Shown: one piece after another, positions 1 to 64,000 of the stretch
How positions within the stretch are numbered: the first letter of the stretch is position 1
Layout of the letters: the number at the start of each line of letters is the position of its first letter
Assembly (NCBI RefSeq): GCF_014636865.1
Contig: NZ_BMER01000001.1
Coordinates: 2,530,718 to 2,594,717 of the forward strand
Direction of reading: 5' to 3'
Origin: Parapedobacter pyrenivorans
Lineage (GTDB): Bacteria; Bacteroidota; Bacteroidia; Sphingobacteriales; Sphingobacteriaceae
DNA: 64,000 nt
Notes under the pieces: generated by a model
What the model was told of the DNA's origin: nothing
Seen by the model: only the letters and a program-made list of their open reading frames with translations
The model's database searches: none
Position numbers and translations under genes: made by a program

Positions 1-1
1 G

Positions 2-808
2 GTAAATGGAGATGTACTAACTGGTGACTGGAAGTGGAACGTGGCTGCCATGCTGGCGTCCAATAAAAATGAAGTCGTGAAAATTGCGGGCGGAAGTGAT
101 ATTTACAGTGCTGGCCAAGCTGCAGTATGGTCCAGCACGAACATTGCCCGTGAAGGTGAGCCGCTGGGCGCTCTCTTCGGCTACCGGGAAGACGGGCTTA
201 CCGAAAATGGACTGATCAAATATAAAGACACCAATGGCGACGGGACGGTCAATGCTCAAGACCGGGTGATTCTCGGGAATCCTACGCCCGACTGGATATA
301 CAGCTTGAATTCGACACTCTCCTACAAAGGAGTCAACCTGAATATTTTCTTGGAAGGTGTGCAGGGCAATGAGATTTTCAATGCGACCAATGGTACGCAC
401 CTGAATTCTTTTCAGCGCGGCAGTAATCAGTTCCGAGACATCATCGGAAATTATTGGACGATTGAAAATCCGGATCCGAATGCCAAATACCCCAAGATCA
501 GTGCCGCTAGTGGTGTGGATATCTCTGATCGGTTTATTGAAAGCGGCAGCTACCTGCGCGTGAAAAATATCAGCTTGGGTTATGATTTGCCTATGGCAAA
601 ATGGGGCGCTACATGGTGCAACGCCATTCAGATCTACGTATCGGGAACTAACCTGTTTACCTTTACGGACTACACTGGCCTGGATCCGGAAATCAATACG
701 CGGGGCGATGATTCACAGGAGGTCGGCAATCGTCTCCGGATGGGACACGATCAAAGTGGCTACCCCAATGCCAAAGTTTATGCAATTGGTTTACGATTAA
801 CTCTTTAA
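2..808 (+). CDS. SusC/RagA-family TonB-linked outer-membrane receptor, C-terminal part (5' end outside window)
   Basis: This is the last ~268 residues of a SusC-type receptor; the reading frame is open from base 2, so the start, signal peptide, carboxypeptidase-like domain, plug and most of the barrel lie to the left of the window. Visible features are aromatic-alternating beta strands (for example YSLNSTLSYKGVNLNIFLEG), the typical late-barrel phrase SYLRVKNISLGYDLP, the LFTFTDYTGLDPE stretch, and a terminal strand ending in a hydrophobic residue (LRLTL), as expected of an outer-membrane barrel. SusC proteins import oligosaccharides across the outer membrane with energy from TonB. The SusD partner starts 12 bases downstream, which supports the assignment. 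The substrate cannot be read from this fragment, but downstream genes point to a sugar or glycoside whose products are oxidised. Confidence 0.93.
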   Translation, partial: VNGDVLTGDWKWNVAAMLASNKNEVVKIAGGSDIYSAGQAAVWSSTNIAREGEPLGALFGYREDGLTENGLIKYKDTNGDGTVNAQDRVILGNPTPDWIYSLNSTLSYKGVNLNIFLEGVQGNEIFNATNGTHLNSFQRGSNQFRDIIGNYWTIENPDPNAKYPKISAASGVDISDRFIESGSYLRVKNISLGYDLPMAKWGATWCNAIQIYVSGTNLFTFTDYTGLDPEINTRGDDSQEVGNRLRMGHDQSGYPNAKVYAIGLRLTL

Positions 809-820
809 AGCAAAGCAACA

Positions 821-2275
821 ATGAAAAGAATAGGAATATCCATACTCGTTATTACGACACTTTTGACGTCTTGCCAAGACATGCTAGACGAGATTCCGAA
901 GGACTTTGTAGCAAGAAACAATTATTATACAAATGAGGCCGACGCACAGGGCGCGCTGAACGGTGCCTACAATACGCTGGGTCCTGAATTTTTTAACATA
1001 GAGAACTATATATTGAGTGAGCTCCATGGGGACTACCTGAATGGAAGAGGATCGCAAGCATCTATTTCGCTTATGGACCAGCTGCTGGATCAGCAGAACA
1101 TCGGTCGGACGGCCAGTTTATGGTCACGGTTATACCTGGCCGTAAACCGCGCAAACGCAGTATTAAACAACGTACCCGGGATAGCGGACATCAGCGAAAC
1201 GGCGCGCAGCCGCATCGTTGGTGAGGCGCATTTTATCCGTGCATTGGCCTACTTCGAGCTGGTGCGGGGATTTGGACCCGTTCCGATCAAGACCAAGGAA
1301 AGTACCGACCTCTCCGAGTTGGAATCGCCCCGACGGCCTGAAAATGAGGTGTATGAACTCATCATTGCCGATGCATTGGCTGCGGAACAAGGATTGCTCG
1401 AAGCGGTTAGCGGCACAGGTCAGGCATCGAAATCAGCAGCGAAAATGCTCCTTGCTCATGTATACTTAACGATTGGTGATTGGGCGACGGCGGCGGCCAA
1501 AGCGGATGAAGTGATTTCCAGTGGCAAATATCAACTCGTGAGCGTGCAGCAACCTGATGATTTTTATCAAATTTTCGCGGCCAATACCAGTTCAGAGGAT
1601 ATTATGTCGGTTCACCACTCCGAAACTCGGCAGTCTGAGATTACGAACTACCTGCATATGGGTAATAACATTCCATTTAATTACGCGAGTTCAGGCTATT
1701 TTGCATGGGTGCCGAACATGAATTCATTTATTGGTGAAGATTGGGACGAAAACGATTTGCGCAAACCGTTCAATCTTTATACACACACTCAGAATGCTGC
1801 TGGCGAATGGGTACCGTTGCCTTCTACGACTCCCGTTCTTTTCAAGAAATTTATTACGGATAACACCGGATTGCGAACGTACAGCGCGCCGATATACCGC
1901 TATGCAGAGGCGCTGCTATTTTATGCTGAAGCTGCCTGCCGCGCGGAAGGGGCGCCATCGGCTTTGGCGTTGGAGCGGCTGAACATGATCCGACGCAGGG
2001 CATACGGCTACGATCCCGACGTGCCGTCGCCGGCCGACTACAGCGCGGGGATGAGTGAAGAGCAGTTCATAGATACAGTATTGCAGGAACGCGCTTATGA
2101 ATTTCTAATCGAACGGCGGCGGTGGTGGGATCTAAAACGTACAGGGAGAGCAAAAGAAGCTTTTGCCGCGGTGGGTAAAACGCTGATCGACGAACGTCTG
2201 CTTTGGCCAATACCAGAGAACGAAATTAACAACAACCCTGCAATCGGCCAGGAAGATCAAAATCCGGGATATTAG
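821..2275 (+). CDS. SusD/RagB-family surface glycan-binding lipoprotein
   Basis: A 484-residue SusD-like protein, a surface lipoprotein that caps the SusC channel and binds glycan. It starts with a lipoprotein signal (MKRIGISILVITTLLTSC, lipobox LTSC with Cys18), followed by the typical early helix DEIPKDFV and the NNYYTNEADAQGALNGAYN segment of the N-terminal SusD-like domain (about residues 20-220). The C-terminal RagB/SusD domain (about 270-484) shows the conserved YRYAEALLFYAEA helix and the terminal phrase LLWPIPENEINNNPAIGQ. Length is normal for the family. It follows the SusC gene by 12 bases and is followed by a 197-base gap before the first FAD oxidoreductase, so it is either the end of a transcription unit or followed by a leader. 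The ligand is unknown. Confidence 0.95.
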   Translation: MKRIGISILVITTLLTSCQDMLDEIPKDFVARNNYYTNEADAQGALNGAYNTLGPEFFNIENYILSELHGDYLNGRGSQASISLMDQLLDQQNIGRTASLWSRLYLAVNRANAVLNNVPGIADISETARSRIVGEAHFIRALAYFELVRGFGPVPIKTKESTDLSELESPRRPENEVYELIIADALAAEQGLLEAVSGTGQASKSAAKMLLAHVYLTIGDWATAAAKADEVISSGKYQLVSVQQPDDFYQIFAANTSSEDIMSVHHSETRQSEITNYLHMGNNIPFNYASSGYFAWVPNMNSFIGEDWDENDLRKPFNLYTHTQNAAGEWVPLPSTTPVLFKKFITDNTGLRTYSAPIYRYAEALLFYAEAACRAEGAPSALALERLNMIRRRAYGYDPDVPSPADYSAGMSEEQFIDTVLQERAYEFLIERRRWWDLKRTGRAKEAFAAVGKTLIDERLLWPIPENEINNNPAIGQEDQNPGY

Positions 2276-2472
2276 TGCGTGGCTATGCGGTTTTCGTTGC
2301 TCACTATCTTGCTGGGATGGATTCCGGCTTGTCCGTGCAGTCGACGAATGCATCGATAACAGCGGATTGTACCGTGCTTTTCATCATTGGTGGATGATTC
2401 GGCATAGGAATGACACGACGAGCGACTGATTCAACTAGTACATAACCAATAATAAAACAACAATAATTACTT

Positions 2473-4491
2473 ATGAACATGAGCATCATAAAAAAAATAT
2501 GTGTGCAAACGGTGCTATCCGTTTTCGTAACCTTGTCTTGTATTGCCCAGATCAGAGAGGCCAGTTACGACCTCTGCATCTACGGTGGAACTTCTGCCGG
2601 AGTTATTGCCGCCTATACAGCAGCTAAGGCAGGAAAATCCGTTATACTTATCGAACCCGGCCAACGGCTTGGAGGCTTGAGCTCGGGTGGGCTTGGCCAA
2701 ACCGATATTGGCAACAAATATGTAGTCAGCGGCCTAGCGCTAGATTTTTATCGGAAAATCGGAAAACACTACAATGCGTTTGAACAATGGATTTTTGAAC
2801 CTAAAGTAGCGGAAGCGATTTTTAATCAATATATGGAGGATTGCGATGCCGAGGTCGAATTCGGGCAATTGCTGCTGGATGTAGAGAAGACAGGAACGAA
2901 AATAACCCAAGCTCGTTTTCAGTCGACCGAAAACCTGGGCAGGCCTACACTGACGGTAAAGGCAAACGTGTATATGGATTGCACCTATGAGGGCGACCTG
3001 TTTGCCGCAGCGGGTGTATCCTATCACGTTGGCCGAGAGGCCAACACCGTATATGGCGAGACCATCAACGGGGTGCAATTAATGAACGGACACCAGTTTC
3101 CCGATGGCATAGACCCATATATGAAGCGTGGCGACCCGAGCAGCGGATTATTGTGGGGGATACGTGACGGTGAATTATTGCCAGATGGTACAGGGGATGA
3201 GAAGGTGCAGGCCTATAACTACCGTATTACGCTCACCAATGTGCCCGAAAACCGTATTCCGATCGTCAAACCGGAAAATTACGATCCTAAGCGCTATGAA
3301 TTGTTGAGGCGGCAGAAGGAAATCCAACCCTGGAAAGGATTGAATGATGTTTTCATTTGGAGCCTGATGCCGAATGGCAAGACGGATATCAATAACCGCA
3401 ATGGGTTTTCCACGGATATGATTGGTATGAACTGGGATTATCCGGAGGCTGGTTACCAGCGTCGGCAGGAAATCATCAAAGCCCATGAAGACTACACGAA
3501 AGGGTTGCTGTATTTCGTGGGCAACGACCCATCCGTGCCGGAGTTTATCCGCAAGGAGATGCAACAATGGGGGTATCCCAAAGATGAATATGTAAATGAT
3601 GGTCACTGGAGCCCACAGCTCTATATCCGTGAAGCCCGTCGGATGGTTGGTGAACTGGTGATGACTCAACAACATTGCCAGGGCAACAAAGTGGTAAACG
3701 ATGAGGTGGGCTACGCCGCCTACACGATGGATTCACACAACTGCGATCGATTGGTGGTCAATGGTATGGTAAAGAACGAAGGTAACGTGGAAATTGGTGG
3801 TTTCCCGCCATTCCCGATTTCCTACCGTGCGATCGTGCCCAAGCGCAATGAGGTTACGAATCTATTAGTCCCCGTGTGCTTGTCGGCCAGCCACATCGCT
3901 TTTGGTTCCATCCGAATGGAACCGGTATTTATGGTATTGGGGCAGTCTGCGGCGGTGGCAGCGTGCCATGCAATAGATGGGGATATCGATGTACAGGCAG
4001 TAGATGTGAACGACATCAAATCAACTTTGGCAGCCAACCCGAAAGCCGATGGTAGGCAACCCGATGTGCTGGTCAGTAGCACTGATTCGGGTGCGGTGCA
4101 ATTCGTTGGGACCTGGAAGGAAGGCCACAGTAAGGGGTATGGCCGCACATATGTCGAAGCGGACAGCAAAGACGGCTTAAGCACCGCCACGTTTGCGGCA
4201 CAAAACCTGAAGGCAGGCAGTTATCAAGTCTATACTTATTTTCCTAAAGCGCCAAAAAGCGCGTTGCAGTTTAATTTTAAAATTTCTGATGGTAAGCAGG
4301 TTTCCGAAAAAATCTTAGATTTGTCAAAGATAGAAATCAAGGGCCAAACCTCGAGTACGTGGGTCTCCATTGGCGGGTTGACAGTGGGGGAAGGAGCCGA
4401 CGAGGTATTTGTCGAGCTCAGCACCGATGGGGCCGAAGGGGTCGTCGCTGCCAATGCCGTGCTGTTTGTGCCTGCAGACGATCAATTGTAA
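2473..4491 (+). CDS. Exported FAD-dependent oxidoreductase with C-terminal golvesin/Xly-type domain
   Basis: A 672-residue secreted flavoprotein of the FAD_oxidored (PF12831-like) group. A signal peptide covers about residues 1-25 (ending near SCIAQ). The dinucleotide-binding motif is YGGTSAG (37-43), with an acidic residue at 61 (IEPG) and GGLSSGG (67-73). The C-terminal half of the flavoprotein part has the conserved block SHIAFGSIRMEPVFMVLGQSA that recurs in the paralogue at 6850-8496. Residues about 545-668 form an extra beta domain resembling the golvesin / xanthan-lyase carbohydrate-binding-like fold (GTWKEGHSKGYGRTY, YQVYTYFP, AANAVLFVP). Because of that domain such proteins are often labelled 'xanthan lyase'; nothing here looks like a lyase. 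The substrate is unknown; the sugar locus suggests an alcohol or keto-sugar. The start could also be Met3 (2479). Confidence 0.85.
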   Translation: MNMSIIKKICVQTVLSVFVTLSCIAQIREASYDLCIYGGTSAGVIAAYTAAKAGKSVILIEPGQRLGGLSSGGLGQTDIGNKYVVSGLALDFYRKIGKHYNAFEQWIFEPKVAEAIFNQYMEDCDAEVEFGQLLLDVEKTGTKITQARFQSTENLGRPTLTVKANVYMDCTYEGDLFAAAGVSYHVGREANTVYGETINGVQLMNGHQFPDGIDPYMKRGDPSSGLLWGIRDGELLPDGTGDEKVQAYNYRITLTNVPENRIPIVKPENYDPKRYELLRRQKEIQPWKGLNDVFIWSLMPNGKTDINNRNGFSTDMIGMNWDYPEAGYQRRQEIIKAHEDYTKGLLYFVGNDPSVPEFIRKEMQQWGYPKDEYVNDGHWSPQLYIREARRMVGELVMTQQHCQGNKVVNDEVGYAAYTMDSHNCDRLVVNGMVKNEGNVEIGGFPPFPISYRAIVPKRNEVTNLLVPVCLSASHIAFGSIRMEPVFMVLGQSAAVAACHAIDGDIDVQAVDVNDIKSTLAANPKADGRQPDVLVSSTDSGAVQFVGTWKEGHSKGYGRTYVEADSKDGLSTATFAAQNLKAGSYQVYTYFPKAPKSALQFNFKISDGKQVSEKILDLSKIEIKGQTSSTWVSIGGLTVGEGADEVFVELSTDGAEGVVAANAVLFVPADDQL

Positions 4492-4503
4492 ACTGCAAAA
4501 CCA

Positions 4504-5808
4504 ATGATGAATAACGAAAAAAGCGGAGGTTATTCCCGTCGAAACTTTTTGAAGGCAAGCGCGGTAGCTACCGCAGGCTTTATGATCGTGCCACGCCAAG
4601 TCCTGGGCGGAACAGGGTTCATCGCGCCGAGCGACCGCATTAACCTGGGTTATATCGGCACGGGTAAACAAGTGTATACGCTATTGCGCAACATCGGGAA
4701 AGTGCAGGAAACCATGGTGGTTGCTGCGTGTGATGTAGACCGCAAGAAACTGGCAAAGTTTGTTGGAGAAGCGACACAGCTCAACGCAACTAAATCCGGC
4801 CATCCGGTCCCTGCTTTCGGTGACTACCGCGAACTGCTAGCACGGCCTGATGTGGATGCCGTAGTGGTAGCAACACCCGATCATTGGCATGCGATGAACG
4901 TGATCGACGCCGCAAAAAGTGGAAAAGACATTTATTGCGAAAAGCCACTGGCATTGACCATTGATGAAGGCAGGGCCATGGTGGAAGCGGTAAAAAAATA
5001 TAAGCGGGTACTACAGACCGGCAGCATGCAGCGCTCGCAGTACAATTTCAGGCAGGCGGCTGATTTAGTGAAAAATGGCTACATCGGCGAGATCAAAGAA
5101 ATCAATGTCGCGGTAGGTGAGCCCGTAAAGCAATGCGACTTGCCGTCCATGCCAATACCCGACTACCTCGACTGGGACCGCTGGATCGGACCGTCGCTTT
5201 ATCGCGGGTACCACCCAACCCTTTCTCCGCCTATCGAAGACGATAAATGGGCGTGGTGGCGGGGATACCGCGGCTTTGGTGGCGGATACATTACCGACTG
5301 GGGGGCTCATATGTTTGACATCGTGCAGTGGGCACTGGACATGGATGCTTCTGGTCCAGTCTCGTTTGTGCCCCCAGAGCAGCCAGGTTCAGTAGAGGGG
5401 CTGTATTTTACGTACGCAAACGGCGTACGGGTCAACCATAAAGCATGGGGACAGCACAACGCCATTCAGTTTGTCGGCACGGAGGGCAAAATCGAAGTTT
5501 CAAGAGGAGCGTTGAACACCGAGCCAGTAGGGTTGGCTAAGCAATCCCCGAAAGCTTCGGATAAACTGGTATACCATTCAGACAATCATTATCAAGATTG
5601 GATAGACGCGATTAAAAAGCGTAGCAAGCCCATTGCTGACGTGGAAGTAGGACATCGTACCGCTTCTGTTTGTAATGCCATCAATATTGCATACGAATTG
5701 CAGCAACCGCTTGGATGGAACCCCAAAAAGGAGTTGTTTGACAACGCTTATGCGAATATGCTGAAAGGCAGACCTTACCGTAAAGGATGGGACTACCAGG
5801 ATTTTTAA
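4504..5808 (+). CDS. Tat-exported Gfo/Idh/MocA-family sugar oxidoreductase
   Basis: A 434-residue NAD(P)-dependent oxidoreductase of the Gfo/Idh/MocA family. The N-terminus carries a twin-arginine signal (SRRNFLKASAVATAGF, R12-R13), so it is probably folded with cofactor in the cytoplasm and exported. The Rossmann fold begins at INLGYIGTGKQ (about 47-56). The family signature EKP is at 146-148, with Lys147 the expected catalytic lysine. The second domain shows the GYITDWGAHMFDIVQWAL segment that often supplies the active-site histidine. It starts 12 bases after the flavoprotein gene and is followed 45 bases later by an isomerase-fold gene, a pairing repeated at 22313-24645. Exported members in Bacteroidota include enzymes that oxidise glycosides at C3; that role is an inference here. 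Confidence 0.9.
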   Translation: MMNNEKSGGYSRRNFLKASAVATAGFMIVPRQVLGGTGFIAPSDRINLGYIGTGKQVYTLLRNIGKVQETMVVAACDVDRKKLAKFVGEATQLNATKSGHPVPAFGDYRELLARPDVDAVVVATPDHWHAMNVIDAAKSGKDIYCEKPLALTIDEGRAMVEAVKKYKRVLQTGSMQRSQYNFRQAADLVKNGYIGEIKEINVAVGEPVKQCDLPSMPIPDYLDWDRWIGPSLYRGYHPTLSPPIEDDKWAWWRGYRGFGGGYITDWGAHMFDIVQWALDMDASGPVSFVPPEQPGSVEGLYFTYANGVRVNHKAWGQHNAIQFVGTEGKIEVSRGALNTEPVGLAKQSPKASDKLVYHSDNHYQDWIDAIKKRSKPIADVEVGHRTASVCNAINIAYELQQPLGWNPKKELFDNAYANMLKGRPYRKGWDYQDF

Positions 5809-5853
5809 AATGGATTCCGGAAACTGACATATCAATGATCAAACGATTATAAG

Positions 5854-6825
5854 ATGAGCGAAAGAAAACTCTCCCGTCGTCGATTTTTAGCTTCGGCCTC
5901 CGTTGCGGCCGTCGGCATCGGCGTTGCCTCGCGTGCATTTGGCGTGCCCGCCTATATCCGCAATCTGGGAAAACCAAACTCCTTATTCAAAGGGGTACAG
6001 GTAGGTGTAATCACCTATTCATTCCGGACCATGCCCAGTAGTGCCGAGGAACTACTCAGCTACTGCTTGGAAGCCAACGTCAGCGCTGTGGAACTGATGG
6101 GACCTGCTGCCGAGGCGTTTGCCGGGGCACCCCAGCCACCCGCAAAATCAGGCGATGGTGAAGAAGAGAACGGAGAAAGGAAGGCATACCTCAGTACGTT
6201 AGCCGATTGGCGCGCGCAGGTTCCCATGACTAAGTTTGAGCAGCTCAGGAAAATCTATAATGATGCAGGCGTCTCCATATATGGTTATAAACCCAGTGCA
6301 TTAGGTACGAATAATACCGATGCGGAAATCGACTATGCATTCCGTGCAGCAAAAGCCCTTGGTGCCAATCAAGCCAATGTGGAGTTTCCGAAAGATCCGG
6401 CGCACACCAAGCGCTTGGGAGCGATTGCGGCCCGAAACAAAGTCTACGTGGGCTACCACGGACATTTGCAACAGACATTCGATATGTGGGATGCCGCCAT
6501 TGAGCAGTCTGCATACAATGCCGCCAATTTCGATATGGGCCATTACGTGGCCGCTGGCTATGACCCGATTGCCTTTATCGAGGCGAAGCACCGCCACATC
6601 GTGAGCATGCACGTTAAGGATCGCAAATCCAAGGCTAATGGTGGTGCCAACCTACCATGGGGGGAAGGGGATACGCCGATTACGGAAGCGTTGCAGCTGA
6701 TGGCCATGCGTAATTATAAATTTCCGGCTACCGTCGAACTGGAATACCCCATCCCAGAGGGTTCAGACGCGGTAAAAGAGGTGGCCAGATGCGTAGCGTA
6801 TGCCCGAGAAGCGCTGAAGGCCTAA
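5854..6825 (+). CDS. Tat-exported sugar phosphate isomerase/epimerase-fold protein (AP-endonuclease-2 TIM barrel)
   Basis: A 323-residue protein with a twin-arginine signal (LSRRRFLASASVAAVGIG) and a xylose-isomerase-like TIM barrel (AP_endonuc_2). Metal-binding-type residues appear in the expected order: the SAVELMGP strand, KVYVGYHGHLQ, NFDMGHYVAAG, HIVSMHVKDR and the late glutamate in ATVELEYP. These are the Glu/His/Asp ligands used for a divalent metal in this fold. It sits between an exported Gfo/Idh/MocA enzyme and an exported flavoprotein. In related loci such proteins act on 3-keto-sugars or keto-glycosides, for example as hydrolases or lyases rather than phosphate isomerases; this is inferred from context. 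The gene ends directly before the next (TAA immediately followed by an ATG). Confidence 0.87.
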   Translation: MSERKLSRRRFLASASVAAVGIGVASRAFGVPAYIRNLGKPNSLFKGVQVGVITYSFRTMPSSAEELLSYCLEANVSAVELMGPAAEAFAGAPQPPAKSGDGEEENGERKAYLSTLADWRAQVPMTKFEQLRKIYNDAGVSIYGYKPSALGTNNTDAEIDYAFRAAKALGANQANVEFPKDPAHTKRLGAIAARNKVYVGYHGHLQQTFDMWDAAIEQSAYNAANFDMGHYVAAGYDPIAFIEAKHRHIVSMHVKDRKSKANGGANLPWGEGDTPITEALQLMAMRNYKFPATVELEYPIPEGSDAVKEVARCVAYAREALKA

Positions 6826-6849
6826 ATGATCCAGATAACCAAATTAACC

Positions 6850-8496
6850 ATGAAGTACCTTTCTTTTTTATTAGCGGTTTTATCGCTGATCAACAGCAGT
6901 TGTAGCTCAACGGACAACGCGCACGAAGTCGATATTGTTATCTATGGAGGAACATCGGCAGCGGTGATCGCAGCGGTTCAAGCTAAGCAATCCGGTAAAT
7001 CGGTCGTCGTCGTTTCACCGGATAAGCATCTAGGTGGCTTATCCTCCGGTGGGCTCGGCTTTACCGATACGGGCGATAAATCGGTTATTGGTGGCCTTGC
7101 CCGCGATTTTTACCACCGGGTTTATATGCATTACGCCGATAGTGCAACCTGGCGTTGGGAACGGCGTGAGGATTATGGCAATAAAGGGCAGGGAACGCCG
7201 GCTATCGATGGCGATGCGCGTACGATGTGGATATTCGAACCGCATGTAGCTGAGCAGGTATTTGAAGACTATATCAAGGAATACGGCATTGAGGTACATC
7301 GGGACGAGTGGCTGAATCGGGAAAAAGGGGTGGAAAAATCGGGAGATCGTATCGTTGCCATCACTACCCTGGACGGCAATACGTATCGCGGAAAGGTATT
7401 CATTGACGCCACGTATGAAGGTGATTTAATGGCCGCGGCTGGGGTCAGTTACCACGTGGGAAGGGAAGCGAACAATGTCTATGACGAAAAATGGAATGGT
7501 GTGCAGGTAGGGGTATTGCATCACCGGCATTGGTTCGCGAGCAATATCAGTCCATACAAAGTGCCGGGCGATAGCGCCAGTGGCTTACTTTACGGGGTTT
7601 CGCCGGAATTTCCGGGCGATTACGGACAAGGTGATCATCGCGTACAAGCCTATTGTTTTCGCATGTGCTTGAGCAATCACCCCGACAATCGGATCGCTTT
7701 TCCGAAGCCGGATAATTACAATCCCGAAAACTATGAATTGCTGGCGCGAGTGTTCGCTTCGGGCTGGCGGGAAACGTTTGACAAATTCGATATCATTCCG
7801 AATCGAAAGACGGATACCAATAACCACGGTCCCTTCAGTACCGATTTCATCGGAATGAATTATGATTATCCTGAAGCGAGTTATGAGCGGAGAAGGGAGA
7901 TTATCAAGGAGCACGAGGATTACCAAAAAGGATTGATGTACTTCTTGACCAATGACCAGAAGGTACCCGCGGATGTGCGTGCCGAGATGGCGCAATGGGG
8001 GTTGGCTGCCGATGAGTTTACAGACAATGGCAACTGGCCACACCAGCTGTATATCCGGGAGGCACGCCGTATGGTAGGACGATACGTGATGACGGAGCAC
8101 GACACCTTTAGCGAACGTGAAATTATCGATCCTGTTGGCATGGGCTCTTATGCCCTGGATTCGCATAATGTGCAACGTTATGTAACGGATGATGGTTTTG
8201 TCCAAAACGAGGGAGATATCGGGGTGTCGCCCAAAGGCGGGGCCTATCAAATATCCTATGGCTCGTTGGTGCCCAAAGAAGAAGAATGTACCAACCTCTT
8301 AGTACCGGTTTGCCTCTCCAGTTCGCATATCGCCTTCGGCAGTATCCGCATGGAACCTGTGTTTATGATTCTCGGCCAGAGTGCTGCCTTGGCCGCCTCT
8401 TTGGCAATCGATCAAGGTATTCATGTGCAGGATGTTTCATATGGCGATTTGGAAAGCCAGCTTTTGAGCGAAAAGCAAGTACTATCGAAGAATTAG
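6850..8496 (+). CDS. FAD-dependent oxidoreductase lipoprotein, paralogue of the 2473-4491 enzyme
   Basis: A 548-residue flavoprotein when started at 6850; an upstream in-frame ATG at 6826 abuts the previous stop but adds eight residues that would spoil the signal. From 6850 the N-terminus is a clean lipoprotein signal (MKYLSFLLAVLSLINSSC, Cys18). The FAD motif is YGGTSAA followed by GGLSSGGLGFTDTGDKSV, and the C-terminal block SHIAFGSIRMEPVFMILGQSA matches the first paralogue almost residue for residue. It lacks the extra golvesin-like domain. The two flavoproteins flank the Gfo/Idh/MocA and isomerase genes, suggesting different steps or sugars in one pathway. Membrane-tethered, periplasm-facing or surface location is inferred; the electron acceptor is unknown, though c-type cytochromes follow at once. 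Confidence 0.85.
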   Translation: MKYLSFLLAVLSLINSSCSSTDNAHEVDIVIYGGTSAAVIAAVQAKQSGKSVVVVSPDKHLGGLSSGGLGFTDTGDKSVIGGLARDFYHRVYMHYADSATWRWERREDYGNKGQGTPAIDGDARTMWIFEPHVAEQVFEDYIKEYGIEVHRDEWLNREKGVEKSGDRIVAITTLDGNTYRGKVFIDATYEGDLMAAAGVSYHVGREANNVYDEKWNGVQVGVLHHRHWFASNISPYKVPGDSASGLLYGVSPEFPGDYGQGDHRVQAYCFRMCLSNHPDNRIAFPKPDNYNPENYELLARVFASGWRETFDKFDIIPNRKTDTNNHGPFSTDFIGMNYDYPEASYERRREIIKEHEDYQKGLMYFLTNDQKVPADVRAEMAQWGLAADEFTDNGNWPHQLYIREARRMVGRYVMTEHDTFSEREIIDPVGMGSYALDSHNVQRYVTDDGFVQNEGDIGVSPKGGAYQISYGSLVPKEEECTNLLVPVCLSSSHIAFGSIRMEPVFMILGQSAALAASLAIDQGIHVQDVSYGDLESQLLSEKQVLSKN

Positions 8497-8542
8497 GTGG
8501 AATATAAGCCAGTTTACAAAAAAAGAGGTACGAAGTTTCTAC

Positions 8543-10894
8543 GTGACTTTAGGATGTCTGCCCTTAATTTTACAAATTTGGCGCGTGGAAATTAAAAGTA
8601 ACAGTAATCCTAAACGGTGCCACGTCGTTGATAGACGGACAACATATTTTTTTACGATAACTGTTGTCTTCGTTGTTTGCTGGCTATTTAGCGCTTGTAC
8701 TGGGCAGGATAGTGATGGTGTATTATCCCCTGCAGCGTCGTTGAGGGCCATGGAAGTGGCAGAAGGCTTCGAAGTTGAATTGGTCGCGTCCGAGCCCTTG
8801 GTCGCTGCGCCGGTAGCGATGACATTCGACGAACGGGGTAGGATGTGGATCGTGGAGATGGATGGCTATATGCCCGATACCCTAGGTACCGGTGAAGAGG
8901 CACCGGTAGGGCGAATCGTCATTTTGGAAGATCGGAATGGTGACGGCCGAATGGACGAACGAACCGTATTCTTAGACTCGCTGGTCATGCCCAGGGCAAT
9001 CTGCCTGGTAGATGGCGGGCTACTCATGGCTGAACCGCCTAATTTGTGGTTTTACGAAATCGAAGCGGATCGACCGATCGGCAAGACGTTGGTAGACAGT
9101 GTCTATGCAGATGGCGGTAATGTAGAGCATCAACCCAATGGGTTGCTCCGCGCACTGGACAATTGGATATACAGCGCGAAATACGACCGACGCTACCGAA
9201 GGCTTTCGGATGGTGCTTGGCAAAAGGAAAAGACCCACTTCCGTGGACAGTGGGGAATCAGCCAGGATAATTGGGGGCGACTCTATTACAACGACAATTC
9301 GAGCAACCTTTCGGGAGATTATTTCCCTCCCGGTCTGGGCGTTGGTAATCCGAACCAACGTAATGTAGCCGGATATGGCGAGGTTGTTGTGCCCGATAAA
9401 CGTGTTTACCCCGTCCATCCCACGACCGGCGTAAATAGGGGCTACATGGACGGTGTCCTTGACAGTGCTGGTCGCTTACTGAACTTCACGGCGGCCTGCG
9501 GGCCGTTGGTATACCGCGGTGGGGTGATTACTGGGATGAATGCGTTCGTGGCTGAGCCATCAGCAAACCTGATCAAACGGAATGTGTTGAAAAAGGAAGG
9601 TTATCTGGTGAGCGGGGAGCAGGCCTACCAAGGACGAGAATTCCTGGCCAGCCACGACGAGCGATTCAGACCCGTTAATCTTTATGACGGCCCCGATGGA
9701 TCCCTTTATATTTTGGATATGTATCGGGGTATCATCCAACACAGTACCTACCTTACACCCTATTTGAAAAATGAAATCGCAGTGCGGGGATTAACGCTGC
9801 CATTGGGTATGGGAAGGATTTATCGGGTATTCCCGAAGGCTGAGAAGGGCGATTGGGTAACGATGCCCCAACGCACCGATTCGCTGATTGCTTTATTGGG
9901 GCACCCGAATGGATGGGTACGGGATAAAGCACAACATGTGTTGATAGACCGGCAGGCAAACGATGCGGCGGGTGCTTTGCGCTCACTATTGCAAACTGGG
10001 CGTAATCCGTTGCAGGTTATCCACGCCCTTTGGACACTTGAAGGATTGGGTTTGTTGACGATTGACGATGTGCGGATAGTATTGAGGTACCCGCAATGGC
10101 ATGTGCAAGCCCAGGCACTGGCTGCACTTCCTTCGCTGGGCGACGAGGTTCCACCGGAGCAGTTGGTTGATCTGGTCGAAACCACGATCAAAGCCGCTGA
10201 TACGTTGCTTGCACCTTATGCCGCATTTGTCATTACATCCATGGCCGCTGGTCACGCAGCAATCGCACAGGTGACCGGACAGCTGACTGTGGGCTACTCA
10301 GATAACCGTTATGTGGTAGATGCGTTGATAAGCGGATGGAAAGGCCGTGAAGACCGGGTTGCAAGAGAAATAGCCAGTCAACAAGTAATAGACACGGCTT
10401 CTGTATTGTATCGCCGTCTTTCTGTCGTCGTAAACGAGATGAAGGGTAAGGAAGAAAGCCATAATCAGTCCCTGTTGGCCACGCGTTTTCCGCAGGGTGC
10501 CGCCCTGTTCCAAACGACGTGTCAGCCCTGCCATGGAGAGGATGGTCGTGGCGTTTCGCCAATTGCTCCACCTCTGGCGGGATCCGAATGGGTAACGGGG
10601 AATAAGGAGCGCCTAATGGCACTGGTCTTATACGGCCTCACCGGACCGGTAGACGTTGCCGGGCACACCTATAACTCGCCTGAGGTAAGCGGTGAAATGC
10701 CGGGTATCGCGCATAACCCGACTATTGGTGATGCGGAACTGGCTGAACTGCTAAGTTACATCCGTCATGCTTGGGGAAATGTCGCCAAAGACGAGGTGTT
10801 GCCAGAAGATTTGGGAATGGTACGGTCGAAGTTCGGCGATCGGGCTAAGCCGTTTACCCAAAATGAACTCTATGAATTGTTTGGAAAGAATTAA
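8543..10894 (+). CDS. PVC-type membrane-bound dehydrogenase with HEAT-like repeats and C-terminal haem c domain
   Basis: A 783-residue protein of the 'putative membrane-bound dehydrogenase' type common in Planctomycetes, Verrucomicrobia and Bacteroidota. A hydrophobic stretch ending in a lipobox-like LFSAC predicts a lipoprotein. The N-terminal half is a beta-propeller-like dehydrogenase domain opening with MEVAEGFEVELVASEPLV and RGRMWIVEMDGY. The middle (about 440-620) is helical and HEAT-like. The C-terminal domain has one haem c motif, CQPCH (about residue 660), in the usual cytochrome context (FQTTCQPCHGEDGRG). It should oxidise a sugar or polyol in the periplasm and pass electrons to its own haem. 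The start is uncertain: 8543 gives a long N-region before the hydrophobic segment, and a GTG at 8585 is a plausible alternative. Confidence 0.8.
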   Translation: MTLGCLPLILQIWRVEIKSNSNPKRCHVVDRRTTYFFTITVVFVVCWLFSACTGQDSDGVLSPAASLRAMEVAEGFEVELVASEPLVAAPVAMTFDERGRMWIVEMDGYMPDTLGTGEEAPVGRIVILEDRNGDGRMDERTVFLDSLVMPRAICLVDGGLLMAEPPNLWFYEIEADRPIGKTLVDSVYADGGNVEHQPNGLLRALDNWIYSAKYDRRYRRLSDGAWQKEKTHFRGQWGISQDNWGRLYYNDNSSNLSGDYFPPGLGVGNPNQRNVAGYGEVVVPDKRVYPVHPTTGVNRGYMDGVLDSAGRLLNFTAACGPLVYRGGVITGMNAFVAEPSANLIKRNVLKKEGYLVSGEQAYQGREFLASHDERFRPVNLYDGPDGSLYILDMYRGIIQHSTYLTPYLKNEIAVRGLTLPLGMGRIYRVFPKAEKGDWVTMPQRTDSLIALLGHPNGWVRDKAQHVLIDRQANDAAGALRSLLQTGRNPLQVIHALWTLEGLGLLTIDDVRIVLRYPQWHVQAQALAALPSLGDEVPPEQLVDLVETTIKAADTLLAPYAAFVITSMAAGHAAIAQVTGQLTVGYSDNRYVVDALISGWKGREDRVAREIASQQVIDTASVLYRRLSVVVNEMKGKEESHNQSLLATRFPQGAALFQTTCQPCHGEDGRGVSPIAPPLAGSEWVTGNKERLMALVLYGLTGPVDVAGHTYNSPEVSGEMPGIAHNPTIGDAELAELLSYIRHAWGNVAKDEVLPEDLGMVRSKFGDRAKPFTQNELYELFGKN

Positions 10895-10908
10895 CTAAGT
10901 TTGCTGTT

Positions 10909-11532
10909 ATGTCTACCTTATCGCGCATTACCGAAGAAAAAATCGTAGCAATTATCAGGGGCCTGAACCCCAGCTATGGGGTTGCGGTTGCTGAAGCGTT
11001 ATATGCCGGTGGTATCCGGATATTGGAAATTACGATGAATTCCGACGAACCGCTATCGGTTATACGTCAGATCACTGATCGGTTTGGTGACCGAATGGTG
11101 GTCGGTGCAGGAACCGTGCTCGATGCCGATATGGCGGAAGTGGCGGTGGCGGCCGGCGCGCGGTTTGTGCTTTCACCCATCGTAGCCGTGGAGGTCATCA
11201 GGAAGGCAAAGGACTTGGGCGTAGTCAGTATACCGGGAGCTTATACCGCTACCGAGATTTATACGGCATATAAAAATGGTGCAGACATTGTGAAGGTCTT
11301 TCCCGCTACATCACCGGCATATATTCGGGATATTGCAGGGCCGTTACCGCAAATACCCTTGTTGCCAACGGGTGGTATTACGCCACAAAATATCAAGGAC
11401 TTTAAACATGCTGGGGCTGTGGGCTTTGGTATAGGTAGCGCATTGGTGGATACCAAGCAGCCCATGACTTCCCGATATTTTGAGCAAATTACCGAGCGCG
11501 CACGGCAATTCGTTGACGCCATAACCGAATGA
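10909..11532 (+). CDS. eda: KDPG / 2-dehydro-3-deoxy-6-phosphogalactonate aldolase family (class I)
   Basis: A 207-residue aldolase of the Eda/DgoA family that cleaves 2-keto-3-deoxy-6-phospho-sugar acids to pyruvate and glyceraldehyde 3-phosphate. The Schiff-base lysine is Lys129 in IVKVFPA, the general acid/base glutamate is Glu40 (RILEITMNS), and GAGTV (67-71) and LLPTGGITP form the phosphate-binding end of the barrel. Length and start are typical. It is 14 bases after the dehydrogenase gene and 37 bases before dgoD, so the likely substrate is KDPGal rather than KDPG. There is no signal peptide, so it is cytoplasmic, unlike most of its operon neighbours. No KDG/KDGal kinase is present in the window. 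Confidence 0.93.
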   Translation: MSTLSRITEEKIVAIIRGLNPSYGVAVAEALYAGGIRILEITMNSDEPLSVIRQITDRFGDRMVVGAGTVLDADMAEVAVAAGARFVLSPIVAVEVIRKAKDLGVVSIPGAYTATEIYTAYKNGADIVKVFPATSPAYIRDIAGPLPQIPLLPTGGITPQNIKDFKHAGAVGFGIGSALVDTKQPMTSRYFEQITERARQFVDAITE

Positions 11533-11569
11533 CAAACTGTACAAATGCCATTTAAACCATTTAGCGTAT

Positions 11570-12718
11570 ATGAAGATCAAATCCTACGAGTTATTCCAAG
11601 TGCCACCCCGGTGGCTGTTTCTGAAAATCGAAACGGATGAAGGGATTACGGGCTGGGGGGAGCCTGTAATTGAGGGGAAAGCTGCGACGGTAAAGACAGC
11701 GGTCGATGAATTGATGACTTATCTATTGGGTAAGGACCCTATGCCGATTGAGGACCATTGGAATGTGATGTATCGGGCCGGTTTTTATCGGGGCGGTCCC
11801 ATACTGATGAGTGCAATGGCCGGTATTGACCAGGCACTGTGGGATATCAAGGGCAAGTATTACAATGCCCCAATCCATCAACTGCTAGGCGGAATGGCAA
11901 GGGATAAAATGAAAGTGTACTCCTGGATCGGTGGCGATCGCCCTGCGGATGTTGGTCTCGCAGCAAAGAAAATGGCAGCGAATGGTTTTTTGGCCGTTAA
12001 GATGAATGCGACCGAAGAATTGCAATACGTGGATAGCTACGATAAAATAGATGAGGCCATTAAACGCATTGCGGCAGTGCGGGAGGCTGTAGGTCCCGCT
12101 TTTGGAATAGGTATCGATTTCCACGGACGTGTGCACAAACCGATGGCCAAGATACTAGCGAAGGAACTTGAGCCTTACCGGCCGATGTTTATCGAAGAGC
12201 CGGTGTTGCCGGAAAACAATGAGGATCTAAGGGAAATAGCAAATCACGTGGCTATTCCTATCGCCACGGGTGAGCGAATGTTTTCGAAGTGGCAATTCAA
12301 GACGCTGCTGAATGCCGGCTATGTGGATATTATCCAACCGGACGTATCCCATGCAGGTGGGATTACAGAGTGTAAGAAAATCATTTCCATGGCGGAAGCG
12401 TTTGATGTCGCTGCCGCACCGCATTGCCCATTGGGCCCTATCGCCTTGGCAGCGTGTCTGCAGGTCGATGCGACGTGCCACAACGCGTTTATCCAGGAGC
12501 AGAGCCTAGGTATACACTACAATCAGGGAAGTGACCTGCTTGACTATTTGTCGGACAAAACCGTTTTTGAATACAAAGACGGATATGTTAACATTCCAGA
12601 CAATCCGGGATTGGGCATCCAGATCAATGAAGAACATGTACGGAAAATGGCGACTGTTGGGCATCAGTGGCAAAACCCAGTTTGGCGGCATTCAGATGGA
12701 AGTGTAGCTGAGTGGTAA
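11570..12718 (+). CDS. dgoD: D-galactonate dehydratase (enolase superfamily)
   Basis: A 382-residue enolase-superfamily dehydratase converting D-galactonate to 2-keto-3-deoxygalactonate. It reads like the E. coli enzyme along its full length, including WGEPVIEG, MYRAGFYRGGPILMSA, SWIGGDRPADV and the C-terminal SVAEW. The expected active-site residues fall at the same numbers: Asp183 and His185 (IDFHGR), Glu209 (FIEEP), Glu235 (GERMF) and His285 (APHCPLGP). These are the Mg2+ ligands plus the catalytic histidines. It is cytoplasmic. With the aldolase upstream and the PQQ-type dehydrogenase 31 bases downstream it forms the aldonate branch of the locus: sugar oxidation outside, dehydration inside. 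Confidence 0.96.
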   Translation: MKIKSYELFQVPPRWLFLKIETDEGITGWGEPVIEGKAATVKTAVDELMTYLLGKDPMPIEDHWNVMYRAGFYRGGPILMSAMAGIDQALWDIKGKYYNAPIHQLLGGMARDKMKVYSWIGGDRPADVGLAAKKMAANGFLAVKMNATEELQYVDSYDKIDEAIKRIAAVREAVGPAFGIGIDFHGRVHKPMAKILAKELEPYRPMFIEEPVLPENNEDLREIANHVAIPIATGERMFSKWQFKTLLNAGYVDIIQPDVSHAGGITECKKIISMAEAFDVAAAPHCPLGPIALAACLQVDATCHNAFIQEQSLGIHYNQGSDLLDYLSDKTVFEYKDGYVNIPDNPGLGIQINEEHVRKMATVGHQWQNPVWRHSDGSVAEW

Positions 12719-12749
12719 GGTGCCTATTACGGCCTGAAAAACTTGGATT

Positions 12750-14876
12750 ATGAAAAGAATCGTTCATCGTTGGAAAGCGACCTGGTTCTTGGGATGCGTG
12801 ACATCCTTGGTTTTTCTTTCTACTTGCATTTCAGATCACGCACACCATCGGGAATGGCGGGAATATCTAGGGGGATCCGATCGGAACCACTATGCTGCGC
12901 TCTCACAAATCAATACCACTAATGTGAGTTCCTTGCAAAAAGCATGGGAATACCATTCACTCGATTCAGGAGAAGTGCAATGCAACCCCTTGATGATCGA
13001 TGGAAAATTATATGGTGTAACAGCTTCCAATCGCCTTTTTGCGTTGAATGCAGCAACGGGTAAAGAATTGTGGCGTTTTGAGGCCGATACAGCGGGACCA
13101 TCGCATGTAAATCGTGGCATAGCGTATTGGGAGCATGATACGGATCGACGCCTGCTTTTTGCTTCCAAATCCTGGCTGTATGCTATTGATGCCGAAACGG
13201 GAACACCGATAATGAGCTTTGGCGATGGGGGCAGGGTAGGGTTAAAGACCGGTTTGGGCGACGCTGCGGCGGATAAATATGTGGTTTCCACGACTCCTGG
13301 AGCAATCTACAAGGATATCATCATTATGCCTATACGCGTGGGGGAGGGCATTTCCGCTGCTCCCGGATACATCCAGGCATTCAACGTTATCACAGGCAAC
13401 CTGGAATGGGTATTCCGTACAATTCCACATCCTGGCGAGATGGGGCATGATACGTGGCCGGAGCAAGCGTATAAAGATCCTTCGATAGGTGGCGCAAATA
13501 GCTGGGCAGGGATGGCCGTAGATCACAAGCGGGGAATCGTATTCGTGCCCACTGGATCGGCGGCATTTGATTTCTATGGTGGCAACCGGAAAGGCAAAAA
13601 TCTGTTTGCCAATTCGCTGCTCGCGTTGGATGCACAGACTGGTGATTATATCTGGCATTACCAGGCTGTACATCACGATACCTGGGATCGCGATTTTCCG
13701 GCCCCGCCCAACTTATTAACCATCCATAAAGAAGGGAAGTCCATTGATGTCGTAGCGCAAGTCACGAAGTCGGGCTACATTTTTGTATTCAACCGGGAGA
13801 CGGGTGAACCCATTTTCCCGATTGATGAAGTAGTGGTACCATCGTCCCGATTGCCGGGTGAGGAACTATGGCCCACCCAACCCGTTCCCCGCCTACCCCA
13901 GCCCTTCGCGAGGCAAGTGTTGACCGAGGCGGATATCACCTGGTTTTCTGATAGGCGTGATTCGCTTCTCACTGTTTTTCAACAGGCCAATAAAGGCTTG
14001 TTCCACCCCTTGGGATTCGAGGAAACGATTGTCTTCCCAGGTGCTGATGGCGGTGCCGAGTGGGGCGGGGCTGCGGTCGATGAAAGCGGCGTACTCTATG
14101 TAAATGCGAACGAGATGGCCTGGCTGTTCAGTCTCAGCCCGACAGATGGAATGAATGGAGGTGCCAGCCCATCATCCGGAAAGCAGTTGTATAACACGTA
14201 CTGCCGTACTTGCCATAAACCCGATCTATCCGGTAGTCCGGGAAGTGGCTATCCAAGCCTAATCGATGTGAAAACACGGCTGTCGCGGGAGCAGATGGCA
14301 AATATGATTACTGCTGGGAAAGGGATGATGCCGGGATTTACAACAATCAAAGAACAGGAAAAGCAATCACTCATTAACTACATTTTCGGGGAGGAAAAAG
14401 AAGAAGTGTTTGAAAAGGTGTCTACTGCCGTAGTAGATGACGTCTCCGAGGTACCCTACGTATTCAATGGCTATAATAAATTTTTGGACGAACGCGGGTA
14501 CCCTGCTATTACCCCGCCTTGGGGTACGCTTACGGCAATAGACCTCAATACGGGTCGGCATGTCTGGCAGATCCCATTGGGCGAGATAAGTGCCCTTCGA
14601 GAACGAGGTATCCCCATCACCGGAACGGAAAACTATGGCGGTCCGATAGTGACGGCAGGCGGTTTGTTGTTCATTGCTGCAACGAAGGACAACCGTTTCC
14701 GGGCGTTTGACAAACGCACAGGGAAATTATTATGGGAATATGAGTTGCCGACTTCAGGTTTTGCCACTCCCGCTACCTACGAGTTGAATGGAAAGCAATA
14801 TGTCGTGATAGCCTGTGGAGGAGGTAAGCTTGGTACGAATAAAGGCGATAGTTATGTGGCATTTGCATTGCCATAG
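12750..14876 (+). CDS. PQQ-dependent quinoprotein dehydrogenase with inserted haem c domain (lipoprotein)
   Basis: A 708-residue quinoprotein of the PQQ glucose/alcohol dehydrogenase propeller class. The N-terminus has a lipoprotein-like signal (lipobox FLSTC). Propeller W-motifs are clear: LFALNAATGKELW, SLLALDAQTGDYIWHYQ and RAFDKRTGKLLWEYE. A c-type cytochrome segment is inserted near residue 485 (CRTCH), before the last blades, as in the soluble/periplasmic 'quinoprotein glucose dehydrogenase' group. The role is oxidation of an aldose to a lactone in the periplasm, with electrons going through haem c to the respiratory chain. Next to dgoD, oxidation of galactose (or a galactoside) to galactono-lactone is a natural guess, but substrate choice is not readable. 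No PQQ biosynthesis genes lie in the window. Confidence 0.88.
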   Translation: MKRIVHRWKATWFLGCVTSLVFLSTCISDHAHHREWREYLGGSDRNHYAALSQINTTNVSSLQKAWEYHSLDSGEVQCNPLMIDGKLYGVTASNRLFALNAATGKELWRFEADTAGPSHVNRGIAYWEHDTDRRLLFASKSWLYAIDAETGTPIMSFGDGGRVGLKTGLGDAAADKYVVSTTPGAIYKDIIIMPIRVGEGISAAPGYIQAFNVITGNLEWVFRTIPHPGEMGHDTWPEQAYKDPSIGGANSWAGMAVDHKRGIVFVPTGSAAFDFYGGNRKGKNLFANSLLALDAQTGDYIWHYQAVHHDTWDRDFPAPPNLLTIHKEGKSIDVVAQVTKSGYIFVFNRETGEPIFPIDEVVVPSSRLPGEELWPTQPVPRLPQPFARQVLTEADITWFSDRRDSLLTVFQQANKGLFHPLGFEETIVFPGADGGAEWGGAAVDESGVLYVNANEMAWLFSLSPTDGMNGGASPSSGKQLYNTYCRTCHKPDLSGSPGSGYPSLIDVKTRLSREQMANMITAGKGMMPGFTTIKEQEKQSLINYIFGEEKEEVFEKVSTAVVDDVSEVPYVFNGYNKFLDERGYPAITPPWGTLTAIDLNTGRHVWQIPLGEISALRERGIPITGTENYGGPIVTAGGLLFIAATKDNRFRAFDKRTGKLLWEYELPTSGFATPATYELNGKQYVVIACGGGKLGTNKGDSYVAFALP

Positions 14877-14980
14877 CGTATTCTACTGTCATTCAGAATT
14901 CTTTGCTTTAGGCCATTTAGCATATCGTACTTCGGGATATTTTTGCTACATTTGATTGTACGTACCATTTTGAATCGATT

Positions 14981-17329
14981 ATGAGGCGCTTTCTTTCGCC
15001 GAAATGGCTAATTGGCATATTGATTCTGTTGTTTGTGGTGTTGCTTTCCGCTTATTTTTTCTCCGGAAGCCAAACAAGCAGCATGGGCGGTTCTATGCCG
15101 TTGCCGGCGGTAGTCGACTACAATTTTCACGTCCGACCGATCCTATCAGACAAATGCTTTGCTTGCCATGGGCCGGATAAGAATGCGCGCGAAGCGGATC
15201 TACGGCTGGATACGGAGGAGGGTGCCTACAAGGCACTGGTGGAGACTGCCGGTATGCACGCGATTGTGCCGGGCCATCCAGACCAAAGCGAGGCCTATCT
15301 GCGGATGACCAGTGATGACGAGTCCGTGCGGATGCCCCCCGTATCGGCCAACCTAGCGCTAAACGACTATGAGATCAAACTCATTGAACGGTGGATTAAG
15401 CAGGGAGCGGAATACAAGCCCCATTGGGCATTTACCCCGCCTGAAAAGACAGAAGTTCCGGAGGTGGATGATGCGGATTGGCCAATCAACGAGTTGGATC
15501 GCTTTGTGCTGGCACGGATGGAAGTGAAGGGGTTTGAACCTAACCCCGTGGCAGAAAAACATCATTTGCTACGACGCGTTAGCCTCGATCTTACCGGACT
15601 GCCGCCCACTGATGAGCAGCTCGAACGTTTTCTGGCAGATAACTCCGAAAAGGCGTATGAAACCGCAGTAGACGAACTCATTGCTTCGCTAGCCTATGGC
15701 GAGCGCATGGCTATGCATTGGCTGGATGTGGCACGTTATGCGGATTCTTATGGGTACCAGGATGACGATATCCGTACGCAGTGGCCATGGCGCGATTGGG
15801 TAATCCATGCTTTCAATGAGAATATGCCCTATGACCGATTTGTAACGTGGCAAGTGGCGGGCGATTTGTTACCCAATGCGACGAAGGAGCAATTGCTGGC
15901 TTCTGCTTTTAGCAGGAACCATAAGATTACCGAAGAAGGCGGAGTGATCGAAGAGGAATACCGGGTGGCCTATGCGATTGATAAGACCAACACCTTCAGC
16001 AAAGGGATTTTGGGTATTACCATGGAATGTGCACAGTGCCACGATCATAAGTACGACCCGTTCTCGCAGAAGAATTATTTTGAACTATACGCCTTTTTCA
16101 ATAATTCGATGGAGAAGGGGCTCGAAGGACTAGTTAATTCCGGACCGTCGAAAACACCTCGCCTTACGATTACCCAACAGGATGTGGAGAGCATTCTGCA
16201 ATTTATCAATAAAGGCGAAGATACGTCGGCCGTATCGGTATCCGTGATGGGCGAACGTGACGAGGTTAGGCCAACGTACGTGCTGGATAGAGGGGTGTAT
16301 GATGCACCTGCGGAACGTGTTTACCCGGGAACGCCGGAATCTGTGCTGGAATTTGACAGCACTCAATATGCGTCCAATCGGTTGGGACTTACGGAATGGG
16401 CTTTCAACAAGGATAACCCACTTACTGCCCGTGTATTTGTAAACCAATTGTGGGCCATGGTTTTTGGACGTGGGCTGGTCGCTACGGTGGCAGACTTCGG
16501 TAATCAGGGCGAACTCCCAAGTCATCCGGAACTATTGGATTGGCTGGCTGCCGACTTCCGCGACAACGGGTGGGATGTGAAGCGGTTGATGAAACAGTTT
16601 GTGATGAGTGCCACCTATCGTCAGTCGTCGCAGGTTACAAAAAAACACCTTCAAGAAGACCCAGACAATGTTTACCTGGCACGGGCCAAGCGGGTGCGGT
16701 TGCCGGCAGAATCCATCCGCGACCTGGTGCTGGCCAGTAGTGGATTGCTGAATCCGGAAATCGGTGGCGCTAGTGTGAAACCCTACCAGCCCGACGGTAT
16801 ATGGGAAGTAACCAGTTCCGGACGGGGCGCGCTGACCAATTATGTGCAGGATCACGGCGGTGCGCTGTACCGCAGGGGGATGTATGTGTTCATCAAGCTG
16901 ACGGTTCCGCCGCCGAACATGCTGATATTTGACGCCAGTAACCGAGACATGTGTGAAGTAACCCGCCAACGTACGAATACTCCGCTTCAGGCCTTGGTCA
17001 TGCTGAACGATCCGGTAATCCTTGAAGCGTCGCGGGTACTTTCCGGGAAGCTGCTAGCTGCCTCACCGGAAGCACCAACGCGTAACTATATTGAGCGCGC
17101 ATTCCTCCGAATCTTGAGTAGGGAGCCGAGTACGCAGGAAATGGACCTGTTGGAAGATTACTATCAGAGCGAATTGAAACGCTACCGGGGATCGCCGTCG
17201 GAGGCCGAGGCTTTCTTGGATGTGGGGGAGGCCCCGCAGGAAAAAAGTGTTCCGGTTGCGGCGCAGGCGGCGTTAATGGCGGTGGTTCATACCTTGTATA
17301 ACCTGGAGGAAACCATTACGCGGACATGA
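14981..17329 (+). CDS. DUF1549/DUF1553 protein with Planctomycete-type cytochrome c domain (PSCyt1-PSCyt2-PSD1)
   Basis: A 782-residue protein with an N-terminal membrane anchor (WLIGILILLFVVLLSAYFF). The PSCyt1 haem domain follows (about 48-115; CFACHGPD, Cys59), then PSCyt2/DUF1549 (about 165-370, with a second haem-like CAQCHDHKYDP near residue 350), then PSD1/DUF1553 (about 480-740, with the hallmark RQRTNTPLQALVMLNDP). The biochemical role of this family is not established; it nearly always sits beside a DUF1501 gene, as here, in oxidative glycan loci of Planctomycetes and Verrucomicrobia. The 104-base gap upstream holds a possible -7 box (14947-14954), so it may have its own promoter. 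At 782 residues it is shorter than many family members, mainly between the DUF1549 and DUF1553 parts. Confidence 0.9.
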   Translation: MRRFLSPKWLIGILILLFVVLLSAYFFSGSQTSSMGGSMPLPAVVDYNFHVRPILSDKCFACHGPDKNAREADLRLDTEEGAYKALVETAGMHAIVPGHPDQSEAYLRMTSDDESVRMPPVSANLALNDYEIKLIERWIKQGAEYKPHWAFTPPEKTEVPEVDDADWPINELDRFVLARMEVKGFEPNPVAEKHHLLRRVSLDLTGLPPTDEQLERFLADNSEKAYETAVDELIASLAYGERMAMHWLDVARYADSYGYQDDDIRTQWPWRDWVIHAFNENMPYDRFVTWQVAGDLLPNATKEQLLASAFSRNHKITEEGGVIEEEYRVAYAIDKTNTFSKGILGITMECAQCHDHKYDPFSQKNYFELYAFFNNSMEKGLEGLVNSGPSKTPRLTITQQDVESILQFINKGEDTSAVSVSVMGERDEVRPTYVLDRGVYDAPAERVYPGTPESVLEFDSTQYASNRLGLTEWAFNKDNPLTARVFVNQLWAMVFGRGLVATVADFGNQGELPSHPELLDWLAADFRDNGWDVKRLMKQFVMSATYRQSSQVTKKHLQEDPDNVYLARAKRVRLPAESIRDLVLASSGLLNPEIGGASVKPYQPDGIWEVTSSGRGALTNYVQDHGGALYRRGMYVFIKLTVPPPNMLIFDASNRDMCEVTRQRTNTPLQALVMLNDPVILEASRVLSGKLLAASPEAPTRNYIERAFLRILSREPSTQEMDLLEDYYQSELKRYRGSPSEAEAFLDVGEAPQEKSVPVAAQAALMAVVHTLYNLEETITRT

Positions 17330-17372
17330 TGAACGGCTAATCGCCGATAGCTGAAAAAGATGAACGTATAGC

Positions 17373-18845
17373 ATGAAGAAAGACGAAATGATTGCGAAAG
17401 AGGTAGCGAACGCCCGTCTATTCCAAAACAGGCGGCAGTTTCTCTCACGGCTGAGCATCGGTATTGGAAGTGCGGCGTTGGGCTCATTGCTGATACCGGA
17501 CTTGTTTTCTGGCGGTGGTGTGGATGAAGAAGGGCTGATGGCGAGGCTTCCGGAATTTGCCCCGAAGGCAAAGCGGGTGATTTACCTGTTTCAGAGTGGA
17601 GGGGTGTCCCAACTGGAGTCGTTCGATCCGAAACCCAAGCTACGGGAAATGATGGGACAGGACCTGCCGGAATCGATACGTGGAGGACAACGGCTCACGG
17701 GCATGACGGCCGGCCAGGCAACTTTTCCCCTGGTGGGTTCATACTATGATTTTGCGCAATATGGCAAGAGTGGGGCATGGGTAAGCTCGGTATTTCCTCA
17801 TATGGCCAACGTGGTAGACGATCTGTGCATTATTCGTTCGCTTCATACCGATGCAATCAACCACGATCCAGCCATCACGTTTTTCCAAACGGGTGCGCAG
17901 CAGGGTAATCGCCCCAGTATGGGCGCGTGGCTAAGCTACGGGCTGGGCAGCGACAATCAAAACCTGCCGGCATTCTGCGTACTCGTGTCTAAAGGAAAGG
18001 GCAATGGGCAGGGGGTTTACTCCAAACTATGGACCAACGGCTTTCTGGATTCGGTGCATCAGGGGGTGCAGTTCATGGGCGGACCAGACCCGGTACTGTA
18101 TCTCAGTGATCCTCCGGGCACGGACCGCATGAGCCGGCGGGCCATGTTTGATAAACTGGCGGAGCTGAACAGCCTGCAGTTTGAAGCGTTTGGCGACCCC
18201 GAAATCACGGCAAAAGTGCAGCAGTACGAAATGGCCTACCGCATGCAAACGTCCGTGCCGGAAGTGACCGACCTCTCAAAGGAGCCGGACCACATCGTTA
18301 AACTATACGGGCCCGACTGCCTTGTGCCGGGTACCTATGCGGCCAATTGCCTGTTGGCACGTAAGTTATCTGAAAATGGTGTGCGCTTTGTACAATTATA
18401 CCATCAGGGCTGGGACCAGCACGGCGGCTTGCCATACGAGATGGCCATGCAGGCCAAAGACGTAGACCAAGCGTCGGCCGCGTTGATTACGGATCTGAAG
18501 CAACGGGGGCTGCTGGATGAAACACTCGTGATCTGGGGGGGGGAATTCGGGCGGACAAACTATTGCCAGGGTAATCTGGAATACAACAACTATGGCCGGG
18601 ATCACCACCCACGCTGTTTTAGTGTGTGGATGGCCGGAGGCGGTGTGAAACCGGGAATGGTATATGGTGAAACGGACGAATTTGGCTATAACATTGTAAA
18701 GGATCCCGTGCACGTACATGATTTCCATGCCACCATCTTACACCAATTGGGGCTCAATCATGAGAAATTGACGTATCGGCACTTGGGCAGGCGCTATCGC
18801 CTCACCGATGTTGCCGGTACTGTGGTGAACGATATTCTGGTGTAA
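17373..18845 (+). CDS. DUF1501 protein (Tat-exported, alkaline phosphatase/sulfatase-like fold)
   Basis: A 490-residue DUF1501 protein, the usual partner of DUF1549/DUF1553 proteins. A twin-arginine signal is at about 20-45 (NRRQFLSRLSIGIGSAALGS). Characteristic stretches are KRVIYLFQSGGVSQLESFDPKP, the LHTDAINHDPAITFFQTG histidine/asparagine motif, HQGWDQHGGL, WGGEFGRTNYCQG and GRDHHPRCFSVWMAGGG. These resemble the metal-binding pattern of the alkaline phosphatase/sulfatase superfamily, but no enzymatic activity has been firmly assigned. It starts 43 bases after the DUF1553 gene and ends 8 bases before the next gene, indicating co-transcription. Confidence 0.92.
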   Translation: MKKDEMIAKEVANARLFQNRRQFLSRLSIGIGSAALGSLLIPDLFSGGGVDEEGLMARLPEFAPKAKRVIYLFQSGGVSQLESFDPKPKLREMMGQDLPESIRGGQRLTGMTAGQATFPLVGSYYDFAQYGKSGAWVSSVFPHMANVVDDLCIIRSLHTDAINHDPAITFFQTGAQQGNRPSMGAWLSYGLGSDNQNLPAFCVLVSKGKGNGQGVYSKLWTNGFLDSVHQGVQFMGGPDPVLYLSDPPGTDRMSRRAMFDKLAELNSLQFEAFGDPEITAKVQQYEMAYRMQTSVPEVTDLSKEPDHIVKLYGPDCLVPGTYAANCLLARKLSENGVRFVQLYHQGWDQHGGLPYEMAMQAKDVDQASAALITDLKQRGLLDETLVIWGGEFGRTNYCQGNLEYNNYGRDHHPRCFSVWMAGGGVKPGMVYGETDEFGYNIVKDPVHVHDFHATILHQLGLNHEKLTYRHLGRRYRLTDVAGTVVNDILV

Positions 18846-18853
18846 GGGAAACG

Positions 18854-21010
18854 ATGAGAACCATCCATGCGCTGCTGCTGAACCTGCTGATCGGACTTAA
18901 TGTATTTATCCTTTTTTTCCTGCTGTTCGAAAGTAGGATTGTTGTGTCTCCCGCGTTGCAGGTGTTAGGGCGGGGGCATCCATTGTTTCTGCATTTTCCG
19001 ATTGTGTTACTGGTGCTGGCATGGGGGTTGTCCTGGTTTGGCGACCGGCTGGGGATTCCGCAAAACGCGGCCAAGCGGTTTATATACGTATTGCTGTTTG
19101 CCAGCGCCTGGAGCGCTGCCATCACCGTGGTAGCGGGGCTGCTGCTCGCTAAAGAAGGTGGGTATGAGGGTAGTGGCTTTTTGTGGCATAAATGGATGGG
19201 TGTGGTATTGTGCTTTTTAGCTAACGGCTTGCTGTGGTACTATCGATGGAGTACGGAACGCGCAGGCCGCCATCACCGGTTTTTCCTGGCGGGACTGAGC
19301 CTTTCGCTGGTTGTATTGCTGGTAGCGGGGCATCAGGGTGCCGGGTTGACCCATGGTGATGATTTCCTGTTTGAACCCCTGCGTGACAACAGGCAGAAAA
19401 CGTTGGACATGGCGACAGCGGTAGTGTACCAAGACCTGGTTTACCCCATCTTGAAGGCGAAATGTTTGAGCTGCCACAGCACGAACAAGGCGAAGGGTGA
19501 CCTCGTGCTGGCGGATACGGCTTCTTTGATGAAGGGGGGTGAAAATGGGCCTGTACTGGTAAAGGGCTCGGTAGGAGAAAGCCTGATGATGCAACGACTA
19601 TTGCTGGATCTGGATCATGAACATCGCATGCCGCCGAAGGGTAAACCACAGCTGACATCGGAGGAGTTGGCCCTAATTGATGCCTGGATTGCGTCCGGTG
19701 CTGATTTTAATATCCCACTGGCGGAATTGCCCCCCAACGATACCATCCGCTACCTGGTCGCTACGCTGTATGATGCGGCTGAAGAGACGTTTGATTTTGC
19801 AGCCGCGGATGCCGAAATAATTGAAAAATTGAATAGCCCTTATCGGGTTGTCAAGCCGCTGGCACAGACCTCGCCTGCATTGGCTGTTGGTTATTTTGGA
19901 AAGGCATTTTACAACGACCGGTCATTGCGGGAGCTGGAGCCCATTAACCAGCAGGTGGTTTCGTTAACGCTGAGCGGAATGCCATTGACCGGGGGCGACC
20001 GTGATGTATTGGGTGCTTTTGCTAACCTGCGGGAGCTAATGCTAAACGGTACTCCTGTGGATGATAGCTGGAGCGAGATGCTTTCCCAGCTTTCGAAACT
20101 GCAATCCGTTAGCCTAAGCAGTACAGACATGACCGAAGCTGGCCTGACCAAAGTGCTATCCGCACCGGCGCTACGGACGGTGTACGTGTGGAATACGGGG
20201 ATTGATGCAGCTGCGCTAGAGCGGCTCCAGCAACAATACAAGCACGTACGCATTGAGCGTGGCTACGTAGACGACGGTAGCACGGTACTGCCATTGAATG
20301 ACCCGATTATAACCCCGGTAAGCAAGTTTTTCAATGATAAGATACAGGTAACGTTAGCCCATCCGGTGACTGGCGTTGAACTCCGTTATACCCTTGATGG
20401 CGCTGAGCCCGACAGTGTGCATTCAATGATCTACAAAGCTCCGTTTGATGTCGCCGCGTCTACCGTGGTGCGGGTGAAAGGGTATAAGGCTGGATGGCTT
20501 TCGAGCAGGGAGATAAAACGGGCTTTCCACCGATCCGCCCACAGCCCTGCCAAGGTTGTTCTGTTGAGCCAACCGGATCCGCGATATAAAGGAAGGGGTG
20601 CATACTCGTTGTATGACTTGGAAAGCGGGAGCAACAATCATGCAGACGGAAAATGGCTAGGATCTCATGGTCGGCCGATAATTGCTTCCATGCATTTCGA
20701 TACGGGCATAGGCGTCGATACAATAGGCATCGATATTAAACAGGATTATGGCAGTCATATCTATCCGCCGGAATGGGTAGAAGTATGGGGCGGTGCGGAT
20801 TCGGTGAGTGCGCAATTGCTTTCCCGATTCCGTCCGGAATTGCATAAGCCAGAGCAGGTTTCGCCAACACGTTTGGTAAATGTTCCGGTAGGTGGCAAAA
20901 ATATCCGTTACCTCCGTTTAACGGTAGAGCCCTATATACCCATACCTGCGGGATATCCGGCGAACGGCAACCCCGCCTGGATTTTCGCAGACGAAATCAC
21001 TGTTCGGTAG
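18854..21010 (+). CDS. DUF2231-type membrane protein fused to cytochrome c, LRR-like, hexosaminidase-C-like and discoidin-like domains
   Basis: A 718-residue multidomain membrane protein. Residues about 5-165 hold four or more transmembrane helices resembling DUF2231 (HPLFLHFPIVLLVLAWG). A Planctomycete-type haem domain follows (about 195-290; CLSCH at 204, MPPKGKPQLT). Next is a leucine-rich-repeat-like stretch (about 365-460; LSGMPLTGGDRDVLG, LRELMLNGTPV, LQSVSLSSTDM). Then comes a beta segment like the chitobiase/hexosaminidase C-terminal domain (about 490-550; ELRYTLDGAEPDS). A C-terminal part resembling a discoidin-type carbohydrate-binding fold completes it. It is the last gene of the long plus-strand locus; a hairpin terminator follows. 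Likely role: a membrane cytochrome that joins periplasmic sugar oxidation to the quinone pool or terminal oxidases (inferred). Confidence 0.83.
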   Translation: MRTIHALLLNLLIGLNVFILFFLLFESRIVVSPALQVLGRGHPLFLHFPIVLLVLAWGLSWFGDRLGIPQNAAKRFIYVLLFASAWSAAITVVAGLLLAKEGGYEGSGFLWHKWMGVVLCFLANGLLWYYRWSTERAGRHHRFFLAGLSLSLVVLLVAGHQGAGLTHGDDFLFEPLRDNRQKTLDMATAVVYQDLVYPILKAKCLSCHSTNKAKGDLVLADTASLMKGGENGPVLVKGSVGESLMMQRLLLDLDHEHRMPPKGKPQLTSEELALIDAWIASGADFNIPLAELPPNDTIRYLVATLYDAAEETFDFAAADAEIIEKLNSPYRVVKPLAQTSPALAVGYFGKAFYNDRSLRELEPINQQVVSLTLSGMPLTGGDRDVLGAFANLRELMLNGTPVDDSWSEMLSQLSKLQSVSLSSTDMTEAGLTKVLSAPALRTVYVWNTGIDAAALERLQQQYKHVRIERGYVDDGSTVLPLNDPIITPVSKFFNDKIQVTLAHPVTGVELRYTLDGAEPDSVHSMIYKAPFDVAASTVVRVKGYKAGWLSSREIKRAFHRSAHSPAKVVLLSQPDPRYKGRGAYSLYDLESGSNNHADGKWLGSHGRPIIASMHFDTGIGVDTIGIDIKQDYGSHIYPPEWVEVWGGADSVSAQLLSRFRPELHKPEQVSPTRLVNVPVGGKNIRYLRLTVEPYIPIPAGYPANGNPAWIFADEITVR

Positions 21011-21051
21011 CGTCAACCGGTAGAAGAGCAAAAAATCAAGTACATCGTTTG

Positions 21052-21075
21052 AAAAGCACTGGAAACAGGCTTTTT
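21052..21075 (+). terminator. Rho-independent terminator closing the sugar-oxidation locus
   Basis: AAAAGC (21052-21057) and CTG (21059-21061) pair with CAG and GCTTTT across a GAAA loop, with a single bulged A at 21058, and run into five T residues. It lies 41 bases after the DUF2231-cytochrome gene. Read from the other strand the stem is followed by only four T, so it may also help end the LacI gene transcript weakly. Confidence 0.7.
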
Positions 21076-21116
21076 AATGGCCAATGTTGCGTCGGGTTTG
21101 AAAGTTTTGCAGTAAA

Positions 21117-21130
21117 CATTCAATTGAATG
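21117..21130. repeat. Perfect 14-base palindrome between converging gene ends
   Basis: CATTCAATTGAATG is exactly self-complementary. It lies 10 bases beyond the 3' end of the LacI-type regulator gene and 41 bases past the terminator hairpin. It has even symmetry and a length suitable for a LacI-type operator, but it is at the 3' rather than the 5' end of the regulator gene. Function unknown. Confidence 0.5.
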
Positions 21131-21139
21131 GGGCTTTCT

Positions 21140-22165
21140 TTACCTTTGTTTATAACTGGAGAAAACCTGCAATTCACAAGGTAGTTTAACAAGCTGGGGT
21201 TGGTATCCTGTTTGCGGATGGTTGACCAAGTCCAATAACAATAAACCTGCTTTTTGCCCGATTTCAAAGGGTTGTTCTTTGAGTGAAGCGAGGGGAGGGC
21301 GTTCCAGGTATTGGATCATTGGATTGGAACCGTAGCCAATCAGTTCGATGGAATCGGCTCTTGTGGCAAAGTCCCGTCGTAGGCAGCTAAGCGCATCAAG
21401 CATCACCTGATCCTTGAATGCAAGGATGGCGGTAGGTGGTTTGTCGAGCTGCATTAATCGGCGCGTGGCTTGGAAGTTGCTTTCTTGGGTAAAGTCACTT
21501 TCCTGAACGAGTGATTTGTCGAAAGGAATCCGGTGCTGGATCAGTCCATCGCGATACCCAAGAAACCGATCCCGGCTCGTCGTCCAATAGGATGAGGCAT
21601 TGATGAAACCGATACGTTTGTGCATTCGGGATACAAAAAAGGCGATAGCATCGATGGAACCGGTATACACATCACTGCAAACACAATGATATTCCTCATT
21701 GATGGGTTTGCGCATGAAATACACAATGGGTGTGCCAGACTGGACAAACTCATTGATATGGGTGGTGTCCACAGTTTCCCGCGATATCGCAATAATCAAC
21801 CCATCTACACGGTTGCTTTGCATGGTGAGCAAGAGTTCTTTTTCCCGTTGGAGGCTTTCGTGGCTCTGGCCGATCAGTACGTTGTATCCATTGTCATAGG
21901 CGAACTTTTCAAAGCCTTCCACGGCGGCGACATAAAAATGGTCGAGCATGCTGGGTATGAGGATGCCCAGCGTAAACGATTTTTGTTGTTTGAACCGAAT
22001 AGCTGTCTGATTGGGAACGAAATGGAGTTGTTCAGCAAGTTTCTTGACGCGTTCTTTGGTGGTCACGCCGATGTTAGGATGATCCCGGAGTGCTTTCGAA
22101 ACAGTGGACGGTGAAAGTTTCAATGCTAACGCAATATCCTTGATGGTAGCTCGCTTGTGGTCCAT
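21140..22165 (-). CDS. LacI-family transcriptional regulator
   Basis: A 341-residue LacI/GalR-type regulator when started at 22165 (MDHKRATIKDIALALKLSPS); the reading frame extends 43 codons upstream but that stretch is not part of the family. The helix-turn-helix is at about 6-26 (TIKDIALALKLSPSTVSKAL), followed by the hinge region and a periplasmic-binding-protein-like effector domain beginning LGILIPSMLDHFYVAAVEG. Such proteins bind a sugar or sugar acid and repress or activate neighbouring genes. It is divergent from the isomerase + Gfo/Idh/MocA pair and convergent with the long operon, so either could be its target; the divergent pair is the more likely one. No operator could be identified with certainty. 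Confidence 0.95.
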   Translation of the reverse strand: MDHKRATIKDIALALKLSPSTVSKALRDHPNIGVTTKERVKKLAEQLHFVPNQTAIRFKQQKSFTLGILIPSMLDHFYVAAVEGFEKFAYDNGYNVLIGQSHESLQREKELLLTMQSNRVDGLIIAISRETVDTTHINEFVQSGTPIVYFMRKPINEEYHCVCSDVYTGSIDAIAFFVSRMHKRIGFINASSYWTTSRDRFLGYRDGLIQHRIPFDKSLVQESDFTQESNFQATRRLMQLDKPPTAILAFKDQVMLDALSCLRRDFATRADSIELIGYGSNPMIQYLERPPLASLKEQPFEIGQKAGLLLLDLVNHPQTGYQPQLVKLPCELQVFSSYKQR

Positions 22166-22312
22166 CGGGCTAATATAATGAAACCTGCATAAATTGCCAT
22201 AAATAAATGGACATGGGTAATTTACGCAAGCTTTATTGCCAATAAAAAAGCAAATGGAAATCTGGAACAGAAGAAAATGACCAAATATATTCAATCAGTT
22301 AGTTAAACATTA

Positions 22313-23170
22313 ATGGAAACGAGAAGAACATTCATTCAAAAAGGATTATTAGGAGTATCAGCTGCCACCGTTATCGGGCCCTTGGCTGCATCGGCCTATT
22401 CAACGAGCCGGGAAGGCGAGAAGACGTATCGCAACGATCGATTTGATTTGGGTATTGCGGGATATAGCTTTGTGCATTTCGGCTTGGATGAATCATTGGC
22501 GATGATGAAACGAATGGACGTACACTACCTTTGTATTAAGGACTTTCACCTCCCGTTAACGAGCACCGATGTTGAAATAGCGGCGTTCCATCAAAAGTTG
22601 GCAGAATCGGACGTTGCCGGCTATGCCGTTGGGCCTCTTTATATGACCAAATCCAAGGCAGAGATTGACAATGCCTTTGAATATGCAAAGCGGGCAGGGG
22701 TCAAGTTGATTATTGGTATACCCAATAAAGAGGATCTGGAGTATATTGCTGGCAAAACATCCGAATACGATATCCGGTATGCGATACACAACCATGGCCC
22801 GGAAGATAAATTGTATCCGAATGCAACCAGTATTTTTGAATTAGTCAAGAACTTGGACGCCCGCATGGGTATTTGCTTCGATATGGGGCATAATATGCGC
22901 GACGGGCAGGATCCCATCCGCGATGTGGAGCGATACCACAAGCGGATATTTGATATCCACTTGAAGAACGTTACGGCTGCTACAAAAGATGGAAAGACCT
23001 GCGAGTTGGGGCGAGGCGTCATCGATATTCCTAAGTTCATCAATACCCTGCGCAACGTTGGCTATGATGGGAAGTGCAGCCTGGAATTTGAGAAGGATAT
23101 GAAAGATCCGTTAGCTGGACTTGCGGAGAGTGTGGGTTATTTTAAAGGGGTATCAGACGCTTCGGCATAA
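22313..23170 (+). CDS. Exported sugar phosphate isomerase/epimerase-fold protein
   Basis: A 285-residue AP-endonuclease-2-type TIM-barrel protein with a Tat-like N-terminus (TRRTFIQKGLLGVSAATVIG). Fold landmarks are the early FDLGIAGYSF strand, IRYAIHNHGPED, ICFDMGHNMRDG, IFDIHLKNV and the late glutamate in CSLEFEKDM, giving the His/Asp/His/Glu metal-ligand pattern of the family. It is the first gene of a small plus-strand unit facing the LacI regulator, and is followed 50 bases later by a Gfo/Idh/MocA gene. The arrangement copies 4504-6825 in reversed order. Similarity to known keto-glycoside hydrolases/epimerases is inferred from context; substrate unknown. Confidence 0.87.
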   Translation: METRRTFIQKGLLGVSAATVIGPLAASAYSTSREGEKTYRNDRFDLGIAGYSFVHFGLDESLAMMKRMDVHYLCIKDFHLPLTSTDVEIAAFHQKLAESDVAGYAVGPLYMTKSKAEIDNAFEYAKRAGVKLIIGIPNKEDLEYIAGKTSEYDIRYAIHNHGPEDKLYPNATSIFELVKNLDARMGICFDMGHNMRDGQDPIRDVERYHKRIFDIHLKNVTAATKDGKTCELGRGVIDIPKFINTLRNVGYDGKCSLEFEKDMKDPLAGLAESVGYFKGVSDASA

Positions 23171-23220
23171 CTCGATAAATTAACAAATAAAGAGCTTTTT
23201 CAATCAATAAATCAAGTTAG

Positions 23221-24645
23221 ATGAACAAGAACGAATATTCAAGAAGAATTTTCCTTAAACAAGCAATGCTGGCTTCCGCTGCGGCAGCCATGGCTCCAAG
23301 CTTGCTGATGGCTAAACCTAAATTAGCAGCTGCCAATGAACGTGTTAACTTAGCTTGTATAGGTATCGGAAACCGGGGCGGCGAAATCATCCGTGAGCTA
23401 TATGCGACGGGGTTGGCAAATATCGTCGCCTTGTGTGATGTAGATATGGGAGCACCGCATACCGCTAAAGTGTTGGAGCAATTCCCTGATGTACCCCGTT
23501 TTCAGGATTTCAGGCAGCTATTCGATAAGATGGGGAGCCAGATTGATGCAGTATCAATCGGCGTTCCCGATCATTCGCATTTTCCAATTACCATGCATGC
23601 CATGGGATTGGGTAAGCATGTCTATGTGGAGAAGCCGTTAGCTCGTACATTCCAGGAGTGTGAATTGCTTATGGAAGCCGCTCGGAAATACAAAAATGTA
23701 GTTACTCAAATGGGCAACCAAGGGCATTCAGACGCCAATTATTTTCAGTTCAAGGCATGGGTGGACGCAGGCATCATCAAAGATGTGACAGCGATGACGG
23801 CACACATGAATTCGCCGCGTCGCTGGCATGGGTGGGATCCCAATATCAAATCGTTTCCCCCCGCGCAACAGATTCCAGACTCGTTAGATTGGGATTTATG
23901 GCACTCAGCTATTGCCCAGCAGCATGATTTTAATAAAGACTATATCAATGGGCAGTGGCGTTGCTGGTATGATTTCGGGATGGGCGCATTAGGAGACTGG
24001 GGAGCGCATATCATTGACACCGCCCATGAGTTTTTGGATTTGGGTCTACCCTATGAGGTGGAATGCACGAAGGCCACGGGGCATAACGACTTTTTCTTCC
24101 CGATGTCATCTACAATTGTGTTCAGGTTCCCGAAACGCAAACGAATGCCTGCGCTTGATATTACGTGGTATGACGGATTGGACAACCTGCCACCGATTCC
24201 CGAAGGTTATGGCGTATCCGGATTAGACCCCAATATCCCGCCACCCAGCACGGGCAAGCTCGAACCGGTGAAACTGAACCCCGGTAAAATCATTTATGGT
24301 AAGGAATTGACCTTCAAAGGCGGTTCGCATGGCAGCACACTCTCCATTATCCCCGAAGAGAAAGCCAAAGATATGGCTTCACAATTGCCGGAAGTGCCGG
24401 TTAGTCCTTCCAATCACTTTGCTAATTTTCTGAAAGCCTGCAAAGGAGAGGAAAAGACCCGTTCACCGTTTGAAGTCTCAGGACCATTGAGCCAAGTGTT
24501 TTCCCTGGGCGTGTTGGCCCAAAAGCTAAACACCAAACTGGAATTTAACCGGAGGAAGAAAGAAATCACCAATAACAAGATGGCCAACGAATTGTTGATG
24601 GGCCCGCCACCCCGCAAGGGCTGGGAGCAATATTACCAGGTTTAA
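23221..24645 (+). CDS. Tat-exported Gfo/Idh/MocA-family oxidoreductase
   Basis: A 474-residue Gfo/Idh/MocA oxidoreductase with a twin-arginine signal (SRRIFLKQAMLASAAAAM). The Rossmann motif is NLACIGIGNRGGE, and the EKP signature contains Lys138 (VYVEKPLAR). Other family phrases include QMGNQGHSD, the GALGDWGAHIIDTAHEFLDLG active-site segment and the long GFO/IDH/MocA-type C-terminal domain ending in GPPPRKGWEQYYQV. It is longer than the 4504-5808 paralogue and belongs to the group with a C-terminal extension common in Bacteroidota sugar loci. It is predicted to oxidise a sugar or glycoside in the periplasm. A strong hairpin follows the stop codon. Confidence 0.9.
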   Translation: MNKNEYSRRIFLKQAMLASAAAAMAPSLLMAKPKLAAANERVNLACIGIGNRGGEIIRELYATGLANIVALCDVDMGAPHTAKVLEQFPDVPRFQDFRQLFDKMGSQIDAVSIGVPDHSHFPITMHAMGLGKHVYVEKPLARTFQECELLMEAARKYKNVVTQMGNQGHSDANYFQFKAWVDAGIIKDVTAMTAHMNSPRRWHGWDPNIKSFPPAQQIPDSLDWDLWHSAIAQQHDFNKDYINGQWRCWYDFGMGALGDWGAHIIDTAHEFLDLGLPYEVECTKATGHNDFFFPMSSTIVFRFPKRKRMPALDITWYDGLDNLPPIPEGYGVSGLDPNIPPPSTGKLEPVKLNPGKIIYGKELTFKGGSHGSTLSIIPEEKAKDMASQLPEVPVSPSNHFANFLKACKGEEKTRSPFEVSGPLSQVFSLGVLAQKLNTKLEFNRRKKEITNNKMANELLMGPPPRKGWEQYYQV

Positions 24646-24732
24646 ATGATAGTTGAAAGTATGTAATTGATAGTTGAAAATGAGGGATGGAAGGTTAATT
24701 TTCCACTTTTCATTTTCAACTATCATTTTTTT
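24644..24732 (+). terminator. Long hairpin terminator with an extra competing repeat copy
   Basis: A 16-base arm (24668-24683) is perfectly complementary to 24710-24725 and is followed by seven T residues (24726-24732). The loop contains a smaller GGAA/TTCC pairing. The core TGATAGTTGAAA also occurs once more just upstream (24647-24658), directly after the stop codon of the preceding gene, so the 3' arm could pair with either copy. The hairpin ends the two-gene sugar unit. Confidence 0.75.
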
Positions 24733-24749
24733 AAAATAGATTCACCTCC

Positions 24750-25544
24750 ATGATTGGAAGGTGTCTCATACTCCTCCTAATCTCCTATGAAAGCATCGCC
24801 CAAACCTATACAGGTCCAAACTACCAGGCCATGGGTCATACGGGTACCGCCTTACAGGGGATTTATAGCCTGACCGCCAACCCAGCTGGTCTGACAGGGT
24901 TGCAGCGTACTGAAATAGGCCTTAACTATCAACACCATTTCTTGACAACAGCCATTACTACACAGGCGGCCTTGGTGGGCGTGCCTACTCGTCTGGGAAC
25001 ATTCGGATTGGCTGTAAGCCGATACGGACTGAAGCGAGCATACGACGATACAAAGGCCGGTTTCTCTTTTGCGAGACAGTTTGGGCCCCGATTTTCCGTT
25101 GGTATGATGGCCAGCTACCACCAACTTTACATACCGAATTATTTGTACACATTTTCCCTATCGGTAGATATGGGGGTACAGTACCATTTTGAACAGGGTT
25201 CCATCATCGGATTTCAATACACCAATCTAGGCAACACGGGCTATGGTGTGGATGCATACGGCGTTATTCCGTCGTTCATGCGGATTGGGTTGAGCTATCC
25301 GCTGAAGGAAGTGATTATCACCGCCGATGTGGCGTATCAAACAGCTCGTGCCTTAGGAGGGCATTTCGGAGTTGAATACCGTATAGGTGAAATCCTGTGT
25401 TTGCGGGGTGGAGTATCCATCAACCCCATGCAACAACATGCTGGTTTTGGTGTCCGCTGGTTCCGCTTTGTGTTCGATGCTGCGGCCACATTTCACCCTC
25501 GCCTGGGCACGTCGCCCCAAATTGGTGTATGCTATGCATTTTAG
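24750..25544 (+). CDS. PorV/PorQ-like outer-membrane beta-barrel protein
   Basis: A 264-residue predicted outer-membrane barrel. A short signal sequence (MIGRCLILLLISYESIAQ) is followed by NYQAMGHTGTALQGIYSLTANPAGLTGL, the N-terminal pattern of the PorV/PorQ/UPF0164-FadL-like group in which a small helix plugs the barrel. The remainder is alternating strands (FSVGMMASYHQLYIPN, GVQYHFEQGSIIGFQYTN) and it ends in an aromatic residue, as outer-membrane proteins do. It overlaps the next gene by 11 bases, so the two are probably translationally coupled. A role in type IX secretion or as a DNA- or lipid-related channel cannot be decided from sequence. Confidence 0.7.
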   Translation: MIGRCLILLLISYESIAQTYTGPNYQAMGHTGTALQGIYSLTANPAGLTGLQRTEIGLNYQHHFLTTAITTQAALVGVPTRLGTFGLAVSRYGLKRAYDDTKAGFSFARQFGPRFSVGMMASYHQLYIPNYLYTFSLSVDMGVQYHFEQGSIIGFQYTNLGNTGYGVDAYGVIPSFMRIGLSYPLKEVIITADVAYQTARALGGHFGVEYRIGEILCLRGGVSINPMQQHAGFGVRWFRFVFDAAATFHPRLGTSPQIGVCYAF

Positions 25545-27582
25545 TCGATATATTATTTTGGTAATCGGTTTGCTGCATATGTATGCCGTAAGTGCACAGA
25601 CGGACGTTGACCTAATTGTCGAGCGTTTGACCGAACTTACCGCAGAGGAAGTGGCTGAAGATTTTGATTTCTCGGAATTGATCGAACGGTTGGACTACTA
25701 TCAAAGGCACCCCATAGACCTTAATAATACCGATGGGCGAGCGCTGAGGGACCTCCAATTCGTACCCCAACTGTTTATCGACAATCTTTTGGAGCATCGT
25801 GATCGTTCCGGAAAGTTTGTTGCGATTTATGAACTGCAGGCCATTGAAGGGTTGGATATCGAGTTGCTTAGACTGCTTTTACCCTATGTTACCGTAGGTG
25901 TTTCAAGCTCACTCTCCGATGTTGGTATGGTCGAGTTGCTCCGAGAGGGGGAACATGAACTGATGGTTAGGTATGGACGTATCCTTCAACGAAGACGGGG
26001 ATATGAGATTACGGATACTGCGCGCTCGCGATACTTGGGTAGCCCCGATCAAGTGTTTGCGCGCTATCGCTATCAATTCGGTCGCGACGTGCAGGTTGCA
26101 CTCAATATGAAAAAAGATGCAGGCGAAGCGTTTTTCGCTGGAGCTCAGCGATACGGCTTTGACTTTTATTCCGGTAGCCTCTATATCCGTAATCAGGGTA
26201 AGTTAACGGATGTGGTAGTGGGTGACTACGCGTTGCAATTTGGGCAAGGACTGGCCATGTGGGGTGGGTTGGGATTCGGTAAGGGGGCTATGATACAGGG
26301 TATCGCCAAGCAAGCCACGGGCTTACGGCCTTATACGTCATCCAATGAGGTGTTATTTTTACGGGGTGGGGCAGCTACCTTGGCGTTTGGACATCTGTCA
26401 GTTACCCCTTTTCTTTCGTTACGTCGACTCGATGGGTCGATTTCTCATATGGGAGACAGTATATCCGCTGTCAGTTCCCTAAGTCAGGCAGGTCTCCACC
26501 GTACTCCAGCAGAGGTTGCTAACCGTGGTGCGGTACAGCAGTGGGTATCGGGAACCAATGTGCAATACCAATACAGACGACTCCGGATGGGAATAACATC
26601 CTATTATACCCGATTTGATAAGGCTGTCGAGCCCCGACAATTACTCCGCAATCAATATGCATTTCGTGGAAAAGCATTGTGGAATACCAGCATCTATTAC
26701 AATCACTCGTGGCGGGGGATCTATCTTTTTGGCGAGGCTGCACATAGCCACGGCAGTGGTTTTGCTTTCGCCAATGGGTTGATTGCGACTTTGCATCCGC
26801 ACCTGTCACTGGCGTTGCATTACCGTAACTACCAGCGCAATTACCATTCTTTTTTTAGTCAGGGCCTTGCAACGGGAAGCAGCGTGTCCAACGAGCGTGG
26901 TTTTTATTCCGGTTTGGTGTACCATCCAAGCAGGAAAGTCGAGTGGATGGTATACGCCGATTTCTTTCAATTCCCATGGCTTCGTTACCGGGTCGATGCG
27001 CCTTCGCATGGGATTGATATGCTTACGCAATTTACGTTCACTTGGTACAAAAAAGCCAATGTTTCGGTTCGCTACCGCTACCGTAAGCGGCAAGAAAATG
27101 CGACATTAGAACTCCCACACCGTACGCTCGGTGATGTGTCGCGCCAGCAGGTCCGCGTAAATGGACAGTATAAATTGAATGCCATTTGGAGTATGCGGAA
27201 CCGGGTTGAGCTTTCGCATTACCAAAAGGAAGGTGATGTGACCGAGCTGGGATTGATGGTATACCATGATGTTATTTACAAGCCTATGCATGCCAGGTTG
27301 AGCGGTAATATGAGATTAGCGGTGTTCGGTATTCCCGGGTACAATACGCGCATCTATGCATACGAGAATGATGTGTTGTATGCCTATTCTTTTCCCTTAT
27401 ATCATAATGACGGCATCCGCGCGTATCTCAACCTTCGCTATCGATTTGCACGGAAGATGGATATATGGCTGAGGTATGCAACCTTTGTATATCGTGATGT
27501 CACCGAGGTAGGCAGTGGATTGGACGCTATCGCCGGCAACCGTCGTTCAGATATTCGTATCCAATGGAGGTGGCGGTTTTAA
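25534..27582 (+). CDS. Helix-hairpin-helix (ComEA-like) domain fused to outer-membrane beta-barrel
   Basis: A 682-residue protein when started at 25534, where MHFSRYIILVIGLLHMYAVSAQ is a clear signal peptide; the frame runs on further upstream, but that part overlaps the preceding gene and looks non-coding. Residues about 50-115 form a ComEA-type double helix-hairpin-helix (HPIDLNNTDGRALRDLQFV, then YELQAIEGLDIELLRLL). The rest (about 125-682) is rich in alternating aromatic strands (RYRYQFGRDVQVALNMK, YALQFGQGLAMW, WLRYATFVYRDV) and ends RIQWRWRF, an outer-membrane C-terminus. ComEA HhH domains bind DNA in the periplasm. Fused to a barrel near comEC, a role in DNA uptake is a reasonable but unproven inference. 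Confidence 0.75.
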   Translation: MHFSRYIILVIGLLHMYAVSAQTDVDLIVERLTELTAEEVAEDFDFSELIERLDYYQRHPIDLNNTDGRALRDLQFVPQLFIDNLLEHRDRSGKFVAIYELQAIEGLDIELLRLLLPYVTVGVSSSLSDVGMVELLREGEHELMVRYGRILQRRRGYEITDTARSRYLGSPDQVFARYRYQFGRDVQVALNMKKDAGEAFFAGAQRYGFDFYSGSLYIRNQGKLTDVVVGDYALQFGQGLAMWGGLGFGKGAMIQGIAKQATGLRPYTSSNEVLFLRGGAATLAFGHLSVTPFLSLRRLDGSISHMGDSISAVSSLSQAGLHRTPAEVANRGAVQQWVSGTNVQYQYRRLRMGITSYYTRFDKAVEPRQLLRNQYAFRGKALWNTSIYYNHSWRGIYLFGEAAHSHGSGFAFANGLIATLHPHLSLALHYRNYQRNYHSFFSQGLATGSSVSNERGFYSGLVYHPSRKVEWMVYADFFQFPWLRYRVDAPSHGIDMLTQFTFTWYKKANVSVRYRYRKRQENATLELPHRTLGDVSRQQVRVNGQYKLNAIWSMRNRVELSHYQKEGDVTELGLMVYHDVIYKPMHARLSGNMRLAVFGIPGYNTRIYAYENDVLYAYSFPLYHNDGIRAYLNLRYRFARKMDIWLRYATFVYRDVTEVGSGLDAIAGNRRSDIRIQWRWRF

Positions 27583-27624
27583 AATAGTTGAAAAAGTCCT
27601 TCGTTTACACTATGTTTGACGGCA

Positions 27625-28770
27625 ATGAATATGCACATTCTAATCGCGCCAAACGCATTTAAACATGCCCTTGACGCCCGTGAGGTGGCTAGGGCTATCG
27701 AACGAGGTTTGTTAGCCAGCAAACTGCCCTGTTCATGTGAATGTTTTCCGATTGGAGATGGGGGGAATGGTACTTGTGCGTTGATCATGGAAAAACTGCA
27801 AGGGGAAATCGTCGAATTGGTGGTCAACGATCCAATAGGTAGGCCCATTTCAGCGACGTTTGGGCTTATTCAGGGCGGACAGATTGCAGTTATTGAGATG
27901 GCCGATGCCTCCGGGCTTCACTTGTTGAAGAGCAATGAGCTGGATCCGTTACGTGCCAATAGTTATGGTACGGGGCAATTGGTGAAGGGGGCTCTGGAAC
28001 TGGGGGTCAGCGAAGTCATCATTGGTATGGGTGGGTCGGCGACCACCGATGGCGGAAGCGGGATATTGGCGGCATTGGGGCTACGCTTTCTCGATGAGGC
28101 CGGCCAGGAAATCACCGAGTTACCGCTAGGTCTGGAAAAGCTGCATCGAGTCGACCGTTCGGCTATGGATAAGCGGTTAGTGGACTGCAAGCTCACGATT
28201 CTCTGCGATGTAACCAATCCGTTGCTTGGAGAACTTGGTGCAGCCCGTGTTTTCGGTCCACAAAAGGGAGCTACTCCGGAAATGGTAGGTCGGCTAGAGT
28301 CTATTTTGACACGGTATGCGGAGGTCATACATGCGGAGACAGGCGTGTCGATTTCCGGCATCGTATCAGGAGGGGTTGCGGGTGGTGCCAGTGCCGGGTT
28401 ATACGGAGTCTGGGGCGCTCATCTTGTCAATGGAATCGAATATTTTCTGAATCTGACCCAATTTGGAAAATCGCTTGAAAAAAGTGATCTCGTAATAACA
28501 GCGGAGGGTAGCATCGACAGTCAAACGTTGCAAGGCAAGGGGCCTTATGGTGTCGCCAAGCAAGCCAAGCATCTCGGGTTGCCCGTCGTTGGTTTGGCCG
28601 GCAGGATCCCAATGGCTATTACGGCGGATCTGAGCGCTTACTTCGACGTATTGATGGCCATAGCACATGGCCCGTGCTCCTTGGCGGATGCGTTGCCAGC
28701 TACATCCAACGACCTCTCGAGGGTTGCCACCCAAATTGGCAACCTGATCGCAAATACCGTAAAGCGCTGA
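27625..28770 (+). CDS. Glycerate kinase (GlxK/GarK family)
   Basis: A 381-residue glycerate kinase, phosphorylating D-glycerate (the product in this family is usually 2-phosphoglycerate). Family landmarks are HILIAPNAFKHALDA at the N-terminus, FPIGDGGNGTCALI, IEMADASGL, GTGQLVKGALELGVSEVIIGMGGSATTDGG, VFGPQKGAT and ITAEGSIDSQTLQGKGP. The start is 27625 or 27631; a TTG at 27616 is possible but less likely. It lies 42 bases after the HhH-barrel gene on the same strand. Glycerate arises from glucarate/galactarate breakdown, glyoxylate or non-phosphorylative sugar acid pathways, which could connect it to the sugar-acid genes at 10909-12718, though it is 15 kb away. Confidence 0.95.
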   Translation: MNMHILIAPNAFKHALDAREVARAIERGLLASKLPCSCECFPIGDGGNGTCALIMEKLQGEIVELVVNDPIGRPISATFGLIQGGQIAVIEMADASGLHLLKSNELDPLRANSYGTGQLVKGALELGVSEVIIGMGGSATTDGGSGILAALGLRFLDEAGQEITELPLGLEKLHRVDRSAMDKRLVDCKLTILCDVTNPLLGELGAARVFGPQKGATPEMVGRLESILTRYAEVIHAETGVSISGIVSGGVAGGASAGLYGVWGAHLVNGIEYFLNLTQFGKSLEKSDLVITAEGSIDSQTLQGKGPYGVAKQAKHLGLPVVGLAGRIPMAITADLSAYFDVLMAIAHGPCSLADALPATSNDLSRVATQIGNLIANTVKR

Positions 28771-28872
28771 ATTGCTCAAAAACTAAGCCGTCACTTTGCT
28801 TTTTTTGAAATAAATTTCTAATTTGGTCGGTACTAATCGGAAAAACTAACAGAAATAAACCCAATTAACCCG

Positions 28873-31002
28873 ATGAGACCGCCAACACGTATCCGTATTG
28901 GCCATTTACCTTTTGTACGTTTCCTGCTTGCCCTGTTGCTGGGAATAGGGATAGGCTACGCTATGCCCCCACAGCAGTCGCTGCATAGCATGGCGTGGGC
29001 AATATTGGTCGTTGTACTCGTTGCCTTTCTGGGCGTCCTCTGCACTACCAGATTGAGGCAGCATAGGTACTATAGCGTCCTAGGCTTTTTCGCCCTCTTC
29101 GCTTGGTGTGTTGTTGGTTTTATAATGGTATGGCAGTCCGATCCAGCGATAGACCGATTGCATTTCAGCCGTTTCGAATCCAAGGGCTTAATTGGCCATA
29201 TCGTTGATGAACCCGTGGTACATGGAAATCATGTCCGTTTTCCTTTTGAGGTTACTCAAGCATATGTAAGAGATGGAATCGCCCAGGTAGCTGGAAGATT
29301 GATGCTCACGATCAACAGGGAAAATAGCTTGTGCTCTCAGTCACTGAACTACGGTGACGAACTGCTGATACCAACTGGATACGAAGAGGTGTCACCACCA
29401 TACAATCCTGGCGAGCTGGATTACAAGCGCTTTTTGGCTGGTAAAGATATTTGGCATCAGGATTACCTGCAGGCCGTCGAATTGAAAAAAATAAGCACGG
29501 GAAAGGGTAATCCGCTTATAGCCTATGCATTGGCGTTGCGCCAACGAATGGTTGTCAAATTTTCTGCGTATATTTCGGATAAGGATGCTTATTCAGTGGC
29601 GTCTACATTGATTTTGGGATATCGGGCGGAATTGAGCGATGCATTGCTCCAAGCATTCTCCAATACGGGTACCATTCATGTGCTGAGCGTATCGGGCATG
29701 CATGTGGTGATCGTATTCTGGTTGCTTTCCAAATTGCTTTGGTGGATGAATCGCCATCAATACCTCCGGACGGGTAAATTGGTGATTTTGCTATCGGCTG
29801 TATGGGGTTACGCTTTACTTACCGGCTTTTCGCCATCGATATTGCGCGCTACAATAATGATTAGTTTTGTAATGGCAGCTTCCCTCTTTGGTCAACAAAA
29901 TCGCGTTTACAACAGTATTGCTGCATCGGCGTTTTTTTTATTGCTATATAATCCGAAGTTTATCATCGATATCGGATTTCAGCTTTCCTATCTTGCCGTT
30001 TTGGGTATTGTTTTCCTGTATCCCCTTATGCGAGCCGCTTTTCCAGTCGGCAACCGTTTGGTCAGACCTATTGTAGAATACACGTGGATGTCCGTTGGGG
30101 CTCAAGCGGGAGCAGGTCCACTGGCAGCATTTTATTTCCATCAATTTCCCGTATATTTCCTGCCCGCAAATCTGCTTATTGTCTTGCCAGCCAGTAGCAT
30201 TATGTATCTCGGATTTGGTCTGTTGCTCGTGCCTCCAGGGCAAGTAGCCTCCTGGATAGGAATTGCACTGGAGAAATTGATTTTGTTGACGAATGCTTCA
30301 TTGAGTTATATTGAGCAGTTACCCTTGGCAAGTATCGGGGGAATCTGGCTAACTTGGTGGCAGGACGCATTGATTTACATACTGATAGTTATGGCGGTGA
30401 TATCGTTGGCGGCACGCAAAAAATATGGGGTTTATGCGGTACTGGGATGTACAACGCTATTGGTATGTTCTTCGTTTTCAACAACACTCCAATCGGACGA
30501 CCGACAGGAAATCGTGCTATTCAATGTTAGACGCAATTTGGCGATTGGTTTGGTCGATGAACGGAAAGTTTGGTTGTATAGTAATTTGGCTTCTGTAGAC
30601 GACCGGACAATCAGGTATTCTGTATTGCCCAAACTCGAGGCACATGTGCCCATTGAAAACATCCATTTCATACCACAAGACAGCAATTATCACGACCATC
30701 AATTATATGTAAAGGGTGGGGTAATCCAGTTTGACAATACAAGGCTTTTGGTCTACGACGGAACAGCCACGTACGGTGGGCGCTTGGACGTGGATATTCT
30801 TGTTCTGCGGAACAATCCACGCAAATCTCTTCAAACGTTACTCGCTACCATTAACTGCAGACTATTGTTGTTGGATGGTTCTAATTTCGATTCGACCATC
30901 GACCGGTTGGTAACAGAAGCCGGTGCCTTGGATATACCTGTGTATGTGTTAAAAGACAATTTTGCGTATGTTTGGAAGCTAGATGCCGATCATCATGAAT
31001 AG
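28873..31002 (+). CDS. comEC: ComEC/Rec2-family DNA-uptake channel protein
   Basis: A 709-residue polytopic membrane protein. N-terminal helices (VRFLLALLLGIGIGYAM, AWAILVVVLVAFLGVL) lead into an OB-like DUF4131 region (about 100-200). The competence-domain hallmark follows: ALLQAFSNTGTIHVLSVSGMHVVIV, then LLTGFSPSILRATIMISFVMAASLF and more helices up to about residue 515. The C-terminal part (about 540-709) is a shortened soluble domain; a full metallo-beta-lactamase motif (HxHxDH) typical of long ComEC proteins is not visible. ComEC conducts single-stranded DNA across the inner membrane during transformation. Its 3' end overlaps recQ. Confidence 0.93.
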   Translation: MRPPTRIRIGHLPFVRFLLALLLGIGIGYAMPPQQSLHSMAWAILVVVLVAFLGVLCTTRLRQHRYYSVLGFFALFAWCVVGFIMVWQSDPAIDRLHFSRFESKGLIGHIVDEPVVHGNHVRFPFEVTQAYVRDGIAQVAGRLMLTINRENSLCSQSLNYGDELLIPTGYEEVSPPYNPGELDYKRFLAGKDIWHQDYLQAVELKKISTGKGNPLIAYALALRQRMVVKFSAYISDKDAYSVASTLILGYRAELSDALLQAFSNTGTIHVLSVSGMHVVIVFWLLSKLLWWMNRHQYLRTGKLVILLSAVWGYALLTGFSPSILRATIMISFVMAASLFGQQNRVYNSIAASAFFLLLYNPKFIIDIGFQLSYLAVLGIVFLYPLMRAAFPVGNRLVRPIVEYTWMSVGAQAGAGPLAAFYFHQFPVYFLPANLLIVLPASSIMYLGFGLLLVPPGQVASWIGIALEKLILLTNASLSYIEQLPLASIGGIWLTWWQDALIYILIVMAVISLAARKKYGVYAVLGCTTLLVCSSFSTTLQSDDRQEIVLFNVRRNLAIGLVDERKVWLYSNLASVDDRTIRYSVLPKLEAHVPIENIHFIPQDSNYHDHQLYVKGGVIQFDNTRLLVYDGTATYGGRLDVDILVLRNNPRKSLQTLLATINCRLLLLDGSNFDSTIDRLVTEAGALDIPVYVLKDNFAYVWKLDADHHE

Positions 31003-32881
31003 CGTGGAGATTCTCCGGAAGTATTGGAAGCATGAATCGTTTCGACCTTTACAAGAAGATATTATCCGGTCAGTGCTATCGGGGCGCGATACGCTTGCGT
31101 TGATGCCTACAGGAGGGGGAAAGTCAATCTGTTTCCAGGTGCCGGCGATGGCGAAGGAAGGGATATGTATCGTGGTGACGCCCCTCATTGCCCTGATGAA
31201 AGATCAAGTGGAAAACCTTCGGGCAAGAGGTATTGAGGCAATATCCATTTTTTCGGGCATGACTAAGCGTGAAATTGACATTGCATTGGATAATTGCATC
31301 TATGGTCAGATTAAGTTCCTCTACCTATCTCCGGAACGACTTGCCAGTGATTTGGTACAGGAGCGGATCCGTTACATGAAGGTCAACCTCTTTGCTGTGG
31401 ATGAAGCACATTGCATTTCCCAGTGGGGCTATGATTTCCGGCCATCTTATCTCCATGTTGTAGTGCTGCGATCGCTTCACCCCGGTATCCCTTTCCTTGC
31501 ATTGACGGCCACGGCTACGGCTAAGGTAGTCGATGACATCCAAACGCAATTGACTTTTAGCAACGGCCACGTACTGCGGAAAAGTTTTTTCCGCGAAAAC
31601 CTCGCTTACATGGCTTTTGAGGAAGAAGACAAGATGGGAAGGATGCTGCGCGTGATCCGGAAGTTGGGTGGTAGCGGTATTGTATATGTACGCAATAGGC
31701 GGGAGACGCAGGAAGTAGCCCGTACCTTGCTAAATGTAGGCATTTCGGCCGACTTTTACCATGCGGGATTGGAAACCCCCGAACGTGCGCGCAGGCAGGA
31801 AGCATGGATGAAGAATGACACGCGCATTATCGTGGCGACCAATGCTTTCGGGATGGGCATCGATAAGCCGGATGTACGTTGTGTCATTCACTTGGACATA
31901 CCGGATTCGCTTGAAGCCTATTATCAAGAAGCTGGCCGGGCGGGGCGTGATGGTAAGAAAGCATACGCCGTATTGCTTTACCATCAAAGCGACCGCGATC
32001 AACTTGTGAAAAGTCACGCATTGAGTTTCCCATCCATCAATTATATCAAACAGGTCTATCAGCAATTGGCCAACTATTATCAGCTGGCTTATGGGGCAGG
32101 AGAAGGGCTCACACTGGATTTTGATGTTGCCGATTTTTGCGGTCGTTATAAACTGGATGTAATGGCGACGCTTAGCGCGCTGAAATTTCTCGAACGCGAT
32201 GGATGGATCAGCGTAAGCGAAACGGTGTATTTGCCATCACGGGTTAAGTTTGAGGCAGGCCAAACAGACTTGTATAAATTTCAAGTAGAAAATGCAATTT
32301 ATGATGCGATTATCAAAACCATTCTCCGAAGCTATGGCGGTGCGTTTGATGACTTCGTCCCGATTCGCGAATATGAATTAGCGAAAAGACTCGGTAAGAC
32401 ACGTTCAACCGTTATCGAAATGCTTGAATACCTTCAAAAAGCAGAAATCCTTACTTATCTTCCGCAGACAGACAGCCCGCAGTTGCAGTTTTTGCGGCCA
32501 CGGATGGACGGCAAACATCTGCATATTGATAGCCAGTATATCCATGAACGAAAAACTACCAAACAAAACCAATTGCATGCCGTCTTCGCCTACCTCGATG
32601 GTCCGGCTTGCCGCAGTACACAATTGTTGACCTACTTCGACGAAGATAAATCGAAACCGTGCGGTATATGCGATCGTTGTTTGGTGGCCCATAAAAACGA
32701 AAATACAGAAGATCAGCTCATGGTAGAATTGGTGGAACTGTTGTCTGACGGCCCGCTGACCATCGATCAGCTGGTGTTGGGTTTACAATCGGGCGACGAA
32801 GCAACTCGCTTGGCGTTCATACGCAAACGATTGGACGAGGGGAGGTTGAATGTGAATGGGGATAAGTATTACTTAAAGTAA
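30995..32881 (+). CDS. recQ: RecQ-family ATP-dependent DNA helicase
   Basis: A 628-residue RecQ helicase when started at MNSVEILRKYW (30995); an ATG at 30983 would add four residues. It overlaps the end of comEC by 8 to 20 bases. Motifs in order are motif 0 (FRPLQEDIIRSVLSG), Walker A (MPTGGGKS), motif Ia (VVTPLIALMKDQV), DEAH box (AVDEAHCISQWGYDFRPSY), motif III (LALTATAT), motif V (VATNAFGMGIDKPDVR) and motif VI (YYQEAGRAGRDG). The RQC zinc-binding cysteines are in the C-terminal half (CRSTQLL, then CGICDRC). A complete HRDC domain is not obvious. It unwinds DNA in repair and recombination; linkage to comEC may reflect processing of incoming DNA. Confidence 0.96.
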   Translation: MNSVEILRKYWKHESFRPLQEDIIRSVLSGRDTLALMPTGGGKSICFQVPAMAKEGICIVVTPLIALMKDQVENLRARGIEAISIFSGMTKREIDIALDNCIYGQIKFLYLSPERLASDLVQERIRYMKVNLFAVDEAHCISQWGYDFRPSYLHVVVLRSLHPGIPFLALTATATAKVVDDIQTQLTFSNGHVLRKSFFRENLAYMAFEEEDKMGRMLRVIRKLGGSGIVYVRNRRETQEVARTLLNVGISADFYHAGLETPERARRQEAWMKNDTRIIVATNAFGMGIDKPDVRCVIHLDIPDSLEAYYQEAGRAGRDGKKAYAVLLYHQSDRDQLVKSHALSFPSINYIKQVYQQLANYYQLAYGAGEGLTLDFDVADFCGRYKLDVMATLSALKFLERDGWISVSETVYLPSRVKFEAGQTDLYKFQVENAIYDAIIKTILRSYGGAFDDFVPIREYELAKRLGKTRSTVIEMLEYLQKAEILTYLPQTDSPQLQFLRPRMDGKHLHIDSQYIHERKTTKQNQLHAVFAYLDGPACRSTQLLTYFDEDKSKPCGICDRCLVAHKNENTEDQLMVELVELLSDGPLTIDQLVLGLQSGDEATRLAFIRKRLDEGRLNVNGDKYYLK

Positions 32882-32931
32882 ATTTGTGTGTGAAGTCTAA
32901 CTTATGCTACAATGATAATACATGCGCTTAA

Positions 32932-35206
<2,275 letters not shown>

Positions 35207-35211
35207 TTACC

Positions 35212-35670
35212 TTAAGGGTGGGTCTTCGACACCCGATCACTCACTTTCAGGTAAGTGGGTAAGGCAGCAGAACCGTACCAATCAAAAAGCTCCGCTTCCA
35301 GGAGCTTTTCTTTTATGGCTGGATCTGTCTGCAATAGTGTGATCACTTCTTCTTTGCTTTTTGAATCGAAGACAAAGAGGCCGCGGTAGCTGTGGTCGTT
35401 TTTCCCAAAGGGCCCCGCTACGATTAGTTTTTTCATCTTCACCAGCCTGTTGATGTTGTCCATGTGCCCCCGGAACAATTCGCCCACTTTTTGCTTATCG
35501 TCAATCTGGATAGTGCCGGTTTTCAAGATAACAAAAATATAGGATTTCATGCCGTATTCATCGGCTCCCAATGAGTCGGCCAGGGCTTTGTCATAATTTG
35601 GGTTGTCGGTTTGCGCGGTAACCCCAGCGCACCACACTATTACAAGAACAAGTAGGGAAAGCAGTTTCAT
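35212..35670 (-). CDS. YciI-like (YCII-related domain) exported protein
   Basis: A 152-residue protein with a signal peptide (MKLLSLLVLVIVWCAGVTAQ) and a YCII-related ferredoxin-like domain (about 42-135). Visible family features are KSYIFVILKTGT, the HMDNINRLVKMKKLIVAGPFG region with the conserved histidine, LFVFDSKSKEEVITLLQTDP and an aromatic LFDWYG ending. YciI proteins are small, often dimeric, and mostly of unknown function. The exported form is common in Bacteroidota. It is the last of three short minus-strand genes (SRPBCC, YdeI-like, YciI-like), separated from the YdeI-like gene by 10 bases. Confidence 0.8.
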   Translation of the reverse strand: MKLLSLLVLVIVWCAGVTAQTDNPNYDKALADSLGADEYGMKSYIFVILKTGTIQIDDKQKVGELFRGHMDNINRLVKMKKLIVAGPFGKNDHSYRGLFVFDSKSKEEVITLLQTDPAIKEKLLEAELFDWYGSAALPTYLKVSDRVSKTHP

Positions 35671-35680
35671 TTCGTATGGC

Positions 35681-36244
35681 CTATTTCTTATACTTGTCGT
35701 GTAAGCCTATCCCTTGCAGAATAAGTGGCTTGATTCTTTCGATCCTTGCCAGTTTAGTGGTTTCCCGTTTAGCTTCAGTGATGTACTCTAGGTATTCATT
35801 TTTTTTATATGGGGTAAGCCTTTCGAAGTGTTGCCGAAGTGGCAAGTCCTTCAAGGCTTGTTCGAACTGCGGCGGTATGGGGAGTTTTCCCTTGGGTTCG
35901 GATTTCAGTTGCTTACCCGCTTTTTCGTTCACTATAGCTTCGTTGAGATAGGCAAGAATTAGTGCCTCGTTGATTTGGTCTTGTGCGGTAAAGCGCCACT
36001 GTCGTAAAGATTTGGTTCTTCCCTCTTGTGCATTTGTCAAGACATTGCTTTCATCCTTGAGAAAAACGCCGTTGTAGAACCACAGTGTGAAGTGGGATTT
36101 AAACCCCGCAACCCCGACTACATTGCGACCATTGTGAGTGTATACCGGTATGCCCCACTTGATGGTTTCTTCGAGTGCAGTTTTTTGGATAATGGCTTGC
36201 AAGGCAGCCAGTTCTTCCTGCCAGGGGGCTATTATTTTGCTCAT
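35681..36244 (-). CDS. DUF1801 / YdeI-OmpD-associated family protein
   Basis: A 187-residue cytoplasmic protein. The N-terminal part (about 10-110) resembles DUF1801 (ALEETIKWGIPVYTHNGRNVVGVAGFKSHFTLWFYNG). The C-terminal part (about 120-185) matches the bacteriocin-protection YdeI/OmpD-associated type: PPQFEQALKDLPLRQHFERLTPYKKNEYLEYITEAKRE-like with many lysines and arginines. No catalytic residues are known for the family. It lies 7 bases downstream of the SRPBCC gene on the minus strand, so both are in one transcript. Confidence 0.85.
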   Translation of the reverse strand: MSKIIAPWQEELAALQAIIQKTALEETIKWGIPVYTHNGRNVVGVAGFKSHFTLWFYNGVFLKDESNVLTNAQEGRTKSLRQWRFTAQDQINEALILAYLNEAIVNEKAGKQLKSEPKGKLPIPPQFEQALKDLPLRQHFERLTPYKKNEYLEYITEAKRETTKLARIERIKPLILQGIGLHDKYKK

Positions 36245-36251
36245 GCGCTGC

Positions 36252-36776
36252 TTACTGGCTTTCCAGAATTGTTTTTAGGCTCTCCAACCCTTTATCGAAA
36301 TCATCGCCCATGTCGAAAAATAGTGACATGAGGTTGAATGGGTAGGGTGATTTGCCCGAAATCCCCCATTTCACAACCGTTTGGTTCGACCCCGCTGCTT
36401 CGGTAAGCATATAGCACGCTGCTTCGGATTCAATAGGTGTTTTGAAGCGTAATTTGGTGTCCATTCGTTCGCCTTCTACAATGTTGGTGATTTCTTGTTC
36501 GCCCTGGCCTATCTTTTCGCCATCCCAAGCGTATATAAAGCCAACAGTGCCATCGGTACCCGAGGTCGTGTTTTTGACGGAAGGATCCATCTTATGCCAC
36601 GTGTCGTAGTTCTTTTGATTGCTTAGGTGTTTGATGTAGTCAAATACTTCCTGTTTCGGCTTGTTAATCGTGATTTGACGTTCGCTGGTAAATTCACGTT
36701 TGACAAAAAGCGCAGCAATCAACGGAATGGCAATGATTACTGCCAAGATAATCAAAATCTTTTTTACAGTTTTCAT
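36252..36776 (-). CDS. SRPBCC-family protein (polyketide cyclase/START-like) with membrane anchor
   Basis: A 174-residue protein with an N-terminal hydrophobic segment (ILIILAVIIAIPLIAALFV, about 7-25) followed by a SRPBCC fold (VKREFTSERQITINKPKQEV, then VFDYIKHLSNQKNYDTW and a final amphipathic helix FDMGDDFDKGLESLKTIL). These domains form a hydrophobic pocket for lipids or other small molecules; the ligand is unknown. It is the first gene of the three-gene minus-strand unit and has a promoter candidate immediately upstream. Confidence 0.85.
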   Translation of the reverse strand: MKTVKKILIILAVIIAIPLIAALFVKREFTSERQITINKPKQEVFDYIKHLSNQKNYDTWHKMDPSVKNTTSGTDGTVGFIYAWDGEKIGQGEQEITNIVEGERMDTKLRFKTPIESEAACYMLTEAAGSNQTVVKWGISGKSPYPFNLMSLFFDMGDDFDKGLESLKTILESQ

Positions 36777-36802
36777 AATATTAGAGGTTAGTCTTCTTAA
36801 AA

Positions 36803-36835
36803 CAAACTTAGCAAATGTTTTTTTATATGATGAAA
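36803..36835 (-). promoter_or_regulatory. Candidate promoter of the SRPBCC - YdeI - YciI unit
   Basis: On the minus strand TTTC (36835-36832), a 21-base spacer and TAAGTTTG (36810-36803) fit the TTTG / TAnnTTTG pattern with one mismatch in the -33 element. The leader to the start codon at 36776 would be about 20 bases. Confidence 0.4.
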
Positions 36836-36871
36836 AAAAACAGGCAACTTATGATAGGCTAATTCTGGCAC

Positions 36872-36903
36872 AAAAAAAACTCTCCTTGTGTAACAAGGAG
36901 AGT
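36872..36903 (-). terminator. Rho-independent terminator of rpsA
   Basis: Read on the minus strand, ACTCTCCTTG pairs perfectly over 10 bases with CAAGGAGAGT across a five-base loop (36903-36879), followed by seven T (36878-36872). It begins 29 bases after the rpsA stop codon. Confidence 0.88.
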
Positions 36904-36931
36904 CATTCTATTTTGTTAATAGCTTAAGCTA

Positions 36932-38875
36932 TTATTTTTTGGCACGTTTGGCGCTTTCTTCACCTTCCAACTGCTCTTTCAACTGTGCAAGAACATCAAG
37001 GTCGCCCAATGTAGACTTCTCGACAGATTCTTTCACTTTTTTCACTGCTGAAGAAGCTGCTTTGGCTTCCTTCTTGCGGTTGTTGAAATCCTCCATCCGT
37101 GCTTCCGCCCGTTGGTCTTCCCAGATACGGGAATGCGAGATGACTACGCGCTTGTTTTCCTTGTTGAATTCAATGATTTTGAAATCAGAGACTTCGTCTA
37201 GTTTCAACACGCTGCCGTCTTCTTTCACGCTATGTTTTGCCGGAGAGAATCCTTCAACGCCGTAAGGAAGTGCTACAATATTACCCTTTTCACCAACTTT
37301 GATGACCGTTCCCTGATGGATGGAATCAAGCGTAAAAATGGTTTCGAACGTATCCCAAGGATTTTCTTCCAATTGTTTGTGACCAAGGCTCAACTTGCGG
37401 TTTTCTTCGTCGAGCTCCAAGACGACAACCTCCAACTCTTCACCAACCTTGGTGAATTCATTGGGATGGTTGATTTTCTTCGACCAAGAGAGATCGGAGA
37501 TGTGGATCAATCCATCGATGCCTTCTTCCAATTCGACAAACACACCGAAATTGGTCATGTTTTTCACCACAGCTTTTTGCTTGGAACCTATCGGATAACG
37601 ATCAGCGATATTTTTCCAAGGATCTGGTGTCAATTGTTTGATTCCAAGGCTCATCTTGCGATCATCGCGATCAAGTGTAAGGATTTGCGCTTCCACTTCG
37701 TCGCCCACCTTCAGGAATTCCTGAGGACTACGCAAGTTCTGTGACCACGACATTTCGGATACGTGGATCAGGCCTTCCACTCCCGGAGTGATTTCTAGGA
37801 ATGCACCATAGTCGGCTACAGTTACGATTCGGCCTTTCACTTTTGAACCGATTTCCAATGTGGTATCCAATGACTCCCAAGGATGCTCGGTCAGCTGTTT
37901 CAAGCCGAGTGCAATACGTTTTTTCTCATCGTCGAAATCCAATACCACGACGTTGACCGTCTGATCGAGCTGCAATACCTCTCTCGGATGCTCGATACGG
38001 CCCCACGAAATATCGGTAATGTGTAGCAAGCCATCCACACCGCCGAGGTCGATAAATACACCGAAATCCGTGATGTTTTTGACCGTGCCTTCAAGTACCT
38101 GGCCTTTTTCGAGCTTGGAGACGATTTCGGATTTTTGGTTTTCCAAGTCGTCTTCGATAAGCACTTTATGTGATACGACTACGTTTTTGAACTCATGGTT
38201 GATTTTCACCACTTTGAATTCCATGGTTTTACCCACGTAAATATCGTAGTCACGTATTGGTTTAATGTCAATTTGCGATCCCGGCAAGAATGCTTCAACG
38301 CCTTTGATGTCCACAATAAGGCCACCTTTGGTGCGGCTCTTCACGAAACCATCAATAATGGTGTCGTTTTCAAGTGCTTCATTGATTTCTTCCCAAGATT
38401 TCTGGGTTTTTGCACGTTTACGCGAAAGCACCAACTGTCCGTTGGCATCTTCCTGTGATTCGACGAATACGTCTACCGCATCACCCACTTTCAGATCTGG
38501 GGTGTCACGGAATTCAGAAAGGGATACCAAGCCATCAGACTTGAAACCGATGTTGAGCACGACGTCCTTGTTGTTGATGGATACGACGATACCCTGTACG
38601 ATTTCACCCCTGTTTACGGAATTGAAGGTGCCTGCGTACAGGTCTTCTAATTTGGAGCGTTCCTCATCGCTGTAATTGCCGAAACCTTTTTCTTCTTTAT
38701 CCCAATCGAAGTCGTCATCGGGCGTACTCCAGGTGGTTGATTTGATTTCGTCAATAAACGTCGAATCGGCTTCCGACTCGATGTCTTCCTTTTCTTTCAC
38801 TAAGGTTTCCCCAGTGTCTTGAAGTTCAGCTGCTTTGGCTGCTAGTTCCTTTTCTGCTTCTTGTTTTTTTGCCAT
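36932..38875 (-). CDS. rpsA: 30S ribosomal protein S1
   Basis: A 647-residue S1 protein with an acidic N-terminal extension (about 1-80, rich in Glu/Asp) and six S1/OB RNA-binding repeats at roughly 90-160, 178-245, 263-330, 348-416, 433-500 and 520-588. Repeat signatures are LEGTVKNITDFGVFIDLGGVDG-like, for example VKNITDFGVFIDLGGVDGLL, with GLIHISDLSW and GLIHVSEMSW, and the linking phrase KRIALGLKQLTEHPWE. The C-terminal tail is lysine-rich. S1 helps mRNAs bind the 30S subunit; in Bacteroidota, where Shine-Dalgarno pairing is little used, this matters more. The leader is structured and carries an unusually good AAGGAG. A perfect terminator follows. Confidence 0.97.
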   Translation of the reverse strand: MAKKQEAEKELAAKAAELQDTGETLVKEKEDIESEADSTFIDEIKSTTWSTPDDDFDWDKEEKGFGNYSDEERSKLEDLYAGTFNSVNRGEIVQGIVVSINNKDVVLNIGFKSDGLVSLSEFRDTPDLKVGDAVDVFVESQEDANGQLVLSRKRAKTQKSWEEINEALENDTIIDGFVKSRTKGGLIVDIKGVEAFLPGSQIDIKPIRDYDIYVGKTMEFKVVKINHEFKNVVVSHKVLIEDDLENQKSEIVSKLEKGQVLEGTVKNITDFGVFIDLGGVDGLLHITDISWGRIEHPREVLQLDQTVNVVVLDFDDEKKRIALGLKQLTEHPWESLDTTLEIGSKVKGRIVTVADYGAFLEITPGVEGLIHVSEMSWSQNLRSPQEFLKVGDEVEAQILTLDRDDRKMSLGIKQLTPDPWKNIADRYPIGSKQKAVVKNMTNFGVFVELEEGIDGLIHISDLSWSKKINHPNEFTKVGEELEVVVLELDEENRKLSLGHKQLEENPWDTFETIFTLDSIHQGTVIKVGEKGNIVALPYGVEGFSPAKHSVKEDGSVLKLDEVSDFKIIEFNKENKRVVISHSRIWEDQRAEARMEDFNNRKKEAKAASSAVKKVKESVEKSTLGDLDVLAQLKEQLEGEESAKRAKK

Positions 38876-38924
38876 TAATTCATTTGTCTCCTTTTTCCCG
38901 ATTTTTATCGGGACTGCAAAGGTA
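38876..38924 (-). promoter_or_regulatory. rpsA promoter -7 box and structured 5' leader
   Basis: On the minus strand a -7 box TACCTTTG (38924-38917) is followed by the hairpin CCCGAT-AAAA-ATCGGG (38910-38895) and then AAAAAGGAGAC. After this come ATG-AAT-TAA, a two-codon reading frame whose TAA overlaps the rpsA ATG (TAATG). The -33 element is not clear. The leader would thus begin with a stem-loop directly before a purine-rich Shine-Dalgarno-like sequence, suitable for autoregulation by S1. The rest of the 275-base gap to the OmpA gene is AT-rich and without other clear signals. Confidence 0.45.
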
Positions 38925-39150
38925 TGAAAAACTTTTATTTATTTTATTTATAGGTAGTTGTTATTTTTATTTTGTTATTAGGGTTAACCTGCTTCTTTTA
39001 GGAGTTAGTTATTATTTAGCGCTGCATGTACTGTTTTCGTTATTGTCGAAGAATGAACGCCGGATTGCCGTCGGTAACTTGGTTTGGATATTTTTGGCAT
39101 CATGTTGGCATAATGGTAAGAAAAGATTGAAAACGAAAGGAGTGTATATT

Positions 39151-40077
39151 ATGAAACGATTATCACTATACATGGGATTAGCCATGATTGCGGCCACACT
39201 GTTACTGCCCGGATGCGTGGGTACAAGGAAATATCGAACACTGCAGGAAAACTACGATGCCGTACTTTTGAAAGAACGGGAGGTGAGCGCGCGTTATCAG
39301 GATGTGCAGCGTCAGCTTTCGTCGGCCAATACGCAGATAAAGAGCTTTGAAGACCAGCTCGCTTCGGAGCGCGCTAATGTAAAAGCGTTGCAGGACGCAC
39401 TCGACAAATGCCTATCTTCGACCAATCAAGGTAATGTAAATATCTCCAAGCTGGTCGATGAAATCAATGCTTCCAACCGGTATATCCAGCACTTGGTGAA
39501 CGCCAAGAATAAAAGCGACTCGCTCAACATGGTGCTGACCAACAACCTTACTCGCTCGCTAAGCAGGGAAGAAATGCAGGATGTAGATGTACAGGTACTA
39601 AAAGGGGTGGTGTACATTTCCCTTTCAGACAATATGCTATACAAATCTGGAAGTTACGAAATCTCAGAACAGGCAGGGGAAACACTCAGCAAGATCGCAA
39701 AGATTATCATGGATTACAGCGACTACGAAGTGCTAGTTGAGGGTAATACGGACAATGTGCCAATTTCGCAAACGAACATCCGCAACAACTGGGATTTAAG
39801 TGCCTTGCGTGGCTCGTCCGTTGTGCAAGCGTTGCAAAATGAATATGGCGTGGATCCTAAGCGTCTTACCGCCGCCGGACGGGGTGAATATAATACGGTT
39901 GCGAGTAACGATACTGAAAGCGGAAGAACGCGTAACCGCCGCACCCAAATCATCATTACCCCAAAGCTCGACCAGTTTATGGAGTTGATTGATAAAGCGC
40001 CTGAAAACGAGGCGACGACTGCTACCGACTCTGTACCCGCAGGTATGACGGAAGTGCTCCCCATCGAGCAACCGTAA
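39151..40077 (+). CDS. OmpA-family outer-membrane lipoprotein with coiled coil
   Basis: A 308-residue protein when started at 39151, where AAAGGAG (39137-39143) lies seven bases upstream and MKRLSLYMGLAMIAATLLLPGC is a lipoprotein signal (lipobox LPGC). The reading frame is open upstream but non-coding in appearance. Residues about 30-120 are predicted coiled coil (LQENYDAVLLKEREVSARYQ, then SFEDQLASERANVKALQDAL). The C-terminal OmpA domain (about 155-275) shows YKSGSYEISEQAGETLSKIA, VEGNTDNVPI, the NNWDLSALRGSSVVQALQ peptidoglycan-binding region and GRTRNRRTQIII. It tethers the outer membrane to peptidoglycan. The tail after the domain is short and acidic. It is divergent from rpsA and convergent with the histidine kinase. 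Confidence 0.92.
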   Translation: MKRLSLYMGLAMIAATLLLPGCVGTRKYRTLQENYDAVLLKEREVSARYQDVQRQLSSANTQIKSFEDQLASERANVKALQDALDKCLSSTNQGNVNISKLVDEINASNRYIQHLVNAKNKSDSLNMVLTNNLTRSLSREEMQDVDVQVLKGVVYISLSDNMLYKSGSYEISEQAGETLSKIAKIIMDYSDYEVLVEGNTDNVPISQTNIRNNWDLSALRGSSVVQALQNEYGVDPKRLTAAGRGEYNTVASNDTESGRTRNRRTQIIITPKLDQFMELIDKAPENEATTATDSVPAGMTEVLPIEQP

Positions 40078-40093
40078 CACCTCGCCAGCTAAA

Positions 40094-40145
40094 TTAAGGG
40101 GCATAAAAAAAGCCAATAGCTATTGGCTTTTTTTATGCCCCTTAA
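40094..40145. terminator. Bidirectional terminator: perfect 52-base palindrome
   Basis: The sequence 40094-40145 is exactly self-complementary (26 bases each side of 40119/40120), containing TTAAGGGGCAT, seven A, then GCCAATAG and its mirror. On each strand the GC stem GCCAATAGCTATTGGC is followed by seven T, so it can end both the OmpA transcript (plus) and the histidine kinase transcript (minus). It occupies nearly all the space between the two stop codons. Confidence 0.9.
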
Positions 40146-42275
40146 CTACTTATTGTCAAGTGCACGCATGATCGTCTTGACGATTTCGGCTTCGGTGAAA
40201 GGTTTCTCGATAAAACCATCAAAAAAAGCTTCAGCTTGATTTTCTTCCGCATATTTCAAGGTGGACATGTCAGCCGAGATGGCCATTACTCGTATTGCTT
40301 TGAACCGTTCTTCCCCGCGGATTTTTTCAAGCAACTCCAAACCACTCATGCCCGGCATGTTAATGTCTGTAATCACTAGATCGACCAAGTGAGCATTCAA
40401 GGAAACCAGTGCATCTTCACCGCTGTTGACGGTATGGATACTACCAACGTCCTTGAAAAACTGCTTCATAAGCAAGATATTGATCGGATTATCGTCCACA
40501 ACTAGGAGTCGGAGATTAGGGGGGAGGTCCGATAGTTTTGCCTTCCGCTGTTCGTGCGTTTCGATCCTACTATCCGAAAATGGGATGTCGGCAAAAAAAA
40601 TGGAGCCCTTCGCTGGCTTGCTCTTCACGCCGATGGCGCCACCTAATTCTTCAGCCATGATTTTGGATATATATAATCCCAGGCCGATGCCGCCCGAATT
40701 GGCATTGGTTGTGAAGTATTTACGGAATATCTGATGTCGGTCTTGTTCGTTGATGCCGATTCCGCTGTCTTCGATTTCGATATGTAAATTAGGTTGGCTG
40801 TCTGTGTTGGATAGTGATGCCCTAAAAATGATTTCACCTTTTTGGGTGTATTTAATGGCGTTGCTCAAGAAATTGGAGGCTATTTGCCGGATCCTAAATT
40901 CGTTACTCACCAAGCTCAGCCTTGGATCGATGTCAATTTCGGTATGCAGTAGCAAGTTTTTCAACTCCGCCTGGTTCTTATGCAGGGCTACGACATCCAG
41001 AAATGATCGGTTTGGTGAGAAATAATCCTTTGCGATGCTGCCTTTATGGGATGCTTCTAATTTGCTTAAACTCAGTATATCAGCGATGTTATTGCTGATG
41101 ATGTTGATGCTGTAATAGGCGGAATCGATTAATTTTTCATCAATCGCTTCGGAAGCAGCCCTATTCTTCAGCAAATCAATGATACCCAATAGGGAGTTGA
41201 GTGGGGTGCGGATTTCATGACTGATGTTCGCTAATACACTGGTTTTTTCCTCGGCAAGCTTGGAAGCATAATCCTTTTCAAGATGCAGCCTACGCTCGTA
41301 TGAACGGGCATAAAACTGATAATATACCAGCGCTACAATCATGATGAACATCAATATCAATGCAAAAATCAGCTGCTTGCCAAATAAATTTATGTTTTCT
41401 TTATAAAGTGAAAAATCACTTTCTTCCGCCTTGCGCAGGGTGTATACATCAAGTGTTTTGATGATTTCCATGCTTTCCTTCAGCCTATTCAGTAAATCGA
41501 TATTGGTCGTAATCAATTGCCTTTCCTTTTCCTGAAGTTGCAGAAAGGTCTGCCGCAGATTGGTGATACTACCCAAATACGATTGTTCTAACCCAGCTTG
41601 AGCCGCCGATAAATTATCACGCAGTACAGACATCCGTTCAACATCGAGACTATTATGTTCGCTGGAAATCACGATGGTGTCGTCTTTGGTGTTGAAAATA
41701 CGTTTGAGTAACCCTGGCCGTTTTCTTACAATGGTATCCTTCGTGATTGTTGTCGTGGTATCGCTCAAAACCTGATCGACGACAGACTCGACCTGGAGGG
41801 GGCGAACCGGTTTTAGATGATCATTGCTTAATAGACTCAAAGAATCATTGGTGTGCAACACAAGATGGTCCAGCTTTTTTTTGAGTGCAGCAAATTCCAT
41901 TGCGATTTTCTGTTGGTCTTCAACCCTCAGCATGGGGTTATTCAACGGATTATCCGAAAATGGTAGGGATTCTAATGAATCGACGAAGCTTTTGAGCAAA
42001 TTAAGCTTGCTGAGATATTTTGTATAACTGCTGTCGCTGAATTCCAATGTATAGAGGCGAAACGTGTTTTCTGCTTCGCTATAGGTGGAAAACAGGTAAT
42101 TCAGGTTGTCCGAACCGGCTTGCCGGATTTGATACGCTTCGGTCAGCTTCCGCTCAAGTACGCGGTATTGGCCATATTGATAGATGAAGACTGCCCCGAT
42201 AAAAAGGAACAAAACGACGAAGCTGCACAGTAGTAAAATTCTTACCGTTGGTGTATTTTTAGTGTTTTGCTTCAT
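40146..42275 (-). CDS. Hybrid sensor histidine kinase / response regulator
   Basis: A 709-residue hybrid two-component protein. TM1 is at 11-33 and TM2 at 302-321, enclosing a ~270-residue periplasmic domain that is mostly helical. The cytoplasmic part has HisKA with phospho-acceptor His353 (LANISHEIRTPLNSLLG), HATPase (N-box about 465-480, SNAIKYTQKGE; G-boxes DSGIGI and GGIGLGLYISK) and a C-terminal receiver domain (LLVVDDNPIN; phospho-acceptor Asp637 in VITDINMPG; Lys in FIEKP). There is no DNA-binding output domain in the chain, so it must signal through another protein or by phosphorelay. The signal sensed is unknown. A near-perfect promoter lies just upstream, separating it from the yihY gene. 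Confidence 0.95.
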   Translation of the reverse strand: MKQNTKNTPTVRILLLCSFVVLFLFIGAVFIYQYGQYRVLERKLTEAYQIRQAGSDNLNYLFSTYSEAENTFRLYTLEFSDSSYTKYLSKLNLLKSFVDSLESLPFSDNPLNNPMLRVEDQQKIAMEFAALKKKLDHLVLHTNDSLSLLSNDHLKPVRPLQVESVVDQVLSDTTTTITKDTIVRKRPGLLKRIFNTKDDTIVISSEHNSLDVERMSVLRDNLSAAQAGLEQSYLGSITNLRQTFLQLQEKERQLITTNIDLLNRLKESMEIIKTLDVYTLRKAEESDFSLYKENINLFGKQLIFALILMFIMIVALVYYQFYARSYERRLHLEKDYASKLAEEKTSVLANISHEIRTPLNSLLGIIDLLKNRAASEAIDEKLIDSAYYSINIISNNIADILSLSKLEASHKGSIAKDYFSPNRSFLDVVALHKNQAELKNLLLHTEIDIDPRLSLVSNEFRIRQIASNFLSNAIKYTQKGEIIFRASLSNTDSQPNLHIEIEDSGIGINEQDRHQIFRKYFTTNANSGGIGLGLYISKIMAEELGGAIGVKSKPAKGSIFFADIPFSDSRIETHEQRKAKLSDLPPNLRLLVVDDNPINILLMKQFFKDVGSIHTVNSGEDALVSLNAHLVDLVITDINMPGMSGLELLEKIRGEERFKAIRVMAISADMSTLKYAEENQAEAFFDGFIEKPFTEAEIVKTIMRALDNK

Positions 42276-42322
42276 GGTTAAGCGGCCGGTTCATAACAGG
42301 ACGGCCAAACGTTTTAGCGCGA

Positions 42323-42354
42323 CAAAAGTAGCCTAAAATTTCATGTATGGCAAA
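42323..42354 (-). promoter_or_regulatory. Consensus Bacteroidota promoter for the histidine kinase
   Basis: On the minus strand TTTG (42354-42351), a 20-base spacer and TACTTTTG (42330-42323) match the TTTG / TAnnTTTG consensus at every fixed position. It ends 47 bases before the kinase start codon and lies directly after the yihY stop, so the kinase has its own start of transcription. Confidence 0.65.
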
Positions 42355-42358
42355 ATTT

Positions 42359-43372
42359 TTAATCGCGATGGGTGCTGCGCTTGGTATTACCATCCACATT
42401 CTCGGATGTCGTAGTGGGTTTAAAGGTGTTAAATGTCCGCGGTCGCACAATTTTGATGCTTTGTTTGGAGAGCGCTATACTGGCATTGAGTTCGAATCCA
42501 ACAAGTAGGATGAGGGAATTGAGGTATAGCCAAATCATAATGACAATCAATGTGCCGATTGAACCGTAGAGCTTGTTATAAGCATTGAAATTGTTGATAT
42601 AAAATGCAAAACCCGAAAAAGTCAGAATAGCCAAGATGGTAGCCAGCATGGCACCCGGACTGAAAAGTCTCCATTTCCTCGACGACGCAGGGCCGAATTT
42701 ATAAAGAATGCTGACCGTTAGAAAATAGATGCCAAATAAGATTAGCCAGCGGGAGGCTGTGATGACAAAGCTCCAAAATGCCGCGTTAAACTCGATATTT
42801 TCGCGAAGGTAGCCAATTACATAGCCCGCAGCGGTAAAGATGGTCATCCCCACTGCCAGCGCCATGATAATCATTAATGTCAGACAGATGGCCACGAGTC
42901 GTTGCTGACCCCAGCTGCGACTTTCTATAATAAGTGAAGCTTTGTTGAACGCGAGCATCAATGAGCTTACACCGTTGGTTGCAAAAAATGTGGCCAAGAT
43001 AAAACCGATTGAAAGCAAGCCGCTGTTTTGGTTTTTCACAATGTCCTCCAGTGTGGACTCGACCGTTAGGAACGCATTTTCAGGTATTACCACCTCCATG
43101 AAGTCGAGTAGTTGCTCTTGAAAATTGTCAATCGGGATATAGGGAATGAGCGTAAACAGAAAAATGATGCCGGGGAAAATAGCCAACATAAAATTGTAGG
43201 CCAATGAGGAGGCTTTATTGAGGATGGCTTCGCGGGCGATTTCCTGGAAAAAAAAAGTGGCCACGGTATAAAGGGGCAACGCACCGAATCCTGGAAGGAC
43301 CACAATTTTAGTCCATTCAATAAATTGGAAATAAGGTCGGAATCTAAGTAAAGTGCGGTGAATCCAGTTCAT
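42359..43372 (-). CDS. YihY/virulence factor BrkB-family membrane protein
   Basis: A 337-residue integral membrane protein with about six hydrophobic helices. Family features include the early cytoplasmic segment ILNKASSLAYNFMLAIFPGIIFLFTLIPYI-like (A-x-SLAY-x-FMLA), GFILATFFATNGVSSLMLAFN, the FGPASSRKWRLFSPGAMLAT loop and the NNFNAYNKLYGSIGTLIVIM signature. It was once annotated as ribonuclease BN, which is incorrect; its function is unresolved, probably transport across the inner membrane. It follows the thioesterase gene by three bases and is the last gene of the PASTA - mltG - thioesterase - yihY operon. Confidence 0.93.
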   Translation of the reverse strand: MNWIHRTLLRFRPYFQFIEWTKIVVLPGFGALPLYTVATFFFQEIAREAILNKASSLAYNFMLAIFPGIIFLFTLIPYIPIDNFQEQLLDFMEVVIPENAFLTVESTLEDIVKNQNSGLLSIGFILATFFATNGVSSLMLAFNKASLIIESRSWGQQRLVAICLTLMIIMALAVGMTIFTAAGYVIGYLRENIEFNAAFWSFVITASRWLILFGIYFLTVSILYKFGPASSRKWRLFSPGAMLATILAILTFSGFAFYINNFNAYNKLYGSIGTLIVIMIWLYLNSLILLVGFELNASIALSKQSIKIVRPRTFNTFKPTTTSENVDGNTKRSTHRD

Positions 43373-43375
43373 TGT

Positions 43376-43783
43376 CTAGTCGAAATGTGTTTGCACCCGT
43401 TCCATAAAATCACGGGGAGCCATGCAGGGCTTGTTGCGCTTCATGTCTACAAAGACCAGGGTAGTGCTACCACTGTTGAGTAATTCGCCCCCTTGGTTAA
43501 ACAAATCATAGTCAAATCGAATTTTAACGCTGGGTTTTTCTTTCAAATACACCTTTACCGTGATTTCCTCATCATAGCGCGCTGGTTTTAAAAACCGGGA
43601 GTGCAGTTCCATCACTGGTAGCATGATGCCGCTTTCTTCCAGCGCTTTATATGAAAATCCTAAGCTTCGAAATAGCTCCACGCGGCCCACTTCGTAAAAG
43701 GTAGCGTAATTGCCATAATACACGTATCCCATCTGATCGGTTTCTGCGTATCGAACCCTTACTTTGGTTTCAAATGTGTACAT
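43376..43783 (-). CDS. Acyl-CoA thioesterase, hot-dog fold (4HBT/YbgC type)
   Basis: A 135-residue hot-dog-fold thioesterase. The YbgC-type motif YAETDQMGYVYYGNYATFYE holds the catalytic aspartate (in ETDQMG) and the start of the central helix (EVGRVELFRSLG). It hydrolyses acyl-CoA (or acyl-ACP) esters; chain length is unknown. Its start overlaps the mltG stop in the sequence TAATG, so translation is likely coupled to MltG. A link between acyl-CoA turnover and envelope genes is typical for YbgC relatives near cell-envelope operons. Confidence 0.92.
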   Translation of the reverse strand: MYTFETKVRVRYAETDQMGYVYYGNYATFYEVGRVELFRSLGFSYKALEESGIMLPVMELHSRFLKPARYDEEITVKVYLKEKPSVKIRFDYDLFNQGGELLNSGSTTLVFVDMKRNKPCMAPRDFMERVQTHFD

Positions 43784-44829
43784 TAGCGCTTGATGTTCCT
43801 TTCGTTGAGTGCCTGCTGAAACTTGCGCGCGTTGATATTGTGCTCCGCTTGTGTCACAGCAAAATTGTGGTAACCGGAAAAATCATCTTTTGCGCACATG
43901 TACAAATAATCGTGCTGTTGGTAGTTCAATGTCGCGTCAATGGAAGCAATGCTTGGCATCATGATGGGACCCGGCGGCAATCCCCGATATAAATAAGTGT
44001 TGTAAGGTGAGTCAGTGCGTAAATGTCGGTACAACACCCGGCGGATAGTGAAATCGTTGTTGGCAAAAATTACGGTGGGGTCGGCCTGAAGCAGCATGCC
44101 TTTGCGAAGCCTATTGAGGTATAGCCCGGCAATGGATGGCATTTCGTCGGTATGTAGGGCCTCTCCTTTGACAATGGATGCCAATACACCCACTTCTTGT
44201 GGACTGAGATTGAGCGCCGCAGCTTTTTCTCGGCGGTCGTCATTCCAGAACTTTTGATATTCTTCATTCATCCGGTCGGCAAAGCGCTCGATCGACGTAT
44301 TCCAGTAAAATTCATAGGTGTTCGGGATGAACATACTGAGAAAATTTTCGGTATTAAAGCCATAGCGAGTAGCGAGGCTATCGTTGTTGAGCAAGTTGAT
44401 GAAGGCAATGGAATCCGGTTCAAGCTGCTTCGCCAATACCGTCGCTAAATTTTCCTTGAGTCTTACGTTCTCGAAGCGGAGTTTCACTGGTTCTTGAAAA
44501 CCACCCCCCAATTTATTGATTAGCGTACGATTGTTCATGCCGGGTTCCAGTTTGTATTTACCCGGTTTTACGCGGCCGGGATAGTCCATCTTATTGGCAG
44601 CCCACCGGAAAGCAGCGGTATCATCAACGGCATGCAATTCCGATAGGTTGGTCATGATGTCTTCAAAATCCCAGTGCGTATAAATATACAGATACTCCGC
44701 TTCCGCAGTGACATTGGGGGCAAAAAATGCCTTGTAATATTTATAGGCTATTACGCCGCCTACCGCGATTACCATCGCTGCAACAATCAATAGTGTAGCG
44801 AACAGTCCTCTTCTCTTCTTTTTTTCCAT
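43783..44829 (-). CDS. mltG: Endolytic murein transglycosylase MltG (YceG)
   Basis: A 348-residue YceG/MltG protein, which cleaves nascent glycan strands in peptidoglycan and helps set strand length. The N-terminal membrane helix is LFATLLIVAAMVIAVGGVIAYKYY. The YceG catalytic domain (about 90-345) has KPGKYKLEPGMNNRTLINKL, VGVLASIVKGEALHTDEMPSIAGLYLNRL-like text and QADPTVIFA. The conserved catalytic glutamate is the one in VKGEAL; the first acidic position of the usual EKE motif is lysine here, as is tolerated in Bacteroidota. It lies 27 bases after the PASTA gene and is coupled to the thioesterase gene. Confidence 0.95.
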   Translation of the reverse strand: MEKKKRRGLFATLLIVAAMVIAVGGVIAYKYYKAFFAPNVTAEAEYLYIYTHWDFEDIMTNLSELHAVDDTAAFRWAANKMDYPGRVKPGKYKLEPGMNNRTLINKLGGGFQEPVKLRFENVRLKENLATVLAKQLEPDSIAFINLLNNDSLATRYGFNTENFLSMFIPNTYEFYWNTSIERFADRMNEEYQKFWNDDRREKAAALNLSPQEVGVLASIVKGEALHTDEMPSIAGLYLNRLRKGMLLQADPTVIFANNDFTIRRVLYRHLRTDSPYNTYLYRGLPPGPIMMPSIASIDATLNYQQHDYLYMCAKDDFSGYHNFAVTQAEHNINARKFQQALNERNIKR

Positions 44830-44856
44830 GTAAGCTTCTGCAATTTCTTTTTTATA

Positions 44857-45615
44857 TCACTGATTTGCAAGTGCAATATTAATGGGGGTACCTATGCTTA
44901 CTTTCGGGTCTCCCGGGGTAGGTGTTTGGGAGACGACTGTTGCACTGAGGCTGTCAGCTATCAGCCCCATGTAATTAACAGACCCCAATGTCAGCGAATT
45001 GCCTTGCAATGCAAATCTAACTTGCTCCAAAGTGAGACCGGTCAAATCCGGGATCTGTATTTCACTGGCACCACGGCCATCGCCCAATACCAGGTCTACT
45101 GTTGAACCTTTCGGGATCGGGCGTCCGGCGTTGAGCTTTTCACCGCCGAACTTAACATCTAGCACCACGTCACGGGCAATATCCGGTATGTAGATGGTGT
45201 CTCCTAATTTAACACCATAACTGTTTAAGATTGCACGCGCTTCCACAAAGGTCTTCTCCACAAGGTCGGGGAATGCTACTTCCGGCGCGGTACGGGTAAT
45301 GATCGTTAAGTATAACGTCCTGTTTTTCTTAACTTTAGTGTTTGGGTCGGGATCTTGCTCAATCACCAGGCCGGGTTTTTTATCTACCTGATAGACGGAG
45401 TCAAGGTCATATTCAAACCCTTGTGATTGTAATTTTTTCACCGCCTCATCGATTAGGATTCCCTTCAATTCGGGTACTAATACGGATTCGTTGTGGCGGG
45501 TGTAATGGCGGAGACCAAAAACGATGGCCAGAAAAAAGACAGTCAGCCCGATTAGGGCACCGATGAGATGTTTTCTGAAGATCTCTGTCCGTAGGTACTG
45601 GAGAAGTTTTACCAT
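44857..45615 (-). CDS. PASTA-domain membrane protein
   Basis: A 252-residue protein with one transmembrane helix (ALIGLTVFFLAIVFGLRHY, about 17-35) and three periplasmic PASTA repeats (about 44-110, 115-185, 188-250). Landmarks are VPELKGILIDEAVKKLQSQG, VIEQDPDPNTKVKKNRTLYLTI, FPDLVEKTFVEARAILNSYG and IPDLTGLTLEQVRFALQGN. PASTA domains bind peptidoglycan fragments or muropeptides. Here there is no attached kinase or transpeptidase, so the protein may be a scaffold or a regulator of MltG, encoded next in the operon. The N-terminal 16 residues are cytoplasmic. No strong promoter was recognised upstream. Confidence 0.9.
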   Translation of the reverse strand: MVKLLQYLRTEIFRKHLIGALIGLTVFFLAIVFGLRHYTRHNESVLVPELKGILIDEAVKKLQSQGFEYDLDSVYQVDKKPGLVIEQDPDPNTKVKKNRTLYLTIITRTAPEVAFPDLVEKTFVEARAILNSYGVKLGDTIYIPDIARDVVLDVKFGGEKLNAGRPIPKGSTVDLVLGDGRGASEIQIPDLTGLTLEQVRFALQGNSLTLGSVNYMGLIADSLSATVVSQTPTPGDPKVSIGTPINIALANQ

Positions 45616-45800
45616 GTTTAGTATTATGATTTCGCGCTATGTGCAATTTAACGTGATGTTAAGCAATATTAGCGCCATAGTTTGTACCCCGTAAACCAAA
45701 ACGAAGTATATTGGACAAAATTATTCGTTTTTCCGGGCATCGCAAATTATATTTCGTCTGATTGGCCATATTTCATTGGCTGTTGCGCGCAAACGATAAC

Positions 45801-45831
45801 TTGCATATCAAAGGTAACTTAGCTAAGTTTG
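45801..45831 (+). promoter_or_regulatory. Candidate promoter of ddl with very short or no leader
   Basis: TTGC (45801-45804), a 19-base spacer and TAAGTTTG (45824-45831) match TTTG / TAnnTTTG, the -33 element weakly and the -7 element fully. The start codon is only eight bases past the -7 box, so the transcript would be leaderless or nearly so. The other half of the 223-base gap (45616-45800) shows no clear element. Confidence 0.45.
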
Positions 45832-45838
45832 CCGAATC

Positions 45839-46852
45839 ATGAAGGTAAGCATTGCACTGATAACCGGGGGGTACACCGCCGAATCCGAGGTCTCGCTGAA
45901 AAGCGCAGCGTTTGTATTCCAACAGCTAGACAAATCGAAGTATGACGTCTATACCATCACCGTCACGAAGGATAGTTGGTTCCATGTTGCAGATAATGGG
46001 ATCAGGTATGAAATCAATCGGGATGATTTCACATTGCCCATAGATGATCGTATCATCCGCTTTGATCTGGCTTTTATCATGCTGCACGGGTCGCCGGGAG
46101 AAGATGGCCGCCTTCAAGGGTATTTTGACATGGTGGGATTACCCTATACTTCTTGCGATGCGCTAACATCTGCGCTGACGATGAATAAAGCCTATACAAA
46201 GGCAGTATTGGTGGGTATTCCCGATTTGTATCTGGCCAAGTCTATACAGTTATTCGAATCTCAACGAAGTGAGGCTGTAGATACGGTGAAGCGGGAGCTA
46301 TCGATACCTTATTTTGTAAAACCGAACGCGGGCGGGAGCAGTATTGGGATGACCAAGGTAAAAGCACACCTGGAGTTGCATGACGCTATTGAAAAGGCAT
46401 TTAATGCCGAAAACACGGGCAGACAGGTCCTCGTCGAGGAGTTTGTCGATGGCCGGGAATTTTCGGTTGGCATTTACCGAAAAGGGAATGGGTTGGTTGT
46501 ATTGCCGGCTACCGAGGTAATCACCGAACGTGAGTTTTTTGACTACGAGGCGAAGTACATCGCTGGGCAGAGCACGGAGATAACGCCCGCTGATCTGACA
46601 TCGGATCAACGAGCGCGTGTTGAAAGGCTTGTAAAAGCTATCTACACCCGGCTCAATTGCAAGGGTATGGTGCGTATCGACTTTTTTTTGGAAAACGGTA
46701 CCGACCGTTTCTTTTTTATCGAGATCAATACCATACCGGGACAAACCGCGCAGAGCTTCATTCCGCAACAGATTCGTGCGGCGGGAATGACCGAAACCGA
46801 GTTTTACGGCGGACTGATCGAGCAAGCCTTGGTTGGTGATTCACTGCATTAG
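45839..46852 (+). CDS. ddl: D-alanine--D-alanine ligase
   Basis: A 337-residue ATP-grasp ligase joining two D-alanines for peptidoglycan precursor synthesis. Landmarks are ALITGGYTAESEVSLKSAAF (N-terminal domain), MLHGSPGEDGRLQGYFDMVGLPYTSC, the ATP-binding FVKPNAGGSSIGMTKV, VLVEEFVDGREFSVG and the metal site RIDFFLENGTDRFFFIEINTIPG with the Asp/Glu/Asn ligands. The N-terminal GGYTAESEVSL lacks room for an earlier start, which fixes the start at 45839. The gene is divergent from the PASTA operon and ends eight bases before the end of the A2M gene. Confidence 0.96.
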   Translation: MKVSIALITGGYTAESEVSLKSAAFVFQQLDKSKYDVYTITVTKDSWFHVADNGIRYEINRDDFTLPIDDRIIRFDLAFIMLHGSPGEDGRLQGYFDMVGLPYTSCDALTSALTMNKAYTKAVLVGIPDLYLAKSIQLFESQRSEAVDTVKRELSIPYFVKPNAGGSSIGMTKVKAHLELHDAIEKAFNAENTGRQVLVEEFVDGREFSVGIYRKGNGLVVLPATEVITEREFFDYEAKYIAGQSTEITPADLTSDQRARVERLVKAIYTRLNCKGMVRIDFFLENGTDRFFFIEINTIPGQTAQSFIPQQIRAAGMTETEFYGGLIEQALVGDSLH

Positions 46853-46860
46853 CGCGTCTA

Positions 46861-49800
46861 TCATTGTTCTATCACCTCTACCCACTGCCCCGTCATGATG
46901 GCTTGAATTCTATTGTCATACATCGCCTCGGCACTTACTGATGGCAGGAAATAACGGCCTGCATACGAGGCATTGAGTAATACCCTGTAGGTAAGTGTCT
47001 CTTGCTGCCTGATATTGAAATGGGTGAGCACCCGGTCATCCCGGATATCTTTATAGGTAGCCGGAGATGAACGCAATGCAGATTCGGTATCGGCTAGCCT
47101 CGTGTTGATGATTTCCCAACCGGAAGGGAAGATCTGGGCAAGCGCCATATGTTCGTATGTACCCATACTTCCCGTATTCTTAAGCGTCACCTCGGCAACA
47201 AAATCCGTACCCTGAGCCAATGTTGCCGGATTGATGGCTTCCCCATTGTTGTTGGTATAACGCACGTTCATCGTGAGTAACTCCGGATTGTTGCGCATTG
47301 GCGGGTTTTCTCCAATGGGCAGTTGACCCTCCCGTACGACACGGACATATAGCTTATTACTGCCGTTGTTTTGGATGCGGAGCTGGTTTTCTGGATTGTT
47401 CATGTCGATGGTAATTCGGTGCAGGTAGGTCTCTGCGGTTACCCTGTTCGATTTGCCGTTCAACGTATATTCAAAATTGTTTTTACCCTGGTCGTTTCCG
47501 CCAAACTTGCCAATGGCAAGCAAGGCGAAGGCCGTGGTTTGCGTACTGTACCAACTGTCGTTGTCTAGTCCGGCGGCGACCGCAAGCAAGAGTCGCTCGG
47601 CATCCGGACGACGTCCCATCAGGCCCATCGTTTCGAGGATCATTGCTCGGTCTCGAAGTGAAGAGCCGAAGGTGTAGCCGGCATGTTCATAGGGCTTCAC
47701 TTCGGTCGTACGGTTTTTCACCAACTGGTTGGCCACAATACCCTGCCCGGCCAGTTGATAGGCCGCCGCTAGTCGCCACGCAGCTTCATCAGATAGGTAA
47801 GGGAATTCCTTGAGCCTGTTCATCGCACCGATTTCAGGGGCTTTTGCAAGCGCGAGCAGGTACAGCCGATACGCCTGCACGAGATCTCCACCACGCCAAT
47901 TGTATTGATTGGGCGTCCAGACCTGTGCCATACTCCGTTGGTATCGGAGCCATCCATCGAGGAATCCCGCGGGCAATTCGTATCCCTTGGCCTGCGCTTC
48001 CAATAGGAAGTGGCCGGCATAATTCGTACTCCATTCATCGGCCTCCTGCGCACCCGGCCAGTAGCCCAATCCGCCATCGGAGAGCTGATAGTTGCGGAGT
48101 CGGTTGATGCCCGCTTTGATATTCCGATCGATGGCAGTTTTATCCTGCTCTTTCAATTCGACTAGCCTGTCCAACATCAGTTGGGGGAAAACCCCTGATG
48201 TAACTTGCTCTACACAGCCATACGGATAGCGGATGAGGTAATTTAGGCGCTTGCTGAGGTTAATTGGGGGGAGTGCCGATACCTCAACCATTGCGGTATT
48301 GCGATTGCCTGGTCCGAGGGGCTCAATGCCTTGTTGCCATGTGCCACCGCCGCTTATCTCGGCCTTATCCACGGAAGTAACGAACGGGTTGGGATTGCGG
48401 ATATCGATTTCGACCTCGTATACAGCGGTCTCACTACCGCTTTTTGCCACAGCACGCAATTTACCTACCCCAGTGTTACTGCCGGCTGTGACGGTGGCGT
48501 AGGCCATTTGCTCGCCCTGTTGCGCAAATCTCACCGTCTGTTTTCCGCTTTTTACGGATAGGCCACCCGAAGCGGACACCTCCAGATTTACCTGCTTGAT
48601 ATGGTTTTCCATAGCAAAAACGGTGAGCGGCAATTTGAATGTCTCGCCGGGGCCGATGACACGTGGTAGCGTCGCCAGTAACATGAGCGGTTTCTTGACG
48701 GCCACTGCTTTTTCAGCAAAGCCGTATGCGCCATCCTGCCCAGCAACGACCATTGCGCGTACGGAGCCGATGTACTGGGGTAAGGTGAACTCATGGGTGT
48801 TTTTCCTACCCTTGTTCAACGTAAATGGCCCAAGGAATTTGACCACCGGTTGAAACCGGTTGGCTTTAGCGGGGTTTACGTTGCGGTCGATTTCGCCGTC
48901 GCCACCAATGCTGAGGATGCGTTCGAGATCGCCCCCCCAAGCGCCAAGCACCTGATCGAATAGATCCCAAGACGTAACGCCCAATGCTTCGCGGGCATAA
49001 AAGCTGGCATGTGGATCGGGCGTTTTGAAACGGGTAAGGTCAAGCAACCCTTCATCCACAATGGCGACAGTATAGGTCATGGCCTTGCCATTGGATTCGG
49101 ATACGGTAATGCTTGATTTCGTTTCCGGGCGGAGTGTCTCCGCGATACTGATTTGCGGTTTAAGGATAGTTTTCGGATTTTCAATCAGTAGCGGTATCAC
49201 CCCGTACATGCGGATGGGTAGATCGTTAGCCGTCTGTTGATGCGGTTGTAAGAGTGTCACGTTCACAAAAACGTTGGGTGCCATTTCTTCCGTGGCCTTA
49301 AAGGTGTACACGGTTTGCCCCTGTTTGGTATCTATCCACCAACTTTGGAGCACGCGGCTACCGTTTTCGATACTGATCAGGCCTCGTCCACCGGCGGAGG
49401 AAGGGATGGTCAATGTTACTTCCTCGCCCGCACGATAGGTCTCTTTATCGGCCGTAAAGGACAGCATGGATGCCTCAGTAGGATTGTTTTGCTGTTCGCG
49501 CTGTGCCCATCCCGGCCAGTCCACATATAGCGTCTTACCCGAGGAATGCCCGCTTTCCAGATCGACCACCCGCACCAGGTAGCGTCCCCAGTCCGGATAG
49601 TTCACGCGGATTTTCCATTTGCCGCTGCCATTGTTGAGTGTAATGGTTTCTTTTTTCAGCAATTGGTTATACTTGTCTTGTGTGAAATTGCCGAGGTATT
49701 CCTCTTCTTGGTTCCACCACCAGCGCCACCGGATTTTGTAAAATTCCACCTGTACGCGTCGGTTTCCCGTTATTTTTTTGCCGTCTGCATCCACATCCAC

Positions 49801-52449
49801 GATATCCACTTCGTGATCTTCGTCAGTGAGCAGCATCCCCGACATGCGATCGCCCGTCGGGGTGCGTAGACCCACATAGCTGGTATAAGGACTATATGGT
49901 ACGGTGATGTTGTCGATACTGAAATTCCCGCCAGGTTCGAACACACGAGTGGTAAAGTTGGCCCGGAGCATGCCCGGAGCACCGTTGGTAGCAGCGATAT
50001 CGGCAGAAAAGGAAGCTTTGCCTTCCCCGTCCAATGTACCATCGAACAGCACCTGACTTTCTGTGGCAAAACTGCGGGTCGGATCGTCAAACGTATGCTG
50101 CCGGTAATCGGTAAATGCGGTGCTCGTCGGTGAGACGACCGCCTCTACACGTGCTTTGAGGTTTTGTACATCGGCACCGAAAAGCCATTTGGCGGATAAG
50201 TTGATGGGCGTGCTGCTTCCCTTACTGAGCACCTTGCGGCCACCAAAACCGAGGTCTATTTTCAGTCGATTGGGCATCACGGTCTCGATTTTCAACGTCT
50301 TCTGAAAAACCGCTCCACCCACACTTACCTTGGCTATCCAATTGCCTGTGGGTGCGGTTGTTTCCGTTTTGGCTTTAAAGGTGTAGAAGCCGTTAGTATG
50401 TTTGGATTCCACCAGCCTTTTGTTCAGCTGACCCTTGGGGTTATAAAGCTCGAAGGTTACCGGGTGGCCTTCGGGGAGATTGGCCGATTGGTTTTCCATG
50501 ATGAACCCCACAAAAAGGGAATCACCGGGTCGCCATACGCCGCGCTCGCCGTAGATGAAACCTTTGATGCCTTTCTGTACCACGTCGCCCCCTACATCAA
50601 AGCGGCTTAACGGCAGGGATGAGCCGTCATCCAATTTGAGGTATCCACGCTCTTCATTTTTGGCCGCGATGAGCATGAACGGTTTACGAGGTGCCTCAAT
50701 ATGGGCAAATCCGTCACTATTGGTCACAGCGGTTTGAATGACTTGCTGCTGATAATCCAGTAATTTTATTTCCACCCCCTCCAGTGGCTCGGCGGTGAGG
50801 ATACTGGTTGCTACCACGGTGACGCTATTGTCATTGCCTCGCTTGGTGATGAGTCCGATGTTTGACGCAAGCATATCCCGGCTGGCCCAACGCTCTGTGG
50901 TATAGTAAGCACTATGGCACGGATTGTCGCGTTCGTCCCAGTCGTAATCGTAGGGATAGTAGTTGTTATACCGCGACCAAAATTCGTCATCTTCGTCGAT
51001 GTTATCGGAATAATAATAGTTGGACTGTCCGGCTTCCGCATCGGCTATTTCTGCCGGGTCTGCATCACTGCATGGGTATACCGAATAGCTGTGGCGGAAA
51101 CCGATCAATACGCGGTAAATCGCTCCCGGCTCAGTTTTCAGGAGCTGATCGATGTCTAGGGAAAAGCGGTTTTTACGGCGGAGATTTATACTTTTGTCAG
51201 TGTCTAACGCGATGGTCTTCTGTACGACGGGTTTAGCTACACGTCGCAATTCATACTTGCTGTCGTAGGTGTTTTGAAAATATTGGGGCACATTGTTTTC
51301 GAAAATTTTGACGATGGTCACGTCCACTGCGCGTAGGTTGACGGCCTCAAAGGGCATCGTTAGTTTGCCGGATCCAGGGAGGATGGTCCCTTTGCCGGGA
51401 ATGGTGACCGATGGTAGCCTGTTTTCGAAATTAACGTTTGCAGCGTATGCGGCGGTAATTTTCTGCGTATTGATGTTTTCCACGCCTTCATTGACTGCGA
51501 TGGCATAATCGCCCTCCAGGCGATCCGGTGCATACACCTTCACTTCGCTGCCATCGATGGTATAACGGGCATCCGTTATGCCACTGATTGCGATAAGCCC
51601 ATCAAGTTGTTGCGCGACGAGTATCGGATCGGAAAATTGAACCAATACATATTGCTCCGGTTCATGTACTGCCCGAATATCCAGTACCTTGAAAGCACCG
51701 ATTTCCGGTACCTCAAGTTCCGTAATGTCTTTCTTTTCCGAATCGATCGGTGAGCCATCCCAGCGCAGGACGAGCTTTCCCGGCTTTTTATCCCTAGCGA
51801 TGGAATCGATGGTGAATGAGGAGATACGGGTTTCGTTATTATGATCCCATTTGATGGCCATCGTGTTGTTCCCAAGGGTGGCCGTTAATAGCTGCTCAAT
51901 GCGTTCGGGCTGTTCCACGTCGGCCAGGCGGACCCGTCCGGTGAGTTTCATGCGATCAAGCGCATTATTGGTTTGGGCCTTAAGACCATCCATTTCAGCA
52001 TGATAGGAAGGATCGATAACCTTTAGTTTGAATGCGAACGTCTCCAATTCTTTACTAACCTCAGTCACCTGGCCGAGGTCAAACCTGACGTGGTATTCCT
52101 GGCTGGGTTCAAGTTGTTTATCCGGCCTGAATTCCAAGGTGCGCGCATCCACCCAATAGGTCTTTCCTTTTACTGTCGGACTGATGGCGAAAAGCTGGCG
52201 AGGTTCTTCCTCATTGGTTTGCTGGAAGGTGTTTACCTGTGAGGCAAGACGTATGCGTATCGTGCTTTCACGCGAAACCACACCGGTGGTATATCCCTCG
52301 ATATATTTGGCAAAGGCCGAATTAGTAGCATTTATTTCGGTAGATTGGGTATATTTCCAAATAAAGAACGTAATGATTGCAACGACGATTACTCCCCCTG
52401 CGGCAATAAGCGTGGTCTTGCGCGCTGGGCTCCAATTAGCCATATCCAT
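46861..52449 (-). CDS. Alpha-2-macroglobulin-like giant protein with thioester motif
   Basis: A 1862-residue bacterial alpha-2-macroglobulin of the Bacteroidota type. An N-terminal signal anchor (TTLIAAGGVIVVAIITFFIW) is followed by several MG beta domains (about 60-950; for example SLFVGFIMENQSANLPEG, the MG2-type GVWRPGDSLF). An A2M domain (about 1130-1330; VAIVDEGLLDLTRFKTPDP) follows. The thioester domain has the motif YGCVEQ (near residue 1420), where Cys and Gln would form the reactive thioester, and an all-helical TED (about 1390-1660). A receptor-binding-like beta domain is at the end. These proteins trap proteases in the periplasm. PbpC, the usual partner, is not adjacent. Start could also be Met3 (52443). 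Confidence 0.95.
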   Translation of the reverse strand: MDMANWSPARKTTLIAAGGVIVVAIITFFIWKYTQSTEINATNSAFAKYIEGYTTGVVSRESTIRIRLASQVNTFQQTNEEEPRQLFAISPTVKGKTYWVDARTLEFRPDKQLEPSQEYHVRFDLGQVTEVSKELETFAFKLKVIDPSYHAEMDGLKAQTNNALDRMKLTGRVRLADVEQPERIEQLLTATLGNNTMAIKWDHNNETRISSFTIDSIARDKKPGKLVLRWDGSPIDSEKKDITELEVPEIGAFKVLDIRAVHEPEQYVLVQFSDPILVAQQLDGLIAISGITDARYTIDGSEVKVYAPDRLEGDYAIAVNEGVENINTQKITAAYAANVNFENRLPSVTIPGKGTILPGSGKLTMPFEAVNLRAVDVTIVKIFENNVPQYFQNTYDSKYELRRVAKPVVQKTIALDTDKSINLRRKNRFSLDIDQLLKTEPGAIYRVLIGFRHSYSVYPCSDADPAEIADAEAGQSNYYYSDNIDEDDEFWSRYNNYYPYDYDWDERDNPCHSAYYTTERWASRDMLASNIGLITKRGNDNSVTVVATSILTAEPLEGVEIKLLDYQQQVIQTAVTNSDGFAHIEAPRKPFMLIAAKNEERGYLKLDDGSSLPLSRFDVGGDVVQKGIKGFIYGERGVWRPGDSLFVGFIMENQSANLPEGHPVTFELYNPKGQLNKRLVESKHTNGFYTFKAKTETTAPTGNWIAKVSVGGAVFQKTLKIETVMPNRLKIDLGFGGRKVLSKGSSTPINLSAKWLFGADVQNLKARVEAVVSPTSTAFTDYRQHTFDDPTRSFATESQVLFDGTLDGEGKASFSADIAATNGAPGMLRANFTTRVFEPGGNFSIDNITVPYSPYTSYVGLRTPTGDRMSGMLLTDEDHEVDIVDVDADGKKITGNRRVQVEFYKIRWRWWWNQEEEYLGNFTQDKYNQLLKKETITLNNGSGKWKIRVNYPDWGRYLVRVVDLESGHSSGKTLYVDWPGWAQREQQNNPTEASMLSFTADKETYRAGEEVTLTIPSSAGGRGLISIENGSRVLQSWWIDTKQGQTVYTFKATEEMAPNVFVNVTLLQPHQQTANDLPIRMYGVIPLLIENPKTILKPQISIAETLRPETKSSITVSESNGKAMTYTVAIVDEGLLDLTRFKTPDPHASFYAREALGVTSWDLFDQVLGAWGGDLERILSIGGDGEIDRNVNPAKANRFQPVVKFLGPFTLNKGRKNTHEFTLPQYIGSVRAMVVAGQDGAYGFAEKAVAVKKPLMLLATLPRVIGPGETFKLPLTVFAMENHIKQVNLEVSASGGLSVKSGKQTVRFAQQGEQMAYATVTAGSNTGVGKLRAVAKSGSETAVYEVEIDIRNPNPFVTSVDKAEISGGGTWQQGIEPLGPGNRNTAMVEVSALPPINLSKRLNYLIRYPYGCVEQVTSGVFPQLMLDRLVELKEQDKTAIDRNIKAGINRLRNYQLSDGGLGYWPGAQEADEWSTNYAGHFLLEAQAKGYELPAGFLDGWLRYQRSMAQVWTPNQYNWRGGDLVQAYRLYLLALAKAPEIGAMNRLKEFPYLSDEAAWRLAAAYQLAGQGIVANQLVKNRTTEVKPYEHAGYTFGSSLRDRAMILETMGLMGRRPDAERLLLAVAAGLDNDSWYSTQTTAFALLAIGKFGGNDQGKNNFEYTLNGKSNRVTAETYLHRITIDMNNPENQLRIQNNGSNKLYVRVVREGQLPIGENPPMRNNPELLTMNVRYTNNNGEAINPATLAQGTDFVAEVTLKNTGSMGTYEHMALAQIFPSGWEIINTRLADTESALRSSPATYKDIRDDRVLTHFNIRQQETLTYRVLLNASYAGRYFLPSVSAEAMYDNRIQAIMTGQWVEVIEQ

Positions 52450-52512
52450 AGTTACCGGGTTTTTACGAAAGCGAATGTACGCAAAAGGGGATATAAATTA
52501 CCAAATCGTAAC

Positions 52513-53637
52513 TTAATTCTTCCCTTCCCACCAATGAGAAAAGGTCTGTGTGCTGTCTTGCAAATAGACGGGCTGACCGATCATCGGTGTTAACAGGTTC
52601 AGGCCAGTCTTCTGCTTATTGGCTTCGGTAATGCTCACTAGGGGGGCATCCCATGCATGCATGGCTAATGAAAACTTGGAATTGTGGACAGGTAAAATAT
52701 GGGTGGCACCAAGATCTTCGGCAGCGCACAATACCTGTTCAGGAAGCATGTGGATATAGATCCAGTAAGGGTTGTACTGGCCATCTTCTAGGATGGCCAG
52801 ATCGAAAGGTCCGTATTGCCGGCCGATTTGGGCAAAATGAGATCCGTAGCCGCTATCGCCACCAATAAAAATACGGCGTGAGGGCGTGTTCAGTACAAAG
52901 GAAGCCCATAATGTGCCGTTACGTTTGAAAGCCCGACCCGAAAAGTGGCGTGCCGGAGTGGCACGCAAGGAAAATCCATCGGCTAGACCGGCTGATTCGT
53001 GCCAGTCAAGTTCCACGATTTTTCCGGCCGGATATCCCCAATATTCAAGGTGTGCCCCCACACCCAGCGGGCAGATAACTCCGCCGACTTTTGGTTGAAG
53101 TTTCTTGACGGTATTGTAATCGAGATGGTCCCAATGGTCGTGTGTGATAACGAGGTAGTCGATGTCTGGCATGTCCTCGGCGTGGTAGTTGGTCGTTCCC
53201 GGAAAACTCTTCGTCGTGAACGATACCGGCGATGCATTGCCGTTAAATACTGGATCTACCAGTATCCGCTTGCCATCTATTTGAAGGAAATAGGAAGAAT
53301 GACCGAACCAGACCAATACATCTTTGTGGATGTCGAGCGCATGGAGGTCGGTTTGGACATACGGAATGCTATCTATAGGTACCTGCCGCGGTGTTTTATC
53401 GAACAAAAAACTCCATAATACAGTAAGCATATTAGTTCCTTCTGCAAGATTTGGCGTATCCTCCATATTTTGAAAGCTTCCGTCCTTGTAGTTTGGGGAG
53501 CTTTTAATCCGCTCTAGCCGCTGGCCCACGGGTGCTTTGCCAAATGGTGGTTGTCGGATAAATAGGGCGATACCTACGACTAGAATTACACAGAGCGCCA
53601 AAAGAGATATAAGCATACGGGTAATGGTTTTTCTCAT
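52513..53637 (-). CDS. MBL-fold metallo-hydrolase (NAPE-PLD / UlaG-like)
   Basis: A 374-residue protein when started at 53637 (MRKTITRMLISLLALCVILVVGIALF); the reading frame extends 13 codons further without family support. The N-terminus is a signal anchor. The beta-lactamase-fold domain shows VLVWFGHSSYFLQIDGKRILVDPVF, the metal motif THDHWDHLDY (HxHxDH), RHFSGRAFKRNGTLWASF, IFIGGDSGYGSHF and ILPVHNSKFSLAMHAW. These phrases fit the phospholipase D-like NAPE-PLD/UlaG branch. The substrate may be a phospholipid, but this is inferred. It sits 63 bases downstream of nothing coupled; the alpha/beta hydrolase gene starts about 105 bases upstream on the same strand. Confidence 0.9.
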   Translation of the reverse strand: MRKTITRMLISLLALCVILVVGIALFIRQPPFGKAPVGQRLERIKSSPNYKDGSFQNMEDTPNLAEGTNMLTVLWSFLFDKTPRQVPIDSIPYVQTDLHALDIHKDVLVWFGHSSYFLQIDGKRILVDPVFNGNASPVSFTTKSFPGTTNYHAEDMPDIDYLVITHDHWDHLDYNTVKKLQPKVGGVICPLGVGAHLEYWGYPAGKIVELDWHESAGLADGFSLRATPARHFSGRAFKRNGTLWASFVLNTPSRRIFIGGDSGYGSHFAQIGRQYGPFDLAILEDGQYNPYWIYIHMLPEQVLCAAEDLGATHILPVHNSKFSLAMHAWDAPLVSITEANKQKTGLNLLTPMIGQPVYLQDSTQTFSHWWEGKN

Positions 53638-53742
53638 GCCAATATTTGGACCAATAAAAAGGCAAAGTAACCACACTCAGCAAGATATCACAACTGACCG
53701 TTTGATTTTTACATTGGTTTGACGGCTTCAAGCCGGTAACCG

Positions 53743-54594
53743 CTATTGAATTCGATCAAGGAATTCAATCAGCTCGACATTGAAGCGGGTGGCGTCTTCT
53801 AGGTTGGGAAGGTGACCGCATTCGGGGATTTCAACATACGTTGCATCGGGGATGTTTGATGCGAGGATGTCGGATTGCGCCTTGGTGGTGAGGCGATCTT
53901 CGGCACCGCGAATGACCAGCGTAGGAACAGCGATAGTCTTTAAACTATCCGTGGTGTCGGTACGGGCGGCCAAGGCAAGTAAGGTGGCGCAAATATTGCT
54001 TTCGGTATTCCTACGGATACTGCTTTTGATCAGGTCGATAGCGGGCTGATTTTCGCCTAAGCTTTTTTGGGAAAAAACGTTATTGACAAAGCCAATGGAA
54101 AATGCCCGCTTGCCATTTTTGAGCACAGACTGGATACTGTCAAATCGTTTCAGTTTTGCAGCGTTGTCGTCTGCCAGGGAATTAGTGTCGCTCAATAACA
54201 GGCCCGCGAATGCTTCAGGTTGGATTTCGTGAGCACGCAGCGCGATGTATCCCCCCATTGACACCCCACAGAGTACAACTTTGGGGATAGCCAGTTTTCT
54301 TAGGAACACTAACAGGTCTTTGGCAAACACATCTATGCTGAAGAAACTATGCCCGGCAGTGCTATTACCATGCCCGCGTACATCCACTGCGATACCCCGC
54401 ACTGTGGACGGCAACGATTCCAATTGGGGTATCCACATATTTTTGTTGAACGGAAAACCATGAACAAATACGACGGTGTGTGCTGGTAGGTCTGCGTCCT
54501 TGAGTAAATAGCTTATGCTGATATCTCCAATACGAATCCGCTTTCGCTTGATTAGGCTTTTATTGTATTCCATATGGGTTTGTAACATTTGCAA
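53743..54594 (-). CDS. Alpha/beta-fold hydrolase
   Basis: A 283-residue alpha/beta hydrolase. Landmarks are the oxyanion region VFVHGFPFNKNMW, RGHGNST, the nucleophile elbow GVSMGG (Ser), the acid GAEDRLTT (Asp) and the histidine CGHLPNLE. It is an esterase or lipase of unknown substrate, similar to the PcaD/MhpC-type group. No signal peptide is visible. The start could also be Met8 (54573, MEYNKSLIKRKR). It is divergent from the tRNA gene. Confidence 0.9.
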   Translation of the reverse strand: MQMLQTHMEYNKSLIKRKRIRIGDISISYLLKDADLPAHTVVFVHGFPFNKNMWIPQLESLPSTVRGIAVDVRGHGNSTAGHSFFSIDVFAKDLLVFLRKLAIPKVVLCGVSMGGYIALRAHEIQPEAFAGLLLSDTNSLADDNAAKLKRFDSIQSVLKNGKRAFSIGFVNNVFSQKSLGENQPAIDLIKSSIRRNTESNICATLLALAARTDTTDSLKTIAVPTLVIRGAEDRLTTKAQSDILASNIPDATYVEIPECGHLPNLEDATRFNVELIEFLDRIQ

Positions 54595-54679
54595 AGTAAA
54601 TATGTTTTGCTTTTAAAGATAATAAAATCAGGGGACTAATCCAATATTGTCCGGTAGTCCTTTATTTTTTCCAAAAATA

Positions 54680-54711
54680 TTTCGTTGATATCAATCAGAT
54701 TTCTATCTTTG
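54680..54711 (+). promoter_or_regulatory. Candidate promoter of the tRNA-Arg gene
   Basis: TTTC (54680-54683), a 20-base spacer and TATCTTTG (54704-54711) match the TTTG / TAnnTTTG pattern with one mismatch. The tRNA begins 19 bases downstream, a typical distance. Confidence 0.5.
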
Positions 54712-54729
54712 CAGACCGATTCGGGGAAT

Positions 54730-54803
54730 GCGCTTGTAGCTTAACTGGATAGAGCACCTGACTACGGATCAGGAGGTTAGGGGTTCGACTCCCTTCAAGC
54801 GCA
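54730..54803 (+). tRNA. tRNA-Arg (anticodon ACG)
   Basis: A 74-base cloverleaf. The acceptor stem GCGCTTG (54730-54736) pairs with CAAGCGC (54796-54802) and discriminator A is at 54803. The anticodon stem CCTGA/TCAGG holds the loop CTACGGA with anticodon ACG, reading CGU/CGC/CGA arginine codons after A34 is deaminated to inosine. The T-arm contains the invariant GTTCGA-type loop. The 3' CCA is not encoded. It lies in front of adk with a terminator between. Confidence 0.96.
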
Positions 54804-54817
54804 CATGTTTCACTCAC

Positions 54818-54855
54818 ATAGCCTAGTCAATATGCCGATTAGGCTATTATTTTTC
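54818..54855 (+). terminator. Terminator of the tRNA-Arg gene
   Basis: ATAGCCTA (54818-54825) pairs perfectly over eight bases with TAGGCTAT (54840-54847), followed by TATTTTTC. It lies between the tRNA and adk, just before the adk start codon at 54867. Confidence 0.65.
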
Positions 54856-54866
54856 ACGCGTATATT

Positions 54867-55445
54867 ATGCTAAACCTTGTTTTATTTGGCCCTCCGGGAG
54901 CAGGGAAGGGTACTCAATCACAAAGGCTTATCGATAACTACCAGTTGGTGCATATTTCCACGGGCGACTTATTCCGCGCTCATATCGGCAACCAAACGGA
55001 ACTGGGCCAGCGGGTGAGTAAATTGATAGCCGACGGTGAGTTGGTGCCGGATTCCATTACCATCGCTATGCTGGAGGAGGAAATCGATAAAAACCCGCAA
55101 GCACAAGGGTTTATTTTCGATGGGTTCCCGCGTACGGTTGCACAGGCTGAGGCGCTAGACCGTTTTCTTGCATCAAAAGGCACCGGTATCACCGGCGTAG
55201 TGGCGCTCGATGTAACGGAAGCCGAGTTAACGGAGCGTATCGCCAAGCGTAGGGCGATCAGCAATCGTGCAGATGACGATAGTGAGAAATTGAAAAAGCG
55301 CATCGAAGAATATTTCAACAAAACGATCCATGTGCTACCTTACTACGAAACTCAGGGCAAGCTTACCAAGGTCAACGGTATCGGTGATATCGAAACTATC
55401 TTTGGTGAAATCAAGCGCGTCGTCAACGGATGGGTAGTGGAGTAA
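54867..55445 (+). CDS. adk: Adenylate kinase
   Basis: A 192-residue adenylate kinase (AMP + ATP to 2 ADP). Landmarks are the P-loop VLFGPPGAGKGTQS (residues 5-18), HISTGDLFRAHI (AMP binding), FIFDGFPRTVAQAEAL and the arginine-rich segment RIAKRRAISNRADD. The lid is the short version. It is cytoplasmic and essential. The gene runs 8 bases before obg, so the two are probably co-transcribed. Start at 54867 follows the conserved N-terminus MLNLVLFGPPG. Confidence 0.96.
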   Translation: MLNLVLFGPPGAGKGTQSQRLIDNYQLVHISTGDLFRAHIGNQTELGQRVSKLIADGELVPDSITIAMLEEEIDKNPQAQGFIFDGFPRTVAQAEALDRFLASKGTGITGVVALDVTEAELTERIAKRRAISNRADDDSEKLKKRIEEYFNKTIHVLPYYETQGKLTKVNGIGDIETIFGEIKRVVNGWVVE

Positions 55446-55453
55446 GGTTCTAA

Positions 55454-56458
55454 TTGAAAATGGCCCAAGGATCAAATTTCGTCGATTACGTAAAAATATG
55501 CTGTCGTTCTGGACGGGGCGGAGCTGGGTCTGCACATTTGCATCGCGACAAGTTTACAGCGAAGGGCGGACCTGACGGCGGCGATGGCGGCAGGGGTGGG
55601 CATATCATCTTGAAGGGTAATACGCAACTTTGGACGTTGCTTCACCTGAAATACCGCAAGCACGTCATTGCCGAAGATGGGCAGCCCGGCGGTAGCGCAT
55701 TGAAGCATGGGGCCAACGGCAAAGACGATGTGTTGGAAGTGCCGTTGGGGACGATTGCCCGGCATGCCGAGACCAATGAAATTTTATTTGACATTACGGA
55801 AGACGGTGAGACCAAAGTGCTGACTGCGGGTGGACGAGGTGGATTGGGTAACTGGCATTTCAAAAGCCCTACACAGCAGACACCCCGGTTTGCACAGCCG
55901 GGCGAGTCGGGCAAAGAGGAGTGGATTGTCCTCGAATTGAAAGTGTTGGCAGATGTGGGGTTAGTGGGGTTTCCCAATGCGGGTAAGTCAACATTGCTTT
56001 CCGCAGTGTCGGCAGCGAAGCCCGAAATTGCGGACTACCCATTTACAACCTTAGTGCCCAATCTGGGTATTGTTTCCTATCGGGACAACAGGTCGTTCGT
56101 GATGGCAGATATCCCAGGTATTATCGAGGGAGCATCTGAAGGGAGAGGGCTAGGACATCGCTTTCTGCGTCACATTGAACGCAATTCGGTATTGCTGTTT
56201 ATGATTCCGGCAGATACGAACCGAACCATACGAGAAGAATATCAGATACTCCTTGATGAATTGATTGCCTTCAATCCCGAATTGAAAGACAAGCCCCGTA
56301 TCCTAGCCATTAGCAAGTCAGATTTGCTGGATGATGAACTGGAGGGAGAAATGAAAAAAGAAATCCCTGCGGAGATTCCCCATGTATTTATTTCATCCGT
56401 ATCCGGCAAGAACATACAGTCGCTGAAAGATATGATCTGGCAGGCGGTCAATATTTAG
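55454..56458 (+). CDS. obg: GTPase Obg (CgtA)
   Basis: A 334-residue Obg GTPase involved in late 50S ribosome assembly and stress signalling. The glycine-rich Obg fold covers about 1-160 ([33 protein letters not shown]). The G domain (about 165-330) shows G1 [10 protein letters not shown]3 DIPG, G4 SKSD (instead of NKxD; a variant seen in related species) and G5 SSVSG. It is not preceded by a Shine-Dalgarno of note. The start may be Met3 (55460, [10 protein letters not shown]), the conserved N-terminus. Its last 11 bases overlap the end of the S10 peptidase gene on the other strand. Confidence 0.95.
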
Positions 56459-57920
56459 CTGGAAGTCCCTTTTCGGGTATGCTAGCCTTGATGAAATTAC
56501 GAATATCCTCATTTCCTTTTTCAAGATCTTCCTTGCGGAGATACATCATGTGTCCGCTGCGATAACCTACAAAGCTCGTCCGGTCTTTCAGTCTTCCCGA
56601 TGGGTCCATTTGCCACATATTGTATTTGGCGTTGAAGTAATCGCAGGCACCGTCGTAATAACCGGATTGTACCATCAAATGCAAGTATGGATTTTGCGCC
56701 ATCGCTGCGCGGAGGTTTTCACCTGTCCGATCGTCGCTCCTATCCCAGGGATGTACTGGCCCGAACATGTTATATTTCACATCCGTCTTGAAATTAAGTT
56801 CATTGCGCATGTAATAGTTGATAGCAGGTGTGAAGGAGTGAAGCCAGGAGGTGAGTTCGGCATTGAAATCCGGGCGTTCACCGGCATCGCGGCGATCAAT
56901 ACCCAAATAGCGAGAGTCCAACCGGCCTACCGTATAGCCACTGTCACGAAGCAGTTCTTTCCAGAATAACGAAGTGGAGACGTCCAGATTGTTTTGTAAG
57001 ATAACTTTTTCGGGTAGCCCAGAATACCGGGCTACTTTAGTTGCGATAGCCTGTTTTTCGGCTTGGGTGAGCGTACCCCCTTTTACCAGGGCGGGTAGAA
57101 ATTCGTCCACTGCATACTGTTCCACCTCGGGCAGCATCGCGGTGAGGTCTTTCTGCTGAAGGTCGGCAGGCAATACTTTATGGAACCAAGCGGTAGCTGC
57201 GAAATAAGGGAGCCTAAGTGCCACCGCTACGGGGCCACCGCGTTCAATGCCCAAATCCGTGGGCGATACCAGGATAACCCCATTCAGGTACATCCATTGG
57301 TTGCTCTGTAATTCAAGTGCCAACCCGGATACACGTGTTGTGCCGTAGCTCTCCCCGATGAGGTATTTGGGTGATGGCCACCGGTTTTGTCGGGTCACAA
57401 AGGTGTTGATCCATTCGGCCAGGTATTTGATGTCCGCATTGACACCGAAAAAGGTGGATTTTTTCGCTTCCTTGTCGAGGATACGCGAATAGCCGGTATT
57501 GACCGGATTGACAAAGACAATATCAGCAACGTCTAATATGGAATAAGGATTCTTTTTGATGCCATAAGGTTGAATCGGATAGCCTTCGTCGTCGATTTCC
57601 AATAGCGTAGGCCCAGTATAGGCGATTTGCATCCATACCGATGCCGAACCGGGGCCGCCGTTGAACGATATGACAAGCGGACGCGAAGTACGGTCGTCGA
57701 TGCCATCACGTTCATAGTAAGTATAGTCAACGGTGGCAATAGGTTTCCCATCTTCATCCCATACGGGTTGGGTGCCCTTATACGCCGTGTAGTTAATATG
57801 CTTACCCTTAATGCTTGTTTCGTGCGTGGTGATGATTACGGAGTCGGCGGGGATCGTGGATTGTGCTACCGAAAGTAGGCAGATCGCGATGGCGACCAAC
57901 GTGGATAGGAGATGTTTCAT
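56448..57920 (-). CDS. S10-family serine carboxypeptidase-like protein
   Basis: A 490-residue exported protein of the S10 carboxypeptidase family. A signal peptide ([20 protein letters not shown]) is followed by the carboxypeptidase fold: [14 protein letters not shown] (substrate-carboxylate binding), [14 protein letters not shown], the nucleophile motif [11 protein letters not shown] (Ser), and the late catalytic region ending [13 protein letters not shown] (His). The Asp member is in [11 protein letters not shown]. It would release C-terminal amino acids in the periplasm or outside. The ATG at 57920 overlaps the panB stop in TGATG, so the genes are coupled. Confidence 0.93.
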
Positions 57921-58735
57921 CAATACTGCTCGTTTTCGTTCGGGAAATCCGATGACTTCACGTCCTTAATGTAACGGCTTACTGCACCGCCGATTTCCTC
58001 ATAAAGATTGAGGTACTGGCGCAAGAATTTGGGTTTGAACCCCTTATTGAGTCCAAGCATGTCATGTATCACCAACACCTGTCCATCACAGCCTGCACCA
58101 GCACCAATGCCGATGGTAGGGATGGCGAGGTTGTTCGTTACTTCCGTGGCCAGCTTTGCAGGGATTTTTTCTAGTACAATACTGAAGCAACCAGCCTCTT
58201 CCAACAATTTGGCATCCGATTTCAGCTTCTCGGCTTCGGCCTCTTCTTTGGCGCGGACGGTATACGTGCCGAATTTGTAAATGGATTGGGGAGTAAGGCC
58301 CAAGTGACCCATCACCGGAATTCCGGCATTGACGATACGTTGTACGGTCTCTTGGATTTCGATGCCTCCTTCTACTTTGAGACCATGTGCGCCGGTCTCC
58401 TTCATTACGCGCACCGCGGCTTTCAGGGCATCGCTGCTATCCCCCTGATATGTGCCGAATGGTAAATCCACCAAAACAAGCGCACGTTTGGCCGCGCGGA
58501 CTACCGATGAGGCATGCATCATCATCTCTTCTAGGGTAATCGGCACCGTGGTTTCGTAGCCAGCCATCACATTGGCAGCGGAATCACCTACCAAAATAAT
58601 GTCTATTCCTGCGTCATCCAATGCGCGAGCCATGGAAAAGTCGTAGCCCGTCAGCATAGCTATTTTTTCACCACGGGTCTTCATCTCGCGGATGGTATGC
58701 GTGGTGATTCGCTTGATTTCCTTATTTACAGACAT
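57920..58735 (-). CDS. panB: 3-methyl-2-oxobutanoate hydroxymethyltransferase
   Basis: A 271-residue PanB, making ketopantoate from 2-oxoisovalerate and 5,10-methylene-tetrahydrofolate in pantothenate/CoA synthesis. Start at 58735 gives MSVNKEIKRITTHTIREMK; 12 codons upstream are open but unsupported. Landmarks are KIAMLTGYDFSMARALDDAG, VGDSAANVMAGYETTVPITLEEMMMH (metal-binding Asp), PFGTYQ, GLKVEGG, PVMGHLGLTPQS, FSIVLEKIP and IPTIGIGAGAGCDGQVLV. It is cytoplasmic. The stop overlaps the start of the S10 peptidase gene by one base. Confidence 0.97.
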   Translation of the reverse strand: MSVNKEIKRITTHTIREMKTRGEKIAMLTGYDFSMARALDDAGIDIILVGDSAANVMAGYETTVPITLEEMMMHASSVVRAAKRALVLVDLPFGTYQGDSSDALKAAVRVMKETGAHGLKVEGGIEIQETVQRIVNAGIPVMGHLGLTPQSIYKFGTYTVRAKEEAEAEKLKSDAKLLEEAGCFSIVLEKIPAKLATEVTNNLAIPTIGIGAGAGCDGQVLVIHDMLGLNKGFKPKFLRQYLNLYEEIGGAVSRYIKDVKSSDFPNENEQY

Positions 58736-58812
58736 AAAGCAAACGTAATAAAAAAAACGCAATGAACGCAAATTTCTGTGTTGCGAAGGGAAGCGTTGTG
58801 CGGGGTAACATA

Positions 58813-58828
58813 CCTGCCGTTCGGCAGG
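58813..58828. repeat. Short perfect hairpin after the CSD gene
   Basis: CCTGCCG-TT-CGGCAGG is a seven-base-pair perfect stem with a two-base loop, between panB and the CSD-protein gene, 15 bases beyond the latter's 3' end. It has no T-run on either strand, so it is more likely an mRNA 3'-end stabiliser or a small dispersed repeat than a terminator. Confidence 0.5.
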
Positions 58829-58842
58829 GAAAGCCTTGCGTT

Positions 58843-59304
58843 TTAGCCGATTTTCTTTACGGCGCTCGCTTGCAATCCTCTGAGACCTTTCACAACGGTA
58901 AATTCCACGCGGTTTTCTTCGGCGATGGGTTCGGTTAGGTCGTTGACATGGAAAAAGATACGCTCACCGCTGCTGGAATCATTGATGAAACCGTATCCCT
59001 TGGATTCGTTGTAATAGGCCACGCGACCGGTGCGCGCACCGTTGGCGTCTTCTATGTCTTCAAGCTTTGGTGTGCTGATCATGATTTCTTCCGCAGAAAC
59101 TACCTTCAGTTTCTTTGGATCCGGGGGGGTAGTCGTGATGTTGCCGTTTTCATCGACATAGGCCAGCATGTCATCCAAGCTTTTACCCTTATTGGATCCG
59201 GCGGATTGCCTTTTTTCATCACGACGTTGTTCTTTCTCTCTTTTTTTCTGCAGTCGTTTCTTGGCGTTTTCTTTTTTACTGAATGTCTCTTGTGATCTTC
59301 CCAT
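58843..59304 (-). CDS. Cold-shock-domain protein with basic coiled-coil N-terminus
   Basis: A 153-residue protein. Residues 1-45 are strongly charged and lysine/arginine-rich (KKRLQKKREKEQRRDEKR), probably helical. Residues about 88-153 are a cold-shock domain with RNP1-like KGYGFI and RNP2-like RIFFHV, ending LQASAVKKIG. It is a Bacteroidota-type variant, longer than CspA, that would bind single-stranded RNA or DNA. The long leader (about 100 bases) and promoter upstream suggest regulation at the RNA level, as for other cold-shock genes. Confidence 0.9.
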   Translation of the reverse strand: MGRSQETFSKKENAKKRLQKKREKEQRRDEKRQSAGSNKGKSLDDMLAYVDENGNITTTPPDPKKLKVVSAEEIMISTPKLEDIEDANGARTGRVAYYNESKGYGFINDSSSGERIFFHVNDLTEPIAEENRVEFTVVKGLRGLQASAVKKIG

Positions 59305-59412
59305 TGATGATTTTTAAATTAAACATTTTATTCCTAAGCAACCAATGCGGACGTTCGATGATGCAAACTGGGCAGGGAGCAAAAACGAAAGGTATGAAAA
59401 TGGTGCTTCGTG

Positions 59413-59443
59413 CAAAGATACAAAATGGAAGTCGGATAATCAA
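59413..59443 (-). promoter_or_regulatory. Promoter of the CSD-protein gene
   Basis: On the minus strand TTGA (59443-59440), a 19-base spacer and TATCTTTG (59420-59413) fit the TTTG / TAnnTTTG pattern, the -7 element fully. The 5' leader to the start codon at 59304 would be about 100 bases. The rest of the 245-base gap up to 59549 shows nothing else clear. Confidence 0.5.
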
Positions 59444-59549
59444 GGGTGCAGTAACGATGCATTGGAGATGTTAAAAAAACGTTAATTCGGATTCTTTTGC
59501 GCGATGCACGGATTTAATGCGTATCTTCCCGAAATTTTTCAGTTTTTTC

Positions 59550-60617
59550 ATGACAAAGATTAGTTTCAATAACACCAATAAACAATTCTCCAGCACACTA
59601 CGCACTCGGGTAAATGATTATTTCAAAGCCCATCGTATTTCCAATACGGGCAATCGCCGGCTGTACCTCAAAAGTGTAATTTTGGTCGCAACGGCTGTAG
59701 CAGGCTACGTCATTTTGGTTTTCTTTACCCCACCCGTTTGGCTAGCCATCCTGTTATGTATCCTTTTTGGCTGCAACCTTGCCGCGATTGGTTTCAACAT
59801 TATGCATGAGGGCGGACATCAGAGCTTCTCAAAAAAGGGGTGGCTCAACCTGGTTTCGGCTTACAGCCTGAACATGTTGGGCGGTACCATCTATTTTTGG
59901 AAGCAAAAGCATAATATCGCCCATCATACATTTACCAATGTTGATGGCTTAGACCACGATATTGATGTTAAGTTCATGCGCATGCATGCCGACCAACCAC
60001 GGAAATGGTTTCATCGCTTCCAATTTGCCTATTGGTTTGTACTGTATGGTATATCGTATATCGCTTGGGTGGCTTACCAGGATTTTGAAAAGTATTTCAG
60101 TGGGAAGATGGGGGTGAAAGCCGATAGCAAAGCGATGCCACTGCGTGAGCATCTGATATTCTGGACAACAAAGATCACGTATTTTGCCGTGTACCTGATC
60201 ATCCCTATTCTGTTGGTTGGTTGGGGCCCCGCATTGCTCGGTTGGCTCATTGCCGGGGTAGCCTGTGGTTTTTGTTTGGCCGTTGTATTTCAATTAGCCC
60301 ACGTGGTCGAGGCGACACAGTTCCCCTTACCTGATATTGATACCAATAAAATTGAGCAAGAGTGGATGGTACACCAACTAAGTACCACTGCCAATTTTGC
60401 GACGGGTAGTAAAGTCGTATCATGGCTCCTAGGCGGCCTCAATTTTCAGGTCGAACACCACCTATTCCCCCGCATTAGCCATGTTCATTATCCGGCAATC
60501 AACAAGCTTGTCAAAGCTACCTGCCTGGAATTTAATGTGGTGTATCTGGAACATCGAACGATGGGAAATGCGTTTGCATCGCACCTGCGCCACATTTATC
60601 AACTTGGACGGCAATAG
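59550..60617 (+). CDS. Membrane fatty acid desaturase (acyl-lipid/acyl-CoA type)
   Basis: A 355-residue desaturase when started at 59550 (MTKISFNNTNKQFSSTL); an upstream in-frame start at 59517 adds an odd hydrophobic segment and is less likely. It has the three histidine boxes: HEGGHQS, HNIAHHTFTN and QVEHHLFPRI, which bind the di-iron centre, and several membrane helices (AYVILVFFTPPVWLAILL-like region, LIIPILLVGWGPALLGWLI). The third box QxxHH marks the front-end/omega-type (delta-6-like) desaturase group. It introduces a double bond into acyl chains, which fits membrane fluidity control in the cold, next to two cold-shock genes. Confidence 0.93.
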   Translation: MTKISFNNTNKQFSSTLRTRVNDYFKAHRISNTGNRRLYLKSVILVATAVAGYVILVFFTPPVWLAILLCILFGCNLAAIGFNIMHEGGHQSFSKKGWLNLVSAYSLNMLGGTIYFWKQKHNIAHHTFTNVDGLDHDIDVKFMRMHADQPRKWFHRFQFAYWFVLYGISYIAWVAYQDFEKYFSGKMGVKADSKAMPLREHLIFWTTKITYFAVYLIIPILLVGWGPALLGWLIAGVACGFCLAVVFQLAHVVEATQFPLPDIDTNKIEQEWMVHQLSTTANFATGSKVVSWLLGGLNFQVEHHLFPRISHVHYPAINKLVKATCLEFNVVYLEHRTMGNAFASHLRHIYQLGRQ

Positions 60618-60648
60618 GGATTCTTTGCATACTTAAAATCAAAAAAAG

Positions 60649-60678
60649 TTGGAAATCAAATAATTGTTTCTACCTTTA
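60649..60678 (+). promoter_or_regulatory. Candidate promoter of the CspA gene
   Basis: TTGG (60649-60652), an 18-base spacer and TACCTTTA (60671-60678) resemble TTTG / TAnnTTTG with a mismatch in each. The leader to the start codon at 60717 would be about 30 bases. Confidence 0.35.
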
Positions 60679-60716
60679 TGGGCAATTAATCGATTTTTTA
60701 TTTTATTTCTATTACC

Positions 60717-60908
60717 ATGCAAGAAGGCGTAGTAAAATTTTTCAATGAAACCAAAGGTTTCGGATTCATCACTCCCAAAGACGGCGGGCGTGAAATTTTT
60801 GTCCACACATCAGGGCTAATAGACCGTATCCGTGAGAATGACGAGGTTTCATTCGAAGTACAGCAAGGCCAAAAAGGTTTAAATGCAGTAAATGTAAAGC
60901 TGATTTAA
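60717..60908 (+). CDS. CspA-family cold-shock protein
   Basis: A 63-residue single cold-shock domain: MQEGVVKFFNETKGFGFITP with RNP1 (KGFGFI) and RNP2 (IFVHTS), then VQQGQKGLNAVNVKLI. It binds single-stranded nucleic acid and acts as an RNA chaperone. The gene is alone, with its own terminator. Confidence 0.96.
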   Translation: MQEGVVKFFNETKGFGFITPKDGGREIFVHTSGLIDRIRENDEVSFEVQQGQKGLNAVNVKLI

Positions 60909-60930
60909 TTCAATTTTCAGATATTGTGAG

Positions 60931-60961
60931 AACCACCCACCAACAGGTAGGTGGTTTTTTT
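60931..60961 (+). terminator. Terminator of the CspA gene
   Basis: AACCACC (60931-60937) pairs with GGTGGTT (60950-60956); the ACC/GGT pair inside extends the stem after one mismatch around an AACA loop. Seven T follow the GGTGG arm (60955-60961), two of them within the stem. Confidence 0.75.
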
Positions 60962-61002
60962 GTGCGCGTACATGGAGCGCGCTGGACGTTGACAAATAAG
61001 CG

Positions 61003-61725
61003 ATGGATCAGGGGAAAATTATTATCATTGGAGCCACCTCCGGCATTGGCCGTGCACTGGCTGAGACGTTGGTATCGGAAGGGTATTTCGTTGGAATCAC
61101 GGGGCGCCGGAAGCCGTTGCTCCGTGAATTAGCGGCCTCCCGTCCCGACCGCTATTACATGAGCGGATTTGATGTAACCGCTGTTGATACCAGTATTGAA
61201 CACTTGGAAGCATTAGCCGCCGCTATGGGCGGTGTGGACACCGTAATCATCAGCGCGGGGGGTGGGGATGTCAACGAATCATTGGATTTTGGGGTGGAGC
61301 AAAAAATGATCGATCTTAATGTACGTGCTTTTACGCAAGTGGCCGATTGGGCATTTAACTATTTCAAACGTCGTGGGCATGGACATTTGGCTGCAATTAG
61401 CTCCATTGCAGGTATCCGGGGGAGCAGGCAGGCACCGGCTTACAGTGCTACGAAAGCTTACCAAATTACTTACCTCCAGGGATTGCGGCAGAAAGCCAAT
61501 AGGGAACAGGCGGATATCGTCATTACGGATATCCGTCCCGGATTCGTGGATACTCCAGCGGCCAAATCGCCTGTGCGATTCTGGGTAGCGCCAGTGCCCA
61601 AAGCCGCCAGGCAGATCTATCAGGGATTACGCAAACGCCGGAAAGTGGTGTACATCACCAAAAGGTGGCGAATAATCGCCTGGATTTACCGTTGGCTTCC
61701 GAGTAGGCTGCACGAACGGATGTAA
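61003..61725 (+). CDS. Short-chain dehydrogenase/reductase
   Basis: A 240-residue SDR enzyme using NAD(P). The glycine-rich cofactor motif is GATSGIGRALA (about 9-19), NAG is replaced by SAGG (IISAGG), the catalytic serine is in AISSIAGIRG and the YxxxK pair in APAYSATKAYQ. The late DIRPGFVDTPAAK is the usual substrate-side segment. It resembles YdfG/SDR-'DltE-like' enzymes; the substrate is unknown. The last 71 bases overlap the 3' end of the OstA-like gene on the opposite strand. Confidence 0.92.
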   Translation: MDQGKIIIIGATSGIGRALAETLVSEGYFVGITGRRKPLLRELAASRPDRYYMSGFDVTAVDTSIEHLEALAAAMGGVDTVIISAGGGDVNESLDFGVEQKMIDLNVRAFTQVADWAFNYFKRRGHGHLAAISSIAGIRGSRQAPAYSATKAYQITYLQGLRQKANREQADIVITDIRPGFVDTPAAKSPVRFWVAPVPKAARQIYQGLRKRRKVVYITKRWRIIAWIYRWLPSRLHERM

Positions 61726-64000
61726 GGCACACAGTATGCGGGGCTGATGTGGGGCGGTCTCGGCTGGCTTCGATAAGCGGATGTACAGCAGGCTTATTGA
61801 ATACCGCGGAGTCAAGGGAATCTCGCGAGAGGCTATCGATAGGCGCTTGTCTACTACGTAAGCTATCCAAGGCCGTACTATCCTTGGTGTTGGTACGATC
61901 AGCTGGTGGGACAGCGAGGGTCTTTGTATCCAGCGAGTCTGTGGTTGTGGGCCTGCCCGCTCCGCCGGGCTGTCCTCCGGACGTCGTAGAATCCGAGGGC
62001 ACCGCTAAACCTGCGTCTGCGGGTGGGCGGCGACGCGCCAGTAGATCTTCTTTGGACGTCGGTCGGTCGCCCGGTTTCCACACGAATCCTTCCAAAATTT
62101 CAACTTCCTGTGGGATGAGATGTATCGGGTATACTTTACCGTCGACACGCCTAATGGGGCTAAATTCCACAATTTGATTGCTGTCTACCAAGATTTTGAT
62201 ACGGCTGCTCCGGCTATGGTACATATTGGTATAAGTCTGCTGCTTCTCATCAATCATGTAATAGATACTCTCGGCGTTGCCATCTATAAACATCCTGTCC
62301 AACGCATTATTGGTAAAAAATCCGGTAATCCGACGGCCCTTTACTTGATTATATTTGCTTGAGTCCAATTGCGTATTCACCATAAAGGCATTGTTCATCA
62401 AAAGCATATTATCCAATTGCTCATTACGAACCTGCATGAATATGGTGTCCGCGGTCATCTGAGAACCCTGTGCCCAGATCATCGGTCTGCCGAAAAAACG
62501 CATCATCGAATCAGGGTAACCGTAATAGACCGAATCCGCCACCGCTTGTAAATCTGACTTGAACAGCCTCACATTATAATACGCTTTGATGATACGTGTC
62601 TTGGCGGTGTCGTTCGCTAATGAATCCTGCAGTATGGTATCTATTGCCTGACTAGAAATGGCAGCCACGGCATCGGCCATAAGGCTATCTGCCTCGCCCC
62701 CTTTGGGAATTACGGCTTCAGCCCGTAATACACTGTCGGCAGCAAGGTTCCGTGTGAGTGCATCGTGACCTAGCTGCACCGCTAATGGTACAGCGCCCAC
62801 CCGTTTGATATGCGTTTTCAGTACCGCTGAATCGGTCTCGAGGACCATATCGGTGGCGCGTGTCGAATCCTTGCCTGACTTCGTTAAGCTATCAGGCGGT
62901 GCCTTCAGCGAATCCGCAGGAGTGCTGATGGAGTCCGCCGGCAGTTGCTTGATACTATCTTGGGAAGTGGTGTCCATATCGACTTGGGGCCTAGTCAGCG
63001 TCGCTGGGCCCAAATCGTCGGGCACGCCCGTTTCATTTATGGTGTCAAAGTCTTCGCCAAAGTCCTCGTCCTCATATTCGTCGAGGTCGCCACCTTCCCG
63101 ATTGAGCTCAAAAACCTTGGGTATATACTCTTTTAGGGGGATCAGGCGAGAAAACAGGGTGTCTGCCGTCAGGTAAATGGTGTCTGCTGCCGGTCGCGCC
63201 GCGGGGGGCACGCCAAGGCTGTCTGGAGAACGTTTTGCACGCTTGGAGGTGTCCGTATCAAGGCTATCTAACGAGATTGCTGCGCTGTCCACCGCCAGGC
63301 TATCCATCGTGGCGCTATCAGTCGTCGTGCTATCGCTGCGGGTAATGGTCATGACGAGCGGATTTCTAGTCATGGTTATGGATTCATCCATTCGGTTGTA
63401 TACCCCCTCGCCGCCGAAGGTGAAATACTGGTCGGCAGTATCGACGAATACGACGTTCTGCACGGCGCGGCCGTTTCCGGACTGGCCATCGTAATAAATA
63501 CTATCGCCGCGGAGAAACCGGCTCCCTTCGGTATAGAGATTATTTCGGTCAAACCATGCTTGCTCGGTTTCCGTATTGTATTCGCCGCGTTCGGTATACA
63601 GGTTTTCCCCTTCGTTGCCCTTGATGTTGGTGGGCCCATAGAAGTAGGTCACCTTGGTGCCCGAGTTATAACGCATGGTGTCTGTATAGATCTTCACATC
63701 GGGTGTGCGCACAATCACGTCATGGCGGAAGTAGGCATCTTTGGTGTTATCGAAATAGTAAGCCCTTTGGCTGGTAATGGTATCCGTGGCGTTTAAAATC
63801 CGACCACCATCTGTGTAGGTGCCTACGCTACTTTTCATATTGTAGGTGAGGTGGTTGGTAGTGAGTACCGAATTGCCGTCCACCATGCGTACATTGTTGG
63901 TGAGTGTTGCTAGTTGTGTTTCCGCTGCGTAATGCAGTTTGTCTGCATAAATGACCGTACCATTGGGCTGGGTAATGATGACTTTCCCGAAGGCATCGAA
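61655..64000 (-). CDS. OstA/LptA-like lipopolysaccharide transport protein (N-terminus outside window)
   Basis: The 3' part (781 residues) of an OstA-like protein; the frame is open to the window edge, so the start lies beyond 64000. The N-terminal visible part repeats short OstA strands (VIITQPNGTVIYADKLHY, NHLTYNMKSSVGTYTDG, RYNSGTKVTYFYGPTNIK). A Ser/Thr/Asp-rich low-complexity stretch lies around the middle (63300-62850), followed by more OstA strands (FKSDLQAVADSVYYGYPDSMMRF) and a second Pro/Asp/Ser-rich C-terminal tail. OstA/LptA domains form a beta-jelly-roll bridge that carries LPS across the periplasm. The last 71 bases lie within the SDR gene on the other strand, so the true C-terminus may be shorter than the reading frame. 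Confidence 0.85.
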   Translation of the reverse strand, partial: FDAFGKVIITQPNGTVIYADKLHYAAETQLATLTNNVRMVDGNSVLTTNHLTYNMKSSVGTYTDGGRILNATDTITSQRAYYFDNTKDAYFRHDVIVRTPDVKIYTDTMRYNSGTKVTYFYGPTNIKGNEGENLYTERGEYNTETEQAWFDRNNLYTEGSRFLRGDSIYYDGQSGNGRAVQNVVFVDTADQYFTFGGEGVYNRMDESITMTRNPLVMTITRSDSTTTDSATMDSLAVDSAAISLDSLDTDTSKRAKRSPDSLGVPPAARPAADTIYLTADTLFSRLIPLKEYIPKVFELNREGGDLDEYEDEDFGEDFDTINETGVPDDLGPATLTRPQVDMDTTSQDSIKQLPADSISTPADSLKAPPDSLTKSGKDSTRATDMVLETDSAVLKTHIKRVGAVPLAVQLGHDALTRNLAADSVLRAEAVIPKGGEADSLMADAVAAISSQAIDTILQDSLANDTAKTRIIKAYYNVRLFKSDLQAVADSVYYGYPDSMMRFFGRPMIWAQGSQMTADTIFMQVRNEQLDNMLLMNNAFMVNTQLDSSKYNQVKGRRITGFFTNNALDRMFIDGNAESIYYMIDEKQQTYTNMYHSRSSRIKILVDSNQIVEFSPIRRVDGKVYPIHLIPQEVEILEGFVWKPGDRPTSKEDLLARRRPPADAGLAVPSDSTTSGGQPGGAGRPTTTDSLDTKTLAVPPADRTNTKDSTALDSLRSRQAPIDSLSRDSLDSAVFNKPAVHPLIEASRDRPTSAPHTVCLTSVRAAYSEANGKSRRLFATFW

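Follow-up and report, generated by a model that had tools for sequence, protein, structure and literature searches.

A locus at positions 1–21,010 of the window (the whole 64,000-nucleotide stretch of Parapedobacter pyrenivorans DNA that was analysed) is best read as an oxidative De Ley-Doudoroff variant of a PUL, built from known modules. At a rough probability of 0.42, this PUL-type locus would take up a galactose-containing substrate and feed an oxidative De Ley-Doudoroff pathway. The first-pass annotation had described 13 consecutive plus-strand genes here, and all are present (Table 1), the first being only the 3′ end of a SusC gene. Pfam and NCBIfam uphold the families it had assigned, namely a SusC/SusD pair, two FAD enzymes, a Gfo/Idh/MocA protein, haem-lipoprotein and PQQ-type dehydrogenases, DgoD and Eda. 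One of the 13, an AP_endonuc_2 TIM barrel, it had left unnamed. The intergenic gaps are, in order, 12, 197, 12, 45, 0, 46, 14, 37, 31, 104, 43 and 8 bases, and sizes of 0–197 bases would suit an operon. A motif scan found five CxxCH motifs over four proteins of the locus.

Table 1. Genes of the locus and its right flank (positions in the window).
Feature	Positions	Strand	Evidence and remarks
SusC-type TonB-dependent importer, 3′ end only	1..808	+	full gene starts 2522 bases upstream at L002:17479
SusD lipoprotein	821..2275	+	PF07980 3.4e-25, PF14322 6.6e-23; lipobox LTSC
FADox_G, exported FAD-dependent oxidoreductase with Golvesin C-terminal domain	2473..4491	+	PF12831 5.9e-108, PF25275 1.4e-13; TLSC near N-terminus
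Tat-exported Gfo/Idh/MocA oxidoreductase, glycoside 3-dehydrogenase-like	4504..5808	+	PF01408/PF19051 and TAT_signal
AP_endonuc_2, xylose-isomerase-like TIM barrel with Tat-like motif	5854..6825	+	PF01261 2.8e-11; SRRRFL at residue 7
FADox2, second FAD-dependent oxidoreductase	6826..8496	+	PF12831 4.1e-115; export read from N-terminus by eye
DUF7133cyt, DUF7133 and cytochrome c dehydrogenase-like lipoprotein	8543..10894	+	PF23500 1.9e-91, cytochrome c, TIGR02604; CQPCH at 660, FSAC lipobox at 49
Eda/DgoA-type 2-keto-3-deoxy-6-phospho-aldonate aldolase	10909..11532	+	PF01081 3.7e-39; TIGR01182 165 bits, cut-off 156
DgoD, D-galactonate dehydratase (by sequence)	11570..12718	+	PRK14017 697.4 bits, cut-off 311
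PQQ_DH, Gcd-type quinohaemoprotein dehydrogenase with cytochrome c insert (by sequence and residues)	12750..14876	+	PF01011 2.2e-185; CRTCH at 485
PSCyt1-PSCyt2-PSD1 (DUF1549/DUF1553) cytochrome protein	14981..17329	+	domain matches; two CxxCH
DUF1501 protein with twin-arginine motif	17373..18845	+	PF07394 7.2e-154; RRQFL at 20
DUF2231 membrane, PSCyt1 haem and Fn3-type protein, last gene of cassette	18854..21010	+	domain matches
LacI-type regulator, right flank	21140..22294	-	PF00356

The SusC/SusD pair was found by domain search. Complete SusC has 1109 amino acids, is stop-free across the window edge, and carries Plug, CarbopepD_reg_2 and weak STN domains in its upstream part; it is preceded by ECF sigma and FecR genes upstream of the window. 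A match to the promoter motif TTTG-TAnnTTTG, stopping 23 bases short of the ECF sigma gene (L002:15313-15343), is a candidate promoter, as a lead only. Two matches occur in L002, a count reached by 18 of 200 shuffles, and there are zero within positions 1–21,010. In line with the first claim, no glycoside hydrolase was found in the locus: neither a catalytic GH domain nor any other GH, PL or CE domain was found at E 0.001 in its 12 complete proteins (Pfam/NCBIfam). The last gene contains a non-catalytic CHB_HEX_C_1/Fn3 stretch. Beyond the upstream edge of the window there is a further PUL, which encodes two sulfatases. GH95 and sulfatases are encoded at other loci of the same genome, so the term “non-hydrolytic” applies to the studied locus only.

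The cytoplasmic end of the proposed pathway centres on DgoD, which is 59.2% identical to E. coli DgoD over 382 residues in a gapless alignment and keeps all six of D183, H185, E209, E235, H285 and E310, the metal and acid/base residues. By sequence, it is D-galactonate dehydratase. Another enolase-superfamily function, such as anhydrogalactonate cycloisomerase, was rejected on this degree of identity, in a comparison with E. coli DgoD only. The adjoining aldolase is 36% identical to E. coli DgoA. A domain search found no dgoK, MFS carrier or lactonase within the locus, and the 31-base gap downstream of dgoD rules out a dgoK remnant. The single dgoK of the genome (PF05035) is found at G000:C1:1212201, 1.3 Mb away, where a DUF1080 (3-keto-disaccharide hydrolase) gene precedes it by 42 bases. 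With DgoD, DgoK and an Eda/DgoA-type aldolase all encoded, the dgo chain could be completed. When the MFS protein adjoining dgoD in L102 was taken as DgoT and used as the query, no close relative was found in the genome, the closest match (30% identical, E 2.9e-52) lying away from the locus.

PQQ_DH is 37% identical to E. coli Gcd. It keeps 7 of 10 checked positions (H262, R266, G317, W404, D466, K493 and N607), all PQQ-binding or catalytic sites, and is altered at the other three (D354E, N355G, T424A). By sequence and residues, it is a Gcd-type quinohaemoprotein dehydrogenase. Unlike E. coli Gcd, it has no N-terminal membrane domain, carries a cytochrome c domain inserted ahead of the last part of the propeller, and begins with a lipoprotein-like N-terminus. 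pqqE, the sole PQQ synthesis gene looked for, was above cut-off in none of six genomes searched, and PQQ scavenging by Bacteroidota is reported in PMC12124388. PQQ_DH occurs in 13 of 16 genomes with dgoD compared to 42 of 379 without (counts not corrected for kinship). The phylum search scored the best two candidates per genome, making co-location counts lower bounds; on this basis, 0 of 15 other phylum-sample dgoD loci have PQQ_DH within about 10 kb. Among the loci seen, it directly adjoins dgoD only in the studied locus; in G136, the two are 6 kb apart, separated by three genes on the opposite strand.

The remaining oxidoreductases are less easily assigned. FADox2 is 82–83% identical in three Parapedobacter relatives and 68–69% identical in two Dyadobacter; its N-terminus does not match the lipobox pattern, and export is predicted by eye from an SSC that follows a hydrophobic segment. 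Sequence searches at E 0.01 gave no solved relative for either FADox2 or DUF1501, and the predicted structures of FADox2 (mean pLDDT 38.5, alignment of 6 sequences) and DUF7133cyt (mean pLDDT 43.6, alignment of 3 sequences) are too poor for a fold search. Comparison of the DUF7133 and GSDH profiles gave a probability of 37% over 81 columns, and one DUF7133 protein matches GSDH too. Downstream, the PSCyt2-PSD1 gene is followed by DUF1501. The PSCyt-DUF1501-PSCyt1 cassette recurs in all 20 loci opened (from 28 full-length matches besides the window’s own), always with PSCyt1-PSCyt2-PSD1 as its first gene, which rules out a cassette specific to the studied locus.

These components suggest a route for the substrate. 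The ECF sigma/FecR pair and SusC/SusD, judged by family, would sense an oligosaccharide or sugar and import it across the outer membrane. The exported Gfo/Idh/MocA and AP_endonuc_2 proteins, possibly with the FAD pair, might then process it in the periplasm, perhaps by a 3-keto-glycoside route in place of hydrolysis. PQQ_DH and/or DUF7133cyt, by family and residues, would oxidise the freed aldose at C1, and electrons would pass to the respiratory chain via their own haem c. D-galactonate would enter the cytoplasm via a putative carrier, where DgoD, the distant DgoK and the Eda-type aldolase would yield pyruvate and glyceraldehyde-3-phosphate. The PSCyt/DUF1501/PSCyt1 cassette may be a further haem module. 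In PMC6927180, dgoKAD alone gives slow growth of P. putida on galactose via native enzymes. Respiratory oxidation of a sugar in the periplasm, as first proposed, is plausible and only partly supported: DgoD, the Gcd-type PQQ_DH, the exported and haem oxidoreductases and the kept gene order speak for it, and the idea of one indivisible system gives way to modules that occur apart.

The association of dgoD with oxidoreductases largely does not extend outside the genus, where dgoD neighbourhoods mostly show the outcome that the first-pass annotation had named as refuting its reading, an absence of the oxidoreductases. Eighty dgoD loci were sorted by hand into 43 from Bacteroidota (counting L083, which has a Williamsia label yet carries SusC) and 35 others, with 2 from Verrucomicrobiota dropped; some contigs stop inside the 10-kb flank. 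A FAD enzyme lies near dgoD in 5 of the 43 Bacteroidota loci, three of the five being Parapedobacter, and in 0 of 15 phylum-sample loci (a lower bound, from the best candidates per genome); these counts rule out that dgoD is always tied to oxidoreductases. Haem-fused propeller dehydrogenases occur at 8/43, 3/15 and 2/8 Bacteroidota dgoD loci, the last set including the studied locus, compared to 0/35 Firmicutes and other loci and 1/40 control windows, which were hand-chosen round-number positions on contigs of dgoD-bearing genomes (p = 0.008). Without the studied window and Parapedobacter, the counts are 9/61 versus 1/37 controls (p = 0.05), with near-duplicate loci still counted, and the link outside Parapedobacter is marginal. 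Among those nine loci, dgoD and the dehydrogenase are on opposite strands in L092 and L108, the match in L053 has a score of 40 bits, and G136 is the interrupted case described above. Haem-fused sugar dehydrogenases near dgoD are found in Dyadobacter, in one distant family and in one relative from the Sphingobacteriaceae, and 3 of 4 genomes of family f52 encode a ThuA-GSDH-PKD-cytochrome c protein close to dgoD and on its strand. Dyadobacter CY343 and CECT 9623, whose loci are near-identical, have the order SusC-SusD-FADox_G-FADox2-[cytochrome c + glucose/sorbosone dehydrogenase]-dgoD, in which the glucose/sorbosone dehydrogenase is related to the Acinetobacter soluble PQQ glucose dehydrogenase (1c9u).

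Within Parapedobacter, this mosaic locus occupies a site whose content varies while its flanks stay constant, between a luciferase-like gene and a lacI gene; the lacI right flank is common to P. luteus and the congener G132. The order FADox2-DUF7133cyt-eda-dgoD is shared with P. luteus, in which a CstA gene is inserted between FADox2 and DUF7133cyt, P. indicus and P. defluvii, so by three of the four further genomes of the genus that were seen, and in all three dgoK comes next, in the position held here by PQQ_DH. The same site in G132 contains DUF7133cyt and the PSCyt cassette without dgoD, SusCD or FAD enzymes. DUF7133cyt is the constant gene of the five Parapedobacter loci seen, while other modules come and go. 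P. luteus has no PSCyt/DUF1553 match at 1e-40, and its SusC and SusD at this site score 494 bits (2513 self) and 108 bits (1098 self); since these are poorly related, the imported substrate may differ between the two. The full gene set was seen in the studied locus only, and the SusCD and FAD pair, the dgo genes and the cassette each occur apart.

It is possible, if somewhat less likely than the oxidative reading, that the mosaic has no single function and that the site gathers carbohydrate modules (SusCD with the FAD pair, eda-dgoD, PQQ_DH, the PSCyt cassette) serving different substrates under a common regulator or by read-through. The gene content of G132 and P. luteus and the placement of PQQ_DH where relatives have dgoK fit this, as do the separate lives of the modules. 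Of 10 FADox loci opened (the FADox2 search counts FADox_G-type matches too), 6 have an ECF sigma gene followed by SusC-SusD-FADox_G-FADox2, with no other locus enzyme recognised by comparison with window proteins, which leaves room for other enzymes among neighbours that are mostly unannotated; 17 of the 20 cassette loci have neither PQQ_DH nor DUF7133cyt within a 20-kb stretch; and 30 of the 43 Bacteroidota dgoD loci have dgoK and/or an MFS carrier nearby. Against it, the surroundings of eda-dgoD keep order and strand in four Parapedobacter loci, Dyadobacter repeats the FAD pair beside dgoD with a different haem sugar dehydrogenase between, and G081 unites FADox2, a DUF7133-haem protein and PQQ_DH, albeit without dgoD.

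Two further readings concern the substrate. Improbably, the Gfo/Idh/MocA and AP_endonuc_2 proteins, with or without the FAD pair, would oxidise a glycosidic sugar at C3 for eliminative cleavage, as in Bacteroides BT2156-BT2160, and the dgo enzymes would only clear one product. The best NCBIfam model of the Gfo protein, whose nearest solved chains are 8tdf and 8tdh, is indeed the BT_2158 glycoside 3-dehydrogenase family, a further AP_endonuc_2 and Gfo pair lies at 22313–24645, and DUF1080 adjoins the distant dgoK (it is also present in L151). However, both Gfo proteins score far below the equivalog cut-off of 750 bits (192.8 for the first, 299.5 for that at 23221–24645), and DUF1080 (PF06439) was found in none of the tested proteins from 1–31002. 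It is less probable still that ready-made galactonate or galactonate-ended glycans are taken up and used directly by DgoD, while the oxidoreductases serve other sugars. Seven relatives’ loci (L030, L031, L039, L051, L055, L057 and L083) do combine SusC with a lactonase, dgoD, dgoK and an MFS carrier in a 10-kb span that lacks the oxidoreductases, but the studied locus has oxidoreductases instead of that lactonase and carrier.

The oxidative De Ley-Doudoroff reading, if true, would supply candidate sequences for the step from galactose to galactonate, the less well characterised one, tie scavenged PQQ to one particular catabolic route of Bacteroidota, and offer a simple setting to learn how PF12831 FAD pairs and PSCyt/DUF1501 cassettes act on sugars. 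Should it prove wrong, the locus still shows modules occurring apart and being shuffled at one chromosomal site. A broader and unlikely generalisation is that Bacteroidota possess “redox PULs”, SusCD loci in which respiratory oxidoreductases (the PF12831 FAD pair, haem-fused sugar dehydrogenases, PSCyt/DUF1501 cassettes) replace glycoside hydrolases, oxidise glycans in the periplasm, send electrons to a cytochrome chain and supply dehydratases in the cytoplasm with aldonic acids. The short ECF-(FecR)-SusCD-FADox_G-FADox2 loci would be their simple form and the studied locus an elaborate one.

The locus resembles several known systems in part. Like a SusCD PUL, it is headed by ECF sigma, FecR, SusC and SusD, but the row has oxidoreductases and dgo enzymes instead of glycoside hydrolase, lyase or esterase domains. 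The 3-keto-glycoside pathway comprises BT2156-BT2160 in Bacteroides and LacABC with DUF1080 in Caulobacter and Pedobacter, and is reportedly described in Nasseri 2024 (Nature). The exported Gfo/Idh/MocA and AP_endonuc_2 proteins in a PUL-like setting recall it, whereas the absent DUF1080 and the sub-threshold family scores do not. According to PMC9007349, a putative lactose dehydrogenase of the periplasm is important when Pedobacter uses lactose. The PSCyt and PSD domains are of the same kinds as in the planctomycete-specific cytochrome (PSCyt/PSD1) genes of He et al., but here they occur in Bacteroidota, where DUF1501 and a PSCyt1 gene complete a fixed cassette that in one case adjoins dgoD. 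Finally, the De Ley-Doudoroff pathway, whose galactose-to-galactonate step is termed less well characterised in PMC6927180, is matched by DgoD, the adjoining Eda/DgoA-type aldolase and the dgoK elsewhere in the genome. The studied gene row differs in having neither dgoK nor a carrier, and the proposed oxidation of galactose would take place in the periplasm, be quinone/haem-linked and have its genes in this one row.

The thirteen consecutive plus-strand genes of the first-pass annotation were confirmed at positions 1-21010, with intergenic gaps of 0–197 bases, in a window that occupies G000:C1:2530718-2594717 (contig C1) of a 5.9 Mb genome. Lying 5′ of SusC are FecR, an ECF sigma gene, a luciferase-like gene on the opposite strand, and then another PUL, which has its own SusCD. 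Two adjacent sulfatase genes belong to this second ECF/FecR/SusCD PUL, and its substrate may be a sulfated glycan. On the 3′ side are a lacI gene (opposite strand) and a second pair of AP_endonuc_2 and Gfo/Idh/MocA genes.

Compared with its E. coli counterpart, the window DgoD gives a gapless alignment (226 of 382 residues identical), keeps all six residues checked, and scores above the equivalog cut-off. The Gcd-type quinohaemoprotein, PQQ_DH, shares 37% identity with E. coli Gcd and keeps 7 of 10 checked positions (Gcd numbering); the changes are D354E, N355G, and T424A. It has a haem c insert and lacks the membrane domain. The aldolase exceeds the general eda cut-off only, which means that KDPG and KDPGal are both possible substrates. 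The sequence itself shows the enzyme families, key residues, export signals, and haem motifs, as well as the gene order and its partial recurrence.

The best reading of the locus, to which we assign a probability of roughly 40%, is that a SusCD importer feeds an oxidative, respiration-coupled De Ley–Doudoroff route. Its substrate, oxidation at C1, electron path, and acid import are putative, and the FAD pair, the Gfo/AP pair, and the PSCyt cassette may or may not take part. The strongest alternative, possible but on the doubtful side, is that the locus is a mosaic of independent modules.

At E 1e-100, 9 of the 151 genomes of the order carry dgoD; at E 1e-120, so do 16 of the 395 genomes of the phylum. 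In a set of 43 Bacteroidota loci retrieved by name and viewed with up to 10 kb of flanking sequence, dgoD lies near dgoK in 27, a related MFS carrier in 24 (either in 30), and a lactonase-like gene in 11. The proposed tie between dgoD and oxidoreductases held in part: haem dehydrogenase neighbours recur, but an FAD enzyme is present in 5 of these 43 loci and a close PQQ_DH in none. In the phylum sample, dgoK is present in 7 of 15 loci, and neither FAD enzyme nor PQQ_DH in any of the 15; neither FAD enzyme nor propeller dehydrogenase was found in the 35 Firmicutes and other loci. Two near-identical Dyadobacter loci (CY343 and CECT 9623) read SusCD-FADox_G-FADox2-cytochrome/GSDH-dgoD, FADox_G and FADox2 being the two PF12831 FAD oxidoreductases and GSDH a glucose/sorbosone dehydrogenase. 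In family f52, 3 of 4 genomes (L198, L199, L201) encode a large ThuA-GSDH-PKD-cytochrome c protein near dgoD and on its strand, and in two of them the genes are direct neighbours. In genome G136, about 6 kb separate PQQ_DH from dgoD, and three genes on the opposite strand occupy the interval. Overall, a haem-fused propeller dehydrogenase lies within about 10 kb of dgoD in 8/43, 3/15, and 2/8 Bacteroidota loci (the window being one of these last eight), compared to 0/35 other dgoD loci and 1/40 control windows from dgoD-bearing genomes (p=0.008). Without the window and Parapedobacter, the count is 9/61 vs 1/37 controls (p=0.05, near-duplicates counted); of these nine dehydrogenases, two lie on the strand opposite dgoD and a third matches at 40 bits. 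PQQ_DH is encoded in 13/16 dgoD-bearing genomes vs 42/379 others (p=8e-10, window's genome included, kinship and genome size uncorrected).

The modules also occur apart. Of the order's 151 genomes, 53 have relatives of FADox2 or FADox_G, and 6 of 10 FADox loci opened (L159-L164, from G064, G148, G063, G016, G122, and G071) hold ECF sigma, SusC, SusD, FADox_G, and FADox2, with no other window enzymes seen by match to window proteins. This short PUL of ECF sigma, (FecR), SusC, SusD, and two PF12831 FAD oxidoreductases is recurrent; G148 has an extra CstA carrier, and G071 lacks a FecR match. The other four differ from this layout, and one of them (G081) carries, on one strand and without dgoD, FADox2 together with PQQ_DH and a DUF7133-haem protein. 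At 1e-40, PSCyt/DUF1553 relatives are present in 40 of the order's 151 genomes, and in all 20 loci opened (L218-L237) DUF1501 is next, followed by PSCyt1_Fn3. In Sphingobacteriaceae, the genes for PSCyt1/2-PSD1, DUF1501, and PSCyt1-Fn3 stay together as a fixed cassette. An extra gene is present in 17 of the 20, either of 341–371 residues between DUF1501 and PSCyt1_Fn3 (15) or of 341 residues after both (2), with NHL repeats in all three copies annotated; the window copy is without it. Cassette neighbours include PQQ_DH in two loci (G083, G070) and DUF7133cyt, a DUF7133 plus cytochrome c protein, in one (G132).

The site between the luciferase-like and lacI flanks is modular within Parapedobacter (see table), and DUF7133cyt is the sole gene common to all five loci. 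PQQ_DH was seen at this site in the window only, and P. luteus, P. indicus, and P. defluvii have dgoK right after dgoD. CstA-type carriers lie 3′ of FADox2 in P. luteus, G132 (L158), and G148 (L160), and are possibly linked to the product of the FAD enzymes.

Gene orders and coordinates of Parapedobacter loci and related features
Feature	Coordinates	Gene order or content
Window site (luciferase-like to lacI flank)		ECF-FecR-SusC-SusD-FADox_G-Gfo-AP-FADox2-DUF7133cyt-eda-dgoD-PQQ_DH-PSCyt-DUF1501-PSCyt1
P. luteus, between luciferase-like and lacI flanks		FecR-SusC-SusD-FADox_G-FADox2-CstA-DUF7133cyt-eda-dgoD-dgoK-Gfo + three reversed genes
G132, between luciferase-like and lacI flanks		only DUF7133cyt-PSCyt-DUF1501-PSCyt1
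P. defluvii (left flank common with window)		FADox2-DUF7133cyt-eda-dgoD-dgoK-[GDSL+DUF7133+cupredoxin]-PSCyt-DUF1501-PSCyt1
P. indicus (both contig ends truncated)		sulfatase-FADox_G-FADox2-DUF7133cyt-eda-dgoD-dgoK-PSCyt
Window counterpart of short FADox loci	821-8496	
Window PSCyt cassette	14981-21010	
P. luteus CstA-type carrier	L013:14986-16440	
Region of the genome's dgoK	L147:6745-10173	
Sulfatase pair of upstream PUL	L002:10387-14146	

One dgoK copy exceeds the Pfam cut-off in the window's genome, 1.3 Mb from the locus and 36% identical to P. luteus dgoK. This copy, the only one found, lies 42 bases 3′ of a gene for a DUF1080 protein (3-keto-disaccharide hydrolase); a gene for an Ldh_2 dehydrogenase is located upstream. 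The same genome encodes six PQQ_DH relatives at 1e-80, on contigs C1 and C3, and no pqqE (the PQQ-synthesis gene looked for) over the cut-off. None of the six genomes searched had pqqE above the cut-off; weaker matches occurred in them and likewise in 14 of 14 controls. PQQ scavenging has been reported for Bacteroidota (PMC12124388).

A second locus of this genome (L150/L151) encodes GH95, ThuA, DUF7133cyt, a member of the enolase superfamily (152 bits to DgoD), two PQQ_DH, an MFS carrier, AP_endonuc_2, DUF1080, and SusCD. PQQ dehydrogenases thus adjoin a dehydratase-family gene twice in the organism. Because of the GH95 hydrolase, the non-hydrolytic sugar use first proposed does not strictly describe the organism.

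No union of the modules seen here is described, by title or abstract start, among the open-licence literature matches listed. The galactose-to-galactonate step is termed less well characterised, and P. putida is reported to grow slowly on galactose in dependence on dgoKAD (PMC6927180). Periplasmic oxidation of glycosides is reported for Caulobacter, and lactose use by Pedobacter needs a putative lactose dehydrogenase (Price et al. 2022, PMC9007349).
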